From Nocardia ninae NBRC 108245 (GTDB taxonomy: Bacteria > Actinomycetota > Actinomycetes > Mycobacteriales > Mycobacteriaceae): a stretch of DNA of 64,000 nt. Within the stretch, counting starts at the first letter, position 1. Each line of letters starts with the position of its first letter. Below the pieces are notes generated by a model, which made no database searches, had not been told where the DNA came from, and was given only the letters and a program-made list of their open reading frames with translations. Where the stretch lies: positions 1 through 64,000 of the forward strand of contig NZ_BJXA01000048.1 in assembly GCF_007990755.1 (NCBI RefSeq), given 5' to 3'. The translations under genes and the position numbers were made by a program. Shown one piece after another: positions 1 through 64,000 of the stretch.

Positions 1-76
1 GCCGCCGCTGCCGCCGAGTTGTCATAGCACAACGACAAGCCAGCTCGGCGTGTTCGGAACCGACCCGGGGTTCGGG

Positions 77-1129
77 CTACTCCTCCTCAGCGCGGTTTGC
101 GCCGAGGTACCAGTCGGGTTCGCCCTCGGTGGGCAGGTCGTGCAGCTTGTCGGGGTTGCGGATGACGTTGATGGCGACGATGCGGCCGGCATCGATGACG
201 AAGTCGAACACGCCGATGTGGTTGCCGTCGAACACGACCAGGCCGGGCGCGCCGTTGACCAGCACCGCGCGGCCCCACCCGCCCGCGGCGGACGGTGCGT
301 GGTACCAGCCGAGCAGCATCTTCGCGATGAGCTCGGCTCCATGCACCGGCTGGCGGATCGCGGGGACCTTGCCGCCACCATCGGCGGTCAGGCTGACGTT
401 CGCGTCGAGCACGCCGAGCAGCGCGCTGAGATCACCGGAGCGCCAGGCGACCGCGAAGGCGGAGACGACCTTCTCCTGTTCGTCCGGCGAGGCGGGGAAG
501 CGCGGCGTGCCGTTCTCGACGTGCTTGCGGGCGCGGGAGGCGAGCTGTCGCACCGCGGCCGGGGTGCGGCCGACCACCTCGGCGACCTCGGGGCCGGTCA
601 TTCCGAACACGTCCTGCAGGACGAATGCGGTGCGCTCGGCGGGCGACAGCGACTCGAGGACAACCAGCAGTGCCGTAGTGACACGTTCGTCCTGGGTGAT
701 CCGGTCTGCCGGATCGTCCCAGCTGGTCACCTCGGGTTCGGGCAGCCATTCGCCGACATACTGTTCGCGGCGAACCCTGGCCGACCCGAGCTGATCCAGC
801 GCGAGACGGCCTGTCACGGTGCTGAGCCAGGCCCGCAGATTCTCAATCTGTCCCGCCGTGCCCGCCTCGTGCTGCCGTTGCAGCCGCAGCCACGCCTCCT
901 GCACCACATCGTCGGCGTCGGTGAGGCTGCCCAGCGTGCTGTAGGCGAGCCTGCGCAGATACGGCCGATGCTCCTCGAACCGCCGGGCCAGCTCGGCCTG
1001 ATCGAGGGGCTCGGGAGTAGAAGGCTGATCGGAAGTCACTGCTGTCGCCGTTCGGTCGTTCCGCCCCGCCGGGCGCGGTTTCATGGATGCGTCATCAGGT
1101 TGACGACGCAGCGGATCAGAGTGTGACAC
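77..1129 (-). CDS. ECF41-family (SigJ-like) RNA polymerase sigma factor with C-terminal SnoaL-like domain
   Basis: The 350-residue product is an alternative sigma factor that would redirect RNA polymerase to stress promoters. Sigma region 2 lies at about residues 45-115 (RPYLRRLAYSTLG, DADDVVQEAWLRLQ) and region 4 helix-turn-helix at about 150-205 (MTGPEVAEVVGRTPAAVRQL). The last ~130 residues form a SnoaL/NTF2-like domain with the two signatures of the ECF41 group, DGGGK near residue 250 and NPDKL near the C-terminus. In that family the fused domain modulates sigma activity in place of an anti-sigma factor. The start is ATG. The gene is divergent from a tandem repeat array and cobD. No adjacent COE/DUF1772-type partner gene, common beside ECF41 factors, is visible on this side. 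Confidence 0.9.
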   Translation of the reverse strand: MSHSDPLRRQPDDASMKPRPAGRNDRTATAVTSDQPSTPEPLDQAELARRFEEHRPYLRRLAYSTLGSLTDADDVVQEAWLRLQRQHEAGTAGQIENLRAWLSTVTGRLALDQLGSARVRREQYVGEWLPEPEVTSWDDPADRITQDERVTTALLVVLESLSPAERTAFVLQDVFGMTGPEVAEVVGRTPAAVRQLASRARKHVENGTPRFPASPDEQEKVVSAFAVAWRSGDLSALLGVLDANVSLTADGGGKVPAIRQPVHGAELIAKMLLGWYHAPSAAGGWGRAVLVNGAPGLVVFDGNHIGVFDFVIDAGRIVAINVIRNPDKLHDLPTEGEPDWYLGANRAEEE

Positions 1130-1280
1130 GCCTTAGATCGCCGACACGGTATGCCCGCCACCGACGAGGTTCGCATCACTGACACGCCGAGTTCCGCATG
1201 ATCGAGCCGGTGTACCCAGCGGCCTCTCGTGCCGGCTCACCCAGGCGCCGCCGTCGCCGAATCGTGCAGCGCGGCTGCCG

Positions 1281-2065
1281 AACGGGACATGTTGGCGGCA
1301 AGCGTCGAGTAGGCGCGCGCGCCGTGACGTCCCGTTAGGCGGGGTTACGCATGAGCGACGGGGCATGGTGGCGGCAGACGGTCGGGTGGGCGCGCCCTGG
1401 TGTCCCGTTCGGCGGGATAGCTGGTGCTCGGCGGGACGTGGTGGCGGCGAACGTCGAGTGGGCGCGCCGTGGTGTCCCGTTCGGCGGGATAGCTCATGGT
1501 CGGCGGGACGTGGCGGCGGCGAACGCCGAAGTGGATGCGTCGTGGTGTCCCGTTGGCCGGGGTAGCTCGTGTTCGGCGGGGCATGGTGGTGGCGAACGTT
1601 CGATGGGTGGGTGTGCCGTGAAGTCCTGGTGGCGAGGGAGCGCATCGTCGACGGGCCTGCTAGCGGCAAAACTTGAGTGGTGCGTTGTGGTGTCCCGTCG
1701 GGCGGGGGTACGCATGAGCGACGGGACATGTTGGTGGCGAACGTCGGGTGGGCGCGCCATGGTGTCCCGTCGGGCGGGGCAGTTCATGATCGAGGGGACC
1801 TGGTGGTGGTGAAGGTCGGGTGGGCGCGTCGTGGTGTCCCGTTTGGCGGGGTTGCTCGTGCTTGGCGGGACATGTTGGCGGCAAACGTCGAGTGGGCGCG
1901 CCGTGACGTCCCGTTGGGCGGGGGTACGCATGATCGACGGGACATGGTGGCGGCGAACGTCGGGGTGGGTGTGTCGTGGTGTCCCGTTTGGCGGGGTAGC
2001 TCGTGATCGACGGGACGTGGGGGCGGAATTGGCCGAGGGAGGTGGGCCGCTGTGTCCCGTTGATC
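1281..2065 (+). repeat. Tandem array of a 72-73-bp degenerate repeat, about 11 units
   Basis: The heptamer GTCCCGT (or a variant) recurs at about 1329, 1402, 1474, 1547, 1623 (decayed), 1692, 1764, 1836, 1908, 1981 and 2054, giving a period of 72-73 bp with one 76/69 pair around the decayed unit. Each unit carries GTCCCGT followed about 21 nt later by ACGGGAC or GCGGGAC, so every unit could fold into a hairpin, then a GGTGGCGGCGAACGTCGAG-like segment. Several overlapping frames stay open, but the period is not a constant multiple of three, so I do not call a protein here. The array fills the divergent gap between the sigma factor and cobD. Its unit matches the reverse complement of the array at 48103-48810. 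Confidence 0.9.
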
Positions 2066-2098
2066 GTGGGCTGGGGAGGGAGCGGATAGGCTCGGCGG

Positions 2099-3016
2099 GT
2101 GCAGAAGGGGACCGCTACCGCTGGGGGGTTGGTGTTGGGGTTTGTGCTCGATCGGGTGTTGGGGGATCCGCGGCGGTGGCATCCGGTGGCTGGATTCGGT
2201 TCGGTGGCAAGCGCGCTCGAATCGGTGACTTATGACGATCGGCGTCGTGCGGGGGTGCTGCATGAGGTGGTGCTGGTGGGGGCGGTGGTTGGAGTCGGTG
2301 TGGGGGTTCGTGGTCTCGGACTGCCTGCGACCGCGCTGGCCACCTGGACGGTGCTGGGCGGACGGAGCCTCGCCAAGGCTGGTAGCGAAATGGCCGATCG
2401 GCTGGAGGCCGGCGATCTGGACGGTGCTCGCGCGCTGCTGCCTTCGCTGTGCGGCCGCGACCCCGAGGTGCTCGACGCCGACGGATTGGCCCGCGCCGCA
2501 CTGGAATCCATCGCGGAGAACACCTCCGACGCGACGGTGGCCCCGCTGGTCTGGGGTGCGCTCGCCGGTGTGCCCGGCCTGCTCGGCTACCGCGCGATCA
2601 ACACCCTCGACGCGATGATCGGCTACCGCAACGACCGCTACCGCAACTTTGGCTGGGCGGCCGCGCGCACCGACGACCTGGCCAACCTGCTCCCCGCGCG
2701 CCTCACCGGTCTGCTCACCGTCGCGCTGGCCCCGCTGGTCGGTGGCCGCTCCGCCACCGCCCTGCGCGCCTGGCGCCGCGATGCCGCGCAACACCCCAGC
2801 CCCAACGCCGGAGTGGTCGAAGCATCGACGGCGGGCGCCCTGGGCATCCGGCTCGGCGGCCGCACCGAATACCCGCACGGCGTCGAACAACGCCCCACGC
2901 TCGGCGACGGACCCGCCCCCACCGTCGCGGATCTGCATCGCGCAGTACGCCTTTCGGAGGCGGTACAGGCGGCTGCAGTAGCGGTGGCCGTTCTCGGTGC
3001 GCTGGCCCGGCGTTAG
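2099..3016 (+). CDS. cobD: Cobalamin biosynthesis protein CobD/CbiB (adenosylcobinamide-phosphate synthase)
   Basis: The 305-residue membrane protein joins adenosylcobyric acid to (R)-1-amino-2-propanol or its phosphate, the step before nucleotide-loop assembly. Family landmarks are the N-terminal DRVLGDPRRWHPV, the central IAENTSDATVAPL and RAINTLDAMIGYRN, and several hydrophobic segments (about 35-60, 150-170, 200-215, 285-303). Length is normal for CbiB/CobD. Translation starts at GTG 2099. It lies on the opposite strand from SURF1/ptpA, with cobC beyond, the arrangement seen around Rv2236c-Rv2231c in M. tuberculosis. The last ~50 bp of the gene are duplicated just downstream (see 2963-3160). 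Confidence 0.93.
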   Translation: MQKGTATAGGLVLGFVLDRVLGDPRRWHPVAGFGSVASALESVTYDDRRRAGVLHEVVLVGAVVGVGVGVRGLGLPATALATWTVLGGRSLAKAGSEMADRLEAGDLDGARALLPSLCGRDPEVLDADGLARAALESIAENTSDATVAPLVWGALAGVPGLLGYRAINTLDAMIGYRNDRYRNFGWAAARTDDLANLLPARLTGLLTVALAPLVGGRSATALRAWRRDAAQHPSPNAGVVEASTAGALGIRLGGRTEYPHGVEQRPTLGDGPAPTVADLHRAVRLSEAVQAAAVAVAVLGALARR

Positions 3017-3160
3017 CCGTCGGTTCGTCCGATCGGTCTCGGACGCCGAGGGTGCCGGTCGACAGTACAGGCGGTTGCAGTAGCCGTTCTCGGTGCGCTG
3101 GCCCGGCGTCAGCCTTCGGTTCGTCCGATCAGTCTCGAACGCCGAGGGTGCCGGTCCAGG
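2963..3160. repeat. Direct tandem duplication of ~95 bp spanning convergent gene ends
   Basis: Copy 1 (about 2963-3060) starts inside the cobD 3' end and runs past its stop. Copy 2 (about 3065-3160) repeats it with a 6-bp deletion and a few substitutions and contains the last codons and stop of the minus-strand gene at 3129. Shared landmarks are GTTCTCGGTGCGCTGGCCC and CGCCGAGGGTGCCGGTC in both copies. Copy 1 therefore also holds an untranslated relic of the minus gene's C-terminus, and copy 2 a relic of the cobD terminus. Confidence 0.9.
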
Positions 3161-3878
3161 TGGCGGTGTCGAGACCGGCACGCCTGGCCAGCGCGAACAT
3201 GGCGGCGATGTCGTCGTCGTTGCGCGGTGGGCAGTCGTCCCTGGGGTACTCCTCCTCCGGGTAGTACAGCTCCTCCAGCCGTGTCATCCCCTCCGCGTAG
3301 GACCGCACGAGACGCTCGGTGATCGCGCCACGTTCGGCGGCGTCGAGCAGTTCCGCGCACAGCTCCGGCATGCCTGCGTCGGCATCGGAGAACTCCAGCC
3401 AGCCGGAGATCTTGTCGAGCGCCCCCTCGCGCGTCGTGAAAGCCGAGACGCCGCAGTCGAGTCCGTCGTCGGCCAGATCGTCGGGGTAGGGCGCCCGGTG
3501 CCAGGCCCCGTTCTCGAACCAGTAGACGCAGCCGACCATGTGGTCATCGATCAGGCCTTGCAGGTATCGGCGCGGCAGCCATTCCGGCGCTCCGGCCAGT
3601 AGGTCGATCGCGGGCTCGTACCACTTGACCTTGCTCGACTCGTCTTCCCCGACGAGTACGGCGCGGCCAGCACCGAACCACTTCAGCACCCACCAGGTGC
3701 AACCGGAGTCGTCCCAGTGCAAGCCGCCGTCGTCGATCCAGTATCCCGACCGATGGTGCGCCGGCTCGCTCTCCCGCTCGCGGTTGTAGGTCGCGACCGC
3801 GACGCCCGCCCACCGCTTCCACAGTAGGTGCGCATCCGGTAGATCGTCGGGGTGTCCGGGCCGGTTTAGCTTCCCCAA
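3129..3878 (-). CDS. Hypothetical protein, tryptophan-rich, acidic
   Basis: The product is 249 residues and I do not recognise its family. It is rich in Trp, Tyr, Asp and Glu with motifs such as YWIDDGGLHWDDSG, WWVLKWFGAGRAVLVGED and YWFENGAWHRAPYPDD, and looks cytosolic, with no signal peptide or membrane segment. The open frame continues far upstream across SURF1 and ptpA, but that part is their antisense shadow. I chose TTG at 3878 because an AGGAG lies 7 nt upstream and composition changes there. It is convergent with cobD, and its terminal codons (GTLGVRD) fall inside the tandem duplication. The compact acidic, aromatic-rich character recalls immunity or SUKH-like proteins, but that is only an impression. 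Confidence 0.7.
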   Translation of the reverse strand: MGKLNRPGHPDDLPDAHLLWKRWAGVAVATYNRERESEPAHHRSGYWIDDGGLHWDDSGCTWWVLKWFGAGRAVLVGEDESSKVKWYEPAIDLLAGAPEWLPRRYLQGLIDDHMVGCVYWFENGAWHRAPYPDDLADDGLDCGVSAFTTREGALDKISGWLEFSDADAGMPELCAELLDAAERGAITERLVRSYAEGMTRLEELYYPEEEYPRDDCPPRNDDDIAAMFALARRAGLDTATWTGTLGVRD

Positions 3879-3900
3879 TGTTCTTCTCCTGACTCGTGTT

Positions 3901-3928
3901 CGGTGGGCCAGCCTAGGCTGGCCCACCG
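3901..3928 (-). terminator. Perfect 28-bp palindrome, probable terminator or processing hairpin
   Basis: CGGTGGGCCAGCC is followed directly by its reverse complement through the centre CCTAGG. It sits between SURF1 (ends 4022) and the TTG-start gene (3878), both on the minus strand. There is no strong T-run, so Rho-independent function is uncertain. The 90 bp between it and SURF1 show no gene. Confidence 0.5.
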
Positions 3929-4021
3929 ACAGCACGGCCCCGACGCTGCCTCGGTGCCGGTACACAGAACTCCCTGGCGGCGGCGTAGTCCACCTCGGGC
4001 CAGCTGAGCTGTGCGGCTGGG

Positions 4022-4924
4022 TCAGTCGCGGCCGCGGCCGTAGCGGTCTGCCAGGCGCGCTTCGGTTGTCGGTTTGGCGGGGGCCGATGCGGCGGTGGGG
4101 GTTTCGGGTGACGTGGTATCGGGTGGGGGGCTGGCGGCAACCGGTTCGGTTGCGGTGCTTGTCTTTTCCCGGCGGCGTTCGCGGATCTCGGCGTAGACGA
4201 AGTAGCCGAGGCCCAGGGGCGCCATGATGCCGAAGGCCAGCCATTGCAGGCCGTAGGAGAGGTAGGGGCCTGCGTCGAGTTGGGGGAGGGGGGTGGGTTT
4301 GAAGGCACCGGGCTGGTTGTCGTCGAGTTGCAGGTAGCCGCCGCGTTCGCCGGTGGGGATCGGGGTCAGGGGTTGCTGCAGGACGGCGGCTTCCTGGGTG
4401 GTGTCGATCGAGTACACCTGCCGGTAGCCGTCTTGGATCGACGGGTCCTTGCCGGGGGTGATGCCTTCGGACATCCGGACCCGGGCTTCGAGACGTTGCG
4501 GCCCGGCGGGCGGGTCGGGGATCGGCGGCGGGCGGGAACCGTCCACCGCGGCGACGAGTCCGCGGTCGATCAGCAGCAGGCGACCGTCGTCCAGCCGGAA
4601 GGTGGCGAGCACGGAGTAGCCGGGGGCACCGTCGAGATGCCGCAGCCGGACCAGCACCGTCGAGTCCGGTTGGAAGGCGCCGGAAGCGGTGACCTTGCGC
4701 CATTCGGTGTGCGCGTCGTCGGCACTGGAGCTGTCCAGGACGGTGGTGATGTCGATCGGGTCGGCGCGCACCGAGTCGGCGATGAGCTGGTTGCGGTGCG
4801 AGGTGCTGGTGTTCTTGCCGAGCTGCCACGGCGCGAGCACCGTGAAGCACAGGTAAGCGAACACGGCGACCACGGCCGCGAGGATCACCCAGCTCGGGCG
4901 GAGCAGAAAGGTCAGCCTGCGCAT
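4022..4924 (-). CDS. SURF1 family cytochrome oxidase biogenesis protein
   Basis: The 300-residue protein fits the SURF1/Shy1 family, which helps insert cofactors into cytochrome c oxidase. It has an N-terminal membrane segment at about residues 12-33 ending in FTVLAPWQLGKN, an extracytoplasmic domain with the family pattern WRKVTASGAF and LLIDRGLV, and a second membrane segment at about 225-250 (SYGLQWLAFGIMAPLGLGYF). The tail after ~residue 255 is charged and Pro/Ala-rich. The start ATG (4922-4924) shares one base with the ptpA stop, so the pair is translationally coupled. This matches Rv2234-Rv2235 in M. tuberculosis. Confidence 0.9.
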   Translation of the reverse strand: MRRLTFLLRPSWVILAAVVAVFAYLCFTVLAPWQLGKNTSTSHRNQLIADSVRADPIDITTVLDSSSADDAHTEWRKVTASGAFQPDSTVLVRLRHLDGAPGYSVLATFRLDDGRLLLIDRGLVAAVDGSRPPPIPDPPAGPQRLEARVRMSEGITPGKDPSIQDGYRQVYSIDTTQEAAVLQQPLTPIPTGERGGYLQLDDNQPGAFKPTPLPQLDAGPYLSYGLQWLAFGIMAPLGLGYFVYAEIRERRREKTSTATEPVAASPPPDTTSPETPTAASAPAKPTTEARLADRYGRGRD

Positions 4925-5442
4925 CAGATTCGCCGATCGAGCAGCGGGTCGGGCGGCTGGGCGGGCAGGCCGAGCGCGTCGCGCACCCAGTCGAGCAGGC
5001 CGGGCATCGCGGCCTCGATCTGGTCACGGACGAGTTCGAAGTCGGCCGTGTCACCGTAGTAGGGGTCGGGCACGTCGGGCCCGTCGGCGGCCGGGTGGAA
5101 ACTGCGCAGCAGCCTGCGCCGATCCGACGGCACACCGAGGCGGGCCAGTTCGCGTTCGTGCGAGGTGTCGAGCGCGATCAGCAGGTCGGCGTCGCGATGG
5201 TCGGCGCCGAGGGCCGCGGCGATATGCCCGGTCGTGTAGCCGTACTTGCGCAAGGTGGCGGTGGTGCGGGTGTCCGCGTCGTCGCCGACGTGCCAGGCGC
5301 CGGTGCCCGCGCTGCTCACCCGCACCCGATCGGCCAGTCCCGCGCGGGACAAATGCATGGCGAAGATCTTCTCCGCCATCGGAGAACGGCAGATGTTGCC
5401 GGTACAGACGAACGAGACGTGCAGCTCACCCACGACAGCCAT
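4924..5442 (-). CDS. ptpA: Low molecular weight protein-tyrosine phosphatase PtpA
   Basis: The 172-residue enzyme hydrolyses phosphotyrosine. The CX5R phosphate loop CTGNICRS is at residues 13-20, and the general acid lies in DPYYGD near residue 125. In pathogenic mycobacteria the homologue is exported and acts on host targets; whether that applies here is unknown. It is first in a two-gene unit with SURF1 and divergent from cobC, with 44 bp between starts. The mycobacterial neighbour ptkA (HAD-type kinase, Rv2232) is missing from the gap. Confidence 0.93.
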   Translation of the reverse strand: MAVVGELHVSFVCTGNICRSPMAEKIFAMHLSRAGLADRVRVSSAGTGAWHVGDDADTRTTATLRKYGYTTGHIAAALGADHRDADLLIALDTSHERELARLGVPSDRRRLLRSFHPAADGPDVPDPYYGDTADFELVRDQIEAAMPGLLDWVRDALGLPAQPPDPLLDRRI

Positions 5443-5486
5443 TCTGGCCGGTCGACCTACGGGCCCGCCACGTAGGGTGTGCTCTC

Positions 5487-6527
5487 GTGTCCGAGGACAG
5501 CGTCGATCACGCGAAACTGCGCCACCACGGCGACGTGGACGCGCGCCCCGGCATGCTCGACTTCGCGGTGAACGTGCAGGGCAGCGCGCCGCCGGACTGG
5601 TTGCGGCAGCGGCTCGCGGCCCGGCTGGACACGCTCGGGCGCTACCCGAGTGCGGAGGAAGATCACACGGCTAGGTGTGCCGTTGCGGCCAGGCATGGGC
5701 GCCGCCCGGACGAGGTGCTGTTGCTGGCGGGTGCGGCCGAGGGCTTCGCCATGCTGCCGCGGCTCACACCCCGGCTGGCCGCCGTGCTCCACCCGTCGTT
5801 CACCGAGCCGGAGCTCGCGCTGCGCGCGGCCGGTGTCGCGGTGACCAGGGTGCTGCTAGCGCCGCCGTACAGGCTCGACCCGGCCGCTGTCCCGGCCGAG
5901 GCCGACCTCGTGGTGCTCGGCAATCCGACCAACCCGACCTCGGTGCTGCACCCGGCTGAAACCATCCGCGCGTTGCGCAGGCCGGGCCGGACCCTCGTGG
6001 TCGACGAGGCGTTCGCCGACGCGGTGGCGGGGGAGCCCGAATCGCTCGCCGGGTACTCTGCACCCGATCTGCTCGTTCTGCGCAGCCTCACCAAAACCTG
6101 GGCGCTCGCCGGGCTCCGCTGCGGTTACTTCCTCGGTGCCCCCGAACTCCTGGCGCGCCTGAATCACGGCCGTGCCCACTGGCCGCTCGGCACCCTGCAA
6201 CTGGAGGCGATCACCGCCACCGCCGAGCCGCATGCGGTCGCAGAGGAACAGCAGCGCGCCCAGGCGATCGCCGTCGAACGCGCCGCGATGATCGAGCGGC
6301 TCACCGAACTGGGCGTGCATGTGCACACGCCGGCCGAGGCGCCGTTCCTGTTGCTCCGCGTTCCCGATGGTGAGCTGCTCCGGAAGTACCTGGCGGACAA
6401 CGGCATTGCCGTCCGTCGCGCGGATACTTTTCCCGGTCTCGGGCCGAACCATCTCCGCGTCGCGGTGCGCGGCACCACCGAGGTAGACCGACTCGTCACC
6501 GCCATACGAACGGCGGACCTCTGGTGA
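5487..6527 (+). CDS. cobC: Threonine-phosphate decarboxylase-like aminotransferase CobC (PLP-dependent)
   Basis: The 346-residue class I/II aminotransferase-fold protein corresponds to Rv2231c. It probably makes (R)-1-amino-2-propanol phosphate for the CobD reaction, consistent with cobD 2.5 kb away. The N-terminus HHGDVDARPGMLDFAVNVQ is typical of CobC/CobD decarboxylases. LGNPTNPTS and VVDEAFAD bind PLP, and the Schiff-base lysine is in SLTKTWALAG near residue 205. GTG 5487 is the start. Distinguishing it from histidinol-phosphate aminotransferase rests on the neighbourhood and the N-terminal motif. Confidence 0.88.
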   Translation: MSEDSVDHAKLRHHGDVDARPGMLDFAVNVQGSAPPDWLRQRLAARLDTLGRYPSAEEDHTARCAVAARHGRRPDEVLLLAGAAEGFAMLPRLTPRLAAVLHPSFTEPELALRAAGVAVTRVLLAPPYRLDPAAVPAEADLVVLGNPTNPTSVLHPAETIRALRRPGRTLVVDEAFADAVAGEPESLAGYSAPDLLVLRSLTKTWALAGLRCGYFLGAPELLARLNHGRAHWPLGTLQLEAITATAEPHAVAEEQQRAQAIAVERAAMIERLTELGVHVHTPAEAPFLLLRVPDGELLRKYLADNGIAVRRADTFPGLGPNHLRVAVRGTTEVDRLVTAIRTADLW

Positions 6528-6558
6528 GCACCGAGGCCCACCCCCGACCACATGAGCA

Positions 6559-6636
6559 CAGCCGCACACCTTCTGATGTGGCGTACACGGAATCGCATGC
6601 AATTCCGTATGCGCCACATCAAAAGTCGTGCGGCTG
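6559..6636. terminator. Long imperfect inverted repeat downstream of cobC
   Basis: CAGCCGCAC begins the left arm and GTGCGGCTG closes the right, with GATGTGGCGTACACGGAAT opposed by ATTCCGTATGCGCCACATC and a GCATGC centre. It folds as a ~36-bp stem with a few mismatches. It lies between cobC and the NIF3 gene, both on the plus strand, and may terminate cobC transcription. The outer CAGCCGCAC sequence is shared with the perfect hairpin at 17390-17453. Confidence 0.65.
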
Positions 6637-6711
6637 CCGGGTTGGGCCGCTGCGGGGGTCGGCTCGGGAGGGAATGCGACAGTTCATGGACGGACCACAG
6701 GAGGGTGAACG

Positions 6712-7833
6712 ATGACCACACTGGCGGATCTCATCGAAGTGCTCGACGCGGCATACCCACCGAAACTGGCGGAGTCGTGGGATTCGGTCGGGCTGGTCGC
6801 CGGTGATCCGGCCGACGAGGTCACCAGAGTGCTGTTCGCGGTCGACGCCACCGCGGGCGTGGTCGAGGAGGCGATCGACTGGCGGGCACAGGCTTTGGTG
6901 GTGCACCACCCATTGCTGTTACGCGGCGTCGACACCGTCGCGGCCGACACTCCGAAAGGTGCACTGCTGCACCGGCTCATCCGTTCCGGCTGCGCGTTGT
7001 TCACCGCGCACACCAACGCGGACTCCGCCGACCCGGGCGTCTCCGACGCGCTGGCCGCCGCGATCGGCCTCACCGTCACCGGCCCGATCGATGCGAAACC
7101 CGAAGCCCCCATCGACAACTGGGTCGTGCAGGTGCCTCCGTCGCACGCCGACGCAGTGCTGTCCGCCTTGTTCATGGCGGGCGCAGGCAGCAGCGGCGAC
7201 TATCGCGACTGCGCACTCCGGGTGCCCGCGGTCGGCCAGTTCCGGCCGATGGCGGAGGCAACCCCGGCCGTCGGCGTGCTCGGTGAACTCCAGCGGGTCG
7301 ACGAGGAGCGCCTCGAGCTGATCGCGCCGCCCGCCGCCCGCGCCGCCATCCTGTCCGCCCTGCGCGCCGCCCACCCCTACGAGGACCCGGCGTATCACAT
7401 CACCGAACGCGCCTCGCTGCCGTCGACGGTCGGCATCGGCCGCGTCGGCACCTTGCCGGAACCGGAGTCGTTGCGCGCCTTCACCGATCGAGTCGCCGCG
7501 GCACTGCCGCCGAGCGCGTGGGGCGTGCGCGCCGCAGGCGACCCGGACCGCTCCATCTACACGGTCGCCGTCTGCGGCGGCGCAGGCGATTCCTACCTGA
7601 ACGCGGTGACTCGCCGCGGCGTCGACGCGTACGTCACCGCGGACCTGCGCCATCACCCCGTCGACGAACACCTGCGCAAGGGCGGCCCCGCCCTCATCGA
7701 CGCCGCCCACTGGGCGACCGAATTCCCTTGGTGCGCACAGGCGGAACGGGTCGTGCAGGCCGGCCTGCCCGGCCTCGAGACGCGCGTGTCGACGCTGCGG
7801 ACCGACCCGTGGACGGTCAGCGCGCGGAGCTGA
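6712..7833 (+). CDS. NIF3-like dinuclear metal centre protein (DUF34)
   Basis: The 373-residue protein belongs to the NIF3/YbgI family, toroidal hexamers with a two-metal site. Visible landmarks are the N-terminal AESWDSVGLVAGDP, the metal ligands HHPLLLRGV, the HTNADSADPGVSDALA segment, and the C-terminal DLRHHPVDEHL. The ~130-residue middle insertion (HPYEDPAYHI) is the PII-like domain of the long actinobacterial form. Biochemical function is unsettled. ATG 6712 follows GGAGGGTGAACG. It is the orthologue of Rv2230c. Confidence 0.92.
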   Translation: MTTLADLIEVLDAAYPPKLAESWDSVGLVAGDPADEVTRVLFAVDATAGVVEEAIDWRAQALVVHHPLLLRGVDTVAADTPKGALLHRLIRSGCALFTAHTNADSADPGVSDALAAAIGLTVTGPIDAKPEAPIDNWVVQVPPSHADAVLSALFMAGAGSSGDYRDCALRVPAVGQFRPMAEATPAVGVLGELQRVDEERLELIAPPAARAAILSALRAAHPYEDPAYHITERASLPSTVGIGRVGTLPEPESLRAFTDRVAAALPPSAWGVRAAGDPDRSIYTVAVCGGAGDSYLNAVTRRGVDAYVTADLRHHPVDEHLRKGGPALIDAAHWATEFPWCAQAERVVQAGLPGLETRVSTLRTDPWTVSARS

Positions 7834-8246
7834 GCTGGGCAGTATTTGCGCGGACCTGACCTGAGCTGAGCTGATCAGTTTGGTCGCGCGGAGCTGAGCT
7901 GATCAGTAGCCGCGCCGGGCTGGGACCGACCAGCACTAGCGCCGAGCCGCGGCCTATTGATAGTTGCGCCAAGCTGATTCGATCAGCAGTCGCGCCGGGC
8001 TGAGCTGACCAGGGTGGCGCCGGGCTGAGCTGACCAGAGGTGGTGCCGGGCGGGGTCGACCAGTGGTCGCGCTGTGCCGGGTTGGTCCGCAGTCACGTCG
8101 AGTCGGGCTGGCCCGCAATCGCGCGGGGCTACGCTGGTCAGCAGTGCGCCAACCTGGGCCGACCAGCAAGGCCCGATCAGTAGTTGCGCCGAGCTGAGCC
8201 CATCAGCAAACGCCCGCGTACTGACCCGATCAGTAGTTGCGCGGCG
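7818..8246. repeat. Degenerate ~27-bp tandem repeat array between convergent genes
   Basis: About 15 units resemble TTGCGCCGAGCTGAGC followed by GATCAGCAG-like sequence, with unit length drifting from 22 to 29 bp. The array starts on the last codons of the NIF3 gene (stop TGA at 7831 lies in GAGCTGAGCTG) and ends on the last codons of the zinc-ribbon gene (stop at 8230 lies in GATCAGTAGTTGCG). Both flanking proteins thus end in repeat-encoded residues. No separate gene is seen between 7834 and 8229. Confidence 0.85.
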
Positions 8247-8532
8247 GCTGTCCGTGCCAGGACGGATCCGCAGGCTGCCCACTGTGCACGTTCTCCGTCT
8301 GCGCCCGCCCCGCCAACTCCGTGGCCTGCTGCTTCGTGAGCTTCGACTCGGCACCACACCAGGTGCATTGCAGGGAGTGCTTGGTGCTCAACGGGATCAG
8401 TGGCACGAAGAACAGCGTGAATTTGGTGACCAGTTTCCGCAGTATGTGGGCTGCGGGGTTGCCGCAGCTGCCGCACACCAGGGTGAGCACGGCGAGCCGA
8501 TGCGCGTACTGACGCCAACCGAAGATCACCAT
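8230..8532 (-). CDS. Small zinc-ribbon protein
   Basis: This 100-residue protein has two CxxC knuckles, CGSC at 20-23 and CTWC at 56-59, separated by a hydrophobic stretch (KFTLFFVPLIPLST) that fits the family of small actinobacterial zinc-ribbon proteins. The tail is polar. ATG 8532 is the start. Its last three codons (Arg-Asn-Tyr) and stop come from the 27-bp repeat array. Function is unknown; the ribbon suggests protein or nucleic-acid binding. Confidence 0.8.
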   Translation of the reverse strand: MVIFGWRQYAHRLAVLTLVCGSCGNPAAHILRKLVTKFTLFFVPLIPLSTKHSLQCTWCGAESKLTKQQATELAGRAQTENVHSGQPADPSWHGQPPRNY

Positions 8533-8670
8533 GGAAAACCCCCGAAGTATCGAACTTTGACCCCATCGACCTTACCGCCGCTTCGGCGTGTCGGCGCGTG
8601 TCTACTGGATTGGTTTGTGCGGTCGGTTGTTTCCGCGAGTCGACCGGTGATTCAGGGGTACAACTACCGC

Positions 8671-9312
8671 ATGAATTTCCCGGTGAACTTCGGCTTCGTG
8701 CAGATCGGGTTGATCTTGATCATCCTGATCGCGATCGCACTGCTCATCTCCGGGCTGCTGCGGGCCCGCCGGGTCGGCTTCCGCGCACTGATCACGCGCG
8801 GCGGCAGCGGGCTGGTGCTGCTGGTGGTCGCGGTGGTGCTGCTCTGGCTGGCGACGTTGATGCAGACCTATCTCGGGTTGACCGGAGAGATCAAAGCGGC
8901 GCACGTGGTGGCCAAGGAGGTGGAGGGGCAGGAGCACCTGCTCGATATCGAGCTCACCCTCTACGGCGACGACCAGCACGACGAGCAGCGGCTGAAGTAC
9001 CAGGTCGAGGGCGATACGTGGGTGCTGCAAGCGGGCATCGTCGAGCTGGAACCGTGGGTGAACGCGCTCGGTTTCCACTCCGGATACAAGATCAGCAGGC
9101 TGTACGGCCAGCGCCTGGACGGTGTCGCGACCTCGCAGAACCAGATCTTCCTCAACGGCGGCGACCGGGACTTCTTCGATGACATGCGCAAGGGTCGCTG
9201 GTTTACCGAGCCGTTCGTGCGCTCGGCCTACGGCAACGCGGTGATCGCGGTCCCCGGTGAGTACGACGTCTTCGTCTCCAGGGACGCCATCAAGACCCGC
9301 GCCCCGGCCTGA
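8671..9312 (+). CDS. Membrane-anchored hypothetical protein, two N-terminal helices
   Basis: The 213-residue product has two hydrophobic segments (about 8-28, VQIGLILIILIAIALLISG, and 43-66, GSGLVLLVVAVVLLWLATLM) followed by a ~145-residue soluble domain with many charged residues and HLLDIELTLYGDDQ, YQVEGDTWVLQA and GVATSQNQIFLNGGDRDFF. The soluble part is probably extracytoplasmic. I do not recognise the family with certainty. ATG 8671 begins just before the first helix; the open frame continues upstream into repeats and the antisense of the zinc-ribbon gene. Confidence 0.75.
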   Translation: MNFPVNFGFVQIGLILIILIAIALLISGLLRARRVGFRALITRGGSGLVLLVVAVVLLWLATLMQTYLGLTGEIKAAHVVAKEVEGQEHLLDIELTLYGDDQHDEQRLKYQVEGDTWVLQAGIVELEPWVNALGFHSGYKISRLYGQRLDGVATSQNQIFLNGGDRDFFDDMRKGRWFTEPFVRSAYGNAVIAVPGEYDVFVSRDAIKTRAPA

Positions 9313-9427
9313 CGCCGGCTAGCCCAGGGGCGGCGGCACCAATTGGTGCGGCGTCGGTCAGCGGGAACAGTCCGGCGGGGTACGGTTGAACACCGACCCA
9401 TCCACAGCGTCCAGGAGTTTGTCCGCG

Positions 9428-10165
9428 TTGAATGTCGAACCACCCATCCAGGCCAAGCTGCTACAGCTCGCCGCTGTCGACGCCGAGCTGACGCGGATCG
9501 CGCACCGCCGCACCGTGCTGCCCGAACAGCAGGAGGTGGCCCGGCTGGAGGCCGAGCGCAACGCGCACAAGGACGCCGCCGTCGCCGTGCAGATCATGCT
9601 CGACGACCTCGACCGCGACATCCGCAAGCTGGAAGGCGAGGTCGACGCCGTCCGTAAGCGCGAGGAGCGCGACAAGGGCATGCTGAGCGCCGGAACGGTG
9701 AACGCCAAACAGCTTTCAGAGATCCAGCACGAACTGGGCAGCCTGGAGCGCAGGCGCTCGGTGCTCGAGGACGAGCTGCTCGAGGTGATGGAGAAGCGGG
9801 AGGCGTCGGCCGACGACTACCAGCACGCGGGCGCCCGGCTGGACAAGACCGAGCAGGAACTGGCCGACGCGCAAACCCAGCGTGACGAGGCCCTCGCCGA
9901 TCTCGAGGTGGCACAGGGGCGTTGCGACGCGGACCGGTCCAAGCTGATCTCGCTGTTCCCGGCCGACCTGCTGGCGATCTACGACCGGCAGCGTGGCCAG
10001 CACGGTGTCGGCGCGGCGCTGCTGCAGGCCCGCCGCTGCGGCGCGTGCCGGATCGAACTGGATCGCGGCGAGATCGCCCGGATCGCGAAGACCGCCCCCG
10101 ACCTGGTGGTGCGGTGCCCGGAGTGCGGTGCGATCCTGGTGCGCACCAAGGAATCGGGGCTGTGA
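9428..10165 (+). CDS. C4-type zinc ribbon coiled-coil protein (zf-RING_7/DUF164)
   Basis: The product is about 245 residues: a long antiparallel coiled coil (residues ~10-180, DAELTRIAHRR through KTEQELADAQTQRDEALADLE) and a C-terminal zinc ribbon with CGAC and CPEC knuckles. This is the orthologue of Rv2229c, always next to the NIF3 and RNase H genes in the order. Its role is unknown, perhaps nucleic-acid or translation related. I chose TTG 9428, 10 nt after AGGAG; TTG 9386 is an alternative that would add 14 residues. The RNase H gene begins 25 bp downstream. Confidence 0.87.
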   Translation: MNVEPPIQAKLLQLAAVDAELTRIAHRRTVLPEQQEVARLEAERNAHKDAAVAVQIMLDDLDRDIRKLEGEVDAVRKREERDKGMLSAGTVNAKQLSEIQHELGSLERRRSVLEDELLEVMEKREASADDYQHAGARLDKTEQELADAQTQRDEALADLEVAQGRCDADRSKLISLFPADLLAIYDRQRGQHGVGAALLQARRCGACRIELDRGEIARIAKTAPDLVVRCPECGAILVRTKESGL

Positions 10166-10190
10166 CCGCTCGACCGGCGCGGGCAGCGCG

Positions 10191-11333
10191 GTGACCGAGC
10201 GCGAGGTGATCGTCGAGGCCGACGGCGGCTCCCGGGGCAATCCGGGACCGGCGGGCTACGGCGCGGTCGTCTTCGCCGCCGATCATGTGCGGGTGCTCGC
10301 CGAACGTCGTGAGTTCATCGGCATCGCCACCAACAATGTCGCCGAATACCGTGGCCTGGTCGCGGGTTTGGAGGCGGCGGCCGAACTCGGCGCCAGTGTC
10401 GTCGCGGTGCGGATGGACTCCAAACTGGTCGTCGAGCAGATGTCGGGCCGCTGGAAGATCAAGCACGCGGCCATGATTCCGCTCGCCGACCGGGCCCGCA
10501 GGCTGGTCGCGGGCTTCGAGCGAGTGAGCTTCACCTGGATTCCGCGGGCCGAGAACTCGCATGCCGACCGGCTCGCCAACGAGGCGATGGACGACGCCAC
10601 CCTGGTGGACGAGGTGCGCACCGCCCGCGAGGCGGAAAAGCCCACGGCCGCACCGGTTGCTGAAGATCCGGTGGTTTCGGCGGCTGCGGCGCAACCCGCG
10701 CCCGGCTGGACCGGTGCCACCGGTCGCCCGACCCGGCTGCTGCTGTTGCGCCACGGCCAGACCGAACTGTCTGTGCAACGGCGCTATTCGGGTCGCGGTA
10801 ATCCGCCGCTCACCGAGCTCGGCCGGGAGCAAGCCGCGCGTGCCGCGAAAATGCTTGCGGCCAAAGGTGGTATCTCCGCCGTGCTGTCCTCGCCGCTGAG
10901 CCGGGCCCGGGAGACCGCCGAGGCCGCGGCCACCGCGCTGGACGCACCGCTCACCGTCCTGGACGGCCTCATCGAGACCGACTTCGGCGAGTGGGAGGGC
11001 CTGACCTTCCTGGAGGCGGCCGAACGCGACCCGGAGCTACACGCCCGCTGGCTCGGCGACGCGTCGCTGCCGGCGCCCGGTGGGGAGAGCTTCGACCAGG
11101 TCCGCGAGCGGGTCGACGCGGTCCGGCGTGATCTGGTGGGGTTGTATCCCGGCGCGAACCTGGTCGTGGTCAGTCATGTGACGCCGATCAAGACGCTGCT
11201 CCAGTTGGCGCTGGGGGTCGGGCCGTCACTGCTGTACCGGTTGCATCTGGACCTGGCATCGCTGTGCATCGCGGAGTTCTATCCGGACGGCGGGTCGTCC
11301 GTGCGTCTGGTGAACGACACCTCGTACTTGTAG
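10191..11333 (+). CDS. Bifunctional RNase H / acid phosphatase
   Basis: The 380-residue fusion matches Rv2228c. Residues ~1-135 are a type I RNase H domain (EADGGSRGNPGPAGYGA with catalytic Asp, NNVAEYRGL with Glu, MDSKLVVEQM, and AENSHADRLAN), which cuts RNA in RNA:DNA hybrids. After an Ala/Pro linker, residues ~182-380 are a histidine phosphatase of the CobC/phosphoglycerate-mutase type (LLRHGQTE, His near 187; LSSPLSRARETA; VVSHVTPI). In mycobacteria the phosphatase half acts on alpha-ribazole phosphate, fitting the cobalamin genes nearby. GTG 10191 is the in-frame start nearest the first motif. Confidence 0.93.
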   Translation: MTEREVIVEADGGSRGNPGPAGYGAVVFAADHVRVLAERREFIGIATNNVAEYRGLVAGLEAAAELGASVVAVRMDSKLVVEQMSGRWKIKHAAMIPLADRARRLVAGFERVSFTWIPRAENSHADRLANEAMDDATLVDEVRTAREAEKPTAAPVAEDPVVSAAAAQPAPGWTGATGRPTRLLLLRHGQTELSVQRRYSGRGNPPLTELGREQAARAAKMLAAKGGISAVLSSPLSRARETAEAAATALDAPLTVLDGLIETDFGEWEGLTFLEAAERDPELHARWLGDASLPAPGGESFDQVRERVDAVRRDLVGLYPGANLVVVSHVTPIKTLLQLALGVGPSLLYRLHLDLASLCIAEFYPDGGSSVRLVNDTSYL

Positions 11334-11804
11334 CAACTGTTCATCCGTCCGTCGCCGGAAGCTCGGCGACGGTCATCCTGTGCTGCCATCATCTGCCACA
11401 GCATGTCGGACATCGCGCATCGGGATGGTTCTGTTCGGATTCGCGGTGCGGCGGTTGGCGGCGTATAACAGTTGAGTCTCGTCGGTCGGGCAATTCGGCC
11501 GCAGCTGGGTGTGGGTGAGGGTGAAAGTCAGTTCGGGCGAACACTTTTCAGAGCCGCCACGAAAAGATGTGGTGTGAGTCTCACGCGCGTCCGCACTGTG
11601 GTGCGGCGCACAGGTGTGTTGCGGACCGGCCTACCCGTGTCGATGCTGAGTCGACCAGCAGGTAACCAGCGTCGATTTGACTCCGCTGCGCAGGCACTCC
11701 CACTTGCTGATATGGCGACCGCAGATTGTGTCGGGGGCGGTTCCCTCCCCGGTCCGGGCGAGCACGGCGATAGTCGCGTGCTCGCTTTTTCGAAAAGGAG
11801 AGAA
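11334..11804 (+). promoter_or_regulatory. Long leader of the S1 protease gene with a terminator-like hairpin at 11759-11789
   Basis: This 470-bp gap has no convincing gene. Just before the protease ribosome-binding site, CGAGCACGGCGA pairs with TCGCGTGCTCG across a TAG triloop (one bulged G), followed by CTTTTT and TTTTCGAAAA, then AAGGAG. A stem plus T-run immediately before a start codon looks like a transcription attenuator or a structure masking the ribosome-binding site. A short palindrome GTGAGTCTCAC near 11575 could be a protein-binding site. Confidence 0.5.
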
Positions 11805-12509
11805 GTGACAACGAAACTCAGATCGCTGGCAGCCGCGACGGCCGCCGTCGCATCGGTGATCGCCGGTGCCGCGGGCACCGCGTCTGCCGCGCCCAGTGCC
11901 GTGCTCGGCGGCAGCTCGGGCATCGCGTTCGAGAACAACTCCGTATGTTCGTTGACCGCGATCGGGCATGACAACGCGGGCCGGCTCGTCGGCATCACCG
12001 CGGGCCACTGCGCGCCCACCGGTGCCCGGTTGATCGCCGAGCACACGCCAGATGCCGGAGTCATCGGTAAGGTCGCGTTCTCCGATGACGGCAAGGGACT
12101 GGACTACGCGGTCCTGGAACTCAACCCGGAGCGGGTCACCCCGGTGCGCAGCATCGGCCCGACCACCATCGCGGGCCTCGGTGACGCGCCGGGTCCCGGT
12201 GCCACGGTGTGCTCGAGCGGCCGCTCCAGTGGCTCGGACTGCGGTGTCGTGTGGGGCGAGCTGGACGGCACCACCATCAACCAATACTGCTCCAAGCCGG
12301 GCGATTCCGGCGGCCCGGTGGTAGTCGGCGATCGGCTCGTCGGCATGAACCAGGGACGGCTCACCGGCATCGGTCCGGTCGGCTTCGACGTGCCGTGCAC
12401 CACGGCCGCCAACCCGCTGCACTCACCCGCGTTCTTCCAGCCGATCGTGGTCATCCTCGCCGCCATCAACGCCCAAGGTGGCGTCGGGGCCGGCTTCCAG
12501 CCGATCTAG
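11805..12509 (+). CDS. Secreted chymotrypsin-like (S1) serine protease
   Basis: The product is 234 residues. A signal peptide spans about 1-32 (TTKLRSLAAATAAVAS...GTASAAP). The catalytic triad is visible: His68 in TAGHCAP, Asp100 in GLDYAVL and Ser168 in GDSGGP. Paired cysteines (SVC, GHC, TVCSS, SDCG, QYC, VPC) suggest disulfides. It resembles small trypsin-fold proteases of Nocardia and Streptomyces without the long pro-region of alpha-lytic enzymes. GTG 11805 follows AAGGAG. The 3' end overlaps the convergent regulator gene by 87 bp. Confidence 0.9.
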   Translation: MTTKLRSLAAATAAVASVIAGAAGTASAAPSAVLGGSSGIAFENNSVCSLTAIGHDNAGRLVGITAGHCAPTGARLIAEHTPDAGVIGKVAFSDDGKGLDYAVLELNPERVTPVRSIGPTTIAGLGDAPGPGATVCSSGRSSGSDCGVVWGELDGTTINQYCSKPGDSGGPVVVGDRLVGMNQGRLTGIGPVGFDVPCTTAANPLHSPAFFQPIVVILAAINAQGGVGAGFQPI

Positions 12510-13343
12510 TTCAGGCCGTTCGGCATTCGCCGCGGCCGCCAGCTCACGCAGCGCGGCCGCGGTGAATTCGTCCAGGGGGTAGAACAATTCGATCGCCAGC
12601 TCGGAGAGGGTCACATCGGCCGGTGCGCCGAAGGTGGCCATCGTGCTGAACATCGACAGCTCGCCCATCGGCGTGCGGATCCGGATCGGCACCTCGAACG
12701 GGCTCGGCTGTGCCGCATCGACTTTCGGCTCATCCGGCGGGTCGAGTAGTCGCGGATAGCGACGCACCTCGTCGTACAGCGCCGACAGCTGCGGGTCGCC
12801 ACTCGCGCCGACCTGCCTGGCCAGGCGCTCCAGGAACAACTCCCGGACCTGGCTCAGGTTGGCCAGCCGTGCGGCCAGCCCCTCCGGATGCAGCACCAGG
12901 CGATACACATTCGGGCGCGGCAACAGCAATTTGTCCGGAATCCCTTGCAGCAGAACGCCCATCGCCGCATTGCCGGTGACCACATTCCACAGTCGATCGA
13001 CGACCACCGCCGGATACGGTTCGTGCGCGGTGAGCATCGTGGTCAGCGCGGCCCGCACCGAAGTCAGGCTCACGTCGTCGAGGTTGCTCTCCCGGTAGGC
13101 GGGCGCGTAGTCGGCGGCCAGCAGCAGGGTGTTGCGTTCACGCAGCGGCACCTCGAGGGCCTCGCTCAGGCGCAGCACCATCGCCCGGCTCGGTTTGGCG
13201 CGCCCGGTCTCCACATACGACAGATGCCGGGCCGAGGTGTCCGCCGCCAGCGCCAAGTCGAGCTGGCTGAGCCTGCGCCGCTGCCGCCACTCGCGCAGCA
13301 GCACGCCGACCCTCGGTCGAGTTTCCCATTGAGGTTGTGCCAC
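12423..13343 (-). CDS. XRE-family transcriptional regulator with MmyB-like ligand-binding domain
   Basis: The product is 306 residues. The N-terminal helix-turn-helix is at about 10-70 (LREWRQRRRLSQLDLALAAD, SYVETGRAKPSRAMVLRLSEAL). Residues ~100-275 form the MmyB-like PAS-type domain (PAVVVDRLWNVVTGN, MGELSMFSTMATFGAP, ELFYPLDEFT), thought to bind a fatty-acid-like ligand. GTG 13343 is the first usable start. Such regulators usually control a divergent short-chain reductase or membrane gene; here the divergent neighbour is the small membrane protein at 13474. The last 29 codons are antisense to the protease gene. Confidence 0.9.
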   Translation of the reverse strand: MAQPQWETRPRVGVLLREWRQRRRLSQLDLALAADTSARHLSYVETGRAKPSRAMVLRLSEALEVPLRERNTLLLAADYAPAYRESNLDDVSLTSVRAALTTMLTAHEPYPAVVVDRLWNVVTGNAAMGVLLQGIPDKLLLPRPNVYRLVLHPEGLAARLANLSQVRELFLERLARQVGASGDPQLSALYDEVRRYPRLLDPPDEPKVDAAQPSPFEVPIRIRTPMGELSMFSTMATFGAPADVTLSELAIELFYPLDEFTAAALRELAAAANAERPELDRLEAGPDATLGVDGGEDDHDRLEERG

Positions 13344-13473
13344 CTGAGCAGGCTAATCACCGCGCACGTCGCGCAGCCATGACCTCAGAGGTCATTGAGA
13401 CGATCACCTCACGTCGGCAAGGTGGGGTTTGGGAGCCGATCGGCTCCGTCGACTCGACCCACCGGAGCAGAAC

Positions 13474-13881
13474 ATGAGCACGGGCTACCTGACCACCCAG
13501 CCGAGCATCGATTACTTGCGCACCGCGTTGCGCGTGGACGGCTGGAGCACCGGCGCCTTCGGGGTCGTCATGCTGGCCGGCGCGGCGGTGCTGCGCGATC
13601 CGCTCGGCCTGCCCACCGCCTGGTCGATTCCGTTCGGTGTCGCCATGCTCGGCGGTGCGCTTGCGTTGCTGCTCATCGCGGGGTCGCTGGAGATACCGTT
13701 TCATCAGGCCTGCGCCGTCGTCGCGGTGAACGCGGTTTCCGCGGTCGGAATGGTGGCGCTCGCGCTATCCGGCCTGATCGACCTCACCGGTCTCGGTATC
13801 GCATTTCTGTTCGCCGGTGCGGCGGTGGTCGCGGTCTTCGCCGCGGTCGAGTTCGTCGGCGTGCGCCGGGCCGGCTACTGA
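13474..13881 (+). CDS. Four-helix integral membrane protein
   Basis: The 135-residue protein has four hydrophobic helices (about 25-45, 50-72, 78-103, 107-130) and only short loops, with a polar N-terminus STGYLTTQPSIDYLRTALRVDG. ATG 13474 follows GGAG in CCGGAGCAGAAC. It is 13 bp ahead of the SnoaL-like gene, probably one transcript, and divergent from the MmyB-like regulator, which may control it. Family not recognised. Confidence 0.75.
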   Translation: MSTGYLTTQPSIDYLRTALRVDGWSTGAFGVVMLAGAAVLRDPLGLPTAWSIPFGVAMLGGALALLLIAGSLEIPFHQACAVVAVNAVSAVGMVALALSGLIDLTGLGIAFLFAGAAVVAVFAAVEFVGVRRAGY

Positions 13882-13894
13882 AGGGATTGATTCA

Positions 13895-14338
13895 ATGCTG
13901 ACTCCGAACTCCGATCCGCGGACCGCCGACGAGGCGGAGCTCTTGCGCCTTCTGGGTGCCCAGGCCGCCGCCTGGGCCGCCGGTGACGGTGCCGCCTTCG
14001 CGGCCACCTTCACGCCCGACGCCGACTTCATCTCGGTGATCGGCGAATTCATCCGTGGCAGAGCGGAACTCGCTGCGGTGATGCAGGAAGGCTTCGACGG
14101 ATTCATGCAGGGGACGCGACTCTCCGACCCGGAAACCATCACGATTCGGTTTCCGACGCCGGACGTTGCTGTCATGGTGACCAACGGGGTCTGTGTGCTG
14201 CGGCCCGGTATGGATGGTTGCCGGCCTGAAGATTTATCCGTGCAGACCAGAGTCGCGGTCAGGTGCGCGGGGGAGTGGTTGTTCACGACATTCCAAAACA
14301 CGCGGATCATGCAGCTGGGCGGGCCGAGCGCGGATTGA
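13895..14338 (+). CDS. SnoaL/DUF4440-like protein (SgcJ/EcaC family)
   Basis: The 147-residue NTF2-fold protein has the family opening (EAELLRLLGAQAAAWAAGD), the TFTPDADFISVIGEFIRGR strand region and a C-terminal CAGEWLFTTFQNTR. Members are annotated as putative oxidoreductases or isomerases without proven chemistry. ATG 13895 has AAGGG 9 nt upstream. Probably co-transcribed with the membrane gene before it. Confidence 0.85.
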   Translation: MLTPNSDPRTADEAELLRLLGAQAAAWAAGDGAAFAATFTPDADFISVIGEFIRGRAELAAVMQEGFDGFMQGTRLSDPETITIRFPTPDVAVMVTNGVCVLRPGMDGCRPEDLSVQTRVAVRCAGEWLFTTFQNTRIMQLGGPSAD

Positions 14339-14437
14339 TTGGTGCGCGCACGAGCTAGTTCGAACATCATTGTTCGGGTCGCTGGGCTGGACAAAAGGGT
14401 TTGCGCCGCCGGTTGCGGGGCGAGTATCCATTCGAGG

Positions 14438-14926
14438 ATGAACCTATCGACGATCGACATCCGGCTGTTGAGCGCCGATGAGTGGGAGGTGTTCCGGCGG
14501 GTTCGACTGCGGGCACTGGCCGACACGCCGCAGTTCTTCGGGTCGACACTGGCGGAGGCGCAGGAGCGCACCGAGGCGGACTGGCGAGCTGCCCTGTCGG
14601 ATCGGGCGCAGTTCGTCGCCAGTGCTGACGGTGTCGAGCTCGGCACCGTCGGCGGTATGCCCGACCCCGAACGCGGTGGCATACATCTGATTTCGATGTG
14701 GGTGGCGCCCGAGGCGCGCGGCACCGGCGTGGCGGATCTGCTCGTGCGCGCCGTCCTGGACTGGGCCGCCGCGGGCGGGCACACCGAGGTCCGGCTGGAG
14801 TTCGCCGACGGGAACGTGGCGGCCGAACGGCTGTATCTACGTAACGGATTCGTACGAACCGGGGCCAGTGATTTCGTCCGGCCGGGTGAGCCGACGCTGG
14901 AATACGAGATGGTGCACAAGCTTTAG
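14438..14926 (+). CDS. GNAT family N-acetyltransferase
   Basis: The 162-residue protein has the GNAT core: LLSADEWEVFRRVRLRAL at the N-terminus, SMWVAPEARGTGVADLL as the acetyl-CoA pyrophosphate loop (motif A), and DGNVAAERLYLRNGFVRTG as motif B. The acceptor substrate cannot be told. ATG 14438 follows GAGG. The end, EPTLEYEMVHKL, is typical of this subgroup. Confidence 0.88.
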   Translation: MNLSTIDIRLLSADEWEVFRRVRLRALADTPQFFGSTLAEAQERTEADWRAALSDRAQFVASADGVELGTVGGMPDPERGGIHLISMWVAPEARGTGVADLLVRAVLDWAAAGGHTEVRLEFADGNVAAERLYLRNGFVRTGASDFVRPGEPTLEYEMVHKL

Positions 14927-14986
14927 CGCGCTGAGTTTGCCTGCCCGACCCCCGGGTATTCGCTCCCCGATCGAGAGGTGACGGGC

Positions 14987-16033
14987 ATGGCGAAGCAGGG
15001 CGTTGCGCGGCGCGCACACCGTCTGGTGGATTGGTCGAAAGGGCCGTCGGTGCTGAACTGGCGGTCGTGGTGGGGGGTCCTGCGCCGGACCGTGACGGAA
15101 TTCCTGGACGACAATGTCACGGATTGGGCTGCGGCACTTACCTATTACAGCGTGCTGTCGATCTTCCCCGGGCTCATCGTGCTCACCGCGTTGCTCGGGG
15201 CGCTCAGTCCGTCCGCCACGCAATCGTTGATCGACACCATTCAAGAGCTCGGACCGAGCAGTGGCACCGCTCTGCTGGTCGACGCGATCAAACAACTGCA
15301 AGGGTCACGACAATTGGTGGGGCCGTTGGCCCTCATCGGGCTCGGGACCGCGCTGTGGACGGCGTCGGGGTACATCGCCGCCTTCATGCGGGCGTCCAAC
15401 GCGATCTATGACGTCGAAGAGGGCAGGCCGTTCTGGAAGACGATTCCGGTGCGCGTCGGGCTGACCGCCGCGATGGTGGTGTTGCTCGCGCTGTGCCTGA
15501 TCGGCGTGGTGGCCACGGGCGGCATCGCCGACCGCATCGGGCAATGGCTCGGTGTCGGATCGGCCGGTGTGCTGGTGTGGGACATCGCGAAATGGCCGGT
15601 GCTGGCGGTGCTGATCAGTCTGGCGTTCGCGTTGCTGTACTGGGCCTCCCCCAACGCGCAGCAACCCGGCTTCCGCTGGCTGAGCCCCGGCAGTGTGCTC
15701 GCCGTGCTGCTGTGGATCGCCGCCTCCGCCGGATTCGCCGTCTACGTAGCCAATTTCGGTTCCTACAACAAGGTTTACGGCTCGCTCGGCGGCGTCGCTG
15801 TCTTCCTGGTGTGGCTGTGGCTGTCCAACGTCGCGGTGTTGCTCGGCGCGGAATTCGATGCCGAACTGGCCCGCGGCCGCCGCATCGAACAGGGCCTGCC
15901 GCCCGACCAAGAGCCTTTCCTGCCGCCACGCGACACCCGCGCGATGTCCGAGGACGAGCGCGACGCCGCCGACACACGCGGGGCAACAGCCACGTCAGCC
16001 GACGACTCCGCCGCTGACAGGAGGAAATCATGA
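14987..16033 (+). CDS. YihY/BrkB family inner membrane protein
   Basis: The 348-residue protein has six predicted helices and the family signature DWAAALTYYSVLSIFPGLI at about 46-64, GSYNKVYGSLGGVAVFLVWLWL near 255-275 and NVAVLLGAEFDAE. Once annotated as RNase BN, the family is now regarded as membrane proteins of unknown transport function. The C-terminal ~50 residues are charged and Asp-rich. ATG 14987 is preferred (GAGAGGTG upstream); GTG 14978 is possible. It overlaps the next gene by ATGA. Confidence 0.88.
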   Translation: MAKQGVARRAHRLVDWSKGPSVLNWRSWWGVLRRTVTEFLDDNVTDWAAALTYYSVLSIFPGLIVLTALLGALSPSATQSLIDTIQELGPSSGTALLVDAIKQLQGSRQLVGPLALIGLGTALWTASGYIAAFMRASNAIYDVEEGRPFWKTIPVRVGLTAAMVVLLALCLIGVVATGGIADRIGQWLGVGSAGVLVWDIAKWPVLAVLISLAFALLYWASPNAQQPGFRWLSPGSVLAVLLWIAASAGFAVYVANFGSYNKVYGSLGGVAVFLVWLWLSNVAVLLGAEFDAELARGRRIEQGLPPDQEPFLPPRDTRAMSEDERDAADTRGATATSADDSAADRRKS

Positions 16034-16497
16034 CCCAGCCCGACCATCCGGACCACGAGACCGACAAGTTCCACGAGGTAGCCGACGCGGCCCGCGAAAA
16101 AGCAACCGAAGCCGAACGCCTCGCCGCCGAGAAAGCCGCCGAAGTCCGCCGGATCGCCGAACAGAAAGCCGCCGAATTAGCACGACGGACCCAAGAACAG
16201 GCGGCCCAAGCCGCCCGAGACACCGAAGCCGCCACCGCGGTAGCGGAGCGGGAAGCCGCGGAAAAGGCCGCTGCGGCAAAGGAAAAGGCCGCCGAAGCGA
16301 TCCGCCAGGCCGCCCAGCGAACCGGCGAAGCAACCGAACGTGCCCGCGTCGCCACCGACAAGGTCAGCCCAACGGACCCCGAACCCGTTGCGGGACAGGG
16401 TCGCCGCCTAGCCGCCGCCGCCCGCCGCAGGCCCATCCCCGCTGTACTCGCAGCGTTGGCCGCATTCATCCTGTGGCGGGTCCTGCGCCGCCGCTGA
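16030..16497 (+). CDS. Ala/Glu/Lys-rich coiled-coil protein with C-terminal membrane anchor
   Basis: The 155-residue protein is almost wholly helical. Residues ~15-115 run in heptad/hendecad-like repeats (EAERLAAEKAAEVRRIAEQK, AAEKAAAAKEKAAEAIRQAA), then a basic segment and a single hydrophobic helix (~135-150, IPAVLAALAAFILWRVL) ending RRR. The pattern recalls LEA-like or apolipoprotein-like tail-anchored proteins. The 4-bp overlap with the YihY gene implies a joint function in the envelope, but none is known. Confidence 0.8.
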   Translation: MTQPDHPDHETDKFHEVADAAREKATEAERLAAEKAAEVRRIAEQKAAELARRTQEQAAQAARDTEAATAVAEREAAEKAAAAKEKAAEAIRQAAQRTGEATERARVATDKVSPTDPEPVAGQGRRLAAAARRRPIPAVLAALAAFILWRVLRRR

Positions 16498-16750
16498 AGG
16501 TAGACGTGGTCTCAGCGCGCCCGCTCGGTGGCCGGTCCGGCGCGCATGTGGGTGGGCGGTGCAATGGGCCAGTGGGTGCTCTGGTCGGCCGGGTGCTCTG
16601 GTTGGCCTGGGCGCTGGTCGGGCGAGAGCGCACTGATCCGTCACGCGACGCACGCCTGTAGGCGAGGATAGGGCGCGCACTCCGGTGGCCCAGGTGGCGC
16701 GCAGCTGGGCGAGGCGGGTGCGTAGGTCGGTCGGATCGGCGCCGTGTGCG

Positions 16751-17308
16751 TCAGCTGAGCGCGGCGTCCAGTTTGGCGAGGAAGCGGCCGAAGTGGGGGT
16801 CGGTGTCGGGGAGGGCGAAGGTGTCGATGTTCCACCAGCGTTCGGTGCTGAACTCGCGGCGGTCGAGGGGGTAGTGCTCGGATTGGGTGCCGCGGACGGG
16901 GTACCACAGGCTGACGTCGTCGTGGCTGTCCAGGCCGACGGTGGCGGTGAGCGTCAGGAACAGGGGATCGGTGCCGACGACCGTGAAGTCGGCACGGAGG
17001 CCGATCTCCTCGAACGCTTCGCGCCGCGCCGCCTCGAGCGGATGCTCACCTGGGTCGACATGCCCGCCGGTCGGTAGCCACAACCCGGCGAGGCGATGAC
17101 GGCCGAGCAGCACCGCCCGTGCCGCCGGGTCGACCAGCACCACGTAGCTGACCAGATGTCGCGGTGGCGTCGCCGGTTTGACGCGGCGGAACACGTCATC
17201 GGTCGACGCCAACCACGCCAGCGTTTCATCGATGTGCTGCTGTTCGAGCGCATCGAACGGCTCGATCCCGGCCACGATCTCGGCGATGACAGCAGTAGCA
17301 GCGTCCAT
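16751..17308 (-). CDS. NUDIX hydrolase
   Basis: The 185-residue protein carries a complete NUDIX box, GGHVDPGEHPLEAA continuing into RREAFEEIG at about 93-115, which binds Mg2+ and cleaves nucleoside diphosphate-X bonds. An N-terminal helical extension (MDAATAVIAEIVAG, HIDETLAWLAS) precedes it. ATG 17308 is favoured over the earlier in-frame GTG-type start at 17350, whose extra 14 residues look unstructured. Substrate unknown. The 253 bp before its stop hold only degenerate GTGCTCTGGTCGGCC-like repeats and no gene. Confidence 0.88.
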   Translation of the reverse strand: MDAATAVIAEIVAGIEPFDALEQQHIDETLAWLASTDDVFRRVKPATPPRHLVSYVVLVDPAARAVLLGRHRLAGLWLPTGGHVDPGEHPLEAARREAFEEIGLRADFTVVGTDPLFLTLTATVGLDSHDDVSLWYPVRGTQSEHYPLDRREFSTERWWNIDTFALPDTDPHFGRFLAKLDAALS

Positions 17309-17389
17309 AACCGCGCACCGTAGCGCTGGACACCGACAGCATCGGGCCACCGTTCGTCCGACCGCGACCTACTCCATGGTGACCTCGGT

Positions 17390-17453
17390 GCACACCGTTT
17401 TTGGCAGCCGCACACCCAGTACACCGGGTGTGCGGCTGCCAAAAACGGTGTGC
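17390..17453 (-). terminator. Perfect 28-bp-stem hairpin with 8-nt loop
   Basis: The left arm (17390-17417) contains CACACCGTTTTTGGCAGCCG, the loop is AGTACACC, and the right arm (17426-17453) is the exact reverse complement. It sits 11 bp after the stop of the membrane gene at 17464 and before the NUDIX gene, both minus strand. The internal T5/A5 pair means it reads as GC stem plus T-run in either direction. It probably terminates the upstream transcript. Confidence 0.75.
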
Positions 17454-17463
17454 GGTTTGGGGT

Positions 17464-18165
17464 TCAGGCGGTGTTGAGATGGGTGGGTTGTAGGCGGAGG
17501 AGGGTGATGCCGTAGACCACGATCCAGACCACCCAGAGGAGCCAGCTGACGAGGCTGAGTAGGGCGAGGGGGCTGGGGTGGTCGATTACCAGGGGAGTGA
17601 GGGTGGCGGAGGTGAATAGACCTGCGGCTGCGGTCAATCCGAGGAGTGCGTGCCAGCGGGGGATGAGGCTCGTGCGCAGGCCGCCGAGGGACAGGCCGAG
17701 CAGGGCGGTGGCGAGGAAGGTGCCGTTGAGGACGAATAGGGCGTTGTGAAACGCCCACAGGCCCGCGGTGGCCGTGGGGGTGTGGTCGGTGGTGGCGCTG
17801 AGTGCCAGGCGGATGGCTACGACGCAGAGGAAGGTCGCGTTCTGTAGGAGTAGGCCAGCGAAGCCGACCAGCGACCAGGCCGAGCCGACGGCGCGCTCGC
17901 GCGGCCAGATCGTGGCTACGGCGGCGGCGCCGAACACGGTGGCACACACCCAGGCGGCTGGTGTCAGGGCCGAAGAGAGCTGGGCGAAGTCGGCTTTCGT
18001 GGTGAAGAAGGTGTTGACGTCGCTGATGTCGGCGCCGACTGGGGGCATGCCTGCCGGTTCCAGGATCAGGTTCGCGCCGACGATGATCAGTGCGAAGCCG
18101 AGGCCGGCGAAGCCGCCGATCCGGGAGAACGGCCAGGCGGCTACGTTCTCTGTCTTATCTGTCAT
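17464..18165 (-). CDS. Hypothetical six-helix membrane protein divergent from a TetR regulator
   Basis: The 233-residue protein has about six membrane helices (near 18-36, 67-85, 94-118, 134-157, 165-188, 200-222) and a periplasmic-looking loop after helix 1 (EPAGMPPVGADISDVNTFFTT). Family not recognised; DUF4386-like multi-span proteins look similar. ATG 18165 overlaps the palindrome TATATTGAATATA, and the gene is divergent from the TetR gene 40 bp away, so repression by it is likely. Confidence 0.78.
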   Translation of the reverse strand: MTDKTENVAAWPFSRIGGFAGLGFALIIVGANLILEPAGMPPVGADISDVNTFFTTKADFAQLSSALTPAAWVCATVFGAAAVATIWPRERAVGSAWSLVGFAGLLLQNATFLCVVAIRLALSATTDHTPTATAGLWAFHNALFVLNGTFLATALLGLSLGGLRTSLIPRWHALLGLTAAAGLFTSATLTPLVIDHPSPLALLSLVSWLLWVVWIVVYGITLLRLQPTHLNTA

Positions 18166-18177
18166 ATATTGAATATA
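18165..18177. promoter_or_regulatory. Candidate TetR operator/promoter palindrome
   Basis: TATATTGAATATA is a perfect 13-bp palindrome, strikingly AT-rich in GC-rich surroundings, in the 40-bp gap between the divergent membrane gene and TetR gene. CTTAT and ATAAG flank it in inverted orientation. It could be the regulator's operator or contain overlapping -10 boxes. Confidence 0.5.
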
Positions 18178-18205
18178 AGCAGCGAAAAACGAAAGAGGAA
18201 CCCCC

Positions 18206-18838
18206 GTGACCGAAGAACCGGCTCGACGCCACTACGACTCGCTGCGCCGCACCGCACAGGCGCAGCAGACCAGCGCCGAAATCGCCCGCGCCGCAAGAGC
18301 TTTGTTCGTCGCTAAGGGCTGGGCCGCCACCACCGTGCGTGACGTGGCGCGCGAAGCCGGCGTCTCGGTGCCGACCGTTTACGCGGCCTACGGCAACAAG
18401 AACGGTCTGACCTGGGCACTGGCCGACGCCGCCGATCTGTCCGCCGACATCTCCCGTTTGCTCGCCGACCTGGAGGCCGCCCCCGAACCACCCCGGCAAC
18501 TCGCCGCGATGACCGCCTACGATCGCCGGCTGTTCGAGCGCGCGGGCGAGGTGATCGTGCTGCTGCGCGAGGCGGGGCGCACGGAACCCGAACTGGCCCA
18601 GGCCTACCGCGACGCCCGCGCCCGCGCGGAGGATGCGCACCGCCAGGTCCTGTCCGCTTGGCCGTCGGCGACCTTGCGCCTGGACCTCCCCACCGCCCTC
18701 GACGTCTACGCCGCGATCTGCAACATCGACGTCTACACCGAACTCACCATCGAACGCGGCTGGTCACCGGAGCGAGTCGAAAAGTGGTGGGCCGATGTGG
18801 TGACCCGCGAACTCCTCGGCGAATCTGAAGCACGCTGA
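18206..18838 (+). CDS. TetR/AcrR family transcriptional regulator
   Basis: The 210-residue protein has the N-terminal TetR helix-turn-helix at about 18-65 (ARAARALFVAKGWAATTVRD, AREAGVSVPTVYAAYGNKNG). The C-terminal ligand domain is unclassified (YAAICNIDVYTELTIERGW). GTG 18206 follows GAGG. It probably represses the divergent membrane gene and itself through the AT-rich palindrome between them. Ligand unknown. Confidence 0.9.
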   Translation: MTEEPARRHYDSLRRTAQAQQTSAEIARAARALFVAKGWAATTVRDVAREAGVSVPTVYAAYGNKNGLTWALADAADLSADISRLLADLEAAPEPPRQLAAMTAYDRRLFERAGEVIVLLREAGRTEPELAQAYRDARARAEDAHRQVLSAWPSATLRLDLPTALDVYAAICNIDVYTELTIERGWSPERVEKWWADVVTRELLGESEAR

Positions 18839-18854
18839 ACGCAAAGCGCTTCCG

Positions 18855-19373
18855 TCAACACAGCCCCGCCAGCTTGTACAACACCAGCGACCCCGCGACG
18901 GCGACGTTGAGGCTGTGCCCGGTGCCGACCATGGGAATCTCCACGGCGGCGTCGAGCAGTTCCAGTCCCTCCGCCGGGATGCCGGTCGATTCGTGCCCGA
19001 GCACGATGACGGTCCGGCGCCGGGCGACGGGAAGGTCGGCCAACCGGATGGATTCATCGGTGAGTTCGACCCCGACAATGGCGGATCCGCCGCTGCGCTG
19101 ACGCGCCAGCCACCGGTCGACGCGACCGTTGATCCAGTGCACGCATTGGGGTTTCCGAAGGGTGTTCCCGTGGGCGAGGGCGTCGGGAATCCACGGCAGC
19201 CGCGGTACCGCCATGCACGCGCCGACGGCGTCACAGGTGCGCAGCATGGTGCCGAGGTTCACGCCGTGCTTGGGCCACAGCGGCGCGATGATCAGATGAT
19301 TCCAGCAGCCGTGCGCGCGTTGCCTGCGTTCGCGGCGCAGGTCGGGGCGGGACTTGACCCGCGCGGCCGTCAC
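18855..19373 (-). CDS. SpoU/TrmH family RNA methyltransferase
   Basis: The 172-residue SPOUT enzyme transfers methyl groups from S-adenosylmethionine to ribose 2'-O of RNA. The three SpoU motifs are visible: NLGTMLRTCDAVGA (motif 1), VIVLGHESTGIP (motif 2) and EIPMVGTGHSLNVAVAGSLV (motif 3, the knot). It lacks a large N-terminal RNA-binding extension. GTG 19373 is the start; a palindrome CGGGAAGGGCCTTCCCG lies just upstream at 19381-19397. tRNA versus rRNA target cannot be decided. Confidence 0.85.
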   Translation of the reverse strand: MTAARVKSRPDLRRERRQRAHGCWNHLIIAPLWPKHGVNLGTMLRTCDAVGACMAVPRLPWIPDALAHGNTLRKPQCVHWINGRVDRWLARQRSGGSAIVGVELTDESIRLADLPVARRRTVIVLGHESTGIPAEGLELLDAAVEIPMVGTGHSLNVAVAGSLVLYKLAGLC

Positions 19374-19551
19374 CGGCGGACGGGAAGGGCCTTCCCGTGG
19401 GGCACAACAGTTTTCATAGAGGCGATGCTTCGCGGCGCACCGGGGCCATCGTCGACGACAAGAGACGTGAGCTACTTCTTACGATACGGCACCGTCGCAC
19501 ACCGCCGGATACCGAGCGATTGTCGGCGACTTGCCCGCCGCCGACCACCAC

Positions 19552-20439
19552 CTACGGCCGCAGGATCGAGACCAGGAACTCCGTCTGGTCGTACACCGCC
19601 TTCTCGAAAACGTCATCGAAGTAGATGTCGAAGTGCCCCACCGGGTAACGCTTCACCACCGCGTGCTTGGTTCGCTCCGCCGCACGCAACGCGGACTTGA
19701 TCGGCGTGATCGAGTCGTTGTCGCACAACGCGTAGAGCACCGGCATCTTCAACGACTTGGCCCGCTTGCCCGGCGAGTCGAACAGCGCCGAAAATGCCAC
19801 GCGGGCAGCGACCTTCGGCTTGTAGTGCTCGCTCTCCTCGGCCAGCCTGCCGTTGCCCTCGGGCACGTCGGCCGCGCTCATCAAAGCCGCCGTCCGCTGC
19901 CGCCCCGCCAACCGGATGCCGACGTGCTTGCGCCGGATCGGCCCGATCAGCAGATCGGTGGCGGCGATGGCGGTCACCTTGGTCATGCTGATCGGCCCCT
20001 TCGCCAACGCGCACGCCAGCCCGCTGGTGAACGGCACCTGCGCGACCACCGCGGCCAGGTAGTCGTCGTCCGGCGCGACCGCGAGCACGTGCCCGCCGCT
20101 GAACGAGGTGCCCCACAACGCGATCCGGGTCGCGTCGACCCCGCGGATGGTGCGCGCGTAGGCGATCGCCGAACGCCAGTCTTCACGCTGGCGCCCGATC
20201 CGGATCACCTGGCGTGGCTCGCCTTGGCTGGCACCGAAATGCCGGTAGTCGAATACCAGGACCGCCATGCCCGCGGCGGCGAAGCGCCGCGCGTACCGGT
20301 CGAGTCCCATCTCTCTGTTCGCCCCCAGGCCGTGTCCCATGATGACGAGCGGGCGGGGCTTCGGCGCACCATCCGGACGGTAAAGCCAGGCGGCGCACTG
20401 CTCGCTTCCGGAGGGGAAGCCGACCTCGACACGTTCCAT
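19552..20439 (-). CDS. Alpha/beta hydrolase
   Basis: The 295-residue protein has the oxyanion-hole region IMGHGLGANREMGL, the nucleophile elbow GTSFSGGH (Ser near residue 112), an acid in LCDNDSITP and the catalytic His in VGHFDIYFD. It resembles the dienelactone/acylaminoacyl type acting on small esters or amides, substrate unknown. ATG 20439 begins the conserved region; the open frame upstream runs antisense into RNase P RNA and is discarded. It is divergent from rnpB. Confidence 0.87.
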   Translation of the reverse strand: MERVEVGFPSGSEQCAAWLYRPDGAPKPRPLVIMGHGLGANREMGLDRYARRFAAAGMAVLVFDYRHFGASQGEPRQVIRIGRQREDWRSAIAYARTIRGVDATRIALWGTSFSGGHVLAVAPDDDYLAAVVAQVPFTSGLACALAKGPISMTKVTAIAATDLLIGPIRRKHVGIRLAGRQRTAALMSAADVPEGNGRLAEESEHYKPKVAARVAFSALFDSPGKRAKSLKMPVLYALCDNDSITPIKSALRAAERTKHAVVKRYPVGHFDIYFDDVFEKAVYDQTEFLVSILRP

Positions 20440-20510
20440 GGCACCCAACCGTACTGCGTCGGCGGGGCCCGCACCCTGGGGGTGTGCGCGGCGACCAGTA
20501 CTCTGGTACG

Positions 20511-20930
<420 letters not shown>

Positions 20931-21127
20931 CCTGCCGGATCCCGCGACGCCGGTAGTCGCCGGGCGAACGCTACGTGAACGGCTGAGATCCATGCTGTAG
21001 CCGAAGGATTGGCGTGCGCCGGATGCGCGCGATACCAGTACATTGTCGGTCGAGGTTTTGTGCGGCATGTCCGAATCGGGGCCGCCGCAGGATCGACTGC
21101 AAGGAGATCGTCATCAACGTTCACACC

Positions 21128-21577
21128 ATGCTGCGCCGTGCGGGAATCCTCGCTTACGCAACAGCTCTGGCCACGGTGGCCTGCGCGGGTGTCGCAGGCG
21201 CGGATCCAACGACCACCGCGCCCACGCCGCCACCACCGCCGCCCAGCAACATCGACATCACCGCCGCCACCGTCAACGGCAGCGATGTGGATATCGCGGT
21301 GACCTACACCTGTGAGCCGCAGAGCAAGGCGGTGACACTGCAGGTGTTCGTGCGCGGCACTGCGGAGGGCGCGGAACAGACGGTAGGTGCCAAGACCAAG
21401 GCGACGTGCGACGACCAACGCCAGACCGCCACCCTCACCGCCACGAAAATCCCCGAGTCCGAACCGTTCACCCCCGCCGCGGGCCAGCAAGTGCGGGTCA
21501 TCGGCACCTTGGTTGCCGGCGACAACGAGCAGAGCCTCGAAGGTGGCACTGCCATCAAGCGACTGATCGTCAAGTAG
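21128..21577 (+). CDS. Secreted protein of unknown function
   Basis: The 149-residue product has a signal peptide (MLRRAGILAYATALATVACA, cleavage near GVAGA/DP), a Thr/Pro-rich linker (TTTAPTPPPPPP), then a ~105-residue beta-rich domain with two cysteines (YTCEPQ, KATCDDQ) likely disulfide-bonded. No family recognised. The start is uncertain: a strong AAGGAG at 21101-21106 is 21 nt before ATG 21128, while the in-frame codon at normal spacing is ATC 21113. Confidence 0.72.
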   Translation: MLRRAGILAYATALATVACAGVAGADPTTTAPTPPPPPPSNIDITAATVNGSDVDIAVTYTCEPQSKAVTLQVFVRGTAEGAEQTVGAKTKATCDDQRQTATLTATKIPESEPFTPAAGQQVRVIGTLVAGDNEQSLEGGTAIKRLIVK

Positions 21578-21680
21578 GCAGTCCGGGACCGGCCCCGCGG
21601 TGCCATCATGGAGATAGCCGCGGGGCCGGAGCGCCCAGGCGCCCGCTCCTGCTGCACAAGGGCGTGATTCGGGGCCAGGC

Positions 21681-22589
21681 ATGGAAACTCTGGTGGTTCT
21701 CGGCAGTCTGCTAGGGGCGGGTGGGCTCGGTGTGCTCACCGCCGCGAGCGCGCGCGTAGTCGCGCAATACGAACGGGGGCTGATCTTTCGATTCGGGCGG
21801 GTAATCGCGACGCGAGATCCCGGGCTGCGCTGGTTGATTCCGTTCATCGACCGGATGCGCAAGGTCTCGATGCAGATCGTCACCCTGCCGGTGCCCGCGC
21901 AGGAGGGCATCACGCGCGACAACGTGACGGTGCGGGTGGATGCCGTCGTGTACTTCCGGGTGTTCGACCCGGTGCTCGCGGTGGTGGAAGTGCAGAACTA
22001 TCTGTTCGCCGTCGGACAGGTGGCGCAGACGTCGCTGCGCTCGATCATCGGCAAGAGCGATCTGGACAGCCTGTTGTCCAATCGGGAGGAGCTGAACAAG
22101 GGCCTGGAGATCATGATCGACAGCCCGGCGCTCGGCTGGGGCGTGCACATCGACCGGGTGGAGATCAAGGATGTGGCACTGCCGGATTCGCTGAAACGCT
22201 CGATGTCGCGCCAGGCCGAGGCCGAACGCGAACGCCGTGCCAGGGTGATCTCCGCCGAGGGCGAGTTGCAGGCGTCGAAGATGCTGGCGCAGGCGGGCGC
22301 GCAGATGTCGGAGTCGCCCGCGGCGTTGCAGCTGCGGTTGCTCGAAACCGTCGTTCAGGTTGCCGCGGAAAAGAATTCGACCCTGGTGCTGCCGTTCCCG
22401 GTGGAGTTGCTGCGCTTCCTGGAACGCAGCACGGCACCGGCCGCCGCGCCGGCTCGGTCGTCAACGGATCAGGCGGCAGTAGCCGGACCGGACGACAAGC
22501 CCGCCGCGCTGGCCGCGAGCGAGCAACCGAAGCAACTGGATCCGCCGGACGAATCGTCGACGGCGCACGCGAACAACCCACGCGAGTAA
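21681..22589 (+). CDS. SPFH/band-7 domain protein (slipin/stomatin type)
   Basis: The 302-residue membrane-associated protein has an N-terminal hydrophobic segment (~5-24) and the stomatin pattern: VAQYERGLIFRFGRV, DPGLRWLIPFIDR, DNVTVRVDAVVYFRV, SLRSIIGKSDLDSLLSNRE, and a helical tail with SRQAEAERERRARVISAEGE. Such proteins oligomerise in membranes, and slipins often pair with NfeD, which is absent here. The C-terminal ~60 residues are a low-complexity Ala/Pro/Ser tail. ATG 21681 is the start. Confidence 0.9.
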   Translation: METLVVLGSLLGAGGLGVLTAASARVVAQYERGLIFRFGRVIATRDPGLRWLIPFIDRMRKVSMQIVTLPVPAQEGITRDNVTVRVDAVVYFRVFDPVLAVVEVQNYLFAVGQVAQTSLRSIIGKSDLDSLLSNREELNKGLEIMIDSPALGWGVHIDRVEIKDVALPDSLKRSMSRQAEAERERRARVISAEGELQASKMLAQAGAQMSESPAALQLRLLETVVQVAAEKNSTLVLPFPVELLRFLERSTAPAAAPARSSTDQAAVAGPDDKPAALAASEQPKQLDPPDESSTAHANNPRE

Positions 22590-22682
22590 CCCGACCGGCG
22601 TATACCGATACGGGTACAGCCGACGCCGTTTACGGCGGCGCCGTACGACCCGCACCGGTAGCACAACGTAAGGACCGGACCG

Positions 22683-22784
22683 ATGTCCGTGCTCATTCCC
22701 GTCATCGCCATCATCAGCATGATCACGATCGGCTACGTGCTGAAATACCTGCCCGGCTATCTGCCGTGGCTGAAGCAGCGGTAG
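22683..22784 (+). CDS. Small (33-residue) single-span membrane protein
   Basis: The frame encodes a short hydrophobic helix (SVLIPVIAIISMITIGYVL) then KYLPGYLPWLKQR, a plausible membrane microprotein with a positive C-terminus. ATG 22683 has AAGGA 8 nt upstream. It follows the band-7 gene after two small hairpins (22599-22612, 22624-22637) and ends 1 bp before the stop of the convergent lipoprotein gene. No homologue recalled; support is the ribosome-binding site and composition. Confidence 0.5.
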   Translation: MSVLIPVIAIISMITIGYVLKYLPGYLPWLKQR

Positions 22785-22785
22785 C

Positions 22786-23163
22786 TCAGCACATCATCCT
22801 GGCCATCTGGTAGATGGCCTTCGCCTCCTCGGTGGTCGCCTCGACCTTGCCGGAGGCGCGCTTGGTGATGCTCTTGACGACCTCGTCTTCGGGCTTGCTC
22901 GCCTTGATCTCCTTGCAGGTGTCGCTGAGGATGTTGGCGATCTTCGTGTCGTCCTTGCCGTCGGCCAGTTTCGGGAACGCGCCGCGGAAGCTGACGACGA
23001 ACGCGCCTGCCTTGACGTTGTCGACGACCTGGGCATCGCCGCTGGACTGCGCGGCGGAAGTGGCAGCGGGGGTGGCACTGCTGGCTTTGTCGTCCCCACA
23101 GCCGGTGAGCAGTAGGGCACAGAGGGTGGCGCTGGCCGCGAGAGCGGCGGTAGTTCTGATCAC
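22786..23163 (-). CDS. DUF732-type lipoprotein
   Basis: The 125-residue exported lipoprotein has a signal sequence with lipobox LLTGC (Cys about 22), a Ser/Thr/Ala-rich spacer, then a ~75-residue helical domain with two cysteines (DTCKEI and the C-terminal ARMMC) typical of DUF732 proteins of mycolata. ATG 23163 is the start. Function unknown. It is separated from the tiny upstream frame by a strong hairpin at 23194-23224. Confidence 0.82.
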   Translation of the reverse strand: MIRTTAALAASATLCALLLTGCGDDKASSATPAATSAAQSSGDAQVVDNVKAGAFVVSFRGAFPKLADGKDDTKIANILSDTCKEIKASKPEDEVVKSITKRASGKVEATTEEAKAIYQMARMMC

Positions 23164-23193
23164 GGAGCGGGATGCTAGCGGTCCGGAACCAAA

Positions 23194-23224
23194 GTCGCCT
23201 CCCGTCCGGTGAACGGGAGGCGAC
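23194..23224 (-). terminator. Hairpin terminator after the 30-residue frame
   Basis: GTCGCCTCCCGT and ACGGGAGGCGAC form a perfect 12-bp stem with a 7-nt loop. On the minus strand it is followed by TTTGG. It lies 23 bp downstream of the stop of the small frame at 23248-23340 and just before the DUF732 gene, so it would end a short monocistronic transcript. Confidence 0.65.
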
Positions 23225-23247
23225 AGGTTGTGGCAGAAGACTTGTGG

Positions 23248-23340
23248 TCAGACCGGTGCGATGACGAAGACCTGGGCCCAATACGCTGCCTGGTCCGACC
23301 CGATGAGCGGGACCAGGTAGTCGAACAGAATCGATGACAT
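23248..23340 (-). CDS. Possible 30-residue peptide gene
   Basis: ATG 23340 is preceded by GGGAG (10 nt) and opens a 30-codon frame whose product is amphipathic/hydrophobic (MSSILFDYLVPLIGSDQAAY, then WAQVFVIAPV). The open frame extends further upstream but without a better ribosome-binding site. An inverted repeat ACATTTCGGAATGT lies about 30 bp upstream and a strong terminator directly downstream, so the unit has promoter-side and terminator-side structure. No known family. Confidence 0.42.
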   Translation of the reverse strand: MSSILFDYLVPLIGSDQAAYWAQVFVIAPV

Positions 23341-23591
23341 AGCTGTGGAACTCCCAATTGTCGACGTACGGGACATTTCGGAATGTGCGGGCAAAGTGTG
23401 AGACCCGCTACGGCGGCCCACGTTAGCAGCCACGTCGCGGGGCTGCCCGGCAGGCGAACTCGCCGCGCGTACCCGCCGCTAACTAGCCGGACCGTGATCG
23501 ACGTCATAAAGTAGTGCGCGTTGGCACGGCCCGTTGCGTGGCCGCAACGAGCCCTTCACACTTCGAATGCGGGAAAGCAGGTCTCAACTTT

Positions 23592-23924
23592 ATGCGGATT
23601 GTTCGCTCACTGGTCGCCGGCGCGTTGATCGCCGGGGCTGCTTCGGTTTTCGCCATGATGGGTGCCGGGTCCGCCGGTGCCGTAGCGGTGACGCCGCTGC
23701 CGGGTGGGGTGCAGGTCGACCTCAGCCCGGCTGACACGGTCTGGGTGGCCCAGAACCGTTTCGGACAGACCCTGGCGGGTCTGCCCCATCCTTCGGCCCC
23801 TTCGTTCGGCCAGGCGCTGGACGCGGCGGCCGCAGTGTCGGCGTCGGTCCCGGGCGGACATGTCACCTTCACCGTGTACGGGCCGCTCGATTCGTTGAAC
23901 GGCACCATGTTGGCGCTGCAGTAG
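23592..23924 (+). CDS. Small secreted protein
   Basis: The 110-residue product has a signal peptide (RIVRSLVAGALIAGAASVFA, ending near GSAGA/VA) and a ~75-residue mature domain (PGGVQVDLSPADTVWVAQN, PGGHVTFTVYGPLDSLNG) without cysteines. Family not recognised; similar short exported proteins are common in Nocardia. ATG 23592 starts the signal peptide. The RNB gene begins 17 bp downstream on the same strand. Confidence 0.72.
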   Translation: MRIVRSLVAGALIAGAASVFAMMGAGSAGAVAVTPLPGGVQVDLSPADTVWVAQNRFGQTLAGLPHPSAPSFGQALDAAAAVSASVPGGHVTFTVYGPLDSLNGTMLALQ

Positions 23925-23940
23925 GTCTGGCACCGACAGC

Positions 23941-25434
23941 GTGGAATTGCATCAGCGGATCGTCTCGGCGCCGGTAGATTTCGGCGCCATCCGTTCCGAA
24001 TTCGGCCTGGCCTCGGCGTACCCCGCCGAGGCCAGCACGGAAGCCCGCGACGCGTCCGACGCGTTCGCGGGCGACCGGGCCGATCGCACCGACATCCCGT
24101 TCGTGACGATCGACCCACCAGGGGCCATGGATCTGGACCAGGCCCTGCATCTCGAGCGCACCGGCACCGGCTTTCTCCTGCATTACGCCATCGCCGACGT
24201 CGGCGCCGTGATCGATCCGCATGGCGCGCTGGCCAAAGAGTCCGGCGCGCGGGGGCAGACCTACTACCTACCCGACGGCACCGTCCCGCTGCACCCGCCG
24301 GTGCTGTCGGAAGGCACCGCGAGCCTGCTGCCGGAGCAGCGCAGGCCTGCCGCGCTGTGGACCATCGAACTCGACGAAAACGCTGAACCGCAACGATTCT
24401 CGGTAGCGCGGGCGCTGGTGCGTTCGCGCGCCAGGCTGGACTACGCCGGAGTTCAGGCCGACGCCGACGCCGGTCGGCTGCACCCCTCGATCGCGGCCCT
24501 GCCGGAGTTCGGCAAGCGGCGCATCGAGGCCGGACTGCGGCGCGGCGCGATCGGGTTGCGACTGCCCGCGCAGAGCATCGTCCGGGACGACCGGTCCGAC
24601 GGGCATTGGCGGTTGATCGTCGAACCGCGGACCGCCGCCGACGACTGGAACGAGCAGGTTTCCTTGCTCACCGGGATGTGCGCGGCGCGCATCATGCTCG
24701 ACGCGGGCGCGCCCGCGCTGCTGCGCACCATGCCGCCGCCCGCCGAGTCGGCGATAGCGTCGATGCATCGCACCGCGGCCGCGTTGGGTGTCGAGTGGCC
24801 CGAGGAATTCTCGGTCGGGCAGATGCTGGCCCGGCTGGATCCGAATACGCCGGCCGCGCTGGTGCTGATGTCCGAGGCGACCAGCCTGCTGCGCGGGGCC
24901 TCCTACACCGTGGTGACCGAGGACACCGTCGCCGCCACCCCGGAAAGCTTGGAGCACAGCGCGATCCGCGCACCGTACGCACACGTCACCGCGCCGCTGC
25001 GCAGGCTGACCGACCGCTTCAGCACCGAGATCTGCCTGGCCCGGTGCGCGGGCACCGAAGTGCCGCAATGGGTTCGGGACGGACTGGCGGACACCGCCGA
25101 CAGCATGCGACGTAGCGACGCGATCGCGGGCAAGGTCGAACGCGCCTGCATCGATCTCACCGAGTCGACCCTGCTCGCCGAACGCGCAGGCACCGAATTC
25201 GACGCGGTGGTGGTACGCGAAGCCAACGGCAACCGAGCCGCGGAGATCTTCATCGCCGACCCACCCGTGCTCGGACCGTGCGCGGGCGAACCCCCGGAAG
25301 GCGCCACCGTCCGCGTCCGCCTGGTCTCAGCCGACCCTGTTGCCCGCAAGATCACCTTCGCCTACCCGGTTCAGGGCGCGGATGAGACGGCTACTCGCCC
25401 GACAGCACCGCCGCAGCGTCGGGGTAACGACTGA
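23941..25434 (+). CDS. RNB-domain (RNase II/R type) exoribonuclease
   Basis: The 497-residue protein has the RNB catalytic core beginning at about residue 58 (TIDPPGAMDLDQALHLER). Family enzymes degrade RNA 3' to 5' using acidic residues here; the fourth position of the usual DxDD is Gln. YYLPDGTVPLHPPVLSEGTASLLP and APYAHVTAPLRRLTDRF are further RNB landmarks. It lacks the cold-shock domains of RNase R and has only a short C-terminal region. GTG 23941 is the start. The last 44 bp overlap the convergent CHAD gene. Confidence 0.9.
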   Translation: MELHQRIVSAPVDFGAIRSEFGLASAYPAEASTEARDASDAFAGDRADRTDIPFVTIDPPGAMDLDQALHLERTGTGFLLHYAIADVGAVIDPHGALAKESGARGQTYYLPDGTVPLHPPVLSEGTASLLPEQRRPAALWTIELDENAEPQRFSVARALVRSRARLDYAGVQADADAGRLHPSIAALPEFGKRRIEAGLRRGAIGLRLPAQSIVRDDRSDGHWRLIVEPRTAADDWNEQVSLLTGMCAARIMLDAGAPALLRTMPPPAESAIASMHRTAAALGVEWPEEFSVGQMLARLDPNTPAALVLMSEATSLLRGASYTVVTEDTVAATPESLEHSAIRAPYAHVTAPLRRLTDRFSTEICLARCAGTEVPQWVRDGLADTADSMRRSDAIAGKVERACIDLTESTLLAERAGTEFDAVVVREANGNRAAEIFIADPPVLGPCAGEPPEGATVRVRLVSADPVARKITFAYPVQGADETATRPTAPPQRRGND

Positions 25435-26272
25435 GTGCCTGGCGGGCCGCGGTGTCCTCGGCACCCGCCAGGATTCGGTAGAGCGCCGTATCTTCGCCTG
25501 CGGCACCGGCATCGGCGGAAATACCGTAGATCGCATGTTGCGATTCGACGGCGTCCCGGTGGTCACCGAGTACCGTCTGGAGCCGTTTGGCGCGGCTGCC
25601 GAGGTCGCTGGCGTCGGCGCCGATGACGGTTTTGGCGGCCTCGCACGAGTACCGTAAACGCTTGGCGCTCTTGCGGATATCGTGCAGCAGCTCGACCCGT
25701 TCGGCCGGGGTGACGGTGGTTTCCTGCTGGATCAGGCCCTGCACGCGTTCCCGATCACGTTCCAGGACAACGCCGAAGAAGTCCGCGGCGGGCACCTTGC
25801 CGCGCGCGGAACGCAGCGGTGGTTCGGTGCGCCACTGGGTGAGCTCGTCGCGCAGCTCGTGGTAGCGCTCGCTGTCCAGCGCCAGCAGTACGTCGGCGTG
25901 GGCCGCGGCGTATCTGTTGTTCTCCGCGGTGACCAGTCGCGCGGTCACCAACTCGACGTCGGCGGCCGAATGATCCGACTGCTGACCGTGTTTGGTCAGC
26001 AGTGTCTCGAACCGTTCGGCGCGCACCTCGGCATCGCGGGCGACCCCGAGGACACCGGCGAGCCACTTGAGCTCCTCGCCCATCGCCCTGGCAGGCGTCC
26101 GTTCGAACAATCCGCGATAGGACCGCAGCACGCTGCGCAATCGCCGGGTCGCCACCCGCATCTGGTGGACCGAATCCGGCGCGTCGGCGCGCACCTCGGG
26201 CTCCTCGGCCAGCAGCCGATCCACGTTGTCGCTGAGTGCCGCGACGATGGCCTCGCCTGCTGTGGCCGTCAT
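25391..26272 (-). CDS. CHAD domain protein
   Basis: The 293-residue all-helical protein has CHAD repeats with conserved basic residues (DSVHQMRVATRRLRSVLRSY near 35-55; LLHDIRKSAKRLRYSCEAAK near 200-220). CHAD domains bind inorganic polyphosphate. No CYTH domain is fused. ATG 26272 is 2 bp after the stop of the iminopeptidase gene on the same strand, so the two are co-transcribed. It overlaps the RNB gene tail-to-tail. Confidence 0.9.
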   Translation of the reverse strand: MTATAGEAIVAALSDNVDRLLAEEPEVRADAPDSVHQMRVATRRLRSVLRSYRGLFERTPARAMGEELKWLAGVLGVARDAEVRAERFETLLTKHGQQSDHSAADVELVTARLVTAENNRYAAAHADVLLALDSERYHELRDELTQWRTEPPLRSARGKVPAADFFGVVLERDRERVQGLIQQETTVTPAERVELLHDIRKSAKRLRYSCEAAKTVIGADASDLGSRAKRLQTVLGDHRDAVESQHAIYGISADAGAAGEDTALYRILAGAEDTAARQALSRYPDAAAVLSGE

Positions 26273-26274
26273 GG

Positions 26275-27252
26275 TTATCCCGCCTTCGCGAATCTATCGG
26301 TGGCTTCGATCAAATGATGCGTGATGCCGGGCTCGTAGGACGCGTGCCCGGCGTCCTCGACGATGTGCAGCTGCGAGCCGGGCATCGCTTTGTGCAGGTC
26401 CCAGGCGCTCACCGTGGGGCAGACGATGTCGTGGCGGCCCTGCACGATGACCGTGGGGATGTGGGTGATGCGGTCGATATCGCGCAGCAGCTGCCCCTCG
26501 TCGAGGAACGCGTGATTGCGGAAGTAGTGGTTCTCGATCCGCGCGAAGGCCAGCGCGAACCGCGGTTCGGCGGTCTCGGCGACCCGATCGGGTTGCGGCA
26601 GCAGCGAACTCGTCGCGCCCTCCCAGGTGGACCAGGCGACGGCCGCGGCGAGCGCGACCTCCTCGTCGGCGGAGTGCAGCAGCCGGTGATAGACCTCGAC
26701 CAGGTCTTGGTCGCGCTCGGACTCCGGCACCGGTGCGAGGAACTTCTCCCACTCGGCCGGGTACACGTAGCCCGCGGCGCCGTTGTAGTACCAGTCGATC
26801 TCCTTGCGGCGCAACAGGAAGATGCCGCGCAGCACCAGCTCGGTCACCCGGTCCGGGTGCGTCTCGGCGTAGGCGAGCGCGAGGGTCGAACCCCACGAGC
26901 CGCCGAACACCTGCCAGCGGTCGATGCCGAGATGGGTACGCAGCGCCTCGATATCGGCGATCAGGTGCTGAGTGGTGTTGGTTGCCAGGCTCGCTCCGTC
27001 GGCGACGTGCGGGGTGGAGCGTCCGCAGCCACGCTGATCGAGCAGCACGATCCGGTACGCGGCCGGATCGAAGAACTGCCGGTGCACCGGCGAGACGCCG
27101 CCGCCGGGGCCGCCGTGCAGCAGGACCACCGGCTTGCCGTCGGGGTTGCCGCTGACCTCCCAGTACATCGACTGACCGTCGCCCACGTCGAGCTTGCCGG
27201 AGTCGTGGCAGTCGATCTCGGGGTACAGCGTCCGCAACTGTGCGCCGCCCAT
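26275..27252 (-). CDS. pip: Prolyl iminopeptidase
   Basis: The 325-residue S33 alpha/beta hydrolase removes N-terminal proline. Landmarks are HGGPGGG (oxyanion hole, 46-52), LDQRGCGRSTPH, the nucleophile GGSWGS (Ser119), the cap helix segment RKEIDWYYNGAAGYVYPAEW, and the C-terminal GRHDIVCP and DAGHASYEP with Asp and His. The start ATG overlaps the upstream lipoprotein stop as TGATG, so translation is coupled; the open frame upstream is antisense/shadow. Confidence 0.93.
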   Translation of the reverse strand: MGGAQLRTLYPEIDCHDSGKLDVGDGQSMYWEVSGNPDGKPVVLLHGGPGGGVSPVHRQFFDPAAYRIVLLDQRGCGRSTPHVADGASLATNTTQHLIADIEALRTHLGIDRWQVFGGSWGSTLALAYAETHPDRVTELVLRGIFLLRRKEIDWYYNGAAGYVYPAEWEKFLAPVPESERDQDLVEVYHRLLHSADEEVALAAAVAWSTWEGATSSLLPQPDRVAETAEPRFALAFARIENHYFRNHAFLDEGQLLRDIDRITHIPTVIVQGRHDIVCPTVSAWDLHKAMPGSQLHIVEDAGHASYEPGITHHLIEATDRFAKAG

Positions 27253-27701
27253 CAGAATGCGAGGCCCGCGGCCAGATCGGGGACGCCGAGCGCCTCGATT
27301 GCCTGCTTGTGCACGTCGGGGCAGCTCTTGGTGGTGAGCCGGTCGATGACCGGCTTGTCGGCCAGCACCGCGCCGTTGATGCCGCCGTTGCGCAGTGCCC
27401 ACTCGTGCACCATCGCGTTGAGGCCGATCTTGCCGAGCGTCGGACCCTGCACCCGCCAGTTCGACAGCTCCGGCCTGATCATGTCGCAGAGCTGCGCGGC
27501 CGCGGCGTCGGAGATCTCCGGGGTGCCGGGCTTGTTCGTACCGGGTGTGCCGCTCGGCGTGGTTGTCGCCGATGCCGTCGTCGAGCCCGAGCTCCCGGTC
27601 GGCGCCGGGTTCGACTCGGTCCCGCATGCGGTCAGTGCTGCGGCGGCGAAAACTCCCGCCAGCAGCAGGGTGCTGCGTGAAATCCAACGGCTGTGCGGCA
27701 T
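27252..27701 (-). CDS. Exported lipoprotein of unknown function
   Basis: The 149-residue protein has a signal peptide with lipobox LTAC (Cys about 26), a Ser/Thr/Pro-rich linker, then an ~85-residue domain with two cysteines (AAQLCDMIRPEL and KSCPDVHKQA). The folded part resembles small DUF732/DUF3558-like cell-wall lipoproteins, but I cannot place it. ATG 27701 is the start. It heads the lipoprotein-pip-CHAD unit. Confidence 0.78.
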   Translation of the reverse strand: MPHSRWISRSTLLLAGVFAAAALTACGTESNPAPTGSSGSTTASATTTPSGTPGTNKPGTPEISDAAAAQLCDMIRPELSNWRVQGPTLGKIGLNAMVHEWALRNGGINGAVLADKPVIDRLTTKSCPDVHKQAIEALGVPDLAAGLAF

Positions 27702-27820
27702 CGGTTCCTCTGCTTCTCATCGCGAATGTCCGCATCGAGTCTGCCATTGTTTCGCCGCTACGGCCCGGCCGTGTTGTCGCGGCCGCACGCGGGAGGCAGC
27801 GGCACGGCCGCCTGCTGCGG

Positions 27821-28681
27821 CTACCGGAAGTTCGTGCGCAGCTCGTCGAGCAGTGCTTCGACGATACGGGCGAAGCGGGGCGTGGAGGTGTCGATCGTGC
27901 GCCAGGGATTGAGGGCGATCAACGGCGCGAGCTGCTCGGCCAGGGTGCTCTCCGCCTCGGTGATCGGCTCGAACCGGCGCCAGTGCGCGAAGTACTCGGC
28001 GCGGTGCCGGCTGCGCAGAATGCGATGGGCGAGGAACGGGTGGGTGATCACCGCGTCGCCCCAGTCGAAGAACCGGCCGGAGCCGGGCGTGACGCCGGCG
28101 AAGACGTTGCCGGGGTGGACGTCGTTGTGCTCGAGGCTGAGCCTGCCGTAGCCGGCCAGTTCGGCGGCGGCCTCCTCGATGCGGTGCCCGAGGCCCGGGA
28201 TGCGTGGCTCGAAGTGCCGGTAGATGGTGCCGAGGCGGCTGGGTGGCAGGTAAGGAGTGCCGGTGGCGAGCAGGTCGGCGACGTGCGGGGCGAGCGAATG
28301 CTGGAGCTCGACGTAGGAGCCGATCAGTCCGGACCATTCCGCATCGGTGTCGGGGGCGGTGTCGCCGCCGTGCGGGCTGAGCAACCAACCGTGATCAGGT
28401 TGCACCGCAAGGGGTTCCAGCACGCTGCCGGGACGCAGACGGGCGAGGAGTTGGAGCAGTGGGCCCTCGTGGGCGAAGGCGCGCGCATTGGCTTTCGCCC
28501 ACATCGGGCCCGCCGCGGTGGGGATGCGGACGATCAACGACCAGGCGCGCCGCCGCATCTCCGTCGGGGCGCCGGTGATCTCGACTTCCCGGGCTTTCAG
28601 GACGCCGACGGCCCAATCGATCAGCGCGTCGGCCGGTTGACCGAGCAGCGCGGCTGGCGCGTGCACTGCTCGGCCGGTCAT
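27821..28681 (-). CDS. Aminoglycoside phosphotransferase-like kinase
   Basis: The 286-residue protein has the APH/choline-kinase core: the catalytic loop LEHNDVHPGNVF (about 188-199) and the metal-binding FFDWGDAVITHP (about 209-220), with AGPMWAKANARAFAHEG as the ATP-site Lys/Glu region. The substrate is probably a small alcohol or metabolite rather than an antibiotic. ATG 28681 has GGAG 5 nt upstream; GTG 28687 is possible. It lies 15 bp after panB on the same strand. Confidence 0.85.
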   Translation of the reverse strand: MTGRAVHAPAALLGQPADALIDWAVGVLKAREVEITGAPTEMRRRAWSLIVRIPTAAGPMWAKANARAFAHEGPLLQLLARLRPGSVLEPLAVQPDHGWLLSPHGGDTAPDTDAEWSGLIGSYVELQHSLAPHVADLLATGTPYLPPSRLGTIYRHFEPRIPGLGHRIEEAAAELAGYGRLSLEHNDVHPGNVFAGVTPGSGRFFDWGDAVITHPFLAHRILRSRHRAEYFAHWRRFEPITEAESTLAEQLAPLIALNPWRTIDTSTPRFARIVEALLDELRTNFR

Positions 28682-28696
28682 CGTCACTCCATAGAA

Positions 28697-29554
28697 CTAA
28701 AAACTGTGCTCGGGGCCCGGGTAGGTGCCCAGGCGTACCTCCTCAGCGTAGGCCGTCGCGGCGGCACGCAGCTCGTCGCCGATATTGCCGAAGCGCTTGA
28801 CGAACTTGGCGGTCTTGCCGCTGGTGTAACCGGCCATGTCCTGCCAGACCAGTACCTGTGCGTCGGTCTCCACGCCGGCGCCGATGCCGACGGTGGGAAT
28901 GGTCAGCTTGCGGCTGGCCTGGGCGGCCAGCTCGGCCGGGACCATCTCCATGACCACGGCGAACGCACCCGCCTCCTGCACCGCGATGGCGTCGGCGATG
29001 AGCTGCTCGGCGCCGTCGCCGCGGCCCTGCACGCGGAATCCGCCCAGGGTGTTCACGCTCTGCGGGGTGAACCCGATGTGCGCCATCACAGGAATACCGG
29101 CCGACGTGATCAGGGCGATCTGTTCGGCGACCCGCTCACCGCCCTCGAACTTCACCGCCTGCGCCTGGCCCTCCTTCATGAACCGGGTCGCGGTGGCCAG
29201 CGCCTGCTGCGGCGAGGACTCGTAGGTGCCGAAGGGCAGGTCGGCCACCACGAGGGCGTGCGGCGCGCCCCGCACCACGCCGCGGACCAGCGGGAGCAGC
29301 TCGTCCACGGTGATCGGGACCGTCGTGTCGTAGCCGTAGACCACGTTGGCCGCGGAGTCGCCGACCAAGAGCACGGGGATGCCCGCTTCTTCGAACAGCC
29401 TGGCGGTCGAGTAGTCGTACGCGGTGAGCATGGACCAGCGCTCGCCGTTGGCCTTCATCTGCTGCAAGTGGTGCACCCGGGTCTTGCGCATAGCCTTCTT
29501 GGGCTCGGTGGGTGCCGCACCGTAGGCAGGGGTTTCCGAATCGGATACGGACAT
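28697..29554 (-). CDS. panB: 3-methyl-2-oxobutanoate hydroxymethyltransferase
   Basis: The 285-residue TIM-barrel enzyme makes ketopantoate from alpha-ketoisovalerate and methylene-tetrahydrofolate, the first step of pantothenate and CoA synthesis. Family motifs are [32 protein letters not shown] (Mg2+ ligand Asp), [17 protein letters not shown], and [23 protein letters not shown] 29554 follows AAGGGACGAAG; 12 more residues would be added from 29590 but lack a ribosome-binding site. Matches Rv2225. Confidence 0.96.
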
Positions 29555-29759
29555 CTTCGTCCCTTTCGTCTGTGTCGCCTCGGGGCCCATCCGGGTCCCC
29601 GGGTTGTCTGACGAAATCCAGTGTGCCAGCTGTCACCGGACCGCATTAAGGGTCTCGACCGATGCAATTGGTCACAGCGGGGCGATCATGGCGCCACATT
29701 CGCGGGCCGCTGACCGGTGCGTTGCGCGCGCCGAGCACTCGAGCTGCCACTATCAGGGG

Positions 29760-31289
29760 ATGGGTTTGGTTCGCAGTGGGCGCGGTGCGCTGATGGTGGC
29801 GGTGCTGGCGTTGGCGGCGGGGTGCACGATCGACGGCCATCCGACGGGGCCGATGCCGACGCCGCCTGCCGCGTTGGCGAAGTTCTACACGCAGAACGTG
29901 GAGTGGGGTGGCTGTGCCGGGTTCGGGTCGCCGGATGATCGTTTCGCGCCCAATACGCAGTGCGCGCGGATCAGTGTGCCGATCGATTACGCCGCCCCGG
30001 ACGGGCCGACCGCGCAGATCGCCGTCTCGCGGATCAAGGCGACCGGCAAACGCATCGGTTCGCTGCTGATGAACCCCGGCGGTCCGGGGGAGTCCGGGCT
30101 GACCATGTCGGCACTGGGCAACAAGACCCTGCTGGCCGAGCGCTTCGACCGGGTCGGCTTCGATCCGCGCGGGGTCGGCTCGTCGACGCCCGCCATCGTC
30201 TGCGAGACCGCGCAGGAGCAGGACGCCGAGCGCGCCGAGCCGCCGAAGGACAACACGCCCGAGGGCATCGCCGCGGCGGAGCACGAGAACCGCGAGTACG
30301 CGGACCGCTGCACCGAACGCACCGGCAAGGACTTCCTCGCGCACGTCGGCACCCGCGAGGTGGTGCAGGACCTGGACGTGCTGCGCGCGGCGCTGGGCGA
30401 CGCGAAGCTCAGCTACCTGGGCTACTCGTACGGCACCAAGATCGGTTCGGCGTACGCCGAGAAGTTCCCGGACCACGTCCGCGCGCTGGTCTTGGACGGC
30501 GCCATCGACTCCTCGCAGGACCCGGTGCAGGAGTCGCTGCGGCAGGCGGCGGGCTTCCAGAAGGTGTTCGACGCCTACGCCGCGAACTGCACCAGCAAGG
30601 CGGACTGCCCGCTCGGCACCGACAAGGCGCAGGCGGTGGATCGGTTCCGCGCGCTGGTGAACCCGTTGTGGGACAAGCCCGTATCGACCACCGACCCGCG
30701 TGGACTCAACTACGGTGACGCGCTCACCGGTGTGCGCCAGGCGCTCTACACCAACGAGCTGTGGCCGGTGCTCACCCTCGGCCTGTCCGAACTGCGCGAC
30801 GGCCGCGGCGACACCCTGCTGCAACTGGCCGACTTGTACGACGGTCGGCGCGACGACGGCAGCTACAGCAACACCACCGACGCGTTCACCGCGATCCGCT
30901 GCGTGGACGATCCGCGCATCAGCGACCGGGAAATCACCGGCAAGCAGGACACCGAATACCGCAAGGCGGCGCCGTTCCTGGACGACGGGCACGGCACCGG
31001 TGCGGCCCCGCTGGACCAGTGCACCGCCTGGCCGGTGCCGAACACCAGTGAGCCGCATCGGATCTCGGTGGCCGGGTTGCCGAAGACGGTGGTCGTGTCG
31101 ACCACCGACGACCCGGCGACGCCGTACCAGGCGGGCGTGGACCTGGCGGACCAGTTGGGCGCCGCCCTGGTGACCTACAAGGGCAGCAGGCACACCATCG
31201 CGCTCTCGGGTGGCTCGTCCTGCGTGGACGACGCGGTGATCGACTACCTGATCGACCTCACCGAGCCGGAGGCTGGTCTCACCTGCTGA
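29760..31289 (+). CDS. Exported alpha/beta hydrolase (TAP-like, CaeA/Hip1 family) lipoprotein
   Basis: The 509-residue cell-wall hydrolase corresponds to Rv2223c/Rv2224c. It has a signal sequence with lipobox LAAGC (Cys about 21), oxyanion region LLMNPGGPGESG, nucleophile GYSYGTKIG (Ser near 222), and the TAP-like C-terminal part with Asp in STTDDPATP and His in GSRHTIALSGG. Cysteines are probably disulfide-paired. M. tuberculosis Hip1 cleaves GroEL2 and affects envelope integrity; the equivalent role here is inferred. Only one copy is present where M. tuberculosis has two. Confidence 0.9.
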   Translation: MGLVRSGRGALMVAVLALAAGCTIDGHPTGPMPTPPAALAKFYTQNVEWGGCAGFGSPDDRFAPNTQCARISVPIDYAAPDGPTAQIAVSRIKATGKRIGSLLMNPGGPGESGLTMSALGNKTLLAERFDRVGFDPRGVGSSTPAIVCETAQEQDAERAEPPKDNTPEGIAAAEHENREYADRCTERTGKDFLAHVGTREVVQDLDVLRAALGDAKLSYLGYSYGTKIGSAYAEKFPDHVRALVLDGAIDSSQDPVQESLRQAAGFQKVFDAYAANCTSKADCPLGTDKAQAVDRFRALVNPLWDKPVSTTDPRGLNYGDALTGVRQALYTNELWPVLTLGLSELRDGRGDTLLQLADLYDGRRDDGSYSNTTDAFTAIRCVDDPRISDREITGKQDTEYRKAAPFLDDGHGTGAAPLDQCTAWPVPNTSEPHRISVAGLPKTVVVSTTDDPATPYQAGVDLADQLGAALVTYKGSRHTIALSGGSSCVDDAVIDYLIDLTEPEAGLTC

Positions 31290-31383
31290 TCGAGTGGCGC
31301 GGAAGTCTTTTTCCAGCAACAAGCACAGCACACTCAGCGTGTATGTAACACGGATTTAACGCCGGGTGCTTACTCTCGCGGAC

Positions 31384-32724
31384 ATGGATCGCCAGAAGGA
31401 ATTCGTGCTGCGGACGCTCGAAGAGCGGGATATCCGCTTCGTACGTCTCTGGTTCACCGACGTCTTGGGTTACCTGAAGTCCGTCGCGATTGCTCCCGCC
31501 GAGCTAGAGGGCGCGTTCGAGGAGGGTATCGGCTTCGACGGTTCGGCCATCGAAGGCTTCGCCAGGGTGTCGGAGGCCGACATGGTCGCCCGGCCCGATC
31601 CGTCCACCTTCCAGGTGCTGCCGTGGGCTACCAGCAAGGGCCACCAGCACTCCGCGCGCATGTTCTGCGACATCACCATGCCCGACGGCTCGCCGTCCTG
31701 GGCCGACCCGCGCCACGTGCTGCGCCGTCAGCTGAACAAGGCCGCCGATGTCGGGTTCAGCTGCTACGTGCACCCGGAGATCGAGTTCTTCCTGCTGGAG
31801 AACGGCCCGGTGGACGGCTCGCAGCCGATCCCGGCCGACTCCGGCGGCTTCTTCGACCAGGCCGTGCACGATTCGGCGCCGAACTTCCGCCGGCACGCGA
31901 TCGACGCGCTGGAGTCGATGGGCATCTCGGTGGAGTTCAGCCACCACGAGGGCGCGCCGGGTCAGCAGGAGATCGACCTGCGCTACGCCGACGCGCTGTC
32001 CATGGCCGACAACGTGATGACCTTCCGCTACCTGATCAAGGAAGTCGGCATCGACGAGGGCGTGCGCGCGACGTTCATGCCCAAGCCGTTCGCCCAGTAC
32101 CCGGGCTCGGCGATGCACACGCACATGAGCCTGTTCGAGGGCGAGGCCAACGCCTTCCACGATCCGGACGACCCGATCAACCTGTCGAGCACTGCGCGCG
32201 CCTTCATCGCGGGCATCCTGGAGCACGCGCCGGAGATCAGCGCGATCACCAACCAATGGGTGAACTCCTACAAGCGGCTCATCCACGGCGGCGAAGCGCC
32301 GACCGCGGCCTCGTGGGGCCGGTCGAACCGGTCCGCGCTGGTGCGGGTGCCGATGTACACGCCGAACAAGTCCTCCTCGCGCCGGGTCGAGATCCGCAGC
32401 CCTGATTCGGCCTGCAACCCCTACCTGACCTTCGCCGTGCTGCTCGCGGCCGGTCTGCGGGGCATCGAGAAGGGCTACACGCTGCCCCCGGAGGCCGAGG
32501 ACGACGTTTGGTCGCTCACCGTCGCCGAGCGGCGCGCGATGGGCTTCCGCGAGCTGCCCGGCACGCTGGACGAGGCGTTGCAGGCGATGGAGCGCTCCGA
32601 GCTGGTCGCCGAGACGCTCGGCGAGCACGTGTTCGACTTCTTCCTGCGCAACAAGCGCCGGGAGTGGGCGGACTACCGCAGCCAGGTGACGCCGTACGAA
32701 CTCAAGGAATACCTCGGTCTGTAG
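31384..32724 (+). CDS. glnA2: Glutamine synthetase GlnA2 (short GSI type)
   Basis: The 446-residue type I glutamine synthetase fold protein has the same length as Rv2222c. Landmarks are FDGSAIEGFARVSEADM, HPEIEFFLL, HHEGAPGQQEIDLRYADAL, MPKPFAQYPGSAMHTHMS, and NRSALVRVPMYTP. The adenylylation-loop Tyr of GlnA1 is replaced by Trp (DDVWSLT), so GlnE should not modify it. Paralogues of this type in actinobacteria may use glutamate and ammonia or other amines. ATG 31384 is chosen by start conservation. glnE follows 78 bp downstream. Confidence 0.93.
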   Translation: MDRQKEFVLRTLEERDIRFVRLWFTDVLGYLKSVAIAPAELEGAFEEGIGFDGSAIEGFARVSEADMVARPDPSTFQVLPWATSKGHQHSARMFCDITMPDGSPSWADPRHVLRRQLNKAADVGFSCYVHPEIEFFLLENGPVDGSQPIPADSGGFFDQAVHDSAPNFRRHAIDALESMGISVEFSHHEGAPGQQEIDLRYADALSMADNVMTFRYLIKEVGIDEGVRATFMPKPFAQYPGSAMHTHMSLFEGEANAFHDPDDPINLSSTARAFIAGILEHAPEISAITNQWVNSYKRLIHGGEAPTAASWGRSNRSALVRVPMYTPNKSSSRRVEIRSPDSACNPYLTFAVLLAAGLRGIEKGYTLPPEAEDDVWSLTVAERRAMGFRELPGTLDEALQAMERSELVAETLGEHVFDFFLRNKRREWADYRSQVTPYELKEYLGL

Positions 32725-32802
32725 CGAGGGCCGCGTTTCCGCAACCGAATGTATGCCCGGCGGCGGGCGAGTCGTCGGTCCTGACCATGTAATTTGAGAG
32801 CT

Positions 32803-35800
32803 ATGGTCCGGCCCCCGACTGCCCGCTCCGCTGTCCCCGGCGTCGGTCGGCTCGGATTGCTCGAGCCCACCGCCGCTGCCTCGCTGCGTGAATTGGGCTG
32901 GGACAACGTCGAAGCTATTCCCGTGCTCTGGGCGTTGTCGCGGGCGCCCGACGCCGACCTGGCGCTGAACACCCTGATCAAGCTGCGCGAGCGGCTCGAA
33001 ACCGACTGGGACGAACTGGATTCGGCGATCCGCACGGACACGGCGTTGCGCGGCAGGCTGTTCGCGCTGGTCGGCTCGTCCAGTGCGTTCGCCGATCATC
33101 TGGTGGTGGATCCCGCGGCCTGGCACGTCTTGCTGCGCAAGGGGCTACCGACGCGCGATGAGTTGATCGCCGATCTGCTCGACGCGGTGCATGCGGTGCC
33201 GGAGCAGGGGCCGGTGGGTGAGCCGGGGACGGAGGCGCTGCTGTTCCGAGCCGGCGAGTCCGGTCCCGAGGTGGTCGCGTTGCTGCGGAAGCGGTATCGC
33301 GATCAGCTGATGTTGCTCGCGGCGCTCGATCTGGCGGCGACCGTCGAGAACGAACCGGTGCTGCCGTACCAGGTGGTCGGCCGTCATCTCACCGCGCTCG
33401 CCGACGCCGCGCTCACCGCGGCACTGTCGGTGGCGGTGGCGAGGGTCTGCAAGGACGGCCCGGTGCCGGTGCGGCTCGCGGTGATCGCCATGGGTAAGAG
33501 CGGCGCGTGCGAGCTGAACTACGTCAGCGATGTCGACGTGGTGTTCGTCGCGGAACCCGCCGACGCCACCGCGACCCGGTTGGCGGCCGAGATGATGAGC
33601 GTCGCCAGCGCGGCCTTCTTCGAGGTGGACGCGGCGCTGCGGCCCGAGGGCAAGGCGGGCGCGCTGGTGCGCACGCTGGAGTCGCACGTCGCCTATTACA
33701 AGCGGTGGGCCCGGACCTGGGAATTCCAGGCGCTGCTGAAGAACCGGCCGATGACCGGTGACCTGGCGCTCGGCGAGCAGTACCGAGCCGCGCTGATGCC
33801 GATGGTGTGGGCCGCCTCCGAGCGACCCGACTTCGTCGCCGACGTGCAGGCGATGCGCCGCCGGGTGGAAGACCTGGTGCCCGCCGACATGCGCGAGCGT
33901 GAACTGAAATTGGGCCACGGCAGCCTGCGCGACGTCGAATTCGCCGTCCAGCTCCTGCAATTGGTGCACGGCCGGGTGGACGAGTCGCTGCACGTGCAGG
34001 GGACCGTCGAGGCGCTCACCGCGTTGGCTGCGGGCGGTTACGTGGGCCGCGACGATGCCGCGAATCTCACTGCCTCCTATGAGTTCTTGCGGCTGCTCGA
34101 ACATCGCCTGCAACTGCAACGGTTGCGGCGCACGCATACCCTGCCCGCCACGGACGACGAAGAGGGCATGCGCTGGCTGGCCCGCGCCGCGCACATCCGG
34201 CCGGACGGCAGGCAGGACGCGGTCGGTGTGCTCGCCAGCGAGATCCGGCGAAACTCCGTGCGGGTGCGGCGCTTACACGCCAAGCTGTTCTACCGGCCGC
34301 TGCTGGAATCGGTGGTCAAGCTGGAGCCCGACGCGTTGCGGCTGAGTCCCGACGCGGCGATCCGGCAGTTGGCCGCGCTGGGTTACCAGGCGCCCGAGCA
34401 TGCCCTCGGACACCTCAAAGCCCTCACCGGCGGGGTCTCGCGCAAGGGCCGGATCCAGGCGTTGCTGCTGCCGACGCTGCTCGAATGGCTCGGCGACACA
34501 CCGAATCCCGACGCGGGCCTGCTCGCCTACCGCCGAGTGTCCGAGGGGCTCGACGACCAGATCTGGTTCCTGCGCGAACTGCGCGACGAGGGCGCCATCG
34601 CGCAGCGGCTGATGATCGTGCTCGGCTCCTCGGAGTACCTGCCCGATCTGTTGATCAACGCGCCGGACACCATCCGCATGTATGCCGACGGGCCCGGTGG
34701 TCCGCTGCTGCTCAGCCCGCAGGCCGAAGACGTCGCGCGCGGCATCATGACGGCCGCCGCCCGCTACGACGACCCGAAACGCGCTGTCGCCGCGGCACGT
34801 TCGCTGCGCAGGCACGAGCTGGCCCGGGTGGCCTCGGCGGATCTGCTCGGGATGCTCGACGTCAAACAGGTGTGCCGGGCGCTGTCCTCGGTGTGGGTCG
34901 CGGTGCTGGAAGCCTCACTCAAAGCGGTGATTCGGGCGAGCGAGGCCGAGCGGGGCGGCCCCGCGCCCGCCGATATCGCGGTGATCGGCATGGGCCGGCT
35001 CGGCGGTATGGAGCTCGGTTACGGGTCCGACGCCGACGTCCTCTTCGTCTGCGACCCCCGGCCGGGCGAGGACGAGGCCAAGGCGGTGAAGTGGGCGATC
35101 CACGTCGCCGACAAGGTGCAGCAGCTGCTCGGTGCCCCGAGCACCGATCCGCCGTTGCAGGTGGATGCCGGGCTGCGGCCCGAGGGACGCAACGGCCCGC
35201 TGGTCCGTACGCTGGCCGCCTATGCCGCCTACTACCAGTCGTGGGCGCAGCCGTGGGAGGTGCAGGCGCTGCTGCGGGCCCATCAGGTCGCCGGTGATCA
35301 GCAGTTGGGTCTGCGCTTCCTGCACGTCATCGACAAGGTGCGGTACCCGAAGGGCGGGGTGTCGACCGAGGCGGTGCGTGAGATCCGGCGGATCAAGGCC
35401 CGGATCGACGCCGAACGACTACCCCGCAACGCCAACCCGGCCACCCACACCAAGCTCGGCCGCGGTGGTCTCGCCGACATCGAGTGGACGGTCCAGCTGA
35501 TGCAGCTGCGCCACGCCCACGAGGTCATCGGACTGCACAACACCTCGACGCTGGAGTCGCTCAACGTCATCGAGCAGACCGAACTGCTCGACGCCGCCGA
35601 TGTCGCGCTGCTGCGCGACGCCTGGCTCACCGCGACCAAGGCGCGCAACGCTTTGGTGCTGGTGCGCGGCAAGCCCGCCGATCAGTTGCCCGGTCCGGGG
35701 CGGCTGCTGTCCGCTGTTGCGCGGGTGGCGGGTTGGCCGAACGACGATGGTAGCGAGTTCCTCGATCACTACATGCGGGTGACGCGGCGGGCGAAAGCGG

Positions 35801-35826
35801 TGGTGGAGCGCGTCTTCGGGGAATGA
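32803..35826 (+). CDS. glnE: Bifunctional glutamine-synthetase adenylyltransferase/deadenylylase
   Basis: The ~1007-residue enzyme adenylylates and deadenylylates glutamine synthetase in response to nitrogen status. Two nucleotidyltransferase cores are seen, each followed by a helical PII-uridylyltransferase-like domain: [20 protein letters not shown] at about 227-246 (deadenylylase) and [20 protein letters not shown] at about 728-747 (adenylylase). Both carry the paired aspartates. Its substrate is presumably GlnA at 51963. ATG 32803 is preferred over TTG 32794. Confidence 0.96.
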
Positions 35827-35863
35827 GGGTGCGCATCCCGAAAATCGGTGCGGATTCAGCGAG

Positions 35864-35977
35864 CTAGTTCGGCACCGAAGGCGCGGGCTCGATGCGCAGA
35901 CCTGTTCGCTCGGCGCGTTTTTCGCCCCACTCGTAGAGGGCGGTCAAGGCGGGGACCAGGCTCCACCCTTCGTCGGT
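35864..35977 (-). pseudogene. C-terminal remnant of an HxlR-family regulator
   Basis: Reading the minus strand, the last 37 codons of a winged-helix HxlR regulator are intact (TDEGWSLVPALTALYEWGEK followed by a basic tail and stop at 35864). Upstream of about 35978 homology stops and an in-frame TGA follows within a few codons, so the DNA-binding part is gone. The fragment ends where the truncated isomerase-like gene begins, indicating one deletion removed the 5' ends of two divergent genes. Confidence 0.65.
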
Positions 35978-35988
35978 TTTTCGACCGT

Positions 35989-36291
35989 TTCAAGCCAGGC
36001 GTGACCCTCGAGACGATCAACCCGTACCTGCCCGAGGAGGTCGCCAATGTGTGGCGGCTGTGGAAGGCTGGCATCGTGCGGGAGAACTACGCGCGCGCCG
36101 ACGAACCCGGCGTGGTGATTGTGTTCGAGGTGGACAGCGTCGAAGAAGCGCAAGAGTATGTCGCCGACTTCCCGCTCACCAAGGCGGGTTACCTGGAGTG
36201 GACCTACGTTCCGGTCCAGGCGCCGCTGCCGCTGGAGGCGCTGATGGATCCGAAAGTCGACGTCGCCGAGCCCTACGACCGGACCAAGTAA
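35989..36291 (+). pseudogene. Muconolactone isomerase/YciI-like gene lacking its 5' end
   Basis: About 101 codons of a small ferredoxin-like-fold protein are preserved (FKPGVTLETINPYLPEEVAN, IVFEVDSVEEAQEYVADFPL, TKAGYLEWTYVPVQAPLPLE). The usual start strand (roughly the first 8-12 residues) is missing and no ATG/GTG/TTG with a ribosome-binding site lies at the homology start. The open frame runs back to GTG 35848, but those ~47 codons are antisense to the HxlR remnant. It might be expressed as a fusion. The isochorismatase-like gene follows 10 bp later. Confidence 0.65.
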
Positions 36292-36301
36292 GGACGCAGC
36301 C

Positions 36302-36943
36302 GTGCGCAATGCCTTCGGCCTCAGCATTCCGCAAACCGTCGCCGACGCCTGCGATCCCAGGCGGATCGCGGTAGTGATCTACGACATGCAGGTGGGCATC
36401 GTTGGACAGATCGCCGACGGTGACAAGATCGTGCGCGCCTGTGTGCAACTCCGAGATGCCGCGCGCGCCGGTGGTTTTCGGGTCTTCTACACCCGGCACA
36501 TGTCGCTGCCGATCGCCGCGTCCGGCGTCGCGCAGCTGCGGACCGCCATGCAATGGCAGCGGGTGGACGACCCGAACGAGCTGCGCTCCAGCTTCCCGCA
36601 GGGCTCGCCGCAATACCAGCTCATCCCGGAGCTGACACCCGACGCCGACGAGATGGTCTTCGACAAGATCACCATGTCCGCGTTCGCGGCGACACCGCTC
36701 GATATCGCGTTGCGCGACTGCGGGATCGACAGCTACGCCATCGCGGGCATCGCCATGGAGGTCGGCATCGAACCCACGGTCCGGCACAGCCTGGACCTCG
36801 GGTATCTGCCGATCATAGTCACCGACGCGTGCGGGGCCGGGCATCCCGAGGCGGCCGAAAGAGCCTACGCGACATTGGAATTCGCGGGCGGCTCGCTCAC
36901 CACCGATACCGCCGCCCTGGTCGAGCTGATGACGCCGCGCTGA
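36302..36943 (+). CDS. Isochorismatase-fold cysteine hydrolase homologue without the usual Cys
   Basis: The 213-residue protein has the isochorismatase-like fold: VVIYDMQVGI with the catalytic Asp near 30, a Lys in VFDKITMSAF, and a cis-peptide region followed by the elbow GIAMEVGIEPTVR. At the elbow the nucleophilic Cys expected after V is Gly, so classical amidohydrolase chemistry looks impossible. GTG 36302 follows AAGGA at 7 nt. It probably shared an operon with the truncated isomerase-like gene. Substrate unknown. Confidence 0.85.
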   Translation: MRNAFGLSIPQTVADACDPRRIAVVIYDMQVGIVGQIADGDKIVRACVQLRDAARAGGFRVFYTRHMSLPIAASGVAQLRTAMQWQRVDDPNELRSSFPQGSPQYQLIPELTPDADEMVFDKITMSAFAATPLDIALRDCGIDSYAIAGIAMEVGIEPTVRHSLDLGYLPIIVTDACGAGHPEAAERAYATLEFAGGSLTTDTAALVELMTPR

Positions 36944-37206
36944 CCGCCCGCCGCACCCTCGTGGGCCGTCCGCTGATCTCGAGCGGTGACCGGCAGCTCC
37001 GCGGCAAGTACGGCCGGCTAGCCGCCAGCACAGGTTGAACGCCACACAACCCTTGCTTGCCGTCGTCGGCGGCACCCAGCGGCTGTCGATCGCGCGCACC
37101 CCGGTGGTGGCACCGCTCGGTGCGCAATATGGCTTGGTGGCCTGGGGAATGCGCGAGAGGTACCGGCGGCACGATCAGCAGTCGGAACGCTCGAGCAGAG
37201 AGCGGG

Positions 37207-37485
37207 TTACGCGCTGGTGAGTTCCTGGAACCGGTCGACGAAGACGCGGATCGCCTGCCGGTCTTCGTCGAGCTCGGGACGGTGGCCGTGCTCAGCGGTC
37301 ACCGTCACCGTGCTGCCCGCACGCAGTCGCAGCACATCCCAGCACGATGGCAGTAAGGGTGCATGCACGCTGCGCCCATTGCAGCTGACGGTGATGCGAG
37401 AGGTGTAGCCGATCATCCCGGCGAGGAGCTCTTCGGCGCTCTCGGCCGTGAGTGGACCTGCGATGCGAAACTCTTCGACGTACAT
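37207..37485 (-). CDS. HPr-like small protein without the phospho-histidine
   Basis: The 92-residue protein has the length and pattern of an HPr domain (PLTAESAEELLAGMIGYTSR, ITVSCNGRSVHAPLLPSCWD, VLRLRAGSTVTVTAEHG). The active-site GLHARPA segment is replaced by GPLTAES, so PTS phosphotransfer is unlikely. ATG 37485 has GGAGG 5 nt upstream, much better than the longer frame from 37593. The 263 bp between 36944 and 37206 show no gene. Confidence 0.7.
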   Translation of the reverse strand: MYVEEFRIAGPLTAESAEELLAGMIGYTSRITVSCNGRSVHAPLLPSCWDVLRLRAGSTVTVTAEHGHRPELDEDRQAIRVFVDRFQELTSA

Positions 37486-37591
37486 GGGGCCCTCCAGCGT
37501 TCGCGCCCAGTTTATGCGGTCGATCGTGAACCGCACGAGAACCGCACGGTCGGCACACAGCATCTCCACACGTCCCGCATAGGGTCGGGGC

Positions 37592-38536
37592 ATGCCGAAA
37601 TGGTTGGAGCGGGTGGTGCTCGGGGTGGGTTGGTGCGCGCTGACGGCGGGAGTCGTCGGGGTTGTGCTGCATTTCGGGGCCTGGCAGCAAAAGTTACTGG
37701 TCTTGGTTGCGTCGGGGGCGTCCTATCTGATGGTGGGCGCGCTCGTCGCGCTGGTGTTCTTCCTGATCGCGAAGGGCTGGCGGAGTGCAGGGATAGCCGG
37801 GGTGCTGGTGGGGGTGGTGCTGTGGACGTTGGCACCCGCGTTCCTGCCTGCGGGGCGGGCGGCGAGCGGGCCCGAGGTCACGGTGCTGCAGTCCAACCTG
37901 CTGTTCGGGAAGGCGGACGTCGACGCGGTGGCGCGGGCGGTGCGCGACAACAACGTCGACGTGCTGACCGTGAACGAGCTGACCAACGCCGCCGTAGACC
38001 GGCTGGCCGCGGCGGAACTCGGTGCGCTGCTGCCATATTCGTATCTGCAGCCGACCGCCGACGGTGGTGGCGGCACCGGCATCTACAGCCGATACCCGTT
38101 GCGCGACACCAAGAAATACGACGGCTTCATCCTGAACCAGGTGTCCGCGACGATGGAGCATCCCGATCGCGGACCGATCGCGGTGTTCGCATTCCACCCG
38201 ATTCCGCCGCCGATGAACTTCTCGGACTGGCTGGCGGAGATGCGGCGGATCCGCGAAATCCTCGACGCGCAACAGGGACCCGCGATCGTCGGCGCGGATC
38301 TCAACGCGACCCGCGATCACGCGGCGTATCGCGAACTGCTGCACGGTCGCTTCGCCGCCGCGGCCGATCAGGCGGGCGCCGGACTGCTGCTGACGTTCCC
38401 GGACGACCGGCGGTGGGGCCCGATCATCGGCATCGATCACGTCCTGCTCGCCGACGCCACGGCGCAGGAAGTGCGGACGTTCAGCGTCCCCGGCTCCGAT
38501 CATCGCGCCTTGCTCGTGCGCGCTCGGTTGAATTGA
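37592..38536 (+). CDS. Membrane-anchored endonuclease/exonuclease/phosphatase family protein
   Basis: The 314-residue protein has three N-terminal membrane helices (about 8-28, 36-58, 65-87) followed by an EEP domain outside the membrane: VLQSNLLFG, VDVLTVNELTN (metal Glu), GGGTGIYSRYPLRD, PAIVGADLNATRDH and the final GSDHRALLVRARL with Asp-His. Members of this type cleave phosphodiesters; the natural substrate is unknown. ATG 37592 is the start. Confidence 0.9.
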   Translation: MPKWLERVVLGVGWCALTAGVVGVVLHFGAWQQKLLVLVASGASYLMVGALVALVFFLIAKGWRSAGIAGVLVGVVLWTLAPAFLPAGRAASGPEVTVLQSNLLFGKADVDAVARAVRDNNVDVLTVNELTNAAVDRLAAAELGALLPYSYLQPTADGGGGTGIYSRYPLRDTKKYDGFILNQVSATMEHPDRGPIAVFAFHPIPPPMNFSDWLAEMRRIREILDAQQGPAIVGADLNATRDHAAYRELLHGRFAAAADQAGAGLLLTFPDDRRWGPIIGIDHVLLADATAQEVRTFSVPGSDHRALLVRARLN

Positions 38537-38555
38537 GCTCGCGGGCAAGGGTACT

Positions 38556-38576
38556 GCCGATCGGGTAACGATCGGC
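38556..38576 (+). terminator. Small hairpin after the EEP gene
   Basis: GCCGATCG and CGATCGGC form an 8-bp stem around GGTAA, 20 bp after the stop codon. It lacks a T-run, so termination is only suggested by position. Confidence 0.4.
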
Positions 38577-38699
38577 CGTTGGTTGCTACGTGCGCGGGGT
38601 ACTCGGCGATTATCGTGAGAATGCTCGGTGTATCGACAGCTGTACTGCTCCGGGCCCTCGCACGCGTCGGGCGTGCACGGTACTCGGGGAGGCCCGTGG

Positions 38700-40157
38700 A
38701 TGATGAGTACACAACGACTGCGGTTCGGTGCGGTCGCCCTGCTCGCGCTGTTCGGCGCGGTACTGGCCGGCTGCGGGCAGGGCGTGCAGATCCCGCCCAC
38801 CCCGACCACCACTGCGCCATCCACCGAAACCGACTGGGAAGTAGCCGGTTCGATGACGGCCACCGGTCCGAACGGCCCACGCAAGGGTGTGCCGGACGCG
38901 CCGCTCACCGCGATCAACGGTGACGGCGGCAGGTACGACAAGCTCGCGCTCAACTCCCTCGCCGACCTGCAGGAGTTCTGGACGGCGGCGTATCCGGAGA
39001 ACTTTCCGGGCGCCTTTACCCCGGTGTCGGAGTTCTACTCCTGGGACGCGAAGGCGCCCCGGCAGCAGGCGATCGAGTTCTGCGGCGAGAGCACCTATCA
39101 CGTGGTGAACGCCGCCTATTGCAGTGCGGACCACACCATCGGCTGGGACCGCGGCGTGCTGATGCCGGCGGTGGCGGAGAAGTTCGGCGAGATGGCGGTG
39201 GTGATGGTGCTCGCGCACGAATACGGCCACGCCATTCAGCGGCAGGCCAGGCTCGCTGGTCTGCGGACACCGACGCTGGTGCTGGAGCAGCAGGCCGACT
39301 GCCTCGCCGGAGTCTTCTTACGCCATGTGGCCGAAGGGGATTCGGCGCACTTCACCTTGAACACCACCGACGGACTCAACGCCGTCCTCGGTGCCACGGT
39401 AGCCATCCGGGACCAGGATCCGAGCGATCCCAGCAATGCGCACGGGTCGGCGTTCGAGCGGGTGACGGCCGTGCAGATCGGTTATTCCGATGGCGCGCAA
39501 GGCTGTAAGACGCTCACCACGCAGCAGATCGCGCAGCGCCGCGGCAAGTTGCCCGTCACGTTCGAGCCGGGTGAGCAGTTCCTGCCGCAGCTTCCGGTTA
39601 CTGTGCCCTCGCTGCAAAGCGTGAGCCAGGTCCTGAGCAGGATCTTCCCGCTCAGCACGCCACCTCGGTTCGACTACTCGGGGGTGGTGCGGGACTGCTC
39701 GAATGCCACTCCCACCGAACCGGTTTCGTACTGTCCCGGCACGAACACGATCGGCACCGCGGTGCCCGCCCTGGCCAGCCGCGGTGCGCCGACCAAGGAC
39801 GGCCTGGATCCGCTCTCGGCGGCGGTGAACGGCGACTACAACGCCTTCGTCATCTTCGTGTCGCGGTATGTCCTTGCGGTGCAACACGATCGCAAGCTCG
39901 GTTTGACCGGCGCGGAGACCGCGGGGCTGCGCACCGCCTGCCTGTCCGGTGTGGTGACCACCGCGCTCAGCGAGCCGGGCAGCGACCCGCGGCTGTCGGC
40001 GGGCGACCTCGACGAGGCCGTCTCCGAACTGCTGAGCGAGGGACGCACCGCCAGCGACGTCAACGGCAAGGTGGTACCGAGCGGATATCAACGGGTGGAG
40101 GCCTTCCGCACCGGCGTGCTGGAAGGTGAAAAGGCCTGCTTGTCGCGCTACAAGTAA
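38700..40157 (+). CDS. Putative neutral zinc metallopeptidase, lipoprotein
   Basis: The 485-residue protein has a signal sequence with lipobox LAGC (Cys about 24), a Thr/Pro linker, and the zinc motif HEYGH (VMVLAHEYGHAIQ, near 175-187) with a downstream Glu in QQADCLAGVF, typical of neutral zinc metallopeptidases such as YpfJ. A long C-terminal half includes several cysteines. ATG 38700 or the adjacent ATG 38703 follows GGGGAGG. It ends 3 bp before the ribH stop on the other strand. Confidence 0.87.
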   Translation: MMSTQRLRFGAVALLALFGAVLAGCGQGVQIPPTPTTTAPSTETDWEVAGSMTATGPNGPRKGVPDAPLTAINGDGGRYDKLALNSLADLQEFWTAAYPENFPGAFTPVSEFYSWDAKAPRQQAIEFCGESTYHVVNAAYCSADHTIGWDRGVLMPAVAEKFGEMAVVMVLAHEYGHAIQRQARLAGLRTPTLVLEQQADCLAGVFLRHVAEGDSAHFTLNTTDGLNAVLGATVAIRDQDPSDPSNAHGSAFERVTAVQIGYSDGAQGCKTLTTQQIAQRRGKLPVTFEPGEQFLPQLPVTVPSLQSVSQVLSRIFPLSTPPRFDYSGVVRDCSNATPTEPVSYCPGTNTIGTAVPALASRGAPTKDGLDPLSAAVNGDYNAFVIFVSRYVLAVQHDRKLGLTGAETAGLRTACLSGVVTTALSEPGSDPRLSAGDLDEAVSELLSEGRTASDVNGKVVPSGYQRVEAFRTGVLEGEKACLSRYK

Positions 40158-40160
40158 GCG

Positions 40161-40613
40161 CTACACCGGCAGCGATCGCAGCGCGGCCAGGGTGGTCGCC
40201 ACCGCGCGGGCCGCCTCGGCGCCCTTCGTCACGAAGTGCTCGGTGAAGTACGTGACGTGCTCGCTGTGCTCGTGGAAGTGGTGCGGCGTGAGCACCACCG
40301 AGAACACCGGTACGTCGGTGTCCAGCTGCACCCGCATCAGTCCGTCGATCACCGCGGACGCCACGAAGTCGTGCCGGTAGATGCCGCCGTCCACGACCAG
40401 CGCGGCCGCGACGACCGCCGCGTACCTGCCCGAGCGCGCGAGACGCTGGGCGTGCAGCGGGATCTCGAACGCGCCGGGCACCTCGAACATCTCGACGGCG
40501 GCCGGGTCGTAGCCGAGCTCGGCGTACTCGGCGGTGAAGCCCTCGTAGGCCTTGCCGACGATCGAGCTGTGCCAGCTGGCGCGAATGAACGCGACGGATC
40601 CGGTGGTTCCCAT
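40161..40613 (-). CDS. ribH: 6,7-dimethyl-8-ribityllumazine synthase (RibH2-like)
   Basis: The 150-residue enzyme condenses the ribityl pyrimidine with dihydroxybutanone phosphate in riboflavin synthesis. Landmarks are RASWHSSIVGKAYEGF, FEVPGAFEIPLHAQRLA, LVVDGGIYRHDFVASAVIDG and VVLTPHHFHEH with the catalytic His. The FE(V)PGAFEIPL/HHFHEH pattern is nearer the decameric RibH2 type than operonic RibH1. No other rib gene is adjacent, so it may be a second copy. Confidence 0.93.
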   Translation of the reverse strand: MGTTGSVAFIRASWHSSIVGKAYEGFTAEYAELGYDPAAVEMFEVPGAFEIPLHAQRLARSGRYAAVVAAALVVDGGIYRHDFVASAVIDGLMRVQLDTDVPVFSVVLTPHHFHEHSEHVTYFTEHFVTKGAEAARAVATTLAALRSLPV

Positions 40614-40622
40614 CCCCGAATC

Positions 40623-41501
40623 TTACTTACCGGTAACGTGCGCTTCCAGCCAGTCCACCACGTCGCCGAGCACCTTGTCCTTCTCGGGTTCGTTGAAGAT
40701 CTCGTGGTAGAGGCCGTCGTAGCGGATCACGGTGAGATCCTTCGAGCCCGCGCCCCGCTCGATCAGATCGGTGCTGGACGGGGCGGCGATCGCGTCCGCG
40801 GTGCCGTGTAGCGCCAGGACCGGCACCGTGAGTTTCGGCAGCCGCTCTTTGACGAGGAACGTGGTGTTCAGGATCTCGGCGGCGGTGCGGGCGGGCAGCT
40901 TGCCCCGATACACCAGCGGGTCGTTGTCGTAGGCGCGGATCACCTCGGGGTCGCGGCTGATCTGCGACGAATCCAGTTTGAGCACACCGAGATTCGGGGT
41001 CAATCGGGTCAATACCGGGGCGAGCGCGCGTTGCGCGGGGTTACCCGCCGAGATGTCCAGCGGCGGTGCGGAAACCACGATGCCCGCCACATCGATCGGC
41101 CTGCGGGTGGCCAGGTGCAGCACGATCAGGCTGCCCATCGAGTGGCCGACCAGGAAGCGGGGGACGCCGGGGTGTTCGCGGGTCGCGATGTCGAGCATGG
41201 CGGCCACGTTGTCGGCGGCGCCGTCCAGCGAACCGATATTGGCCTTGCTGCCCGCGGACTTGCCGTGGCCGATGTGGTCGAGCGCGTAGACCGCGAACTC
41301 GGCGGCGGCGAGGCGCCGGCCGACATGGGTGTAGCGGCCGGAGTGTTCGGCGACGCCGTGCACGAGGACGATCACGCCGCGTGCGGGGGTGTCGGGGAGC
41401 CAGGCGCGCCAGGCGATGCCGCTGCCGGTGCCGTCGAATCGGCCGGTCCGGGTGTGGATCTGCGGTTCGGCGTCGCCACTGGCCTTCGGCTCGGTCGTCA
41501 T
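40623..41501 (-). CDS. Monoacylglycerol lipase-like alpha/beta hydrolase
   Basis: The 292-residue protein has HGVAEHSGRYTHVGRRL (typical of monoglyceride lipases), the nucleophile elbow GHSMGSL (Ser near 124), Asp in HGTADAIAAP and His in GLYHEIFNEPE. Corresponds to the Rv0183 type, which hydrolyses monoacylglycerols. ATG 41501 overlaps the upstream peptidase stop by 4 bp. It is the third gene of a tightly packed unit with the M20 peptidase and the S15-like hydrolase. Confidence 0.92.
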   Translation of the reverse strand: MTTEPKASGDAEPQIHTRTGRFDGTGSGIAWRAWLPDTPARGVIVLVHGVAEHSGRYTHVGRRLAAAEFAVYALDHIGHGKSAGSKANIGSLDGAADNVAAMLDIATREHPGVPRFLVGHSMGSLIVLHLATRRPIDVAGIVVSAPPLDISAGNPAQRALAPVLTRLTPNLGVLKLDSSQISRDPEVIRAYDNDPLVYRGKLPARTAAEILNTTFLVKERLPKLTVPVLALHGTADAIAAPSSTDLIERGAGSKDLTVIRYDGLYHEIFNEPEKDKVLGDVVDWLEAHVTGK

Positions 41502-42871
41502 GCATCGGCTCCTGTGGTCGGCGCGGGGCCCGACGGCTGCGCGAACTGCGCGATCAGCCGCCGGTTGAACTCGATGAGTCGAGCGTAGTTGACCAGGGAG
41601 AGGCGCTCGTCGGTTCCGTGGATCGATGCGATATCGCGTGCGCCGAGCACGATCGGGGCGAAGTTGCAGCGGGTGCCCGCGAGGTCGTGGTAGTGCCGTG
41701 AGTCGGTGGCGCCGGGCACGATGCCGGTGGTGACGACGACGCCGGGGACGATGGCCCGCGCGATGTCGGCGATCACGTCGAACGCAGGCCCCGGTGCGGC
41801 GTGCACCGTCGGCTCGGACGCCATGCCCTCCGCTTCGATCCGAACACCCTTGTCGCGCACCACCTTCCGGCAATGCGCCAGCACCGACTGGACCGAATCG
41901 CCGGGCAGGATGCGGAAATTGACGAAGGCCTCGGCATGCTGGGGCAGCACATTCGCCTTCACGCCGCCGCGGATCACCGTGGGGGCGGTGGTGGTGCGCA
42001 CCATCGCCTCGGTCTGCGGCCGCATCGCCATCACCCGGGTGACCAGCGGTGCGGCGAGACCGGCCAGGCCGAGCAGCCTGCTGCGCGACGCGGGCATCGC
42101 GTGCCGCAACCTGGCCAGCATGTCGGCGGTCACCGGCGTCATCCGCAACGGCATCGGATGATCCTGGATGCGGCTCACCGCCCGCGCGATCCGGCCGACC
42201 GCGGTCTGCTTGCCCGGCATGGACGAATGTCCGCCGACCTCGCTGACCGACAGTTGCACTGTCGCATAACCCTTCTCGCCGAGCATGATGCTGGCGACCG
42301 GTTGCTCGACCCCCTCGGCGACGCCCTCGGTGATCATGCCGCCCTCGTCGAGCAGCAGGTCGGCCTGTACGCCGTCGCGACGAAGGCGCTCCGCCATGTG
42401 CATCGCGCCGGTGTCGCCGAACACCTCTTCGTCGTGGCCGAAAGCCAGGAAGATGGTGTGCCGCGGGCGAACTCCCGCCGCCAACGCCGACTCGACCGCC
42501 TCCAGGATCGCCAGCAGCCTGCTCTTGTCGTCGATCGCGCCACGGCCCCAGATGAATTCGTCATCGATCACGCCCGCGAACGGCGGATGGGTCCAGCGCT
42601 GGGGGTCGTCCACCGGCACCACGTCCTGGTGGGCGAGCAGGATCGCGGAGACGCGCTCGGGCTCGACGCCGGGCCAGCGGTAGAGCCTGCTGTAGCCGAA
42701 TCGCTCCAGCTCGAGCTCAGCGTGTACCCGCGGAAAAGATTGCTCGAGGTGTGCGGAAAGTTGTACGAAGGCCGCATCGTCGACGTGTTTCGGATCGTCG
42801 GTGGACACGGTGACGCACCGTAATGCGGCGGCGAGGCGCTCTGCGGTGCGGTGGTCGACGGGGTCCGTCAT
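41498..42871 (-). CDS. M20 family metallopeptidase
   Basis: The 457-residue di-zinc peptidase/carboxypeptidase has LLAHQDVVPV and WGRGAIDDKS (first metal and catalytic Asp), FGHDEEVFGDTGA (Glu pair), and the dimerisation lid with VGGHSSMPG. It resembles carboxypeptidase S/PM20D1-like enzymes, which cleave or form N-acyl amino acids; that specificity is inference. ATG 42871 overlaps the upstream gene by ATGA. Confidence 0.9.
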   Translation of the reverse strand: MTDPVDHRTAERLAAALRCVTVSTDDPKHVDDAAFVQLSAHLEQSFPRVHAELELERFGYSRLYRWPGVEPERVSAILLAHQDVVPVDDPQRWTHPPFAGVIDDEFIWGRGAIDDKSRLLAILEAVESALAAGVRPRHTIFLAFGHDEEVFGDTGAMHMAERLRRDGVQADLLLDEGGMITEGVAEGVEQPVASIMLGEKGYATVQLSVSEVGGHSSMPGKQTAVGRIARAVSRIQDHPMPLRMTPVTADMLARLRHAMPASRSRLLGLAGLAAPLVTRVMAMRPQTEAMVRTTTAPTVIRGGVKANVLPQHAEAFVNFRILPGDSVQSVLAHCRKVVRDKGVRIEAEGMASEPTVHAAPGPAFDVIADIARAIVPGVVVTTGIVPGATDSRHYHDLAGTRCNFAPIVLGARDIASIHGTDERLSLVNYARLIEFNRRLIAQFAQPSGPAPTTGADA

Positions 42872-44538
42872 CGGGCACCGGTGCGGTTCGGCAAATTCAT
42901 GGACACCGTCGCATTGTTCAGCATGGCCGGGGCGAGCGGGATGGTCTTCTCGTTTCGCCACTTCACGATGCCCTCGGTCATGCCGCCGACGAGGTCCGGC
43001 GTGCGGGTCCCCGTCAGCAAGGGGAGCTCGATCCGCGCTTCGGTGACGGTGACCTGGGCGAAGGCGGGCGTGTGTGACCAGACGTCGTCGACGACGTCGG
43101 TGACGCGCACGCCGATCCGGTGGCCCGCCGCGATCGGCCAATCCTGGGCCAGCAGGCGGACTTCGGCGGTGTCGCCGCCGACGGGTGCGATGCCGCGGGT
43201 GATGACGGTGGCCTGGTTGTCGGGGGCGATGTCGTAGAGCTCCACCGCGACAGTGGCATTGGCCGGACCGTTCACCCGCAGCGACGCCGACGGCATGCCG
43301 GACAGGTGCTGGGCCTGGGCCAAAGGTTCGGAGACCGACCAGAATTCGCGGTCCGGGCCGGGCAGCAGGCCGCGGTCGGTGTAGCCGCCGGGGCGCAGCT
43401 CGACCGGTATGCGGGCGGCATCAGCAGGCGGCCATGCGGTTTCGGCGCGCCAGTTGCCGTCGAACTGGCCCACCGTGATCCGTGGGCCGGGCACCTGCAC
43501 ATCGCGGCCTGCGACGTGCTTGTCGAAGAAGGCGAGCAGCTCGGTATCGAAATGCGGTGTGCCGCACTTGTCGTGGCAGGTGCGGTGGCCCCACTGGCCG
43601 AACCACGCCTTGTGGTCGCCGGGGCCGAGGCCGTTCCACAGGTCGAACACGCGGTAGGCGCGGGTGTTGTAGTCGACGAAGCCCTGACCGAGGAACAGGG
43701 GAATAGTGTTGCCGCGCAACGGGCCCACCAGATCGCGGTCGCGCCAGAAGGAAGAGTTGCCGTCGTGATTGGTCATGTCGGCCAGGTACTGCTGGTAACA
43801 CTGCATCGGCAGTTGGGCCGCAGCGGCTTGGTATTCGGGTAGATCCTCCGGGCGGGCCGGGGTCGACGCGATCAGCAGGTGCTCCAGTCCGGCGAGATCG
43901 GCTGGGCGTACGCCGTTCTCGGTGATCGGCTTGCCCGAGAACTTCCACGAGATGCCCTGCATGTACAGGTACGAATATGGGTCTACCACCGGTTCGAACG
44001 ACGCGACCGCCGCCAAGCCCTTCGGCTTCGTCGCCAGGCCCATCAAGCCGGTCCACGCCTCGTAGGAGACGCCGAACATGCCGACCTTGCCCGTGGACCA
44101 CGGTTGGTTCGCGGCCCACTCCACCGCGGTCGCGACGTCGGATCGTTCGCCGGGGCCGCCGAAATCCGGGCAGCCGGTAGAGCCGCCGAAACCGCGCAGA
44201 TCGACGACCACATAGGTGTAGCCGGCGCGCAGGAACATGTCCGCCTGCAGGTTGTCGGTGGACGGGCCGCCGCGCAGCCGGGGCTCACTCAGATACGCCA
44301 GGTGGGCACGGTACGGACTGACGGTGAGGACGACTGGCGTGCGCACGTCGTCGGCGATGCCCGCCGGACGCAGAATGTCCGCGTGCAGCCGAGTGCCGTC
44401 CGGCGCATCGAGAAACGCCTGCCGCCACTGGAACGGCTCCGACAGCGGCTCCGCCCCCGCCGTCACCGGCGTGGTCACAGCCAACAGCAGCAACAGCCCG
44501 CACAAGGCGCGCACCAGGACCGTTCGTTCGCTCACCAT
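42868..44538 (-). CDS. Exported CocE/NonD (S15 family) hydrolase
   Basis: The 556-residue protein has a signal peptide (VLVRALCGLLLLLAVTTPVT, ending near AGAEP), a CocE-type alpha/beta hydrolase domain (VVVDLRGFGGSTGCPD; nucleophile GVSYEAWTG near Ser 157) and a C-terminal jelly-roll domain (VTEARIELPLLTG). Family members are X-Pro dipeptidyl peptidases or esterases. ATG 44538. It is first in the three-gene unit, and the enzymes could process peptides or acylated amino acids stepwise from outside to inside. Confidence 0.88.
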   Translation of the reverse strand: MVSERTVLVRALCGLLLLLAVTTPVTAGAEPLSEPFQWRQAFLDAPDGTRLHADILRPAGIADDVRTPVVLTVSPYRAHLAYLSEPRLRGGPSTDNLQADMFLRAGYTYVVVDLRGFGGSTGCPDFGGPGERSDVATAVEWAANQPWSTGKVGMFGVSYEAWTGLMGLATKPKGLAAVASFEPVVDPYSYLYMQGISWKFSGKPITENGVRPADLAGLEHLLIASTPARPEDLPEYQAAAAQLPMQCYQQYLADMTNHDGNSSFWRDRDLVGPLRGNTIPLFLGQGFVDYNTRAYRVFDLWNGLGPGDHKAWFGQWGHRTCHDKCGTPHFDTELLAFFDKHVAGRDVQVPGPRITVGQFDGNWRAETAWPPADAARIPVELRPGGYTDRGLLPGPDREFWSVSEPLAQAQHLSGMPSASLRVNGPANATVAVELYDIAPDNQATVITRGIAPVGGDTAEVRLLAQDWPIAAGHRIGVRVTDVVDDVWSHTPAFAQVTVTEARIELPLLTGTRTPDLVGGMTEGIVKWRNEKTIPLAPAMLNNATVSMNLPNRTGAR

Positions 44539-44926
44539 AGGACTATCGAGTGTGCCCGGACGACCGTCCAGCCCCTGGAACCGGGGTGGTCTGTTGGTGG
44601 GGGTCCCCGAGGAGCGCAGCCGATGCGGTTTGTCGGATGGCCGGTGCAGCTGTGGGCGGCGGTCCACCAGGTCGCCACCTCGGTCCGGGGCGGAGTCTCA
44701 GTAGCTACACGGTCGCGCCGGGTGGCGTTGCCGGTCGGGCTGTGCGCGTTGCGGTTGCGGAATGCCGGGCTACCTCGGGTGGCCTGCTGGAGTCTCGGCG
44801 GCCGGCAAGCACGATGTGGGCGTGCTGGCTGGGGTCGGCACTCCTCTGGCGCCGGCGCCCGAGGTGTTGCCAATCCGCCGGGCGGGCGCCATGCCGTGTT
44901 CACTCCGGGCCGCCAGCATGGGCCAT
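44539..44926. other. Divergent intergenic region without a clear gene
   Basis: This 388-bp gap between the exported hydrolase and the DMT-type transporter must hold both promoters. I see no convincing coding frame, terminator or repeat array. Frames crossing it lack ribosome-binding sites and change composition at the real starts. Confidence 0.5.
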
Positions 44927-45853
44927 ATGTCGGAGGCTGTGGGCGTGCAGGACAGCGGCCCTGTCGATGTGGTCGCGGTGGGGACAATTTCTCTCGCGCT
45001 GTTCGCGGCGTTGCTGTTCGCGGTGTCGGCGGCGTTGCAGCAGGGGGCGGCGCGGCAGGCTGCTACCGAAGCCGGGCAAGGTCGGTTTCTGGTGATCGTG
45101 GGGATTGCTCGTCGGTTGGTCACCGATCGGCGGTGGTTGGCGGGGCAGGGTGCGAATGTGGCGGGGTTCGTGGTGCATGCGGTGGCGCTGCGGGTCGGGG
45201 CGATCGCGGTGGTGCAGGCGCTGCTGGTGGTGCAGCTGCTGTTCGCGTTGCCGTTCGCGGCGGCGCGGCGCAGGCGGGCGTTGCTCGGGCGGGATTGGGC
45301 GGGGACCGCTTTCGTGTGTGCGGGGTTGATTCTGCTGGTCGGACAGAGTGCGCCGGGGCATGCGGAGGTGCGGCCGGAGTTGCTGCCCGGGGTCGGTGTG
45401 GGTGTGTTCCTGGGGATCGTCGTGTTGGTCGCCGTGTCGCGTCTGACGAAGTCGACGCAGTTGCGGTCGGCGTTGGTCGCGGTGGCGGCGGGTTGCTGCT
45501 TCTCGACCACGGCGGTGCTGGTGGTCATCGCGACGACGGTGCTCCCTGATCCGAGTTGGCCGCTGCTGGGGATTCCGGTGTCGACCGTCCTTGGCGGACT
45601 GCTCACGCAGGAGGCGTACGCCAGAGGTTCGCTGCCCACCGCGCTCACCGCGATGACGATCACCGACCCGGTGCTCAGTTACGCGGCAGGTCTGACTCTG
45701 TTCGCGGTGACTGTTCATCCGCGTCCGGTGCTACTGATCCTGGCGGCTGTGCTGGTGATCGCCGGGATCGCGTTGCTGGCGAACTCACCCACGTTGCATG
45801 ACGAACTGGACCCGTCACCGTCGGATCAGCCGGTGTGTGAACGGGTCTCGTAG
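44927..45853 (+). CDS. DMT-type ten-helix membrane transporter
   Basis: The ~308-residue protein has about ten hydrophobic helices, beginning TISLALFAALLFAVSAALQQ, with a positive inside loop (AAARRRRALLGRDW) and inverted-repeat architecture like the DMT/NIPA-type family. Substrate cannot be told (metabolite or Mg2+). ATG 44927 is used; ATG 44918 would add three residues, and the still earlier open frame lacks membrane character. The gene ends next to the 20/24-bp repeat array. Confidence 0.78.
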   Translation: MSEAVGVQDSGPVDVVAVGTISLALFAALLFAVSAALQQGAARQAATEAGQGRFLVIVGIARRLVTDRRWLAGQGANVAGFVVHAVALRVGAIAVVQALLVVQLLFALPFAAARRRRALLGRDWAGTAFVCAGLILLVGQSAPGHAEVRPELLPGVGVGVFLGIVVLVAVSRLTKSTQLRSALVAVAAGCCFSTTAVLVVIATTVLPDPSWPLLGIPVSTVLGGLLTQEAYARGSLPTALTAMTITDPVLSYAAGLTLFAVTVHPRPVLLILAAVLVIAGIALLANSPTLHDELDPSPSDQPVCERVS

Positions 45854-45917
45854 TTGAAGTTTCGGTGTGGGCGTCCAAGGGCAGCACCGAGATTCGATTC
45901 ACAACCATGCCGCCGAT

Positions 45918-46045
45918 GCCGCGATTCGGGAAGGACTGACTGCCGCGCTTCGAGAAGGACCGCCGCGATTCGAGGAGGACTGACTGCCGCGATTCGGGGA
46001 GGACCGCCGCGATTCGGGGAGGACTGCCGCCGATTCGAGAACGAC
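45918..46045. repeat. Tandem 20/24-bp repeat array between convergent genes
   Basis: Six units of GCCGCGATTCGGGGAGGACT-type sequence occur at 45918 (24 bp), 45942 (20), 45962 (24), 45986 (20), 46006 (20) and 46026 (decayed). The 24-bp units carry an extra GACT, so the first four form two 44-bp double units. The array lies between the DMT-type gene and the glycosyltransferase stop. Confidence 0.9.
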
Positions 46046-46129
46046 GAGTCTGGAACCGCACGGGTGGACATGGCGGCGGGTCTACTCGGACTTTGCCGCC
46101 GCCGTGTCCCCCTGAGCATGGTTGTGTGG

Positions 46130-47239
46130 TCAGGCTGAGCGGGCAGGGGATTCATAGTCGGCGTACAGGGCGAGCATGCCTGTGACCGTGGCTGACCACG
46201 GGAAACGTTCTGCCGCGAGGCGGGCGGCGTGACGGCGCTGCGGGGCGGGGATCGTCAGGAGCTGGCGGACGCCGCCGGCCAAGCCCTGCGGAGTGCCATC
46301 GGAGACGATGCCGGAACCGCGGGCGTCGACGAGTTCACGCGCGGCGCCCGCGTCGGGGACTACGACGGGGGTGCCGCAGGCGAGAGATTCCAGGACCGCG
46401 AGGCCGAAAGTCTCAGCGGGGGAGGGGAATATCGCGATATCGGCGTTGGCCACCAGGGTTGCCATGGTGGCGCGATCGGTGAGGTGACCGTGGAAGACCA
46501 CCGGGAGCCCGATAGCCAGGCGCTCGAGCCGAGGCCGCAGCGGGCCGTCGCCGATGACCGCGAGTTCGCAGCGCAGACCGGACTCGACCAGTACCCGCAC
46601 CGCCTCGATCGCACGTTCGGCCCGCTTCTCCTTGGACAGCCTGCTCACCAGCACCAGGCGTACCGGATCGCCAGCGGCCCAGGGTGTTTCGGTGGGGCGG
46701 AAGGTGGTCAGGTCGACGCCCAGCGGGACGCGACGCACATTGGTGGCCCCGATCCGAGCGAACTCCGCCGTCGCGAAACTCGAAGTGACCACCACCTTCT
46801 CGGCCCGCACGCAGAGGCGGCGATTGGCGAGGTCGGCGGCGGCGGTCAACGGGAAACCAGGTGGCACGCGCGTGCGCAGGATGGCGTCGATACGTTCGTG
46901 CGAGAACAGCACCAGCGGCACACCGACACCGCGCGCCCACGGGGCAAGCCACCGCACACTCAGCTTGTCGCTGCACTCCAGCACATCCGGCCGCAACCCA
47001 TCCAGGATCGCCCGAGTTCGCCGAGCAGTCAGCACGTGATACCCACCCGCCCCGAACTTCGGACTGTGCACGGTAATCCGCCGCCCCGACACCGTCGACT
47101 CATCGCCATCCGCCGGCCCCGGAACCACCAGCACCCGATCATGCCCCGCAGCCAGATACCCCCGACCGATCTCATCGAGACAGGTCCGCAGTCCCCCGGA
47201 GGCGGGGGTGTAGAAGTTGGCGATCTGCACGATTCGCAT
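46130..47239 (-). CDS. Family 4 glycosyltransferase (mannosyltransferase-like)
   Basis: The 369-residue GT-B enzyme has IANFYTPASGGLRTCLDEIG at the N-terminus, GVDLTTFRP, LVSRLSKEKRAERAIEAV (nucleotide-sugar contacts), and the EX7E region SPAETFGLAVLESLACGTPVV. It resembles the GDP-mannose-dependent MgtA/PimB-type enzymes of lipoarabinomannan and glycolipid synthesis. The start ATG overlaps the deacetylase stop as TGATG, so the two are coupled. Confidence 0.9.
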   Translation of the reverse strand: MRIVQIANFYTPASGGLRTCLDEIGRGYLAAGHDRVLVVPGPADGDESTVSGRRITVHSPKFGAGGYHVLTARRTRAILDGLRPDVLECSDKLSVRWLAPWARGVGVPLVLFSHERIDAILRTRVPPGFPLTAAADLANRRLCVRAEKVVVTSSFATAEFARIGATNVRRVPLGVDLTTFRPTETPWAAGDPVRLVLVSRLSKEKRAERAIEAVRVLVESGLRCELAVIGDGPLRPRLERLAIGLPVVFHGHLTDRATMATLVANADIAIFPSPAETFGLAVLESLACGTPVVVPDAGAARELVDARGSGIVSDGTPQGLAGGVRQLLTIPAPQRRHAARLAAERFPWSATVTGMLALYADYESPARSA

Positions 47240-47979
47240 CAGCTGTCCGCCGCTCTGACCAAGTCGGCGTAGGTGGTTGCTCGAGCGCCCGCGTGCAGGG
47301 CGGCGTCGATGGCGCGCAAGGTGGCGTCGCGGAGGCCGGGGCAGTGCAGGTCGTCCGGGTGTAAGGCGAGGCGCACGAGTCCGCCGCGTGCCGCGTTGCG
47401 GCGGGCCATGGTGACCAGCATGGTGGCGCCGAAGCGTTCGGACCAGCCGCCGCCGGGGCGGTGCGAGAGGGCGAAACCACAATGGCGGCGACCGGTTCGC
47501 AGGTCCTTTGCGCCGAAGTGGTCCGTGGTGTGCGAGAAGCCTGCCTCGCGTAGTGCTTGTTCCGCTGCGGGTGAGGCGAGCCAGCCGGGCGGAGTGAAAC
47601 CCGTTGTCGACAGGCCGGATTCAGCCATCACCGCGTTGGCTTCCTGGAGCTTGACGGCCGCCTCGCCAGTGGAGAGCGCGGCGAATTCTGCCGCGCCGCG
47701 CGCCACCGCACGGCCCAGCGCCCGTCGCGGCCACCCACCCTCGGGCCCGGCCCGATGCGACCACCCATGCACCATGATCTCGTCCCCACCGGCTCGCCGT
47801 TCCCGCAAAAAATCCGCGTAATCCGGCCGCTCGGCCAACCCCGCACCCCGCCACGGACCCGGAATAACCAACAGCGACACCGGAATCCCGAACCCATCGG
47901 CATCCGCACACCACCGCGCCGTCTCCGCCGAACTAGCAGGCGCGACGTCATGAACGCTCACCACCAACCGCGCACCCAC
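47239..47979 (-). CDS. DUF2334-type polysaccharide deacetylase-like protein
   Basis: The ~246-residue protein has the NodB-like barrel features LVVSVHDVAPAS (first Asp), EIMVHGWSHR (HxxxH-type metal ligands), TPPGWLASPAAEQALREAGF and LALHPDDL. DUF2334 members are putative deacetylases of cell-surface sugars. GTG 47979 is my choice since it begins the first strand; a longer frame to 48039 and a TTG just before are possible. Coupling to the glycosyltransferase suggests one envelope glycan pathway. Confidence 0.85.
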   Translation of the reverse strand: MGARLVVSVHDVAPASSAETARWCADADGFGIPVSLLVIPGPWRGAGLAERPDYADFLRERRAGGDEIMVHGWSHRAGPEGGWPRRALGRAVARGAAEFAALSTGEAAVKLQEANAVMAESGLSTTGFTPPGWLASPAAEQALREAGFSHTTDHFGAKDLRTGRRHCGFALSHRPGGGWSERFGATMLVTMARRNAARGGLVRLALHPDDLHCPGLRDATLRAIDAALHAGARATTYADLVRAADS

Positions 47980-48102
47980 GCACCGCAAACTAACACCACC
48001 CGGTAGCCACCAGCTGAACAGCAAACCGCCGAAACCCAACGGATCAGCACCCCGCCCCAGCGGGACATCCCCGCGCGCTCACTCGCGGTTCACCGCCACC
48101 AC

Positions 48103-48810
48103 CTCCCGCTCGGAGAACAACTCGACCCCGCTGCGCGTCGAGCGGGACACCATGGCGGGCTTACTCGCGATGGACCGCCGGCGTGTCCCGCTGGGTGAGC
48201 GGCTGTGCGTCAAGTGGGACATCGCGGCGCGCTCACCCGCAATTCGTCGCCACTTTGTTCCGCTGGGTTATCGGTTCCGTCTCGCCGCCGGCCGAGCGAA
48301 CATCACGGCGTGCTTTACCCGCAGGTGGTCGCTGCCATGTCCCGCTCGGTGAGCAGTTCGACCCCGCTGCGCGTCGAGTGGGACACCATGGCGGGCTTAC
48401 TCGCGATGGACCGCCGCCGTGTCCCGCTGGGTGAGCGGCTGTGCGTCGAGCGGGGCATCGCGGCGCGCTCATTCGGGGTTCGCCGCCACGTTGTCCCGCT
48501 GGGTGACCGGCTCGGCTTCGCTGTGCGTCGAGTGGGACGTCATGGCGTGCTCACTTGCGGCTCGCCGCCGCTATGTCCCGCTGGGTGATCGGCTCGGCCC
48601 CGCTGCACGCCGAGCGGGAGACCATGGCGGGCTTACTCGCGATTGGCCGCCGCGTTGTCCCGCTGCGTGACCGGCTGTGCGTCGAGTGGGACATCGTGGC
48701 GTACTCACTCGGGGTTCGTCGCCACGTTGTCCCGCTGGGAGAGTAGTTCCGTCTTGTTGTGCGCCGAACGGGACATCACGGCGTACTGACCGGTGCGTCG
48801 CCACCGTGAA
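48103..48810 (-). repeat. Tandem array with 236-bp higher-order unit (82+72+82 bp), three copies
   Basis: GTCCCGCT-like anchors recur at 48103, 48185, 48257, 48339, 48421, 48493, 48575, 48657, 48729 and a decayed 48811, giving spacings 82, 72, 82, 82, 72, 82, 82, 72, 82. Units three apart are most alike (for example 48103, 48339 and 48575 all carry CATGGCGGGCTTACTCGCGA), so three-unit blocks were duplicated. Each unit has GTCCCGCT opposed by AGCGGGAC or AGTGGGAC about 25-45 nt later. Read on the minus strand the 72-bp unit aligns with the 1281-2065 array. Decayed units continue on both sides (about 48060-48102 and 48811-48840). No gene is seen between 47980 and 49078. Confidence 0.93.
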
Positions 48811-49144
48811 GTCCTGTTCGATACCTGCGCGGCGTACCGGCTTACGGCCGAAGACGGTGCTGGCCAACGCTGCAACCGGCCAGCCGCAAGCTTGTCGTGC
48901 AGGTGTTCCCGCTATCGCGGACGAGGGTCGAGCTCGGGAAGCGCCGCGGCCGAGAGCGGAGACCGAGTCCGAGTCGGCGGCGCGTAAACCGTAACCGTCG
49001 CATCGAAATGGCTCGTACCAGCGAACAATGAGCCATTCGCTTCCGCTATGAACGTCGCGAAGTATCAGGGGGTACAACATGATTCACGTGGTGTCTCAGG
49101 CGGGGCGGCGTATGATCGGGCCAGTGCGAGCGCCCGGGGGAAGA

Positions 49145-49594
49145 ATGAACGAGCCGGTGACCGCGGACTGGGAGCAGTTCGTGCAAGCACTGGCGCTGTG
49201 TCTGTCTGAGCTACCTTCGCGGGCAACGTTGATCATTGCGGCGCCCGGAAATCGGTACGTCCAATTCATGCAGTACGACATCAAATTGTCGGCCGAGCTG
49301 GCGGGTGATCATTATCTGACAGAGCCCATTCCGGACGCCGCCGCACAGGAACTACGCGAGCTGGGCTGGAACGAACCGATGCTGCGCCGCGAGGTCGACA
49401 ACTGGACCAGGACCATGTTCTGGCCGATCTCCCCGCGCAGCCTGATCGAATTCGCCCGCTCGGTCGCCATCGGCTTCCGTGATGCGCTCGGCGTGGCGAC
49501 ACCGGTCGAATTACGGGCGATGGGGTGGACCGAGGCGTCCGGTGATCTGGATCTCACCGTGCTCGGATCGATGGCCAGGCGCGGTTGGAATTGA
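49145..49594 (+). CDS. TY-Chap-like domain protein
   Basis: The ~149-residue protein has the pattern of the TY-Chap/YbjN-type fold: WEQFVQALALCLSELP, YVQFMQYDIKLSAELAGDHY, ELRELGWNEPM, NWTRTMFWPISPRSLIEFA. Such domains are proposed peptide-binding chaperones linked to secretion systems; that is family inference. Two starts are credible: ATG 49145 (GGGGGAAG directly upstream) and ATG 49079 (AGGGGG, 6 nt upstream), the latter adding 22 residues rich in Arg. Confidence 0.75.
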   Translation: MNEPVTADWEQFVQALALCLSELPSRATLIIAAPGNRYVQFMQYDIKLSAELAGDHYLTEPIPDAAAQELRELGWNEPMLRREVDNWTRTMFWPISPRSLIEFARSVAIGFRDALGVATPVELRAMGWTEASGDLDLTVLGSMARRGWN

Positions 49595-49671
49595 CGCCGG
49601 CGCGACGGTAATGGACGCCGCCGAGGCAGGCGTGGCAGAACCCGCACGACGTGGGCACTATCCTGAGTGGC

Positions 49672-50406
49672 ATGGCAGCAGGTAAGCCCACCAAAGAAGC
49701 GAAGGCCGCGGCGAAAGCGGCCCGCAAGCAGCAGTCGAAAGAGCGCAGGCAGCAGCTCTGGCAGGCGTTCCAGATGCAGCGCAAGGATGACAAGCTGCTG
49801 CTGCCGTTGATGATCGGCGCGCTGCTCGGCATCACCGCTGTCTTCCTGGTCATCGGCCTGATTTTCGGCCTGACCTGGTTCCTCGTCCCGCTCGGCGTGG
49901 TGCTCGGCGCGCTGGCCGCGTTCATCATCTTCGGCCGCCGGGTGCAGAAGAGCGTCTACGGCAAGGCCGAGGGCCAAGCCGGTGCCGCGGCCTGGGTGCT
50001 GGACAACCTGCAGGGCAAGTGGCGGGTGTCCAACGGCATCGCCGCGACCACCCAGCTCGACGCGGTGCACCGCGTCATCGGGCTGCCCGGCGTGGTGCTG
50101 GTCGCCGAGGGCTCCCCGCAGCGGGTGAAATCGCTGCTGGCGCAGGAGAAGAAGCGCACCGCCCGGCTGATCGGCGACACCCCGATCTACGACATCGTCA
50201 TCGGCAACGACGAGGGTCAGGTGCCGCTGAAGGAACTGCAGCGCTACCTGACCAAGCTGCCCCGCAACATCGACACCAAGCGCATGGACCTCATCGAGGG
50301 CAGGCTGACCGCCCTCAGTTCGCGCACCGGCCCGGCGCTGCCGAAGGGCCCGATGCCCGCCGGTGCCAAGATGCGCGGCGTGCAGCGCACCATCCGCAGG
50401 CGCTGA
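49672..50406 (+). CDS. DUF4191 membrane protein (Rv2219 type)
   Basis: The 244-residue protein has a basic, Ala/Lys-rich N-terminus (KPTKEAKAAAKAARKQQSKE), two helices at about 45-65 and 70-92 (LMIGALLGITAVFLVIGLIF, FLVPLGVVLGALAAFIIFGR), then a ~150-residue cytosolic domain (VVLVAEGSPQRVKSLLAQEK, RNIDTKRMDLIEGRL). It lies upstream of glnA in mycobacteria too, next to an RDD gene. Function unknown. ATG 49672. A strong terminator follows. Confidence 0.9.
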   Translation: MAAGKPTKEAKAAAKAARKQQSKERRQQLWQAFQMQRKDDKLLLPLMIGALLGITAVFLVIGLIFGLTWFLVPLGVVLGALAAFIIFGRRVQKSVYGKAEGQAGAAAWVLDNLQGKWRVSNGIAATTQLDAVHRVIGLPGVVLVAEGSPQRVKSLLAQEKKRTARLIGDTPIYDIVIGNDEGQVPLKELQRYLTKLPRNIDTKRMDLIEGRLTALSSRTGPALPKGPMPAGAKMRGVQRTIRRR

Positions 50407-50414
50407 GCTCGTAC

Positions 50415-50454
50415 GCAAAAGGCCCGCATCCGGTCCGGATGCGGGCCTTTTTGC
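50415..50454 (+). terminator. Rho-independent terminator of the DUF4191 gene
   Basis: GCAAAAGGCCCGCATCCGG is followed, after one base, by CCGGATGCGGGCCTTTTTGC: a 19-bp stem with A-run and T-run, starting 8 bp after the stop codon. Confidence 0.93.
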
Positions 50455-50497
50455 ATGCTTGGGGCGCGGCGCCCCCGGACGGAGCCGCTTGTTTCAT

Positions 50498-50558
50498 GAT
50501 CAAGGGGAACTGATGCTGTTCGCTACTCGGCGGATGCCAGCATCAGTTCCCCTTGATC
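50498..50558. repeat. 20-bp perfect inverted repeat with 21-bp spacer
   Basis: GATCAAGGGGAACTGATGCT (50498-50517) is mirrored exactly at 50539-50558, ending 4 bp before the stop of the DUF2568 gene. It may end that minus-strand transcript or be a small mobile-element-like inverted repeat; the spacer codes for nothing. Confidence 0.85.
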
Positions 50559-50562
50559 TTGG

Positions 50563-50931
50563 TCAAGCCTTGACGAGCCAGGTGACGCGGTCGTAGGCGA
50601 GGACTTGGTAGACGACGAGAACCCCGCCGAAGATGAGCGCCCACCTGGGCAGACCGGCCGCCCACAGGGCTGCGGCACCGCCGAAGAAGACCACGAGTTC
50701 GATCGCCAGGCGCACCGCACCAGGCACCGAAACGGGCGCTTCGCCGCTGCGACTCGGATCACCCGGTACCGCGAAGGTGCCCCACAGCGCCGCCGCGGCC
50801 AGCGGCAACAGCACTACCAGCAGAAACTTCCAAGGCGAATCGAAGGCTCGCCAACCGTAAATACCGAAGGAAGAGATGGCGACGAGCTCGAGCAGAAACC
50901 GGATCGCGAGCATCGCCGGATTGAGTGACAC
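50563..50931 (-). CDS. DUF2568 (YrdB-like) membrane protein
   Basis: The 122-residue protein has four hydrophobic helices and the DUF2568 pattern AIRFLLELVAISSFGIYGW, WGTFAVPGDPSRSG and RLAIELVVFFGGAAAL. Function unknown. ATG 50931. It lies between the inverted repeat and the T-arm-like array. Confidence 0.85.
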   Translation of the reverse strand: MSLNPAMLAIRFLLELVAISSFGIYGWRAFDSPWKFLLVVLLPLAAAALWGTFAVPGDPSRSGEAPVSVPGAVRLAIELVVFFGGAAALWAAGLPRWALIFGGVLVVYQVLAYDRVTWLVKA

Positions 50932-50956
50932 CGCCGGAGCGTAACCGGCGCGGACG

Positions 50957-51250
50957 CAGGCGGGCGGTTCGAAACCATGCGCTGGGTTGATGTGCCGGTC
51001 GCAGGCTCAATACCTGCGCTGGGTGTCGGCACCGGGTACGTGCCGAGTCGCAGATCCGAACTCTGCGCTGGTGTCGGCAACAGTGCGTGTCCGGTCGCAG
51101 GTTCGAACCCTGCGCTGGTGGCGGCGGGGTGGTGCCGGCTACACGTTCACTCGCCGCTAGATGTCGACGGGGGTCAGAGCGTGTCAGCGTCGAATGTTCC
51201 GCAGGGTGTCGGCCGGTAGAGCGTGTCCGGTCGCAGATACAAACCCGGCG
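50957..51250. repeat. Degenerate ~48-bp tandem repeat whose units resemble tRNA T-arms
   Basis: Units begin near 50957, 50999, 51046, 51094, ~51138, ~51188 and 51229. The best one (51095-51114) contains GTCGCAGGTTCGAACCCTGC, a perfect T-arm shape: 5-bp stem GCAGG/CCTGC with loop TTCGAAC. Others are GCAGGCTCAATACCTGC and GCAGATCCGAACTCTGC. Between stems runs GCTGGTGTCGGCA-like sequence. The array abuts the RDD gene stop at 51256. No complete tRNA can be built. Confidence 0.8.
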
Positions 51251-51255
51251 CGATC

Positions 51256-51711
51256 TCAGCGCGAGTGGACGAGCGCAGTACCGGTCGCACGATCGTGCAT
51301 ACCGCGACCATCGGCATCGGTGAACAGCGCGGGCACCACGAACACGAGCAACGCCTGCCTGGCCAGCGCGCGAACAAACCCCACGGTCACCGGCGCGTCT
51401 ATCCGCACGGTCCGCAACCGCAGAAAGTACTGACCGGGCGTGAACCCGAACATCGTCACCGCGGCCACCCCGATGACGAACCAGATCAGCAGCGTCAGGC
51501 TCGACGCCGAACTGCCGCGCACGATCAGCGCCGCGATGCCGAGCGCGATCAACCAGTCCACGAACAGCGCCGCGATCCGACGCGCCATCCCGGACAGCGA
51601 ACCCGCACCCGACTTCGGCAGCCCGAGGTGTTCGCCAGGGAACTCGGGGTTTGCCTGATCGCCGGAGCCCTCCGAAGGGCCGGAGAGCCACGATCCCGTC
51701 ATGCGTGCCAT
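51256..51711 (-). CDS. RDD family membrane protein
   Basis: The 151-residue protein has a polar N-terminal ~40 residues and an RDD domain: MARRIAALFVDWLIALGIAA (the Arg and the Asp that name the family), a second helix (LTLLIWFVIGVAAVTMFGF), and GQYFLRLRTVRID. It corresponds to Rv2219A beside glnA1. Role unknown, perhaps transport or osmotic stress. ATG 51711; divergent from glnA. Confidence 0.9.
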   Translation of the reverse strand: MARMTGSWLSGPSEGSGDQANPEFPGEHLGLPKSGAGSLSGMARRIAALFVDWLIALGIAALIVRGSSASSLTLLIWFVIGVAAVTMFGFTPGQYFLRLRTVRIDAPVTVGFVRALARQALLVFVVPALFTDADGRGMHDRATGTALVHSR

Positions 51712-51848
51712 GCCCCCACAATATGCGGGACCGACCGGCCGCTCGGCACCGCATAAGGGGAGTTCACGTCAGCGCGTCTCGGCGCGGATGGCAGGATTAG
51801 CATGCTGTTCGAGCCCGGGTGGGCCTAGTCACCCGGCCAGCCGTACGT

Positions 51849-51886
51849 GTAACACTGGCGAAACACGAACTTGACCGCCGGGAAAC
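51849..51886 (+). promoter_or_regulatory. GlnR box upstream of glnA
   Basis: GTAAC-N6-GAAAC-N6-TTGAC-N6-GAAAC, the two a-b site pairs with exact 6-nt spacers of an actinobacterial GlnR operator, lies 77 bp before the glnA start. GlnR should activate or repress glnA with nitrogen supply. This is a direct motif match; occupancy is inferred. Confidence 0.88.
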
Positions 51887-51962
51887 ACCGCGTCCATACC
51901 GTCTGGACGCGACGAACCCACGCAATCGACACTCGCTGGGAACCGATCCGTAAGGAGAACAA

Positions 51963-53399
51963 GTGACGTTCAGCACGGCCGACGAGGTCATCAAATATCT
52001 CGCTGACGAAGAAGTCGAATACGTCGACATCCGGTTCAGTGATCTTCCCGGTGTGCAGCAGCACTTCTCGATCCCGGCGAAGGCCTTCACGACCGACCTC
52101 GCAGAGGAAGGGCTAGCGTTCGACGGCTCCTCCGTCCGTGGCTTCCAGTCGATCGACGAGTCGGACATGCTGCTGCTGCCCGACTTCAGCACCGCGCGCC
52201 TGGACCCGTTCCGCGCCGCCAAGACGCTGAACCTCAACTTCTTCGTGCACGACCCGTTCACCCGCGAGGCCTACAGCCGCGACCCGCGCAACATCGCGCG
52301 TAAGGCCGAGGAGTACCTGCGCTCGACCGGTATCGCCGACACCGCGTACTTCGGTGCCGAGGCCGAGTTCTACATCTTCGACTCGATCCGCTACGGCTCG
52401 CAGATGAACAGCTCGTTCTACGAGATCGACTCGATCTCCGGTTCCTGGAACACCGGCGTGAAGACGAACCTGGACGGCTCCCCGAACCTCGGTTACAAGG
52501 TTCGCAACAAGGGTGGTTACTTCCCGGTCGCGCCGTACGACCACTACGTCGACCTGCGCGACAAGATCTCGACCAACCTGCAGAACGCGGGCTTCGAGCT
52601 CGAGCGCGGCCACCACGAGGTCGGCACCGCCGGTCAGGCCGAGATCAACTACAAGTTCGGCACGCTGCTCGGTGCGGCCGACGACCTGCAGCTGTTCAAG
52701 TACATCGTGAAGAACACCGCGTGGCAGGAGGGCAAGTCCGTCACGTTCATGCCGAAGCCGCTCTTCGGTGACAACGGCTCGGGCATGCACGTGCACCAGT
52801 CGTTGTGGAAGGACGGCAAGCCGCTGTTCCACGACGAGGCGGGCTACGGCGGCCTCTCGGATCTGGCACGGCACTACATCGGCGGCATCCTGCACCACGC
52901 GCCGTCGCTGCTGGCGTTCACCAACCCGACCGTGAACTCCTACCACCGCCTGGTTCCCGGCTACGAGGCGCCGATCAACCTGGTGTACTCGCAGCGCAAC
53001 CGGTCCGCCGCCGTGCGTATCCCGGTCACCGGCAACAACCCGAAGGCCAAGCGCATCGAGTTCCGCGCGCCGGACTCCTCGGGCAACCCGTACCTGGCCT
53101 TCGCCGCCATGATGATGGCAGGCCTGGACGGCATCAAGAACAAGATCGAGCCGCTGGCCCCGGTCGACAAGGACCTCTACGAGCTCCCGCCGGAGGAGGC
53201 CAAGAACATTCCGCAGGCCCCCACCAGCCTCGCCACGGTCATCGACCGCCTCGAGCAGGATCACGACTACCTGACCGAAGGCAACGTCTTCACCGATGAC
53301 CTGATCGAGACCTGGATCAGCATCAAGCGTGAACAGGAAATCGCCCCGGTGAACCTGCGCCCGCACCCCTACGAGTTCGAGCTGTACTACGACGTGTAA
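51963..53399 (+). CDS. glnA: Glutamine synthetase type I (GlnA1, GSI-beta)
   Basis: The 478-residue enzyme makes glutamine from glutamate, ammonia and ATP as a dodecamer. Landmarks are [74 protein letters not shown] and the adenylylation loop [10 protein letters not shown] with Tyr near residue 406, the target of GlnE. GTG 51963 follows AAGGAG. A GlnR box lies upstream and a strong terminator downstream, so it is monocistronic. Confidence 0.97.
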
Positions 53400-53423
53400 G
53401 TCGTTCGTACTTCGAGTCGTTCG

Positions 53424-53467
53424 GCATCGGCCCATCCGCGATCCGCGGGTGGGCCGATGCCCGTTTT
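53424..53467 (+). terminator. Rho-independent terminator of glnA
   Basis: GCATCGGCCCATCCGCG pairs with CGCGGGTGGGCCGATGC (one G-T pair) around ATC, followed by CCGTTTTT, 24 bp after the stop codon. Confidence 0.93.
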
Positions 53468-53501
53468 TCGGGGGCATGCGGAACAGGCCGCGCGCCAATG
53501 T

Positions 53502-53633
53502 GACTGGCGTGGCGCACGATTGTTGGTCGGCGGCGCGCAGCTGTTCGACGGAGTGGCGCGGGGCTGGGGACTGATCGACACCGATGCGGGACTGGCGGAA
53601 CCCGATTCGCTTCGGCGACGGGGATCGCCCTAG
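53502..53633 (+). pseudogene. Possible coding remnant (about 43 codons)
   Basis: After the glnA terminator a frame without a start reads DWRGARLLVGGAQLFDGVAR then GWGLIDTDAGLAEPDS and stops at 53633, a composition much like real protein and loosely like the C-terminus of flavoprotein hydroxylases. It has no promoter side. It may be the leftover 3' end of a deleted gene. Confidence 0.25.
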
Positions 53634-54154
53634 CGCGAGCCGCGGGGGACGAGCGGGTTGAGGTGGTAGCGCTCGATGACATCGTCGAGCCAGTCGGGGT
53701 GTCCGTAGGTCAATCCGTACCGGGTGGCCAGCGCGGTGAACGACTCGTCCGTGGCGGTGGCGTCGGCAATGAGCGCCGCGAGGTCGCGGAAGTAGGTTTC
53801 GAAACCACCGGGAATGATGATCTCGATAATGCGACCCGGCACATCACTCGCGTTCCACATGGCATGCATCTCGCCACGCGGCTTGATGATGTACCCGCCG
53901 GCGTCGAGAACGACCTCGGTGTCGTCGGAGCGAAACCCGATCCGCCCCTCCAGCACAATCGAGTACTCGTCCTCCCTGCTGTGCATGTGCGGCGGAGTGA
54001 TCGTGCCGACGTCGAACGGATGCTCCACAATCGACATCACCCCATTGGTGTGCTGGCCGTAGAGCTTGTACGTGGCGCCGAAGCCCGGAATATGAACGGT
54101 TTCCCCCTCGCCGGGCAGCACGGCCACCAGCGCTGGGATATCGAGATTCTCCAC
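53630..54154 (-). CDS. Cupin domain protein
   Basis: The 174-residue protein has both cupin motifs: TPPHMHSREDEYSIVLEGRIGF (motif 1 with His, His, Glu) and AGGYIIKPRGEMHAMWNASD (motif 2 with His), which bind a metal. The C-terminal ~55 residues are helical (LAALIADATATDESFTALAT). The product could be a dioxygenase or isomerase; substrate unknown. GTG 54154 is used, with AAGG 8 nt upstream; the frame further upstream crosses the divergent promoter. Confidence 0.85.
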   Translation of the reverse strand: MENLDIPALVAVLPGEGETVHIPGFGATYKLYGQHTNGVMSIVEHPFDVGTITPPHMHSREDEYSIVLEGRIGFRSDDTEVVLDAGGYIIKPRGEMHAMWNASDVPGRIIEIIIPGGFETYFRDLAALIADATATDESFTALATRYGLTYGHPDWLDDVIERYHLNPLVPRGSR

Positions 54155-54211
54155 CGCGCCGACCTTACGCAGTAGGTCCGACAGATCGATCGCCGAGTTC
54201 CACTGGAGCGG

Positions 54212-54238
54212 TTGAGAATTGGATTCAATTGATAGTCT
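54212..54238 (+). promoter_or_regulatory. Putative promoter of a leaderless small gene
   Basis: TTGAGA (54212-54217) and TAGTCT (54233-54238) are spaced by 15 bp. The -10 box ends 6 bp before GTG 54245, so the message would begin at or next to the start codon. ATTG-GATT-CAAT forms a small palindrome between the boxes. Confidence 0.45.
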
Positions 54239-54244
54239 CGAGCA

Positions 54245-54478
54245 GTGAGTGAAGAGGCCGAGCATCGGATCGGCGAAGGTCCCGCCATGCGGATGATTCC
54301 GACGCTGCCGGAAGGCGCCGCCCAGGCAAACCGACGGCGGGCGGTCGAGCGCGAACTTCGCGGGATGTTGCTCGACGAATACCTCGCGGATCATGAACGG
54401 CGCAATGGATCGCTTGGCGAAGCAGAACGGCAACGTGCCAGGGATTTGTTCGATAGTGCGCTGGGCCAGTCGATATAG
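54245..54478 (+). CDS. Small helical protein of unknown function
   Basis: The 77-residue acidic/basic mixed protein is mostly helical (ANRRRAVERELRGMLLDEYL, GEAERQRARDLFDSALGQS), a pattern common in small antitoxins and regulators, but no toxin gene is next to it. GTG 54245 has no ribosome-binding site, consistent with leaderless translation. It lies between the divergent cupin gene and the convergent guanine deaminase gene. Confidence 0.6.
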   Translation: MSEEAEHRIGEGPAMRMIPTLPEGAAQANRRRAVERELRGMLLDEYLADHERRNGSLGEAERQRARDLFDSALGQSI

Positions 54479-54484
54479 GCGGGG

Positions 54485-55819
54485 CTACGGGACGCGGCGG
54501 CCCATGAGGTAGGTGGCTGCTATGGAGCGGTCGTCGCCGAGGATCATTTGGGCGAACAGGCGTTCTTGGAAGGTACGGGCGAGGGCGGTGCGGTGGGCGA
54601 GGGTGGGGGTGGCAGTCCAGTTGAGGACGATGAAGTCGGCTTCCTTGCCCGGGCGGAAATTGCCGATGTGGTTGTCCAGGTGCAAGGCTTCGGCGCCGCC
54701 GAGGGTGGCGAGGTAGAAGCCGCGTAGGGCGGACAGGGTGGTGCGGCGGTGGGGTGGTTTGGTTAATTCCTTCAGCATGACCACCTTGTAGGCCTCGTTG
54801 AGGGTGCGCAGCATCGAATAGCTGGTTCCGGCACCGCAATCGGTGCCGAGGCCCACTCGGACGCCCGCGTCGCGCGCGGCGGCGAGGTCGAAGAGGCCGC
54901 TGCCGAGGAACAGGTTCGAGGTGGGGCAGAAGGCGATGGCGGCGCCGGTGGTGGCCAGTCGTGAGCGGTCCTGGTCGTCTATGTGCACGCAGTGGGCGAA
55001 GATTGATCGGGGGCCGAGCATGCCCACCTGGTCGTAGACATCCAGGTACGAGCGGGCATCGGTGAAACGAGCCAGCACGCTCGCAGTCTCCGGGCGACTC
55101 TCTGCGGCATGGGTTTGCAACGTCACGTCCGGGAACTCGTGCAACAGCCGACCGGCCATGGCCAGCTGTTCGTCCGAGGATGACGGTGCGAATCGTGGGG
55201 TGATCGCGTAGGTCAGCCGGTCTTTGCGGTGCCAGCGGGCGATCAACTGCCGGGTCCGCTCCTCGGCCTGCGGCACACCGGCATCGGAGAGGAAGTCCGG
55301 CGCGTCCGGTTGTTTGTCCATGAGGACTTTGCCGCACGTCATCCGCATGCCGCGCCGATGCGCCTGCGCGAAGAATGCGTCCACCGAGGCCGGATGCACG
55401 GTGGGATACACACTGGCGGTGGTGGTCCCGCAAGCCAGCAACGTATCGAGGAACAGCCCCGCTGTCCGGTCGGCGTAATCGGGATCCGCGAACTTGCGCT
55501 CGGTCGGAAAGACGTACTCCTGCAGCCAATCTTGAAGTTGCGCGCCGAAGCTCGCGATCATGTCGTACTGGCTGTAGTGGATGTGGGTGTCCACGAAACC
55601 CGGCACGATCAGCTTGCCCCGATGATCGACGACTTCGCCACGATGCTGCTCCGGCAACGCCGACCAGTCACCCGCCCAACGCACCCTGCCGTCGGCGCCG
55701 ACCGCCAGCGCCCCATCCTCGAACAACTCCCAAGCGTCAGGATCGTCGTCGGCCCCGGGATCCCGTAGGAAGTGCAGCACGGTGCTGCGATAAACGGCAG
55801 GCAGGGTGTCTTCAGCCAT
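54485..55819 (-). CDS. guaD: Guanine deaminase
   Basis: The 444-residue amidohydrolase converts guanine to xanthine. Landmarks are PGFVDTHIHYSQYDMIASFG (HxH zinc ligands), CGKVLMDKQPDAPDFL (the PDxL-type signature of guanine deaminases), QTHAAESRPE, FAHCVHIDDQD, FCPTSNLFLGSGLFD and GLGTDCGAGTSYSML. ATG 55819. No other purine-catabolism gene is adjacent. Confidence 0.95.
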   Translation of the reverse strand: MAEDTLPAVYRSTVLHFLRDPGADDDPDAWELFEDGALAVGADGRVRWAGDWSALPEQHRGEVVDHRGKLIVPGFVDTHIHYSQYDMIASFGAQLQDWLQEYVFPTERKFADPDYADRTAGLFLDTLLACGTTTASVYPTVHPASVDAFFAQAHRRGMRMTCGKVLMDKQPDAPDFLSDAGVPQAEERTRQLIARWHRKDRLTYAITPRFAPSSSDEQLAMAGRLLHEFPDVTLQTHAAESRPETASVLARFTDARSYLDVYDQVGMLGPRSIFAHCVHIDDQDRSRLATTGAAIAFCPTSNLFLGSGLFDLAAARDAGVRVGLGTDCGAGTSYSMLRTLNEAYKVVMLKELTKPPHRRTTLSALRGFYLATLGGAEALHLDNHIGNFRPGKEADFIVLNWTATPTLAHRTALARTFQERLFAQMILGDDRSIAATYLMGRRVP

Positions 55820-56283
55820 GCCTCGACGCTATCGACCCGCAACCGTCCGGACCAACGCCTTGGCGCGGGTGTGTCGCGGGCTAGGAGATCGCCTGCCGCT
55901 GGAGTCGGTCGCACAGGCACGTGCGGAACGGCCCTTGCCCCTGCCGCCGGTGTCCGTCCCGCCGCTGGGGTTGAGGGTCGCACAGGGAGGTGCGCAACGG
56001 CGCCCCTGCCACCGGCGTAAACGAATAGGGCTTGCAGCGCAATGCGTTCTCGCGTGCTGGGTGAAGTTGCCGACTGTTCGGTGCGTGCGCGGCGGGTTCG
56101 CGCGCACCGGCCGACGCGCGGTGATCGACGCGCGGTGGTCGACGCGCGGTGGTCCGTCCTGCCGCGGAAGGTTCGTGTGCGAACGCGGTGCCGCCCTCGC
56201 TCCCCGCGGGTTTCTCGTCGGCTGTGCGCGAGCTCGAAAAGAAATTGTCGCGCAGTTCGATTCGGCATAGCCTGCGTAGGGGT
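55820..56283. other. Intergenic region with partial repeats and a tRNA-like-gene promoter
   Basis: Two imperfect ~70-bp copies (about 55905-55972 and 55973-56030) share GTCGCACAGG, GTGCGGAACGGC/GTGCGCAACGGC and CCCCTGCCGCCGG/CCCCTGCCACCGG. Near 56110-56150 GACGCGCGGTGGTC recurs three times. A -35 TTGTCG (56246-56251) and -10 TAGCCT, spaced by 17 bp, precede the tRNA-like gene. No coding gene is supported. Confidence 0.6.
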
Positions 56284-56354
56284 CATGGAGTAGTTCAGTT
56301 GGTAGAACGCCCATTGCGAATGGTCGGTCGTGGGTTCGAGCCCCACCTCCATGG
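56284..56354 (+). tRNA. tRNA-like gene, isotype uncertain (possible GCG anticodon)
   Basis: A 7-bp acceptor stem (CATGGAG/CTCCATG), TA linker, 4-bp D stem (GTTC/GAAC with AGTTGGTA loop) and a perfect T-arm (GTGGG-TTCGAGC-CCCAC) fold as a tRNA. The anticodon arm fits only poorly: loop TTGCGAA gives anticodon GCG (Arg), with one mismatch in the stem and no base 26. GGGG-T and G-CCCC extend the acceptor helix beyond the normal ends, and no CCA is encoded. A good promoter precedes it. Confidence 0.55.
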
Positions 56355-56560
56355 CCCCTTTCAACCCGAGGTAATCGAGCACTCGCACCTCATATTGATC
56401 ACCGAACCAGCGCAATCGTGTGCGGATGGTAGGCGCATTTCGCGCAGAATCCAGCGCGAATCTCGTTGACTGCCAGGGGGGTCCCGGTGAGCGGGGCAGA
56501 TGCGGCGGGATGCGGGCGAACGCCGATACGCGAGTGAAACACGTTCTAGTGTCCCGCGCC

Positions 56561-57460
56561 ATGAAGGTTTCATTTATTTCTTTGATTACCGCCGCTCTGG
56601 CGACCTTTGCCGTGACGATGACGACCGCTCCACCGCTGGCCACCGCGCAGCCCGAGGCGGAGTCGATGGTCGCCGCGGCACGGATCGATCTGCAGGGCGC
56701 GGTGAATGTTCGTGATATCGGCGGATACCGGACCTATGACGGGGAGAAGGTGAAGCCGGGCAAAGCCATTCGGGGCGACTCGCTGGAGAAACTCACCGCC
56801 GCGGATGTGCAGAAGCTGGCGAGCCTGCAGGTGCAGACCGTGATCGATCTGCGCACGCCGGGCGAGGTGCAGTTCGCCGGTGCCGACAAGCCGATTCCCG
56901 GCGCTCGGCAGGTGGCGCGGCCGATCGACGACACCGGGCTGTTCCAGCAGATGCTGGCGGTGATCCAGACCCGCGACCCGCAGAAGCAGGAGGAAGCACT
57001 CGGCAACGGCAAGGCCGAGCAGATCATGCTGAACATGTACACCCCGTTCATCAGCCGCCAGGAGTCCCGTGCCGCGTTCGGGCAGACGATCAGGGACCTG
57101 GCCAACACCGACAAGGCCACGCTGTACCACTGCACGGCGGGTAAGGACCGCACCGGCTGGCTGACGTACGTGCTGCTTCGCGCGGTCGGTGTGCCGGAAG
57201 GTACTGCACGGCAAGACTATCTGCTGTCCAACCAGTACCGCGCCGCCGCGGACGCCAAGCTGCGCGAGCAGGTGAAGCAGGCCGGGCTGATGCAGAACCC
57301 CGATCTGCTGATCCCGCTGCAAGAAGTCCGGGACGCGTACCTGAATGCTGCGGTCGAGAAGATGCGGCAGGACTATGGCGATCTTGGTAAGTATCTGACC
57401 CAGGGGCTCGGCCTGGACGGCGGCACCATCTTGAAACTGCGTAGGAACCTGGTTACCTAG
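56561..57460 (+). CDS. Secreted tyrosine-protein phosphatase (PtpB/Y_phosphatase3 family)
   Basis: The 299-residue exported enzyme has a signal peptide (FISLITAALATFAVTMTTAP, ending near ATAQ), the family opening NVRDIGGYRTYDG, VIDLRTPGE and the active-site HCTAGKDRTG (CX5R). This family (MptpB type) hydrolyses phosphotyrosine and phosphoinositides. ATG 56561 is chosen because it begins the signal peptide; earlier in-frame GTG 56549 is possible. It follows the tRNA-like gene. Confidence 0.9.
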   Translation: MKVSFISLITAALATFAVTMTTAPPLATAQPEAESMVAAARIDLQGAVNVRDIGGYRTYDGEKVKPGKAIRGDSLEKLTAADVQKLASLQVQTVIDLRTPGEVQFAGADKPIPGARQVARPIDDTGLFQQMLAVIQTRDPQKQEEALGNGKAEQIMLNMYTPFISRQESRAAFGQTIRDLANTDKATLYHCTAGKDRTGWLTYVLLRAVGVPEGTARQDYLLSNQYRAAADAKLREQVKQAGLMQNPDLLIPLQEVRDAYLNAAVEKMRQDYGDLGKYLTQGLGLDGGTILKLRRNLVT

Positions 57461-57521
57461 TCGACGAAAGATGTTCTGGCCCAGCCACTATCCGTGGGTG
57501 GGCCCGAATATCGTTGCGGCA

Positions 57522-59720
57522 CTACTTTTTCGCCTGCTCACGCATCGCGGCGGCGAGTTGGCTCGGCATCGTTTCGTGGCGCGTGTAGGACCGGGTGAAG
57601 TCGCCGGTGCCGTGGGAGAGCGAGCGCAGATCGATGGCGTATCGACTGAGTTCGAGTTCCGGTACCTCGGCGTGGATTCGGGTACGCCCGGTGCCGTGCG
57701 GTTCGGTTCCGAGGACGCGGCCGCGGCGACCGGACAGATCGCTGAGCACCGGGCCGACATAGTCGTCGGCCACCAGCACCCAGACGTCGGCGATCGGCTC
57801 CAGCAGCGCCACACCGGCGCTGGTAGCAGCCTCGCGTAACGCGAGCGCACCTGCGGTCTGGAACGCGGCGTCGGAGGAGTCGACCGAGTGCGCCTTGCCG
57901 TCGAATAGCGTGACTCGTACGTCGACCAGCGGATACCCGGCGGCCACGCCACGCGCCGCCTGCGCGCGCACGCCCTTCTCCACCGACGGAATGAACTGTC
58001 GCGGAACAACTCCGCCGACCACCCGATCCACGAACTCGATCCCGGAACCACCCGGCAGCGGCTCTACCTCGATCTCGCACACCGCGTACTGCCCGTGCCC
58101 ACCGGACTGCTTCACGTGCCTGCCACGCCCGCTTGCCTTGCCCGCGAATGTTTCTCGCAACGCGACCCGATGCTCGACCACGTCGACCTGGACGCCGAAC
58201 CTGGTCCGTAATCGCTCCAGCGCGACATCGCGATGCGCCTCACCGAGGCACCACAGCACCAGTTGATGAGTGTTCGCATTGTGTTCGAGCCGCACGGCCG
58301 GATCCTCGGCGGCCAGCCGGGCCAAACTTTGCGAGAGTTTGTCCTCGTCGGCCTTGCTGTGCGCGGTAATTGCTATGGGCAGCAGGGGATCCGGCATCTG
58401 CCACGGTTCGATCAGCAGCGGTTTGTCGGTGCCCGAAAGCGTGTCGCCGGTCTCCGCACGACTGAGTTTGGTGACGTAGGCGATGTCGCCGGCGATGGCC
58501 TGGCCGAGCGGGCGCTGCCCCTTGCCGAACGGCGCGGAGATCGCGCCGACCCGCTCGTCGACGTCGTGGCTCTCGTGGCCGCGTTCCTCCAAGCCGTGGC
58601 CGCAGACGTGCACAGTGTCGTCGGCGCGCAGTGTGCCGGAGAACACGCGGACCAGCGATACCCGCCCGACGTAGGGGTCGGAGGCGGTGCGGATCACCTC
58701 GGCCGCGAGCGCACCGTCCGGATCGCAGTCGAGTTGGCGCCGGGTGTTGCCGCCGAGGGCGGTGACGGCGGAGACGATGTGTTCCGACGGAGTCGGGAAG
58801 CCGCCGGTGATCAGGTCGAGCAGTTCGACGGTGCCGAGCCCCTGCTTGGCGCCTTCCGGGGCGGGCGCGCCGAACAGGACGGGATGGAAGCTGCCCCGGG
58901 CCACCGCCCGCTCGAGGTCGGTGACGAGCGTCGCGAGGTCGATCTCCTCGCCGCTCAGATACCGCTCCATCAGGGTTTCGTCTTCGCTCTCGGCGATGAT
59001 GCCCTCGATGAGCCGGTTGCGCGCCTCCGCCAGCATCGGCAGCTGCTCCGCTGTCGGCTCGGTCTCCACCCGCTCGCCGGAGGAGTAGTCGACCACGCAG
59101 TTCGGCAGCAGCTCGATCAGCCCGGTGACCGGGCGGTGGCCGTCCGCGCTCCGCGGGCCGTACACCGGAAGATGCAGGGGCAGAATGTTTTCCGATGCGC
59201 CGCCGCCGAGCACGGTGCGGCAGGTCTCGGTCATCTCGTCGAAGTCGGCCCGCGCGGTGTCCAGGTGGGAGAGCACGATCGCGCGCGGCATGCCGACCGC
59301 CGCGCATTCTTCCCACAGCGCGCGGGTCGCACCGCTGACGCCTTCCGCGCCCTCCGCAGCCGAGATGACGAACAGTGCCGCGTCGGCGGCGCGCAGGCCC
59401 GCACGCAATTCCCCGACGAAATCCGCGTATCCGGGTGTGTCGATCAGGTTGATCTTCATGCCGGACCAGGCCAGCGGCACCACCGACAATTGCACCGATC
59501 GGTGCTGTCGATGTTCGATCTCGTCGTAGTCCGACAGGGAGGTGCCGTCCTCGACCCGCCCCGCCCGATTCACCATCCCCGTGGTCAAGGCCATCGCCTC
59601 GACCAATGTGGTCTTCCCGGACCCGCTGTGCCCGGCCAGCACCACATTTCGAATTTGATCCGGCCGCTCGGCCGTAACTACTCTGCCGTTGCCCCCTGCG
59701 GCTCCACTCGCCTTGTCCAC
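57522..59720 (-). CDS. Elongation factor G-like protein (EF-G2)
   Basis: The 732-residue translational GTPase has the P-loop GHSGSGKTT (30-38), switch G3 DTPGYADF, and domains II-V of EF-G (KSGGHGQYAVCEIEVEPL, PRQFIPSVEKGVRAQAARG). The NKxD guanine motif reads SHLD, as in divergent EF-G2 proteins like Rv0120c; those paralogues are not the essential translocase. GTG 59720 is used. The open frame runs on to 60062 through the 22-bp repeats and is not believed. Confidence 0.9.
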   Translation of the reverse strand: MDKASGAAGGNGRVVTAERPDQIRNVVLAGHSGSGKTTLVEAMALTTGMVNRAGRVEDGTSLSDYDEIEHRQHRSVQLSVVPLAWSGMKINLIDTPGYADFVGELRAGLRAADAALFVISAAEGAEGVSGATRALWEECAAVGMPRAIVLSHLDTARADFDEMTETCRTVLGGGASENILPLHLPVYGPRSADGHRPVTGLIELLPNCVVDYSSGERVETEPTAEQLPMLAEARNRLIEGIIAESEDETLMERYLSGEEIDLATLVTDLERAVARGSFHPVLFGAPAPEGAKQGLGTVELLDLITGGFPTPSEHIVSAVTALGGNTRRQLDCDPDGALAAEVIRTASDPYVGRVSLVRVFSGTLRADDTVHVCGHGLEERGHESHDVDERVGAISAPFGKGQRPLGQAIAGDIAYVTKLSRAETGDTLSGTDKPLLIEPWQMPDPLLPIAITAHSKADEDKLSQSLARLAAEDPAVRLEHNANTHQLVLWCLGEAHRDVALERLRTRFGVQVDVVEHRVALRETFAGKASGRGRHVKQSGGHGQYAVCEIEVEPLPGGSGIEFVDRVVGGVVPRQFIPSVEKGVRAQAARGVAAGYPLVDVRVTLFDGKAHSVDSSDAAFQTAGALALREAATSAGVALLEPIADVWVLVADDYVGPVLSDLSGRRGRVLGTEPHGTGRTRIHAEVPELELSRYAIDLRSLSHGTGDFTRSYTRHETMPSQLAAAMREQAKK

Positions 59721-59870
59721 TGTGCGTCTCGCTTCCTGGCGCCCCGACACCTGCGGTCCTTCGAGCTTCCCACCGGCAGTCGTCGCGCGTGCGCGGATCG
59801 GGAGATCCGGTGCGACGGACTGCCCGGTCCGTACCGGGTCGCTCGCGACTGCACTCCGGGTCGGCAGGTC

Positions 59871-60085
59871 GGTGCGATCTTGCTCGGCGGGCCGGTGCGA
59901 TCTCGCTCGCCGGGCTGGTGCGACTTTGCCGGCGGGCTGGTGCGATCTCGTCCGGTGGGCGGTGCGCCGGGCGGGTGTGACTTCGCTCGGCGGGCCGGTG
60001 CGACGTTGCGTGGCGGGGGCGGTGCGATCCCGTGCGGCGGGCCGATGCGACCTCGCCGGCAAGCCGATGGGGTCTCGCCTGCGGC
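59871..60085. repeat. Degenerate ~22-bp tandem repeat array
   Basis: About nine units of GGTGCGATCTCGCTCGGCGG-like sequence, 19-25 bp long, fill the divergent gap between the EF-G2 and acetyltransferase genes. More decayed GTGCGAC/GTGCGGATC sequences extend back to about 59795. Frames open through it in both directions because the repeat lacks stop codons. Confidence 0.85.
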
Positions 60086-60129
60086 AAAACTACTTGCCGC
60101 GCCCCGCTCTGCCTGCGCACGATGGCTAC

Positions 60130-60648
60130 GTGCTGATTTCCGACGGTGTCATCGCACTACGGCCGATCACGGTCGCCGATGCCGAGGCGCATCTGGCGGG
60201 GGAGGACGACGAGCTGGCGCGCTGGCTCAACGGTGGGCGCGGCACGCTGGAAACCGTTGTGCGGCATTTCGATCGGTGCGTGCGGCGGTGGCAGGACAAC
60301 GCGGCAGGCCGGACGTTCGCGGTGCTGGATGTGGCGAGCGGGACGCTGGTCGGCACGGTGGATGTGCATACCCGGCAGCCGTATCTGATCGAACGGCAAG
60401 CAAATCTCGCCTACGGCATCTACCCGGACTGGCGCAAACGCGGGTTTGCGACGCGTGCGGTCGAACTAGCGTGCCGGTTTCTCGCGGAGTCCGGGCTCGC
60501 CGACGAGGCGGTCATCCGGGTCGACCCGGAGAATCACGCGTCGGCGGCGGTGGCCCAGCGCGCTGGATTCGAGTACAGCCATACGAGCGAGGACGACGGC
60601 CCGATCGACTGCTACCTGCGGTGCGTCGTCGAGCGCTCAGCGCCCTGA
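60130..60648 (+). CDS. GNAT family N-acetyltransferase
   Basis: The 172-residue protein of the RimJ-like GNAT group has GVIALRPITVADAEAHLAGE at the N-terminus, the acetyl-CoA loop IYPDWRKRGFATRAV and motif B ENHASAAVAQRAGFEYSHTS. Acceptor unknown. GTG 60130 begins the conserved region; the open frame upstream is repeat sequence. It overlaps the RidA gene tail-to-tail by 12 bp. Confidence 0.87.
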   Translation: MLISDGVIALRPITVADAEAHLAGEDDELARWLNGGRGTLETVVRHFDRCVRRWQDNAAGRTFAVLDVASGTLVGTVDVHTRQPYLIERQANLAYGIYPDWRKRGFATRAVELACRFLAESGLADEAVIRVDPENHASAAVAQRAGFEYSHTSEDDGPIDCYLRCVVERSAP

Positions 60649-61065
60649 TTCGCCGACCGCCACCACGGCCTCCACCTCGACGAGGAACTCCGGGCGGAAC
60701 AGTCCGGCCACCTGGACGAGGGAACTGGCCGGGTTGGGCTGGTCGCCCAGCGCGGGCCGGAGGAACTCGTCGCGGACGTCGCGAAGATCTTGCAGCCCGC
60801 TGGTGTCGGTGACGAACCAGGTGAGTTTGACCAGGTCGGTCCAGTCGGCGCCGAGTGCGTGCAGCACGTTCTGCAGGTTGGTCAGCGCCTGCCTGGTTTG
60901 GGCGGCCAGGTCGTTCGCGCCGACCAGGTTGCCGTCGGCGTCGACCGCGATCTGGCCGGATACGAACGCCAGCCCGTTCGACGTGGTCACCGCGTGCGCG
61001 TAGCCGAAGCCGGGAGCGACGCCGGGGATGTCGGAGAGCCGTTCGTTGATCTTCGCCACCAGCAC
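60637..61065 (-). CDS. RidA family enamine/imine deaminase-like protein
   Basis: The 142-residue protein has the YjgF/RidA pattern GLAFVSGQIAVDADGNLVG, DLAAQTRQALTNLQNVLHAL, LVKLTWFVTD and PASSLVQVAGLFRPEFLVEV. The position of the catalytic Arg of true RidA enzymes (near 105) has Ser-Ser-Leu, so it belongs to a side subfamily whose activity is uncertain. GTG 61065 or GTG 61059 starts it. Confidence 0.87.
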   Translation of the reverse strand: MLVAKINERLSDIPGVAPGFGYAHAVTTSNGLAFVSGQIAVDADGNLVGANDLAAQTRQALTNLQNVLHALGADWTDLVKLTWFVTDTSGLQDLRDVRDEFLRPALGDQPNPASSLVQVAGLFRPEFLVEVEAVVAVGESGR

Positions 61066-61211
61066 AGCTTAGACCGCCGAAGCAGCTCGAATCATGTAGT
61101 CAGGCTATGACTTACGCGCTTGGAGGGATAGGCTCGAACTCGGGCCTGGGCAGGCGAGCACCCCCGGTTGGGGGCTTGACCCGCGGGTGTCTCCGGGGTG
61201 ACAGTGCGCGG

Positions 61212-62534
61212 ATGGTTGTGTCACCCGACGTGCCCCGCGCGACGCTGCGCAAGGTCACCCTCCGCCTGGTGCCGTTTCTCGGGCTGCTGTATTTCGTCAA
61301 CTATCTGGACCGGGTCAATATCGGGTTCGCCGGGCCCAGCGGGATGAAGGCCGATCTAGGACTCACCGAGACCGCGTTCGGGCTGGCCTCCGGAATCTTC
61401 TTCATCGGCTATCTGGTGCTGGAGGTACCCAGCAATCTGGCGCTGCACAAGTTCGGTGCGCGGCGCTGGATCGCCCGAATCCTGGCCAGCTGGGGTGTCG
61501 TCGCGACGGCGATGGCGTTCGTGCCCAACGAAACGGTGCTGTACATCCTGCGTTTCGTGCTCGGTGTGGCGGAAGCGGGATTCTTCCCGGGCATCCTGCT
61601 CTACCTCACCTATTGGTTCCCGCAGAACCAGCGCGCGAAGATCGTCGCCCTGTTCATGGTCGCCGTGCCGGTGTCCACCGCGCTCGGCGCCACCGTGTCC
61701 AGTCTGATCATCGAACACGGCGACGGCGTGTTCGGGCTCAGCGGCTGGCGGTTCATGTTCCTCGTCGAAGGGTTGCCCGCGCTCGTCCTCGCGGTGGCGA
61801 CCTGGTTCTTCCTCACCGACAGCCCCGCGCAGGCCGGTTGGCTGACCAAAGCCGAACGTCAGTGGCTCAGTACCGAACTCGCCGCCGAGCAAGCCGAAGT
61901 GGAGAAGGCGGAGCAATGGACGGTGCGCAAGGCGCTCACCGATTCCCGGGTGATCGGCCTCGCCCTCGTATACGGCGGGATCGTGTACGGGCTCTACGCG
62001 CTCGGGTTCTTCCTGCCGACGATCATCAAGGGTTTCGAACAGCAGTACGGCACAAGCTATTCGGTGGTCGAGCGTGGTCTGATCAACGCGGTGCCCTACG
62101 TCATCGGTGCCGTCGTCATGGTGTGGTGGAGCAGGCACGGCGACCGGACCGGGGAACGCCCCTGGCATGTCGCGTTGCCCGCACTGCTCGGCGGGCTCGC
62201 CATTCCCGTCGCGCTGTATCTCGGAAATCCGTTGGCGGCCATGGTCGCAGTGACCGTATGCGCCGTCGGCGTACTCGCCGCCCTGCCCACCTTCTGGGCG
62301 CTGCCCAGCACCTTCCTCACCGGCGCCGCGGCGGCAGGCGGTATCGCGTTGATCAACTCGATCGGCAACTTCAGCGGCTTCGCCGCACCGTATATCACTG
62401 GCGCACTACGCGATTGGACCGGAAGCCAGCGCGCGGGGCTATGGGTGGTCGGTGTCGCCATGATCAGCTCGGCGGTGGGCGTGCTGGTGCTGTGGAAACG
62501 CACTCGCGCTCGGGCACTGGAGGGATTGCGGTAG
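61212..62534 (+). CDS. MFS transporter, anion:cation symporter (phthalate permease) type
   Basis: The 440-residue permease has twelve predicted helices and the ACS-family motifs FVNYLDRVNIGFAGP in helix 1, GYLVLEVPSNLALHKFGAR, and GWRFMFLVEGLPALVLAVAT. Such carriers import organic acids such as phthalate, tartrate or glucarate with protons. ATG 61212 is preferred; an open frame runs from 61107 without membrane character. No catabolic partner gene is adjacent. Confidence 0.92.
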   Translation: MVVSPDVPRATLRKVTLRLVPFLGLLYFVNYLDRVNIGFAGPSGMKADLGLTETAFGLASGIFFIGYLVLEVPSNLALHKFGARRWIARILASWGVVATAMAFVPNETVLYILRFVLGVAEAGFFPGILLYLTYWFPQNQRAKIVALFMVAVPVSTALGATVSSLIIEHGDGVFGLSGWRFMFLVEGLPALVLAVATWFFLTDSPAQAGWLTKAERQWLSTELAAEQAEVEKAEQWTVRKALTDSRVIGLALVYGGIVYGLYALGFFLPTIIKGFEQQYGTSYSVVERGLINAVPYVIGAVVMVWWSRHGDRTGERPWHVALPALLGGLAIPVALYLGNPLAAMVAVTVCAVGVLAALPTFWALPSTFLTGAAAAGGIALINSIGNFSGFAAPYITGALRDWTGSQRAGLWVVGVAMISSAVGVLVLWKRTRARALEGLR

Positions 62535-62724
62535 TTCGGGCCATGGTGCAACCTCAGCCCTGCGGCGGCCGAGCCTGTTGCCGCCAGGACGATGGGTTTT
62601 CCGACACGCGAAACTCTGCGGTCGGAATTGTTGGGCGGTTGGATCGAGTGTGTGGCGGCATGTCCGGACAGGCCGTGCCGCGCAACGTCCGGACGCGCGT
62701 CATGCGGTCAGCTTTGCGAAACGG

Positions 62725-64000
62725 TCAGGTGCAGGCGGGGGAGGGTTGGGAGACGGCGACGAGGCTTTCGCAAATCCAGTCGGTGGACAAGCGCCAGGTG
62801 TTGTCGCGGGCGGTGAAGGGGACGACCATGGGGCGTTGGCCGCCTGCGAAAGTTGCCGTGGTGGTGGCGAAAAGGGTGTGGTTGTCGAATTGGGTGAGCT
62901 TGTCCACCTGGAAGGTCATGGGGTAATCGGCGTAACCGTTGGCTAGACGGGCGAGCAGCTCAGGGTCCTTATCGTCGTCGAGTGCGCGCAAAGTCTTCTG
63001 GGAGACTGGGATTTTGGGGTCGAAAGTCTGTTGAAGTTGCGCGCTCAGATCGGCCGGGGAGGGCTCGGCTGGTGCGGTGGTGGGGGCAGGCGTGTTGCCG
63101 GGTAGCGACTCAGGGTAGAGCTGTCGGACGAGTGCGCCCCAAATAGAGGATGCGGTGATCCGCAGGAGGGTGGGGGGAATGGTGTACTGGTTGACGACCA
63201 CCGCGACGGTGATCCCGCGGTCGGGGAGGTGGCCGAAGTGGGTTGTGTAGCCGAGGACGCCGCCGGTATGGCCCCGCCACGGGCCGAAGCCTTGCACACC
63301 GAGGCCGTACTCGAGAGAGCCGCCGCTTGTGAATTGCATTCGGGCTTGCAATGTTTCGGGCTTCAGCAGATCCCCGCGGGCGAGCAGGGGCGCGTAGCGG
63401 GTCAGGTCGCCGATGGTCGACACCATCGAGCCTGCCGCGCCGAAGATTTCGGGGGTGTTGCGTGCGGTGACGTCGGTGGCGGTGTCGTCGAAGTAGGAGT
63501 AGCCACGGCTGGCGGGGTCGGGGATGGTGGCGTCGGCGGGGTAGGTGGTATCGCGTAGTCCGTGCGCGGCCGCGACTTCATTGAGGACCTCTCGTATCGG
63601 CCTGCCGGTGACCTTCTCCAACACCAGGCCGAGCAGGAAGAACTCGGAGTTGGAGTACTCGGTGTTGCTGCGAGGCGGTTTCGCCGACTCGGGGTGGTCG
63701 ATGATCGCGCGCAGTCGATCGCCGTCGTGCCAAGGACTGGGTGTTTTCGCGACGAGCTGGGTGCCGAAGTCGGTGTCGCCGATCAGATCCCAGACGCCGC
63801 CCCGCATGCCGAGCAGGTCCCGGAGGGTGATGGTGTCGCCGTTGGGTACGCCGGGAACATATCTGCTGAGTGTGTCGTCGAGCGAGAGTTTGCCGTCGTC
63901 GGCCGCGCGGAGCACCGCGGTGGCGGTGAAAGTCTTGGTGACACTGCCGATTCGGACGTGATCATCGACCGTCATCGGTCGCCCGGTGGCGAGATCGGCG
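62725..64000 (-). CDS. Serine hydrolase of the beta-lactamase/D-Ala carboxypeptidase type, truncated by the window edge
   Basis: At least 424 residues of a class C beta-lactamase-related protein; the frame continues past 64000 (ATGRPMTVDDHVRIG precedes the first motif), so the N-terminus is outside. The catalytic SxxK is SVTK, the second motif is YSN, and HTGG serves as the third. LGYTTHFGHLP and SMVSTIGDLTRYAPLLARGD are typical of D-aminopeptidase/esterase homologues. After ~residue 320 there is a Pro/Ala linker and an extra ~100-residue domain. Confidence 0.88.
   Translation of the reverse strand, partial: ADLATGRPMTVDDHVRIGSVTKTFTATAVLRAADDGKLSLDDTLSRYVPGVPNGDTITLRDLLGMRGGVWDLIGDTDFGTQLVAKTPSPWHDGDRLRAIIDHPESAKPPRSNTEYSNSEFFLLGLVLEKVTGRPIREVLNEVAAAHGLRDTTYPADATIPDPASRGYSYFDDTATDVTARNTPEIFGAAGSMVSTIGDLTRYAPLLARGDLLKPETLQARMQFTSGGSLEYGLGVQGFGPWRGHTGGVLGYTTHFGHLPDRGITVAVVVNQYTIPPTLLRITASSIWGALVRQLYPESLPGNTPAPTTAPAEPSPADLSAQLQQTFDPKIPVSQKTLRALDDDKDPELLARLANGYADYPMTFQVDKLTQFDNHTLFATTTATFAGGQRPMVVPFTARDNTWRLSTDWICESLVAVSQPSPACT

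Follow-up and report, generated by a model that had tools for sequence, protein, structure and literature searches.

The MIRU-VNTR loci of mycobacteria, a related genus, are intergenic tandem repeats of variable copy number. The Nocardia family described here, compared with them by description only, differs in having as its base form a covarying solitary hairpin (solo).

REP and BIME sequences of the GTAG and CGTC superfamilies are palindromic, dispersed and intergenic, and lie mostly 3′ of genes, between convergent or unidirectional genes (PMC3733652). The Nocardia family resembles them as a dispersed intergenic palindrome enriched behind genes. However, REPs measure 20-40 bp and carry a GTAG or CGTC tag (PMC3733652), whereas the Nocardia elements are 54-70 bp long, have an asymmetric loop that is conserved, and show neither end tag in their consensus (core and solo models). 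BOX elements of Streptococcus pneumoniae are modular and dispersed, vary in the number of tandem units and are enriched between convergent genes (PMC3049150). They differ from the Nocardia family in sequence and host; in Nocardia the whole palindrome is repeated at a step of ~72 bp, and outside the array-rich genomes the solo is the usual form at the loci seen. SPRITE, also from S. pneumoniae, is a stem-loop near CDS 3′ ends, suggested to have been co-opted as a terminator, and has a uridine-rich tract (PMC3049150) that the Nocardia stems lack.

The words "Nocardia" and "actinobacteria" are absent from the main text of PMC3733652, and no account of this family was found among the matches listed in the literature on Nocardia repeats. 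Rfam gave no match at gathering scores over the arrays or the solo in the window, and four solo loci likewise gave none at E values of 0.5 or below. We read the family as undescribed and REP/BOX-like, with solos that would work as 3′-end RNA hairpins and arrays that would be lineage-specific expansions.

Two arrays and a solo in one window

The window, a 64,000-nucleotide stretch of Nocardia ninae DNA, holds two arrays and a solo (Table 1). The original prediction placed two oppositely oriented arrays in one family, and reciprocal searches bear this out. A profile built from array 1 only has ten minus-strand matches in array 2 at E <= 1 (best 1.4e-5), and one from array 2 only has eight in array 1 (best 9.8e-9). 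None of 200 dinucleotide shuffles of array 2 exceeded 5.5 bits against the array-1 profile, where the real sequence reaches 21.6. Both single-array profiles also pick up the solo (46066-46110); the array-1 profile gives one further match, at chance level (E 0.8). The single copy at 46061-46113 did not figure in the original prediction.

Table 1. Features of the window, with positions, strand and context
Feature	Position	Strand	Context or score
Sigma-70-family gene, left of array 1	77..1039	-	
Array 1	1281..2065	+	divergent gap, sigma-70-family gene / cobD/cbiB (CobD-CbiB)
Array 1 core, well conserved	1430..1482	+	44.4 bits
Array 1 core, top score	1864..1916	+	45.5 bits
cobD/cbiB gene, right of array 1	2099..3016	+	
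Solo element	46061..46113	-	convergent gap; 16 bp from stop of minus-strand glycosyltransferase gene
Array 2	48056..48818 (about 48050-48830)	-	divergent gap, DUF2334 gene / TY-Chap3 gene

The likeness between the arrays had been thought to run along the whole 72-bp unit. It is confined to a core of ~53 bp common to both (53 positions in the core profile, 69 in the solo model). The spacer of ~24 bp is locus-specific, with an identity of 0.67 within a locus, 0.38 between loci and 0.28 in shuffled sequence. A CRISPR was set aside, as spacers within one array are alike.

Array 1 has 10 units at E<0.05 (9 at E<0.01) at steps of mostly 72-73 bp, and TRF reports periods of 72 (score 673) and 145 (score 748). 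Array 2 also has 10 units; its nine steps comprise six of 82 bp and three of 72 bp, among the latter the unit at 48421-48492 quoted in the original prediction, and TRF reports periods of 82 (score 303) and 236 (score 877). Of 322 unit-to-unit distances up to 110 bp, 253 fall at 70-74 bp, none at 75-77 and 38, from 17 loci, at 78-84, so that the proposed fixed period comes close to being correct.

These two spacing classes lie about one helical turn apart, as might be expected if the dyad CGGGACAT...ATGTCCCG bound a protein such as gyrase or a nucleoid protein at the DNA level between converging units, with arrays as phased multi-site platforms. The motifs GGGAC and GTCCC are, moreover, at least 90% conserved in an alignment of 126 copies (four of 130 array-set copies, of odd lengths, were removed before alignment), although matches were chosen by score, which favours conserved columns. 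Such a chromosome element is quite improbable: the constant step may simply be the length (about 70 bp) of an element complete with outer arms, and covariation in the solos (see below) indicates pairing, not a fixed binding sequence. DosR-type boxes have GGGAC/GTCCC half-sites, but the 34-bp gap here would not fit them. A KOPS-like replichore-skewed signal was likewise set aside; copy strands in one element-rich genome (G127) look mixed among the matches listed.

Extent of the family and placement behind genes

Similarity above that of shuffled sequence is accompanied by further copies in N. ninae and its relatives, and the predicted dispersed, chromosome-wide family is thus real. Within the fetched regions, the N. 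ninae genome contains at least 240 copies in 66 clusters. Two copies sit just beyond the window's end, at about C48:64400-64525. With a structure model, the family is detected in 64 of 148 Nocardia genomes; four genomes of other genera each give one weak match. Copy counts are lower bounds because the best 33-150 candidates per genome were scored and long match lists were truncated, and empty sites are under-sampled because regions were chosen for high-scoring matches. Arrays of up to 16 units occupy many sites in N. ninae, N. suismassiliense and N. colli, and the solo is the usual form at the other Nocardia loci seen.

Both window arrays do fill divergent gaps by our own gene calls, as first stated, but this setting is rare in the family: element-bearing gaps in four genomes number 65 convergent, 58 tandem and 11 divergent. 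Convergent gaps are enriched (odds ratio 5.45, p 2.8e-15) and divergent ones depleted (0.21, p 2.9e-8), with p-values that overstate independence, since orthologous loci of related genomes are counted separately and element gaps are longer (median 583-776 vs 172-215 bp). The 66 N. ninae clusters divide into 30 convergent, 31 tandem, 3 divergent and 2 at contig or region edges, against 64 convergent, 147 tandem and 73 divergent among all gaps >50 bp in the same regions.

For tandem solos the median distance is 16 bp to the upstream stop and 154 bp to the following gene, and 24 of 27 are nearer the upstream gene. All 19 tandem loci among 37 placed in other genomes (46 loci minus 8 of N. ninae or G095 and one at a contig edge) are likewise nearer the upstream gene. 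The basic form is a single palindrome of ~54-70 bp, typically ~15 bp past a stop codon. Genes were called with our own codon-usage script, in which 5′ ends are rough and 3′ ends follow stop codons. Coding arrays were rejected, as no cluster of 66 in N. ninae, and one of 28 in G095, overlaps a called ORF by >40 bp. With a looser caller used earlier, weak ORFs overlapped 2 of 46 clusters.

Placement behind genes would also be left by a selfish REP/MITE-like element whose transposase has since been lost or goes unrecognised, with 3′ ends reflecting insertion preference or least-harm survival and palindromy needed by the transposase. REP, BOX and IS elements are likewise enriched in convergent gaps (PMC3733652, PMC3049150). 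The hundreds of scattered copies, the existence of two subfamilies of arms and the larger repeated blocks that carry arrays (L057, L060, L064) are in keeping with this origin, which we consider a real but lesser possibility. GTAG REPs accompany RAYT transposases (PMC3733652). The transposase family searched, Y1 (RAYT-type, PF01797), has no match in the four element-rich genomes G000, G095, G137 and G127, which argues against the selfish element and led a RAYT partner to be rejected; nor has it one in G092 or G131, and among 14 Nocardia genomes a single match was found (G068).

Hairpins in solos and array units

The original prediction called the family hairpin-bearing, which applies strongly to solos and to array units in part. 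In 55 solos (50 of 61 from four genomes, those below 27 bits being left out, plus 5 from other species), the covariation score is 0.252 vs 0.168 in shuffles, and none of 500 shuffles scores as high. Two-sided changes occur in 20 of 25 pairs, the 25 pairs are 78.2% paired, and RNAalifold predicts 10 pairs. Part of this covariation may stem from two old subfamilies of arms or from correction of the palindromes by template switching. In the array-dominated set, by contrast, RNAalifold predicts no structure, shuffles equal the observed pairing and the arms do not covary. Folding compared with shuffles gives a mean z of -4.93 in the solos (87% below -2) and -2.44 in 324 array units (55% below -2), and the window solo has a z of -3.0. 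Array units thus fold better than shuffles but less well than solos, and they retain the GGGAC/GTCCC dyad. A hairpin across the spacer between neighbouring units was rejected, as these arms pair no better than random.

When array ends were examined for distinct modules of the BOX type, CATGATC-type arms (<=1 mismatch) occurred at outer ends in 6 of 46 cases on the left and 9 of 51 on the right, compared with 14 of 229 and 2 of 224 inside arrays; in solos they number 17 and 11 of 46. The longest stems reach 25 bp, as at L237; this stem and the pairing over the 55 solos amount to terminal inverted repeats like those of a MITE. Tandem solos show a loop bias to the sense strand (21 vs 8, p 0.024), but the bias is weak, and array units do not share it (11 vs 19).

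Taken together, these observations suggest a family of dispersed palindromes in Nocardia in which the solo acts as an RNA hairpin at gene 3′ ends and arrays have grown in place, an explanation to which we assign a probability of roughly 0.47. The working unit would be a single hairpin of ~54-70 bp close after stop codons, acting in RNA and transcribed from either side. Its stem, of up to 25 bp, would mark and protect mRNA 3′ ends and help halt transcription entering an adjoining or opposing gene. Solos do provide a stable GC-rich stem directly after the stop codon. TTTT follows the stem in 2 of 92 solo flanks, with a mean T fraction of 0.198 vs 0.164 in the window, and because a U-run is missing, a protein factor would probably be involved. 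The missing U-run also weighs against this explanation, as do the lack of predicted structure in the array-dominated set, the weakness of the sense-strand bias, at least one site that looks like a later gain and the harmless absence at L275 (see below). In a more specific form, the solos would be a genus-wide factor-dependent terminator or 3′-end processing signal, with a protein recognising the conserved CGAGT loop, and would replace the scarce U-run terminators of the order, while tandem arrays would be the stronger insulators where genes converge; this proposal appears unlikely.

Shared sites and turnover of copies

Orthologous clusters were identified for 32 of the 66 N. ninae clusters in fetched regions of three other species. 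For array 1, the adjoining cobD/cbiB gene served to locate the orthologous gap in named species. Many of these common sites have flanks 82-96% identical, and orientation is the same in all comparisons but one (L291), a pattern that speaks against the selfish element. Copy number, on the other hand, varies at shared sites, for example 13/8/9/1 and 12/16/1.

Presence and absence were traced across species at four loci. L275 is the sole empty/filled pair close enough to judge: the element is absent in N. suismassiliense with no visible harm, and no target duplication is seen. This one clean pair looks like a loss, because N. colli has the element by the same gene, and both features again weigh against a selfish element. 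The window solo recurs in N. suismassiliense (18.6 bits); in the other nine of the ten further Nocardia genomes whose orthologous gap was matched, it was not found. Its occurrence in two of 11 genomes with a comparable gap is what a gain would give, and it looks like a later gain, as expected of a mobile element. At L276, searches recovered the element from N. suismassiliense and, oppositely oriented, from G092; none was recovered from G109 or G008. From the window solo and L276 patterns, the sites would not all be ancient. At L281, all three focal relatives carry the element and keep the neighbouring gene; among the other 19 genomes, in which the gene had no match, the element was not found.

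The original prediction opposed a chromosome-wide element to local slippage. The family is indeed dispersed, but its arrays turn over locally, as evidenced by locus-specific spacers and by 1 to 16 copies at shared sites. Neutral tandem repeats grown by slippage without function would account for such spacers and unstable copy number. For the core, this explanation is contradicted by recurrence across many loci, by detection in 64 of 148 Nocardia genomes and by covariation in the solos, and as a full account it is very improbable, although it may hold for array growth itself. When spacers were compared with the native flanks of the presumed solo ancestor, the own flank was not clearly better than others, with L043 suggestive by eye only.

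Under the preferred explanation, a hairpin at gene ends with arrays grown in place, tandem duplication and loss would have turned many sites in N. ninae, N. suismassiliense and N. colli into head-to-tail arrays whose units lie ~72 bp apart, and array units would have decayed once released from keeping their arms matched. Solo to array would have been the main direction.

The family offers a natural series of one hairpin at gene ends, as solo, doublet and array, in many related species. With such a series, two questions become testable: the way in which genes end in actinobacteria, where classical terminators are few, and the growth of short intergenic repeats into arrays of near-constant step. 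In Nocardia, the arrays may in addition be useful as markers for strain typing.

Extent and core of the family

Both repeat arrays predicted for the window are found by TRF as well as by direct reading, and they are related, in that a profile from either array retrieves the other and 0 of 200 shuffles do so. Their common core spans about 53 bp (consensus AACGGGACATGGCGGCGGCGAAGCGCGAGTGGGCCCGCCGTCATGTCCCGTTC), and a third, single copy lies between them. The N. ninae genome comprises 9.70 Mb in 204 contigs, the window being the first 64,000 bases of NZ_BJXA01000048.1. The proposal of a dispersed family also holds, as further copies occur in this genome and in other Nocardia. A DNA query with array 1 gives 88 matches in the N. 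ninae genome at E <= 10, and a sequence model gives at least 177 at E <= 1 (best 150 of 12,282 candidates scored). The fetched regions of N. ninae contain 240 copies (E < 0.01) in 66 clusters; at the same threshold there are 157 copies in 28 clusters in N. suismassiliense S-137, 118 in 26 in N. colli, and 28 in 23 in a fourth genome, G127. By comparison of the cobD region, N. ninae is nearest to N. suismassiliense, then to N. colli. A structure model built from 55 solos (single copies) has matches in 64 of 148 Nocardia genomes, N. ninae counted, and a sequence-only model in 33. Over 150 genomes of the order the structure model matches six: two are Nocardia, and the four from outside the genus each give a single weak match.

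Features of the window and of fetched loci (L-numbers)
Feature	Location	Coordinates	Strand
Array 1	window	1281-2065	+
RNase P RNA (class A) gene	window	20516-20929	
20/44-bp repeat	window	45917-46045	
Solo	window	46061-46113	-
Array 2	window	about 48050-48830	-
47-bp units	window	50955-51130	
tRNA-Arg(gcg) gene	window	56283-56357	
~62-bp subfamily	L034	4409-4469	
~62-bp subfamily	L042	4314-4373	
~62-bp subfamily	L043	5162-5224	
~62-bp subfamily	L057	7933-7993	
~0.9 kb block	L057	3922-4810	
~0.9 kb block	L060	3009-3898	
Opposed element pair	L062	3948-4074	

Other repeats accompany the family. The noncoding ~0.9 kb blocks of two loci are 86% alike, and parts are 80-90% alike in L064, L044 and L062; this block, which holds or adjoins arrays, is a second, larger dispersed repeat. 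Copies of the ~62-bp subfamily have 84-87% identity to the L057 copy, a likeness between loci above that of most other copies, and are perhaps a recent burst. A 20/44-bp repeat (CGATTCGGGGAGGACTG-like) adjoins the window solo hairpin; it extends further in N. suismassiliense, and the gaps of G127, N. colli and G063, which are shorter, do not contain it. Elsewhere in the window are three to four imperfect 47-bp units (best unit CGCAGGTTCGAACCCTGCG), each with a piece that we take to resemble a tRNA T arm; no tRNA was called there.

Array step and hairpin structure

Array copies follow a near-constant step. Four genomes give 322 distances between neighbouring copies no more than 110 bp apart. 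Of these, 253 fall at 70-74 bp, with 189 at exactly 72; there is none at 75-77 bp, 38 fall at 78-84 bp, and 31 have other values. Neighbours share orientation in 138 of 145 cases in the first set of N. ninae loci. Spacers of 29 measured arrays fall into 22 unlinked groups, with identity of 0.67 within a locus versus 0.39 between loci. The step may represent one full-length element of about 70 bp with outer CATGATC/GATCATG arms, in which case a spacing rule would be unnecessary; in L062 two such arms, placed back to back, make up essentially the whole spacer, and arms of this type are still present at some outer array ends. A helical-phase rule is a bolder alternative. L062 also holds an abutting pair with opposed loops at a 72-bp step, as might result from inversion of a loop or the addition of a second element.

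Solos form stable hairpins. Five examples have folding z-scores of -2.5 to -8.8, the best (L237) reaching -54.5 kcal/mol with a 25-bp stem. In a MAFFT alignment of 55 solos, found by sequence-only profiles and aligned without fitting to structure, arm covariation scores 0.252, a value that none of 500 shuffles reaches (0.168 +/- 0.010). It is to be read with caution because template switching can correct palindromes and because two arm subfamilies, TTCG and TTGATCATG, are the source of part of it. Two-sided changes occur at 20 of 25 pairs, a few of them inside the GGGAC/GTCCC core (GGCAC/GTGCC in L290 and L102). For 126 array-dominated copies, by comparison, pairing equals that of shuffles (78.8% versus 79.2%) and RNAalifold returned no structure, although pairing lies far above the 30.6-48.6% obtained when this same structure is slid by 1-3 columns. 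Mean folding z is -4.93 for the 55 solos versus -2.44 for 324 units from arrays of at least four copies. Folding thus persists in array units, though they resemble relaxed derivatives of a hairpin that has been maintained.

Placement at gene ends

With gap orientations taken from our own gene caller, the convergent, tandem and divergent gaps of four genomes number 65, 58 and 11 with elements, versus 75, 280 and 154 among element-free gaps no shorter than 60 bp. Convergent gaps are enriched (Fisher odds ratio 5.45, p 2.8e-15) and divergent gaps depleted (0.21, p 2.9e-8), with p-values that are too small because orthologous loci of related genomes were counted separately and element gaps are longer. 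Among gaps of at least 150 bp the convergent/tandem/divergent counts are 58/52/11 with elements versus 43/155/119 without. The 66 N. ninae clusters divide into 30 convergent, 31 tandem, three divergent and two at an edge. As originally predicted, both window arrays lie in divergent gaps; together with solo L279 they make up all three divergent clusters. Tandem solos lie a median 16 bp past the upstream stop and 154 bp ahead of the next gene, the upstream gene being nearer for 24 of 27. Of 46 further loci, 38 come from other genomes, of which 37 were assigned to a gap type (15 convergent, 19 tandem, three divergent), with the upstream gene nearer at all 19 tandem loci; these 37 are top-scoring matches that include three weak ones from other genera and eight from a single genome, G017. 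In solos L247 and L253 the upstream gene's TGA stop lies inside or abuts a palindrome arm, and TGATCA in one arm type supplies TGA on either strand.

Where the elements lie, how their arms covary and the loop's weak preference for the sense strand (21 sense versus 8, p 0.024) together suggest a role in RNA, and a family of 3'-end RNA hairpins is our preferred reading, with a probability of slightly under one half; the missing U-run after the stems counts against it. The chief rival, possible if doubtful, holds that the elements are selfish, resembling REPs or MITEs, and that their enzyme has been lost or goes unrecognised; the transposase scan covered PF01797, with no match in N. ninae, N. suismassiliense, N. 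colli or G127. The family can be likened to REP/BIME repeats and to BOX/SPRITE repeats, as portions of PMC3733652 and PMC3049150, respectively, describe them. Two defining features of REPs are a RAYT-type transposase and an end tag and size; neither was found for the Nocardia family in these tests, and it is therefore not classed as REP. No Rfam family matched, and none of the entries listed in literature searches on Nocardia repeats describes it.

History across species

Orthologous clusters were found for 32 of the 66 N. ninae clusters in the fetched regions of N. suismassiliense, N. colli and G127, with element orientation kept in all comparisons except one. Copy number varies: upstream of cobD N. 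ninae has 10 copies (nine at E < 0.01), N. suismassiliense has 12 and N. colli five, and none was found there in N. brasiliensis or N. vulneris; other common sites have 13/8/9/1, 12/16/1 and 1/8. G127 has 19 solos, three doublets and one triplet, several at sites where N. ninae has arrays, and none of the 37 other-genome loci (~3 kb each) has more than one profile match, so that solo to array is likely the main direction of change. L058 in N. ninae seems to be an array reduced to a single copy, with unit remnants on either side, and change thus goes in both directions.

Single sites also come and go. At L275 a 78-bp block with the element is missing from N. suismassiliense between flanks 93-95% identical; this reads as a loss, since N. 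colli has an element beside the same gene. The window solo is present in N. ninae and N. suismassiliense and absent from the gap in nine other genomes (in a tenth, G068, the gap was unmatched), a pattern that points to a gain by the ancestor which N. ninae and N. suismassiliense share. The L276 element of N. ninae is doubled in N. suismassiliense, lies in opposite orientation in G092 and was not found in G109 or G008, and the L281 element lies beside the neighbouring gene in N. ninae and its three focal relatives. These four loci shifted the odds slightly toward the selfish element, and they indicate sites that last among close relatives and are not fixed in the genus. Under the 3'-end hairpin reading, the family would have dispersed over time, with copies retained where genes end and, in the N. 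ninae group, amplified in situ.
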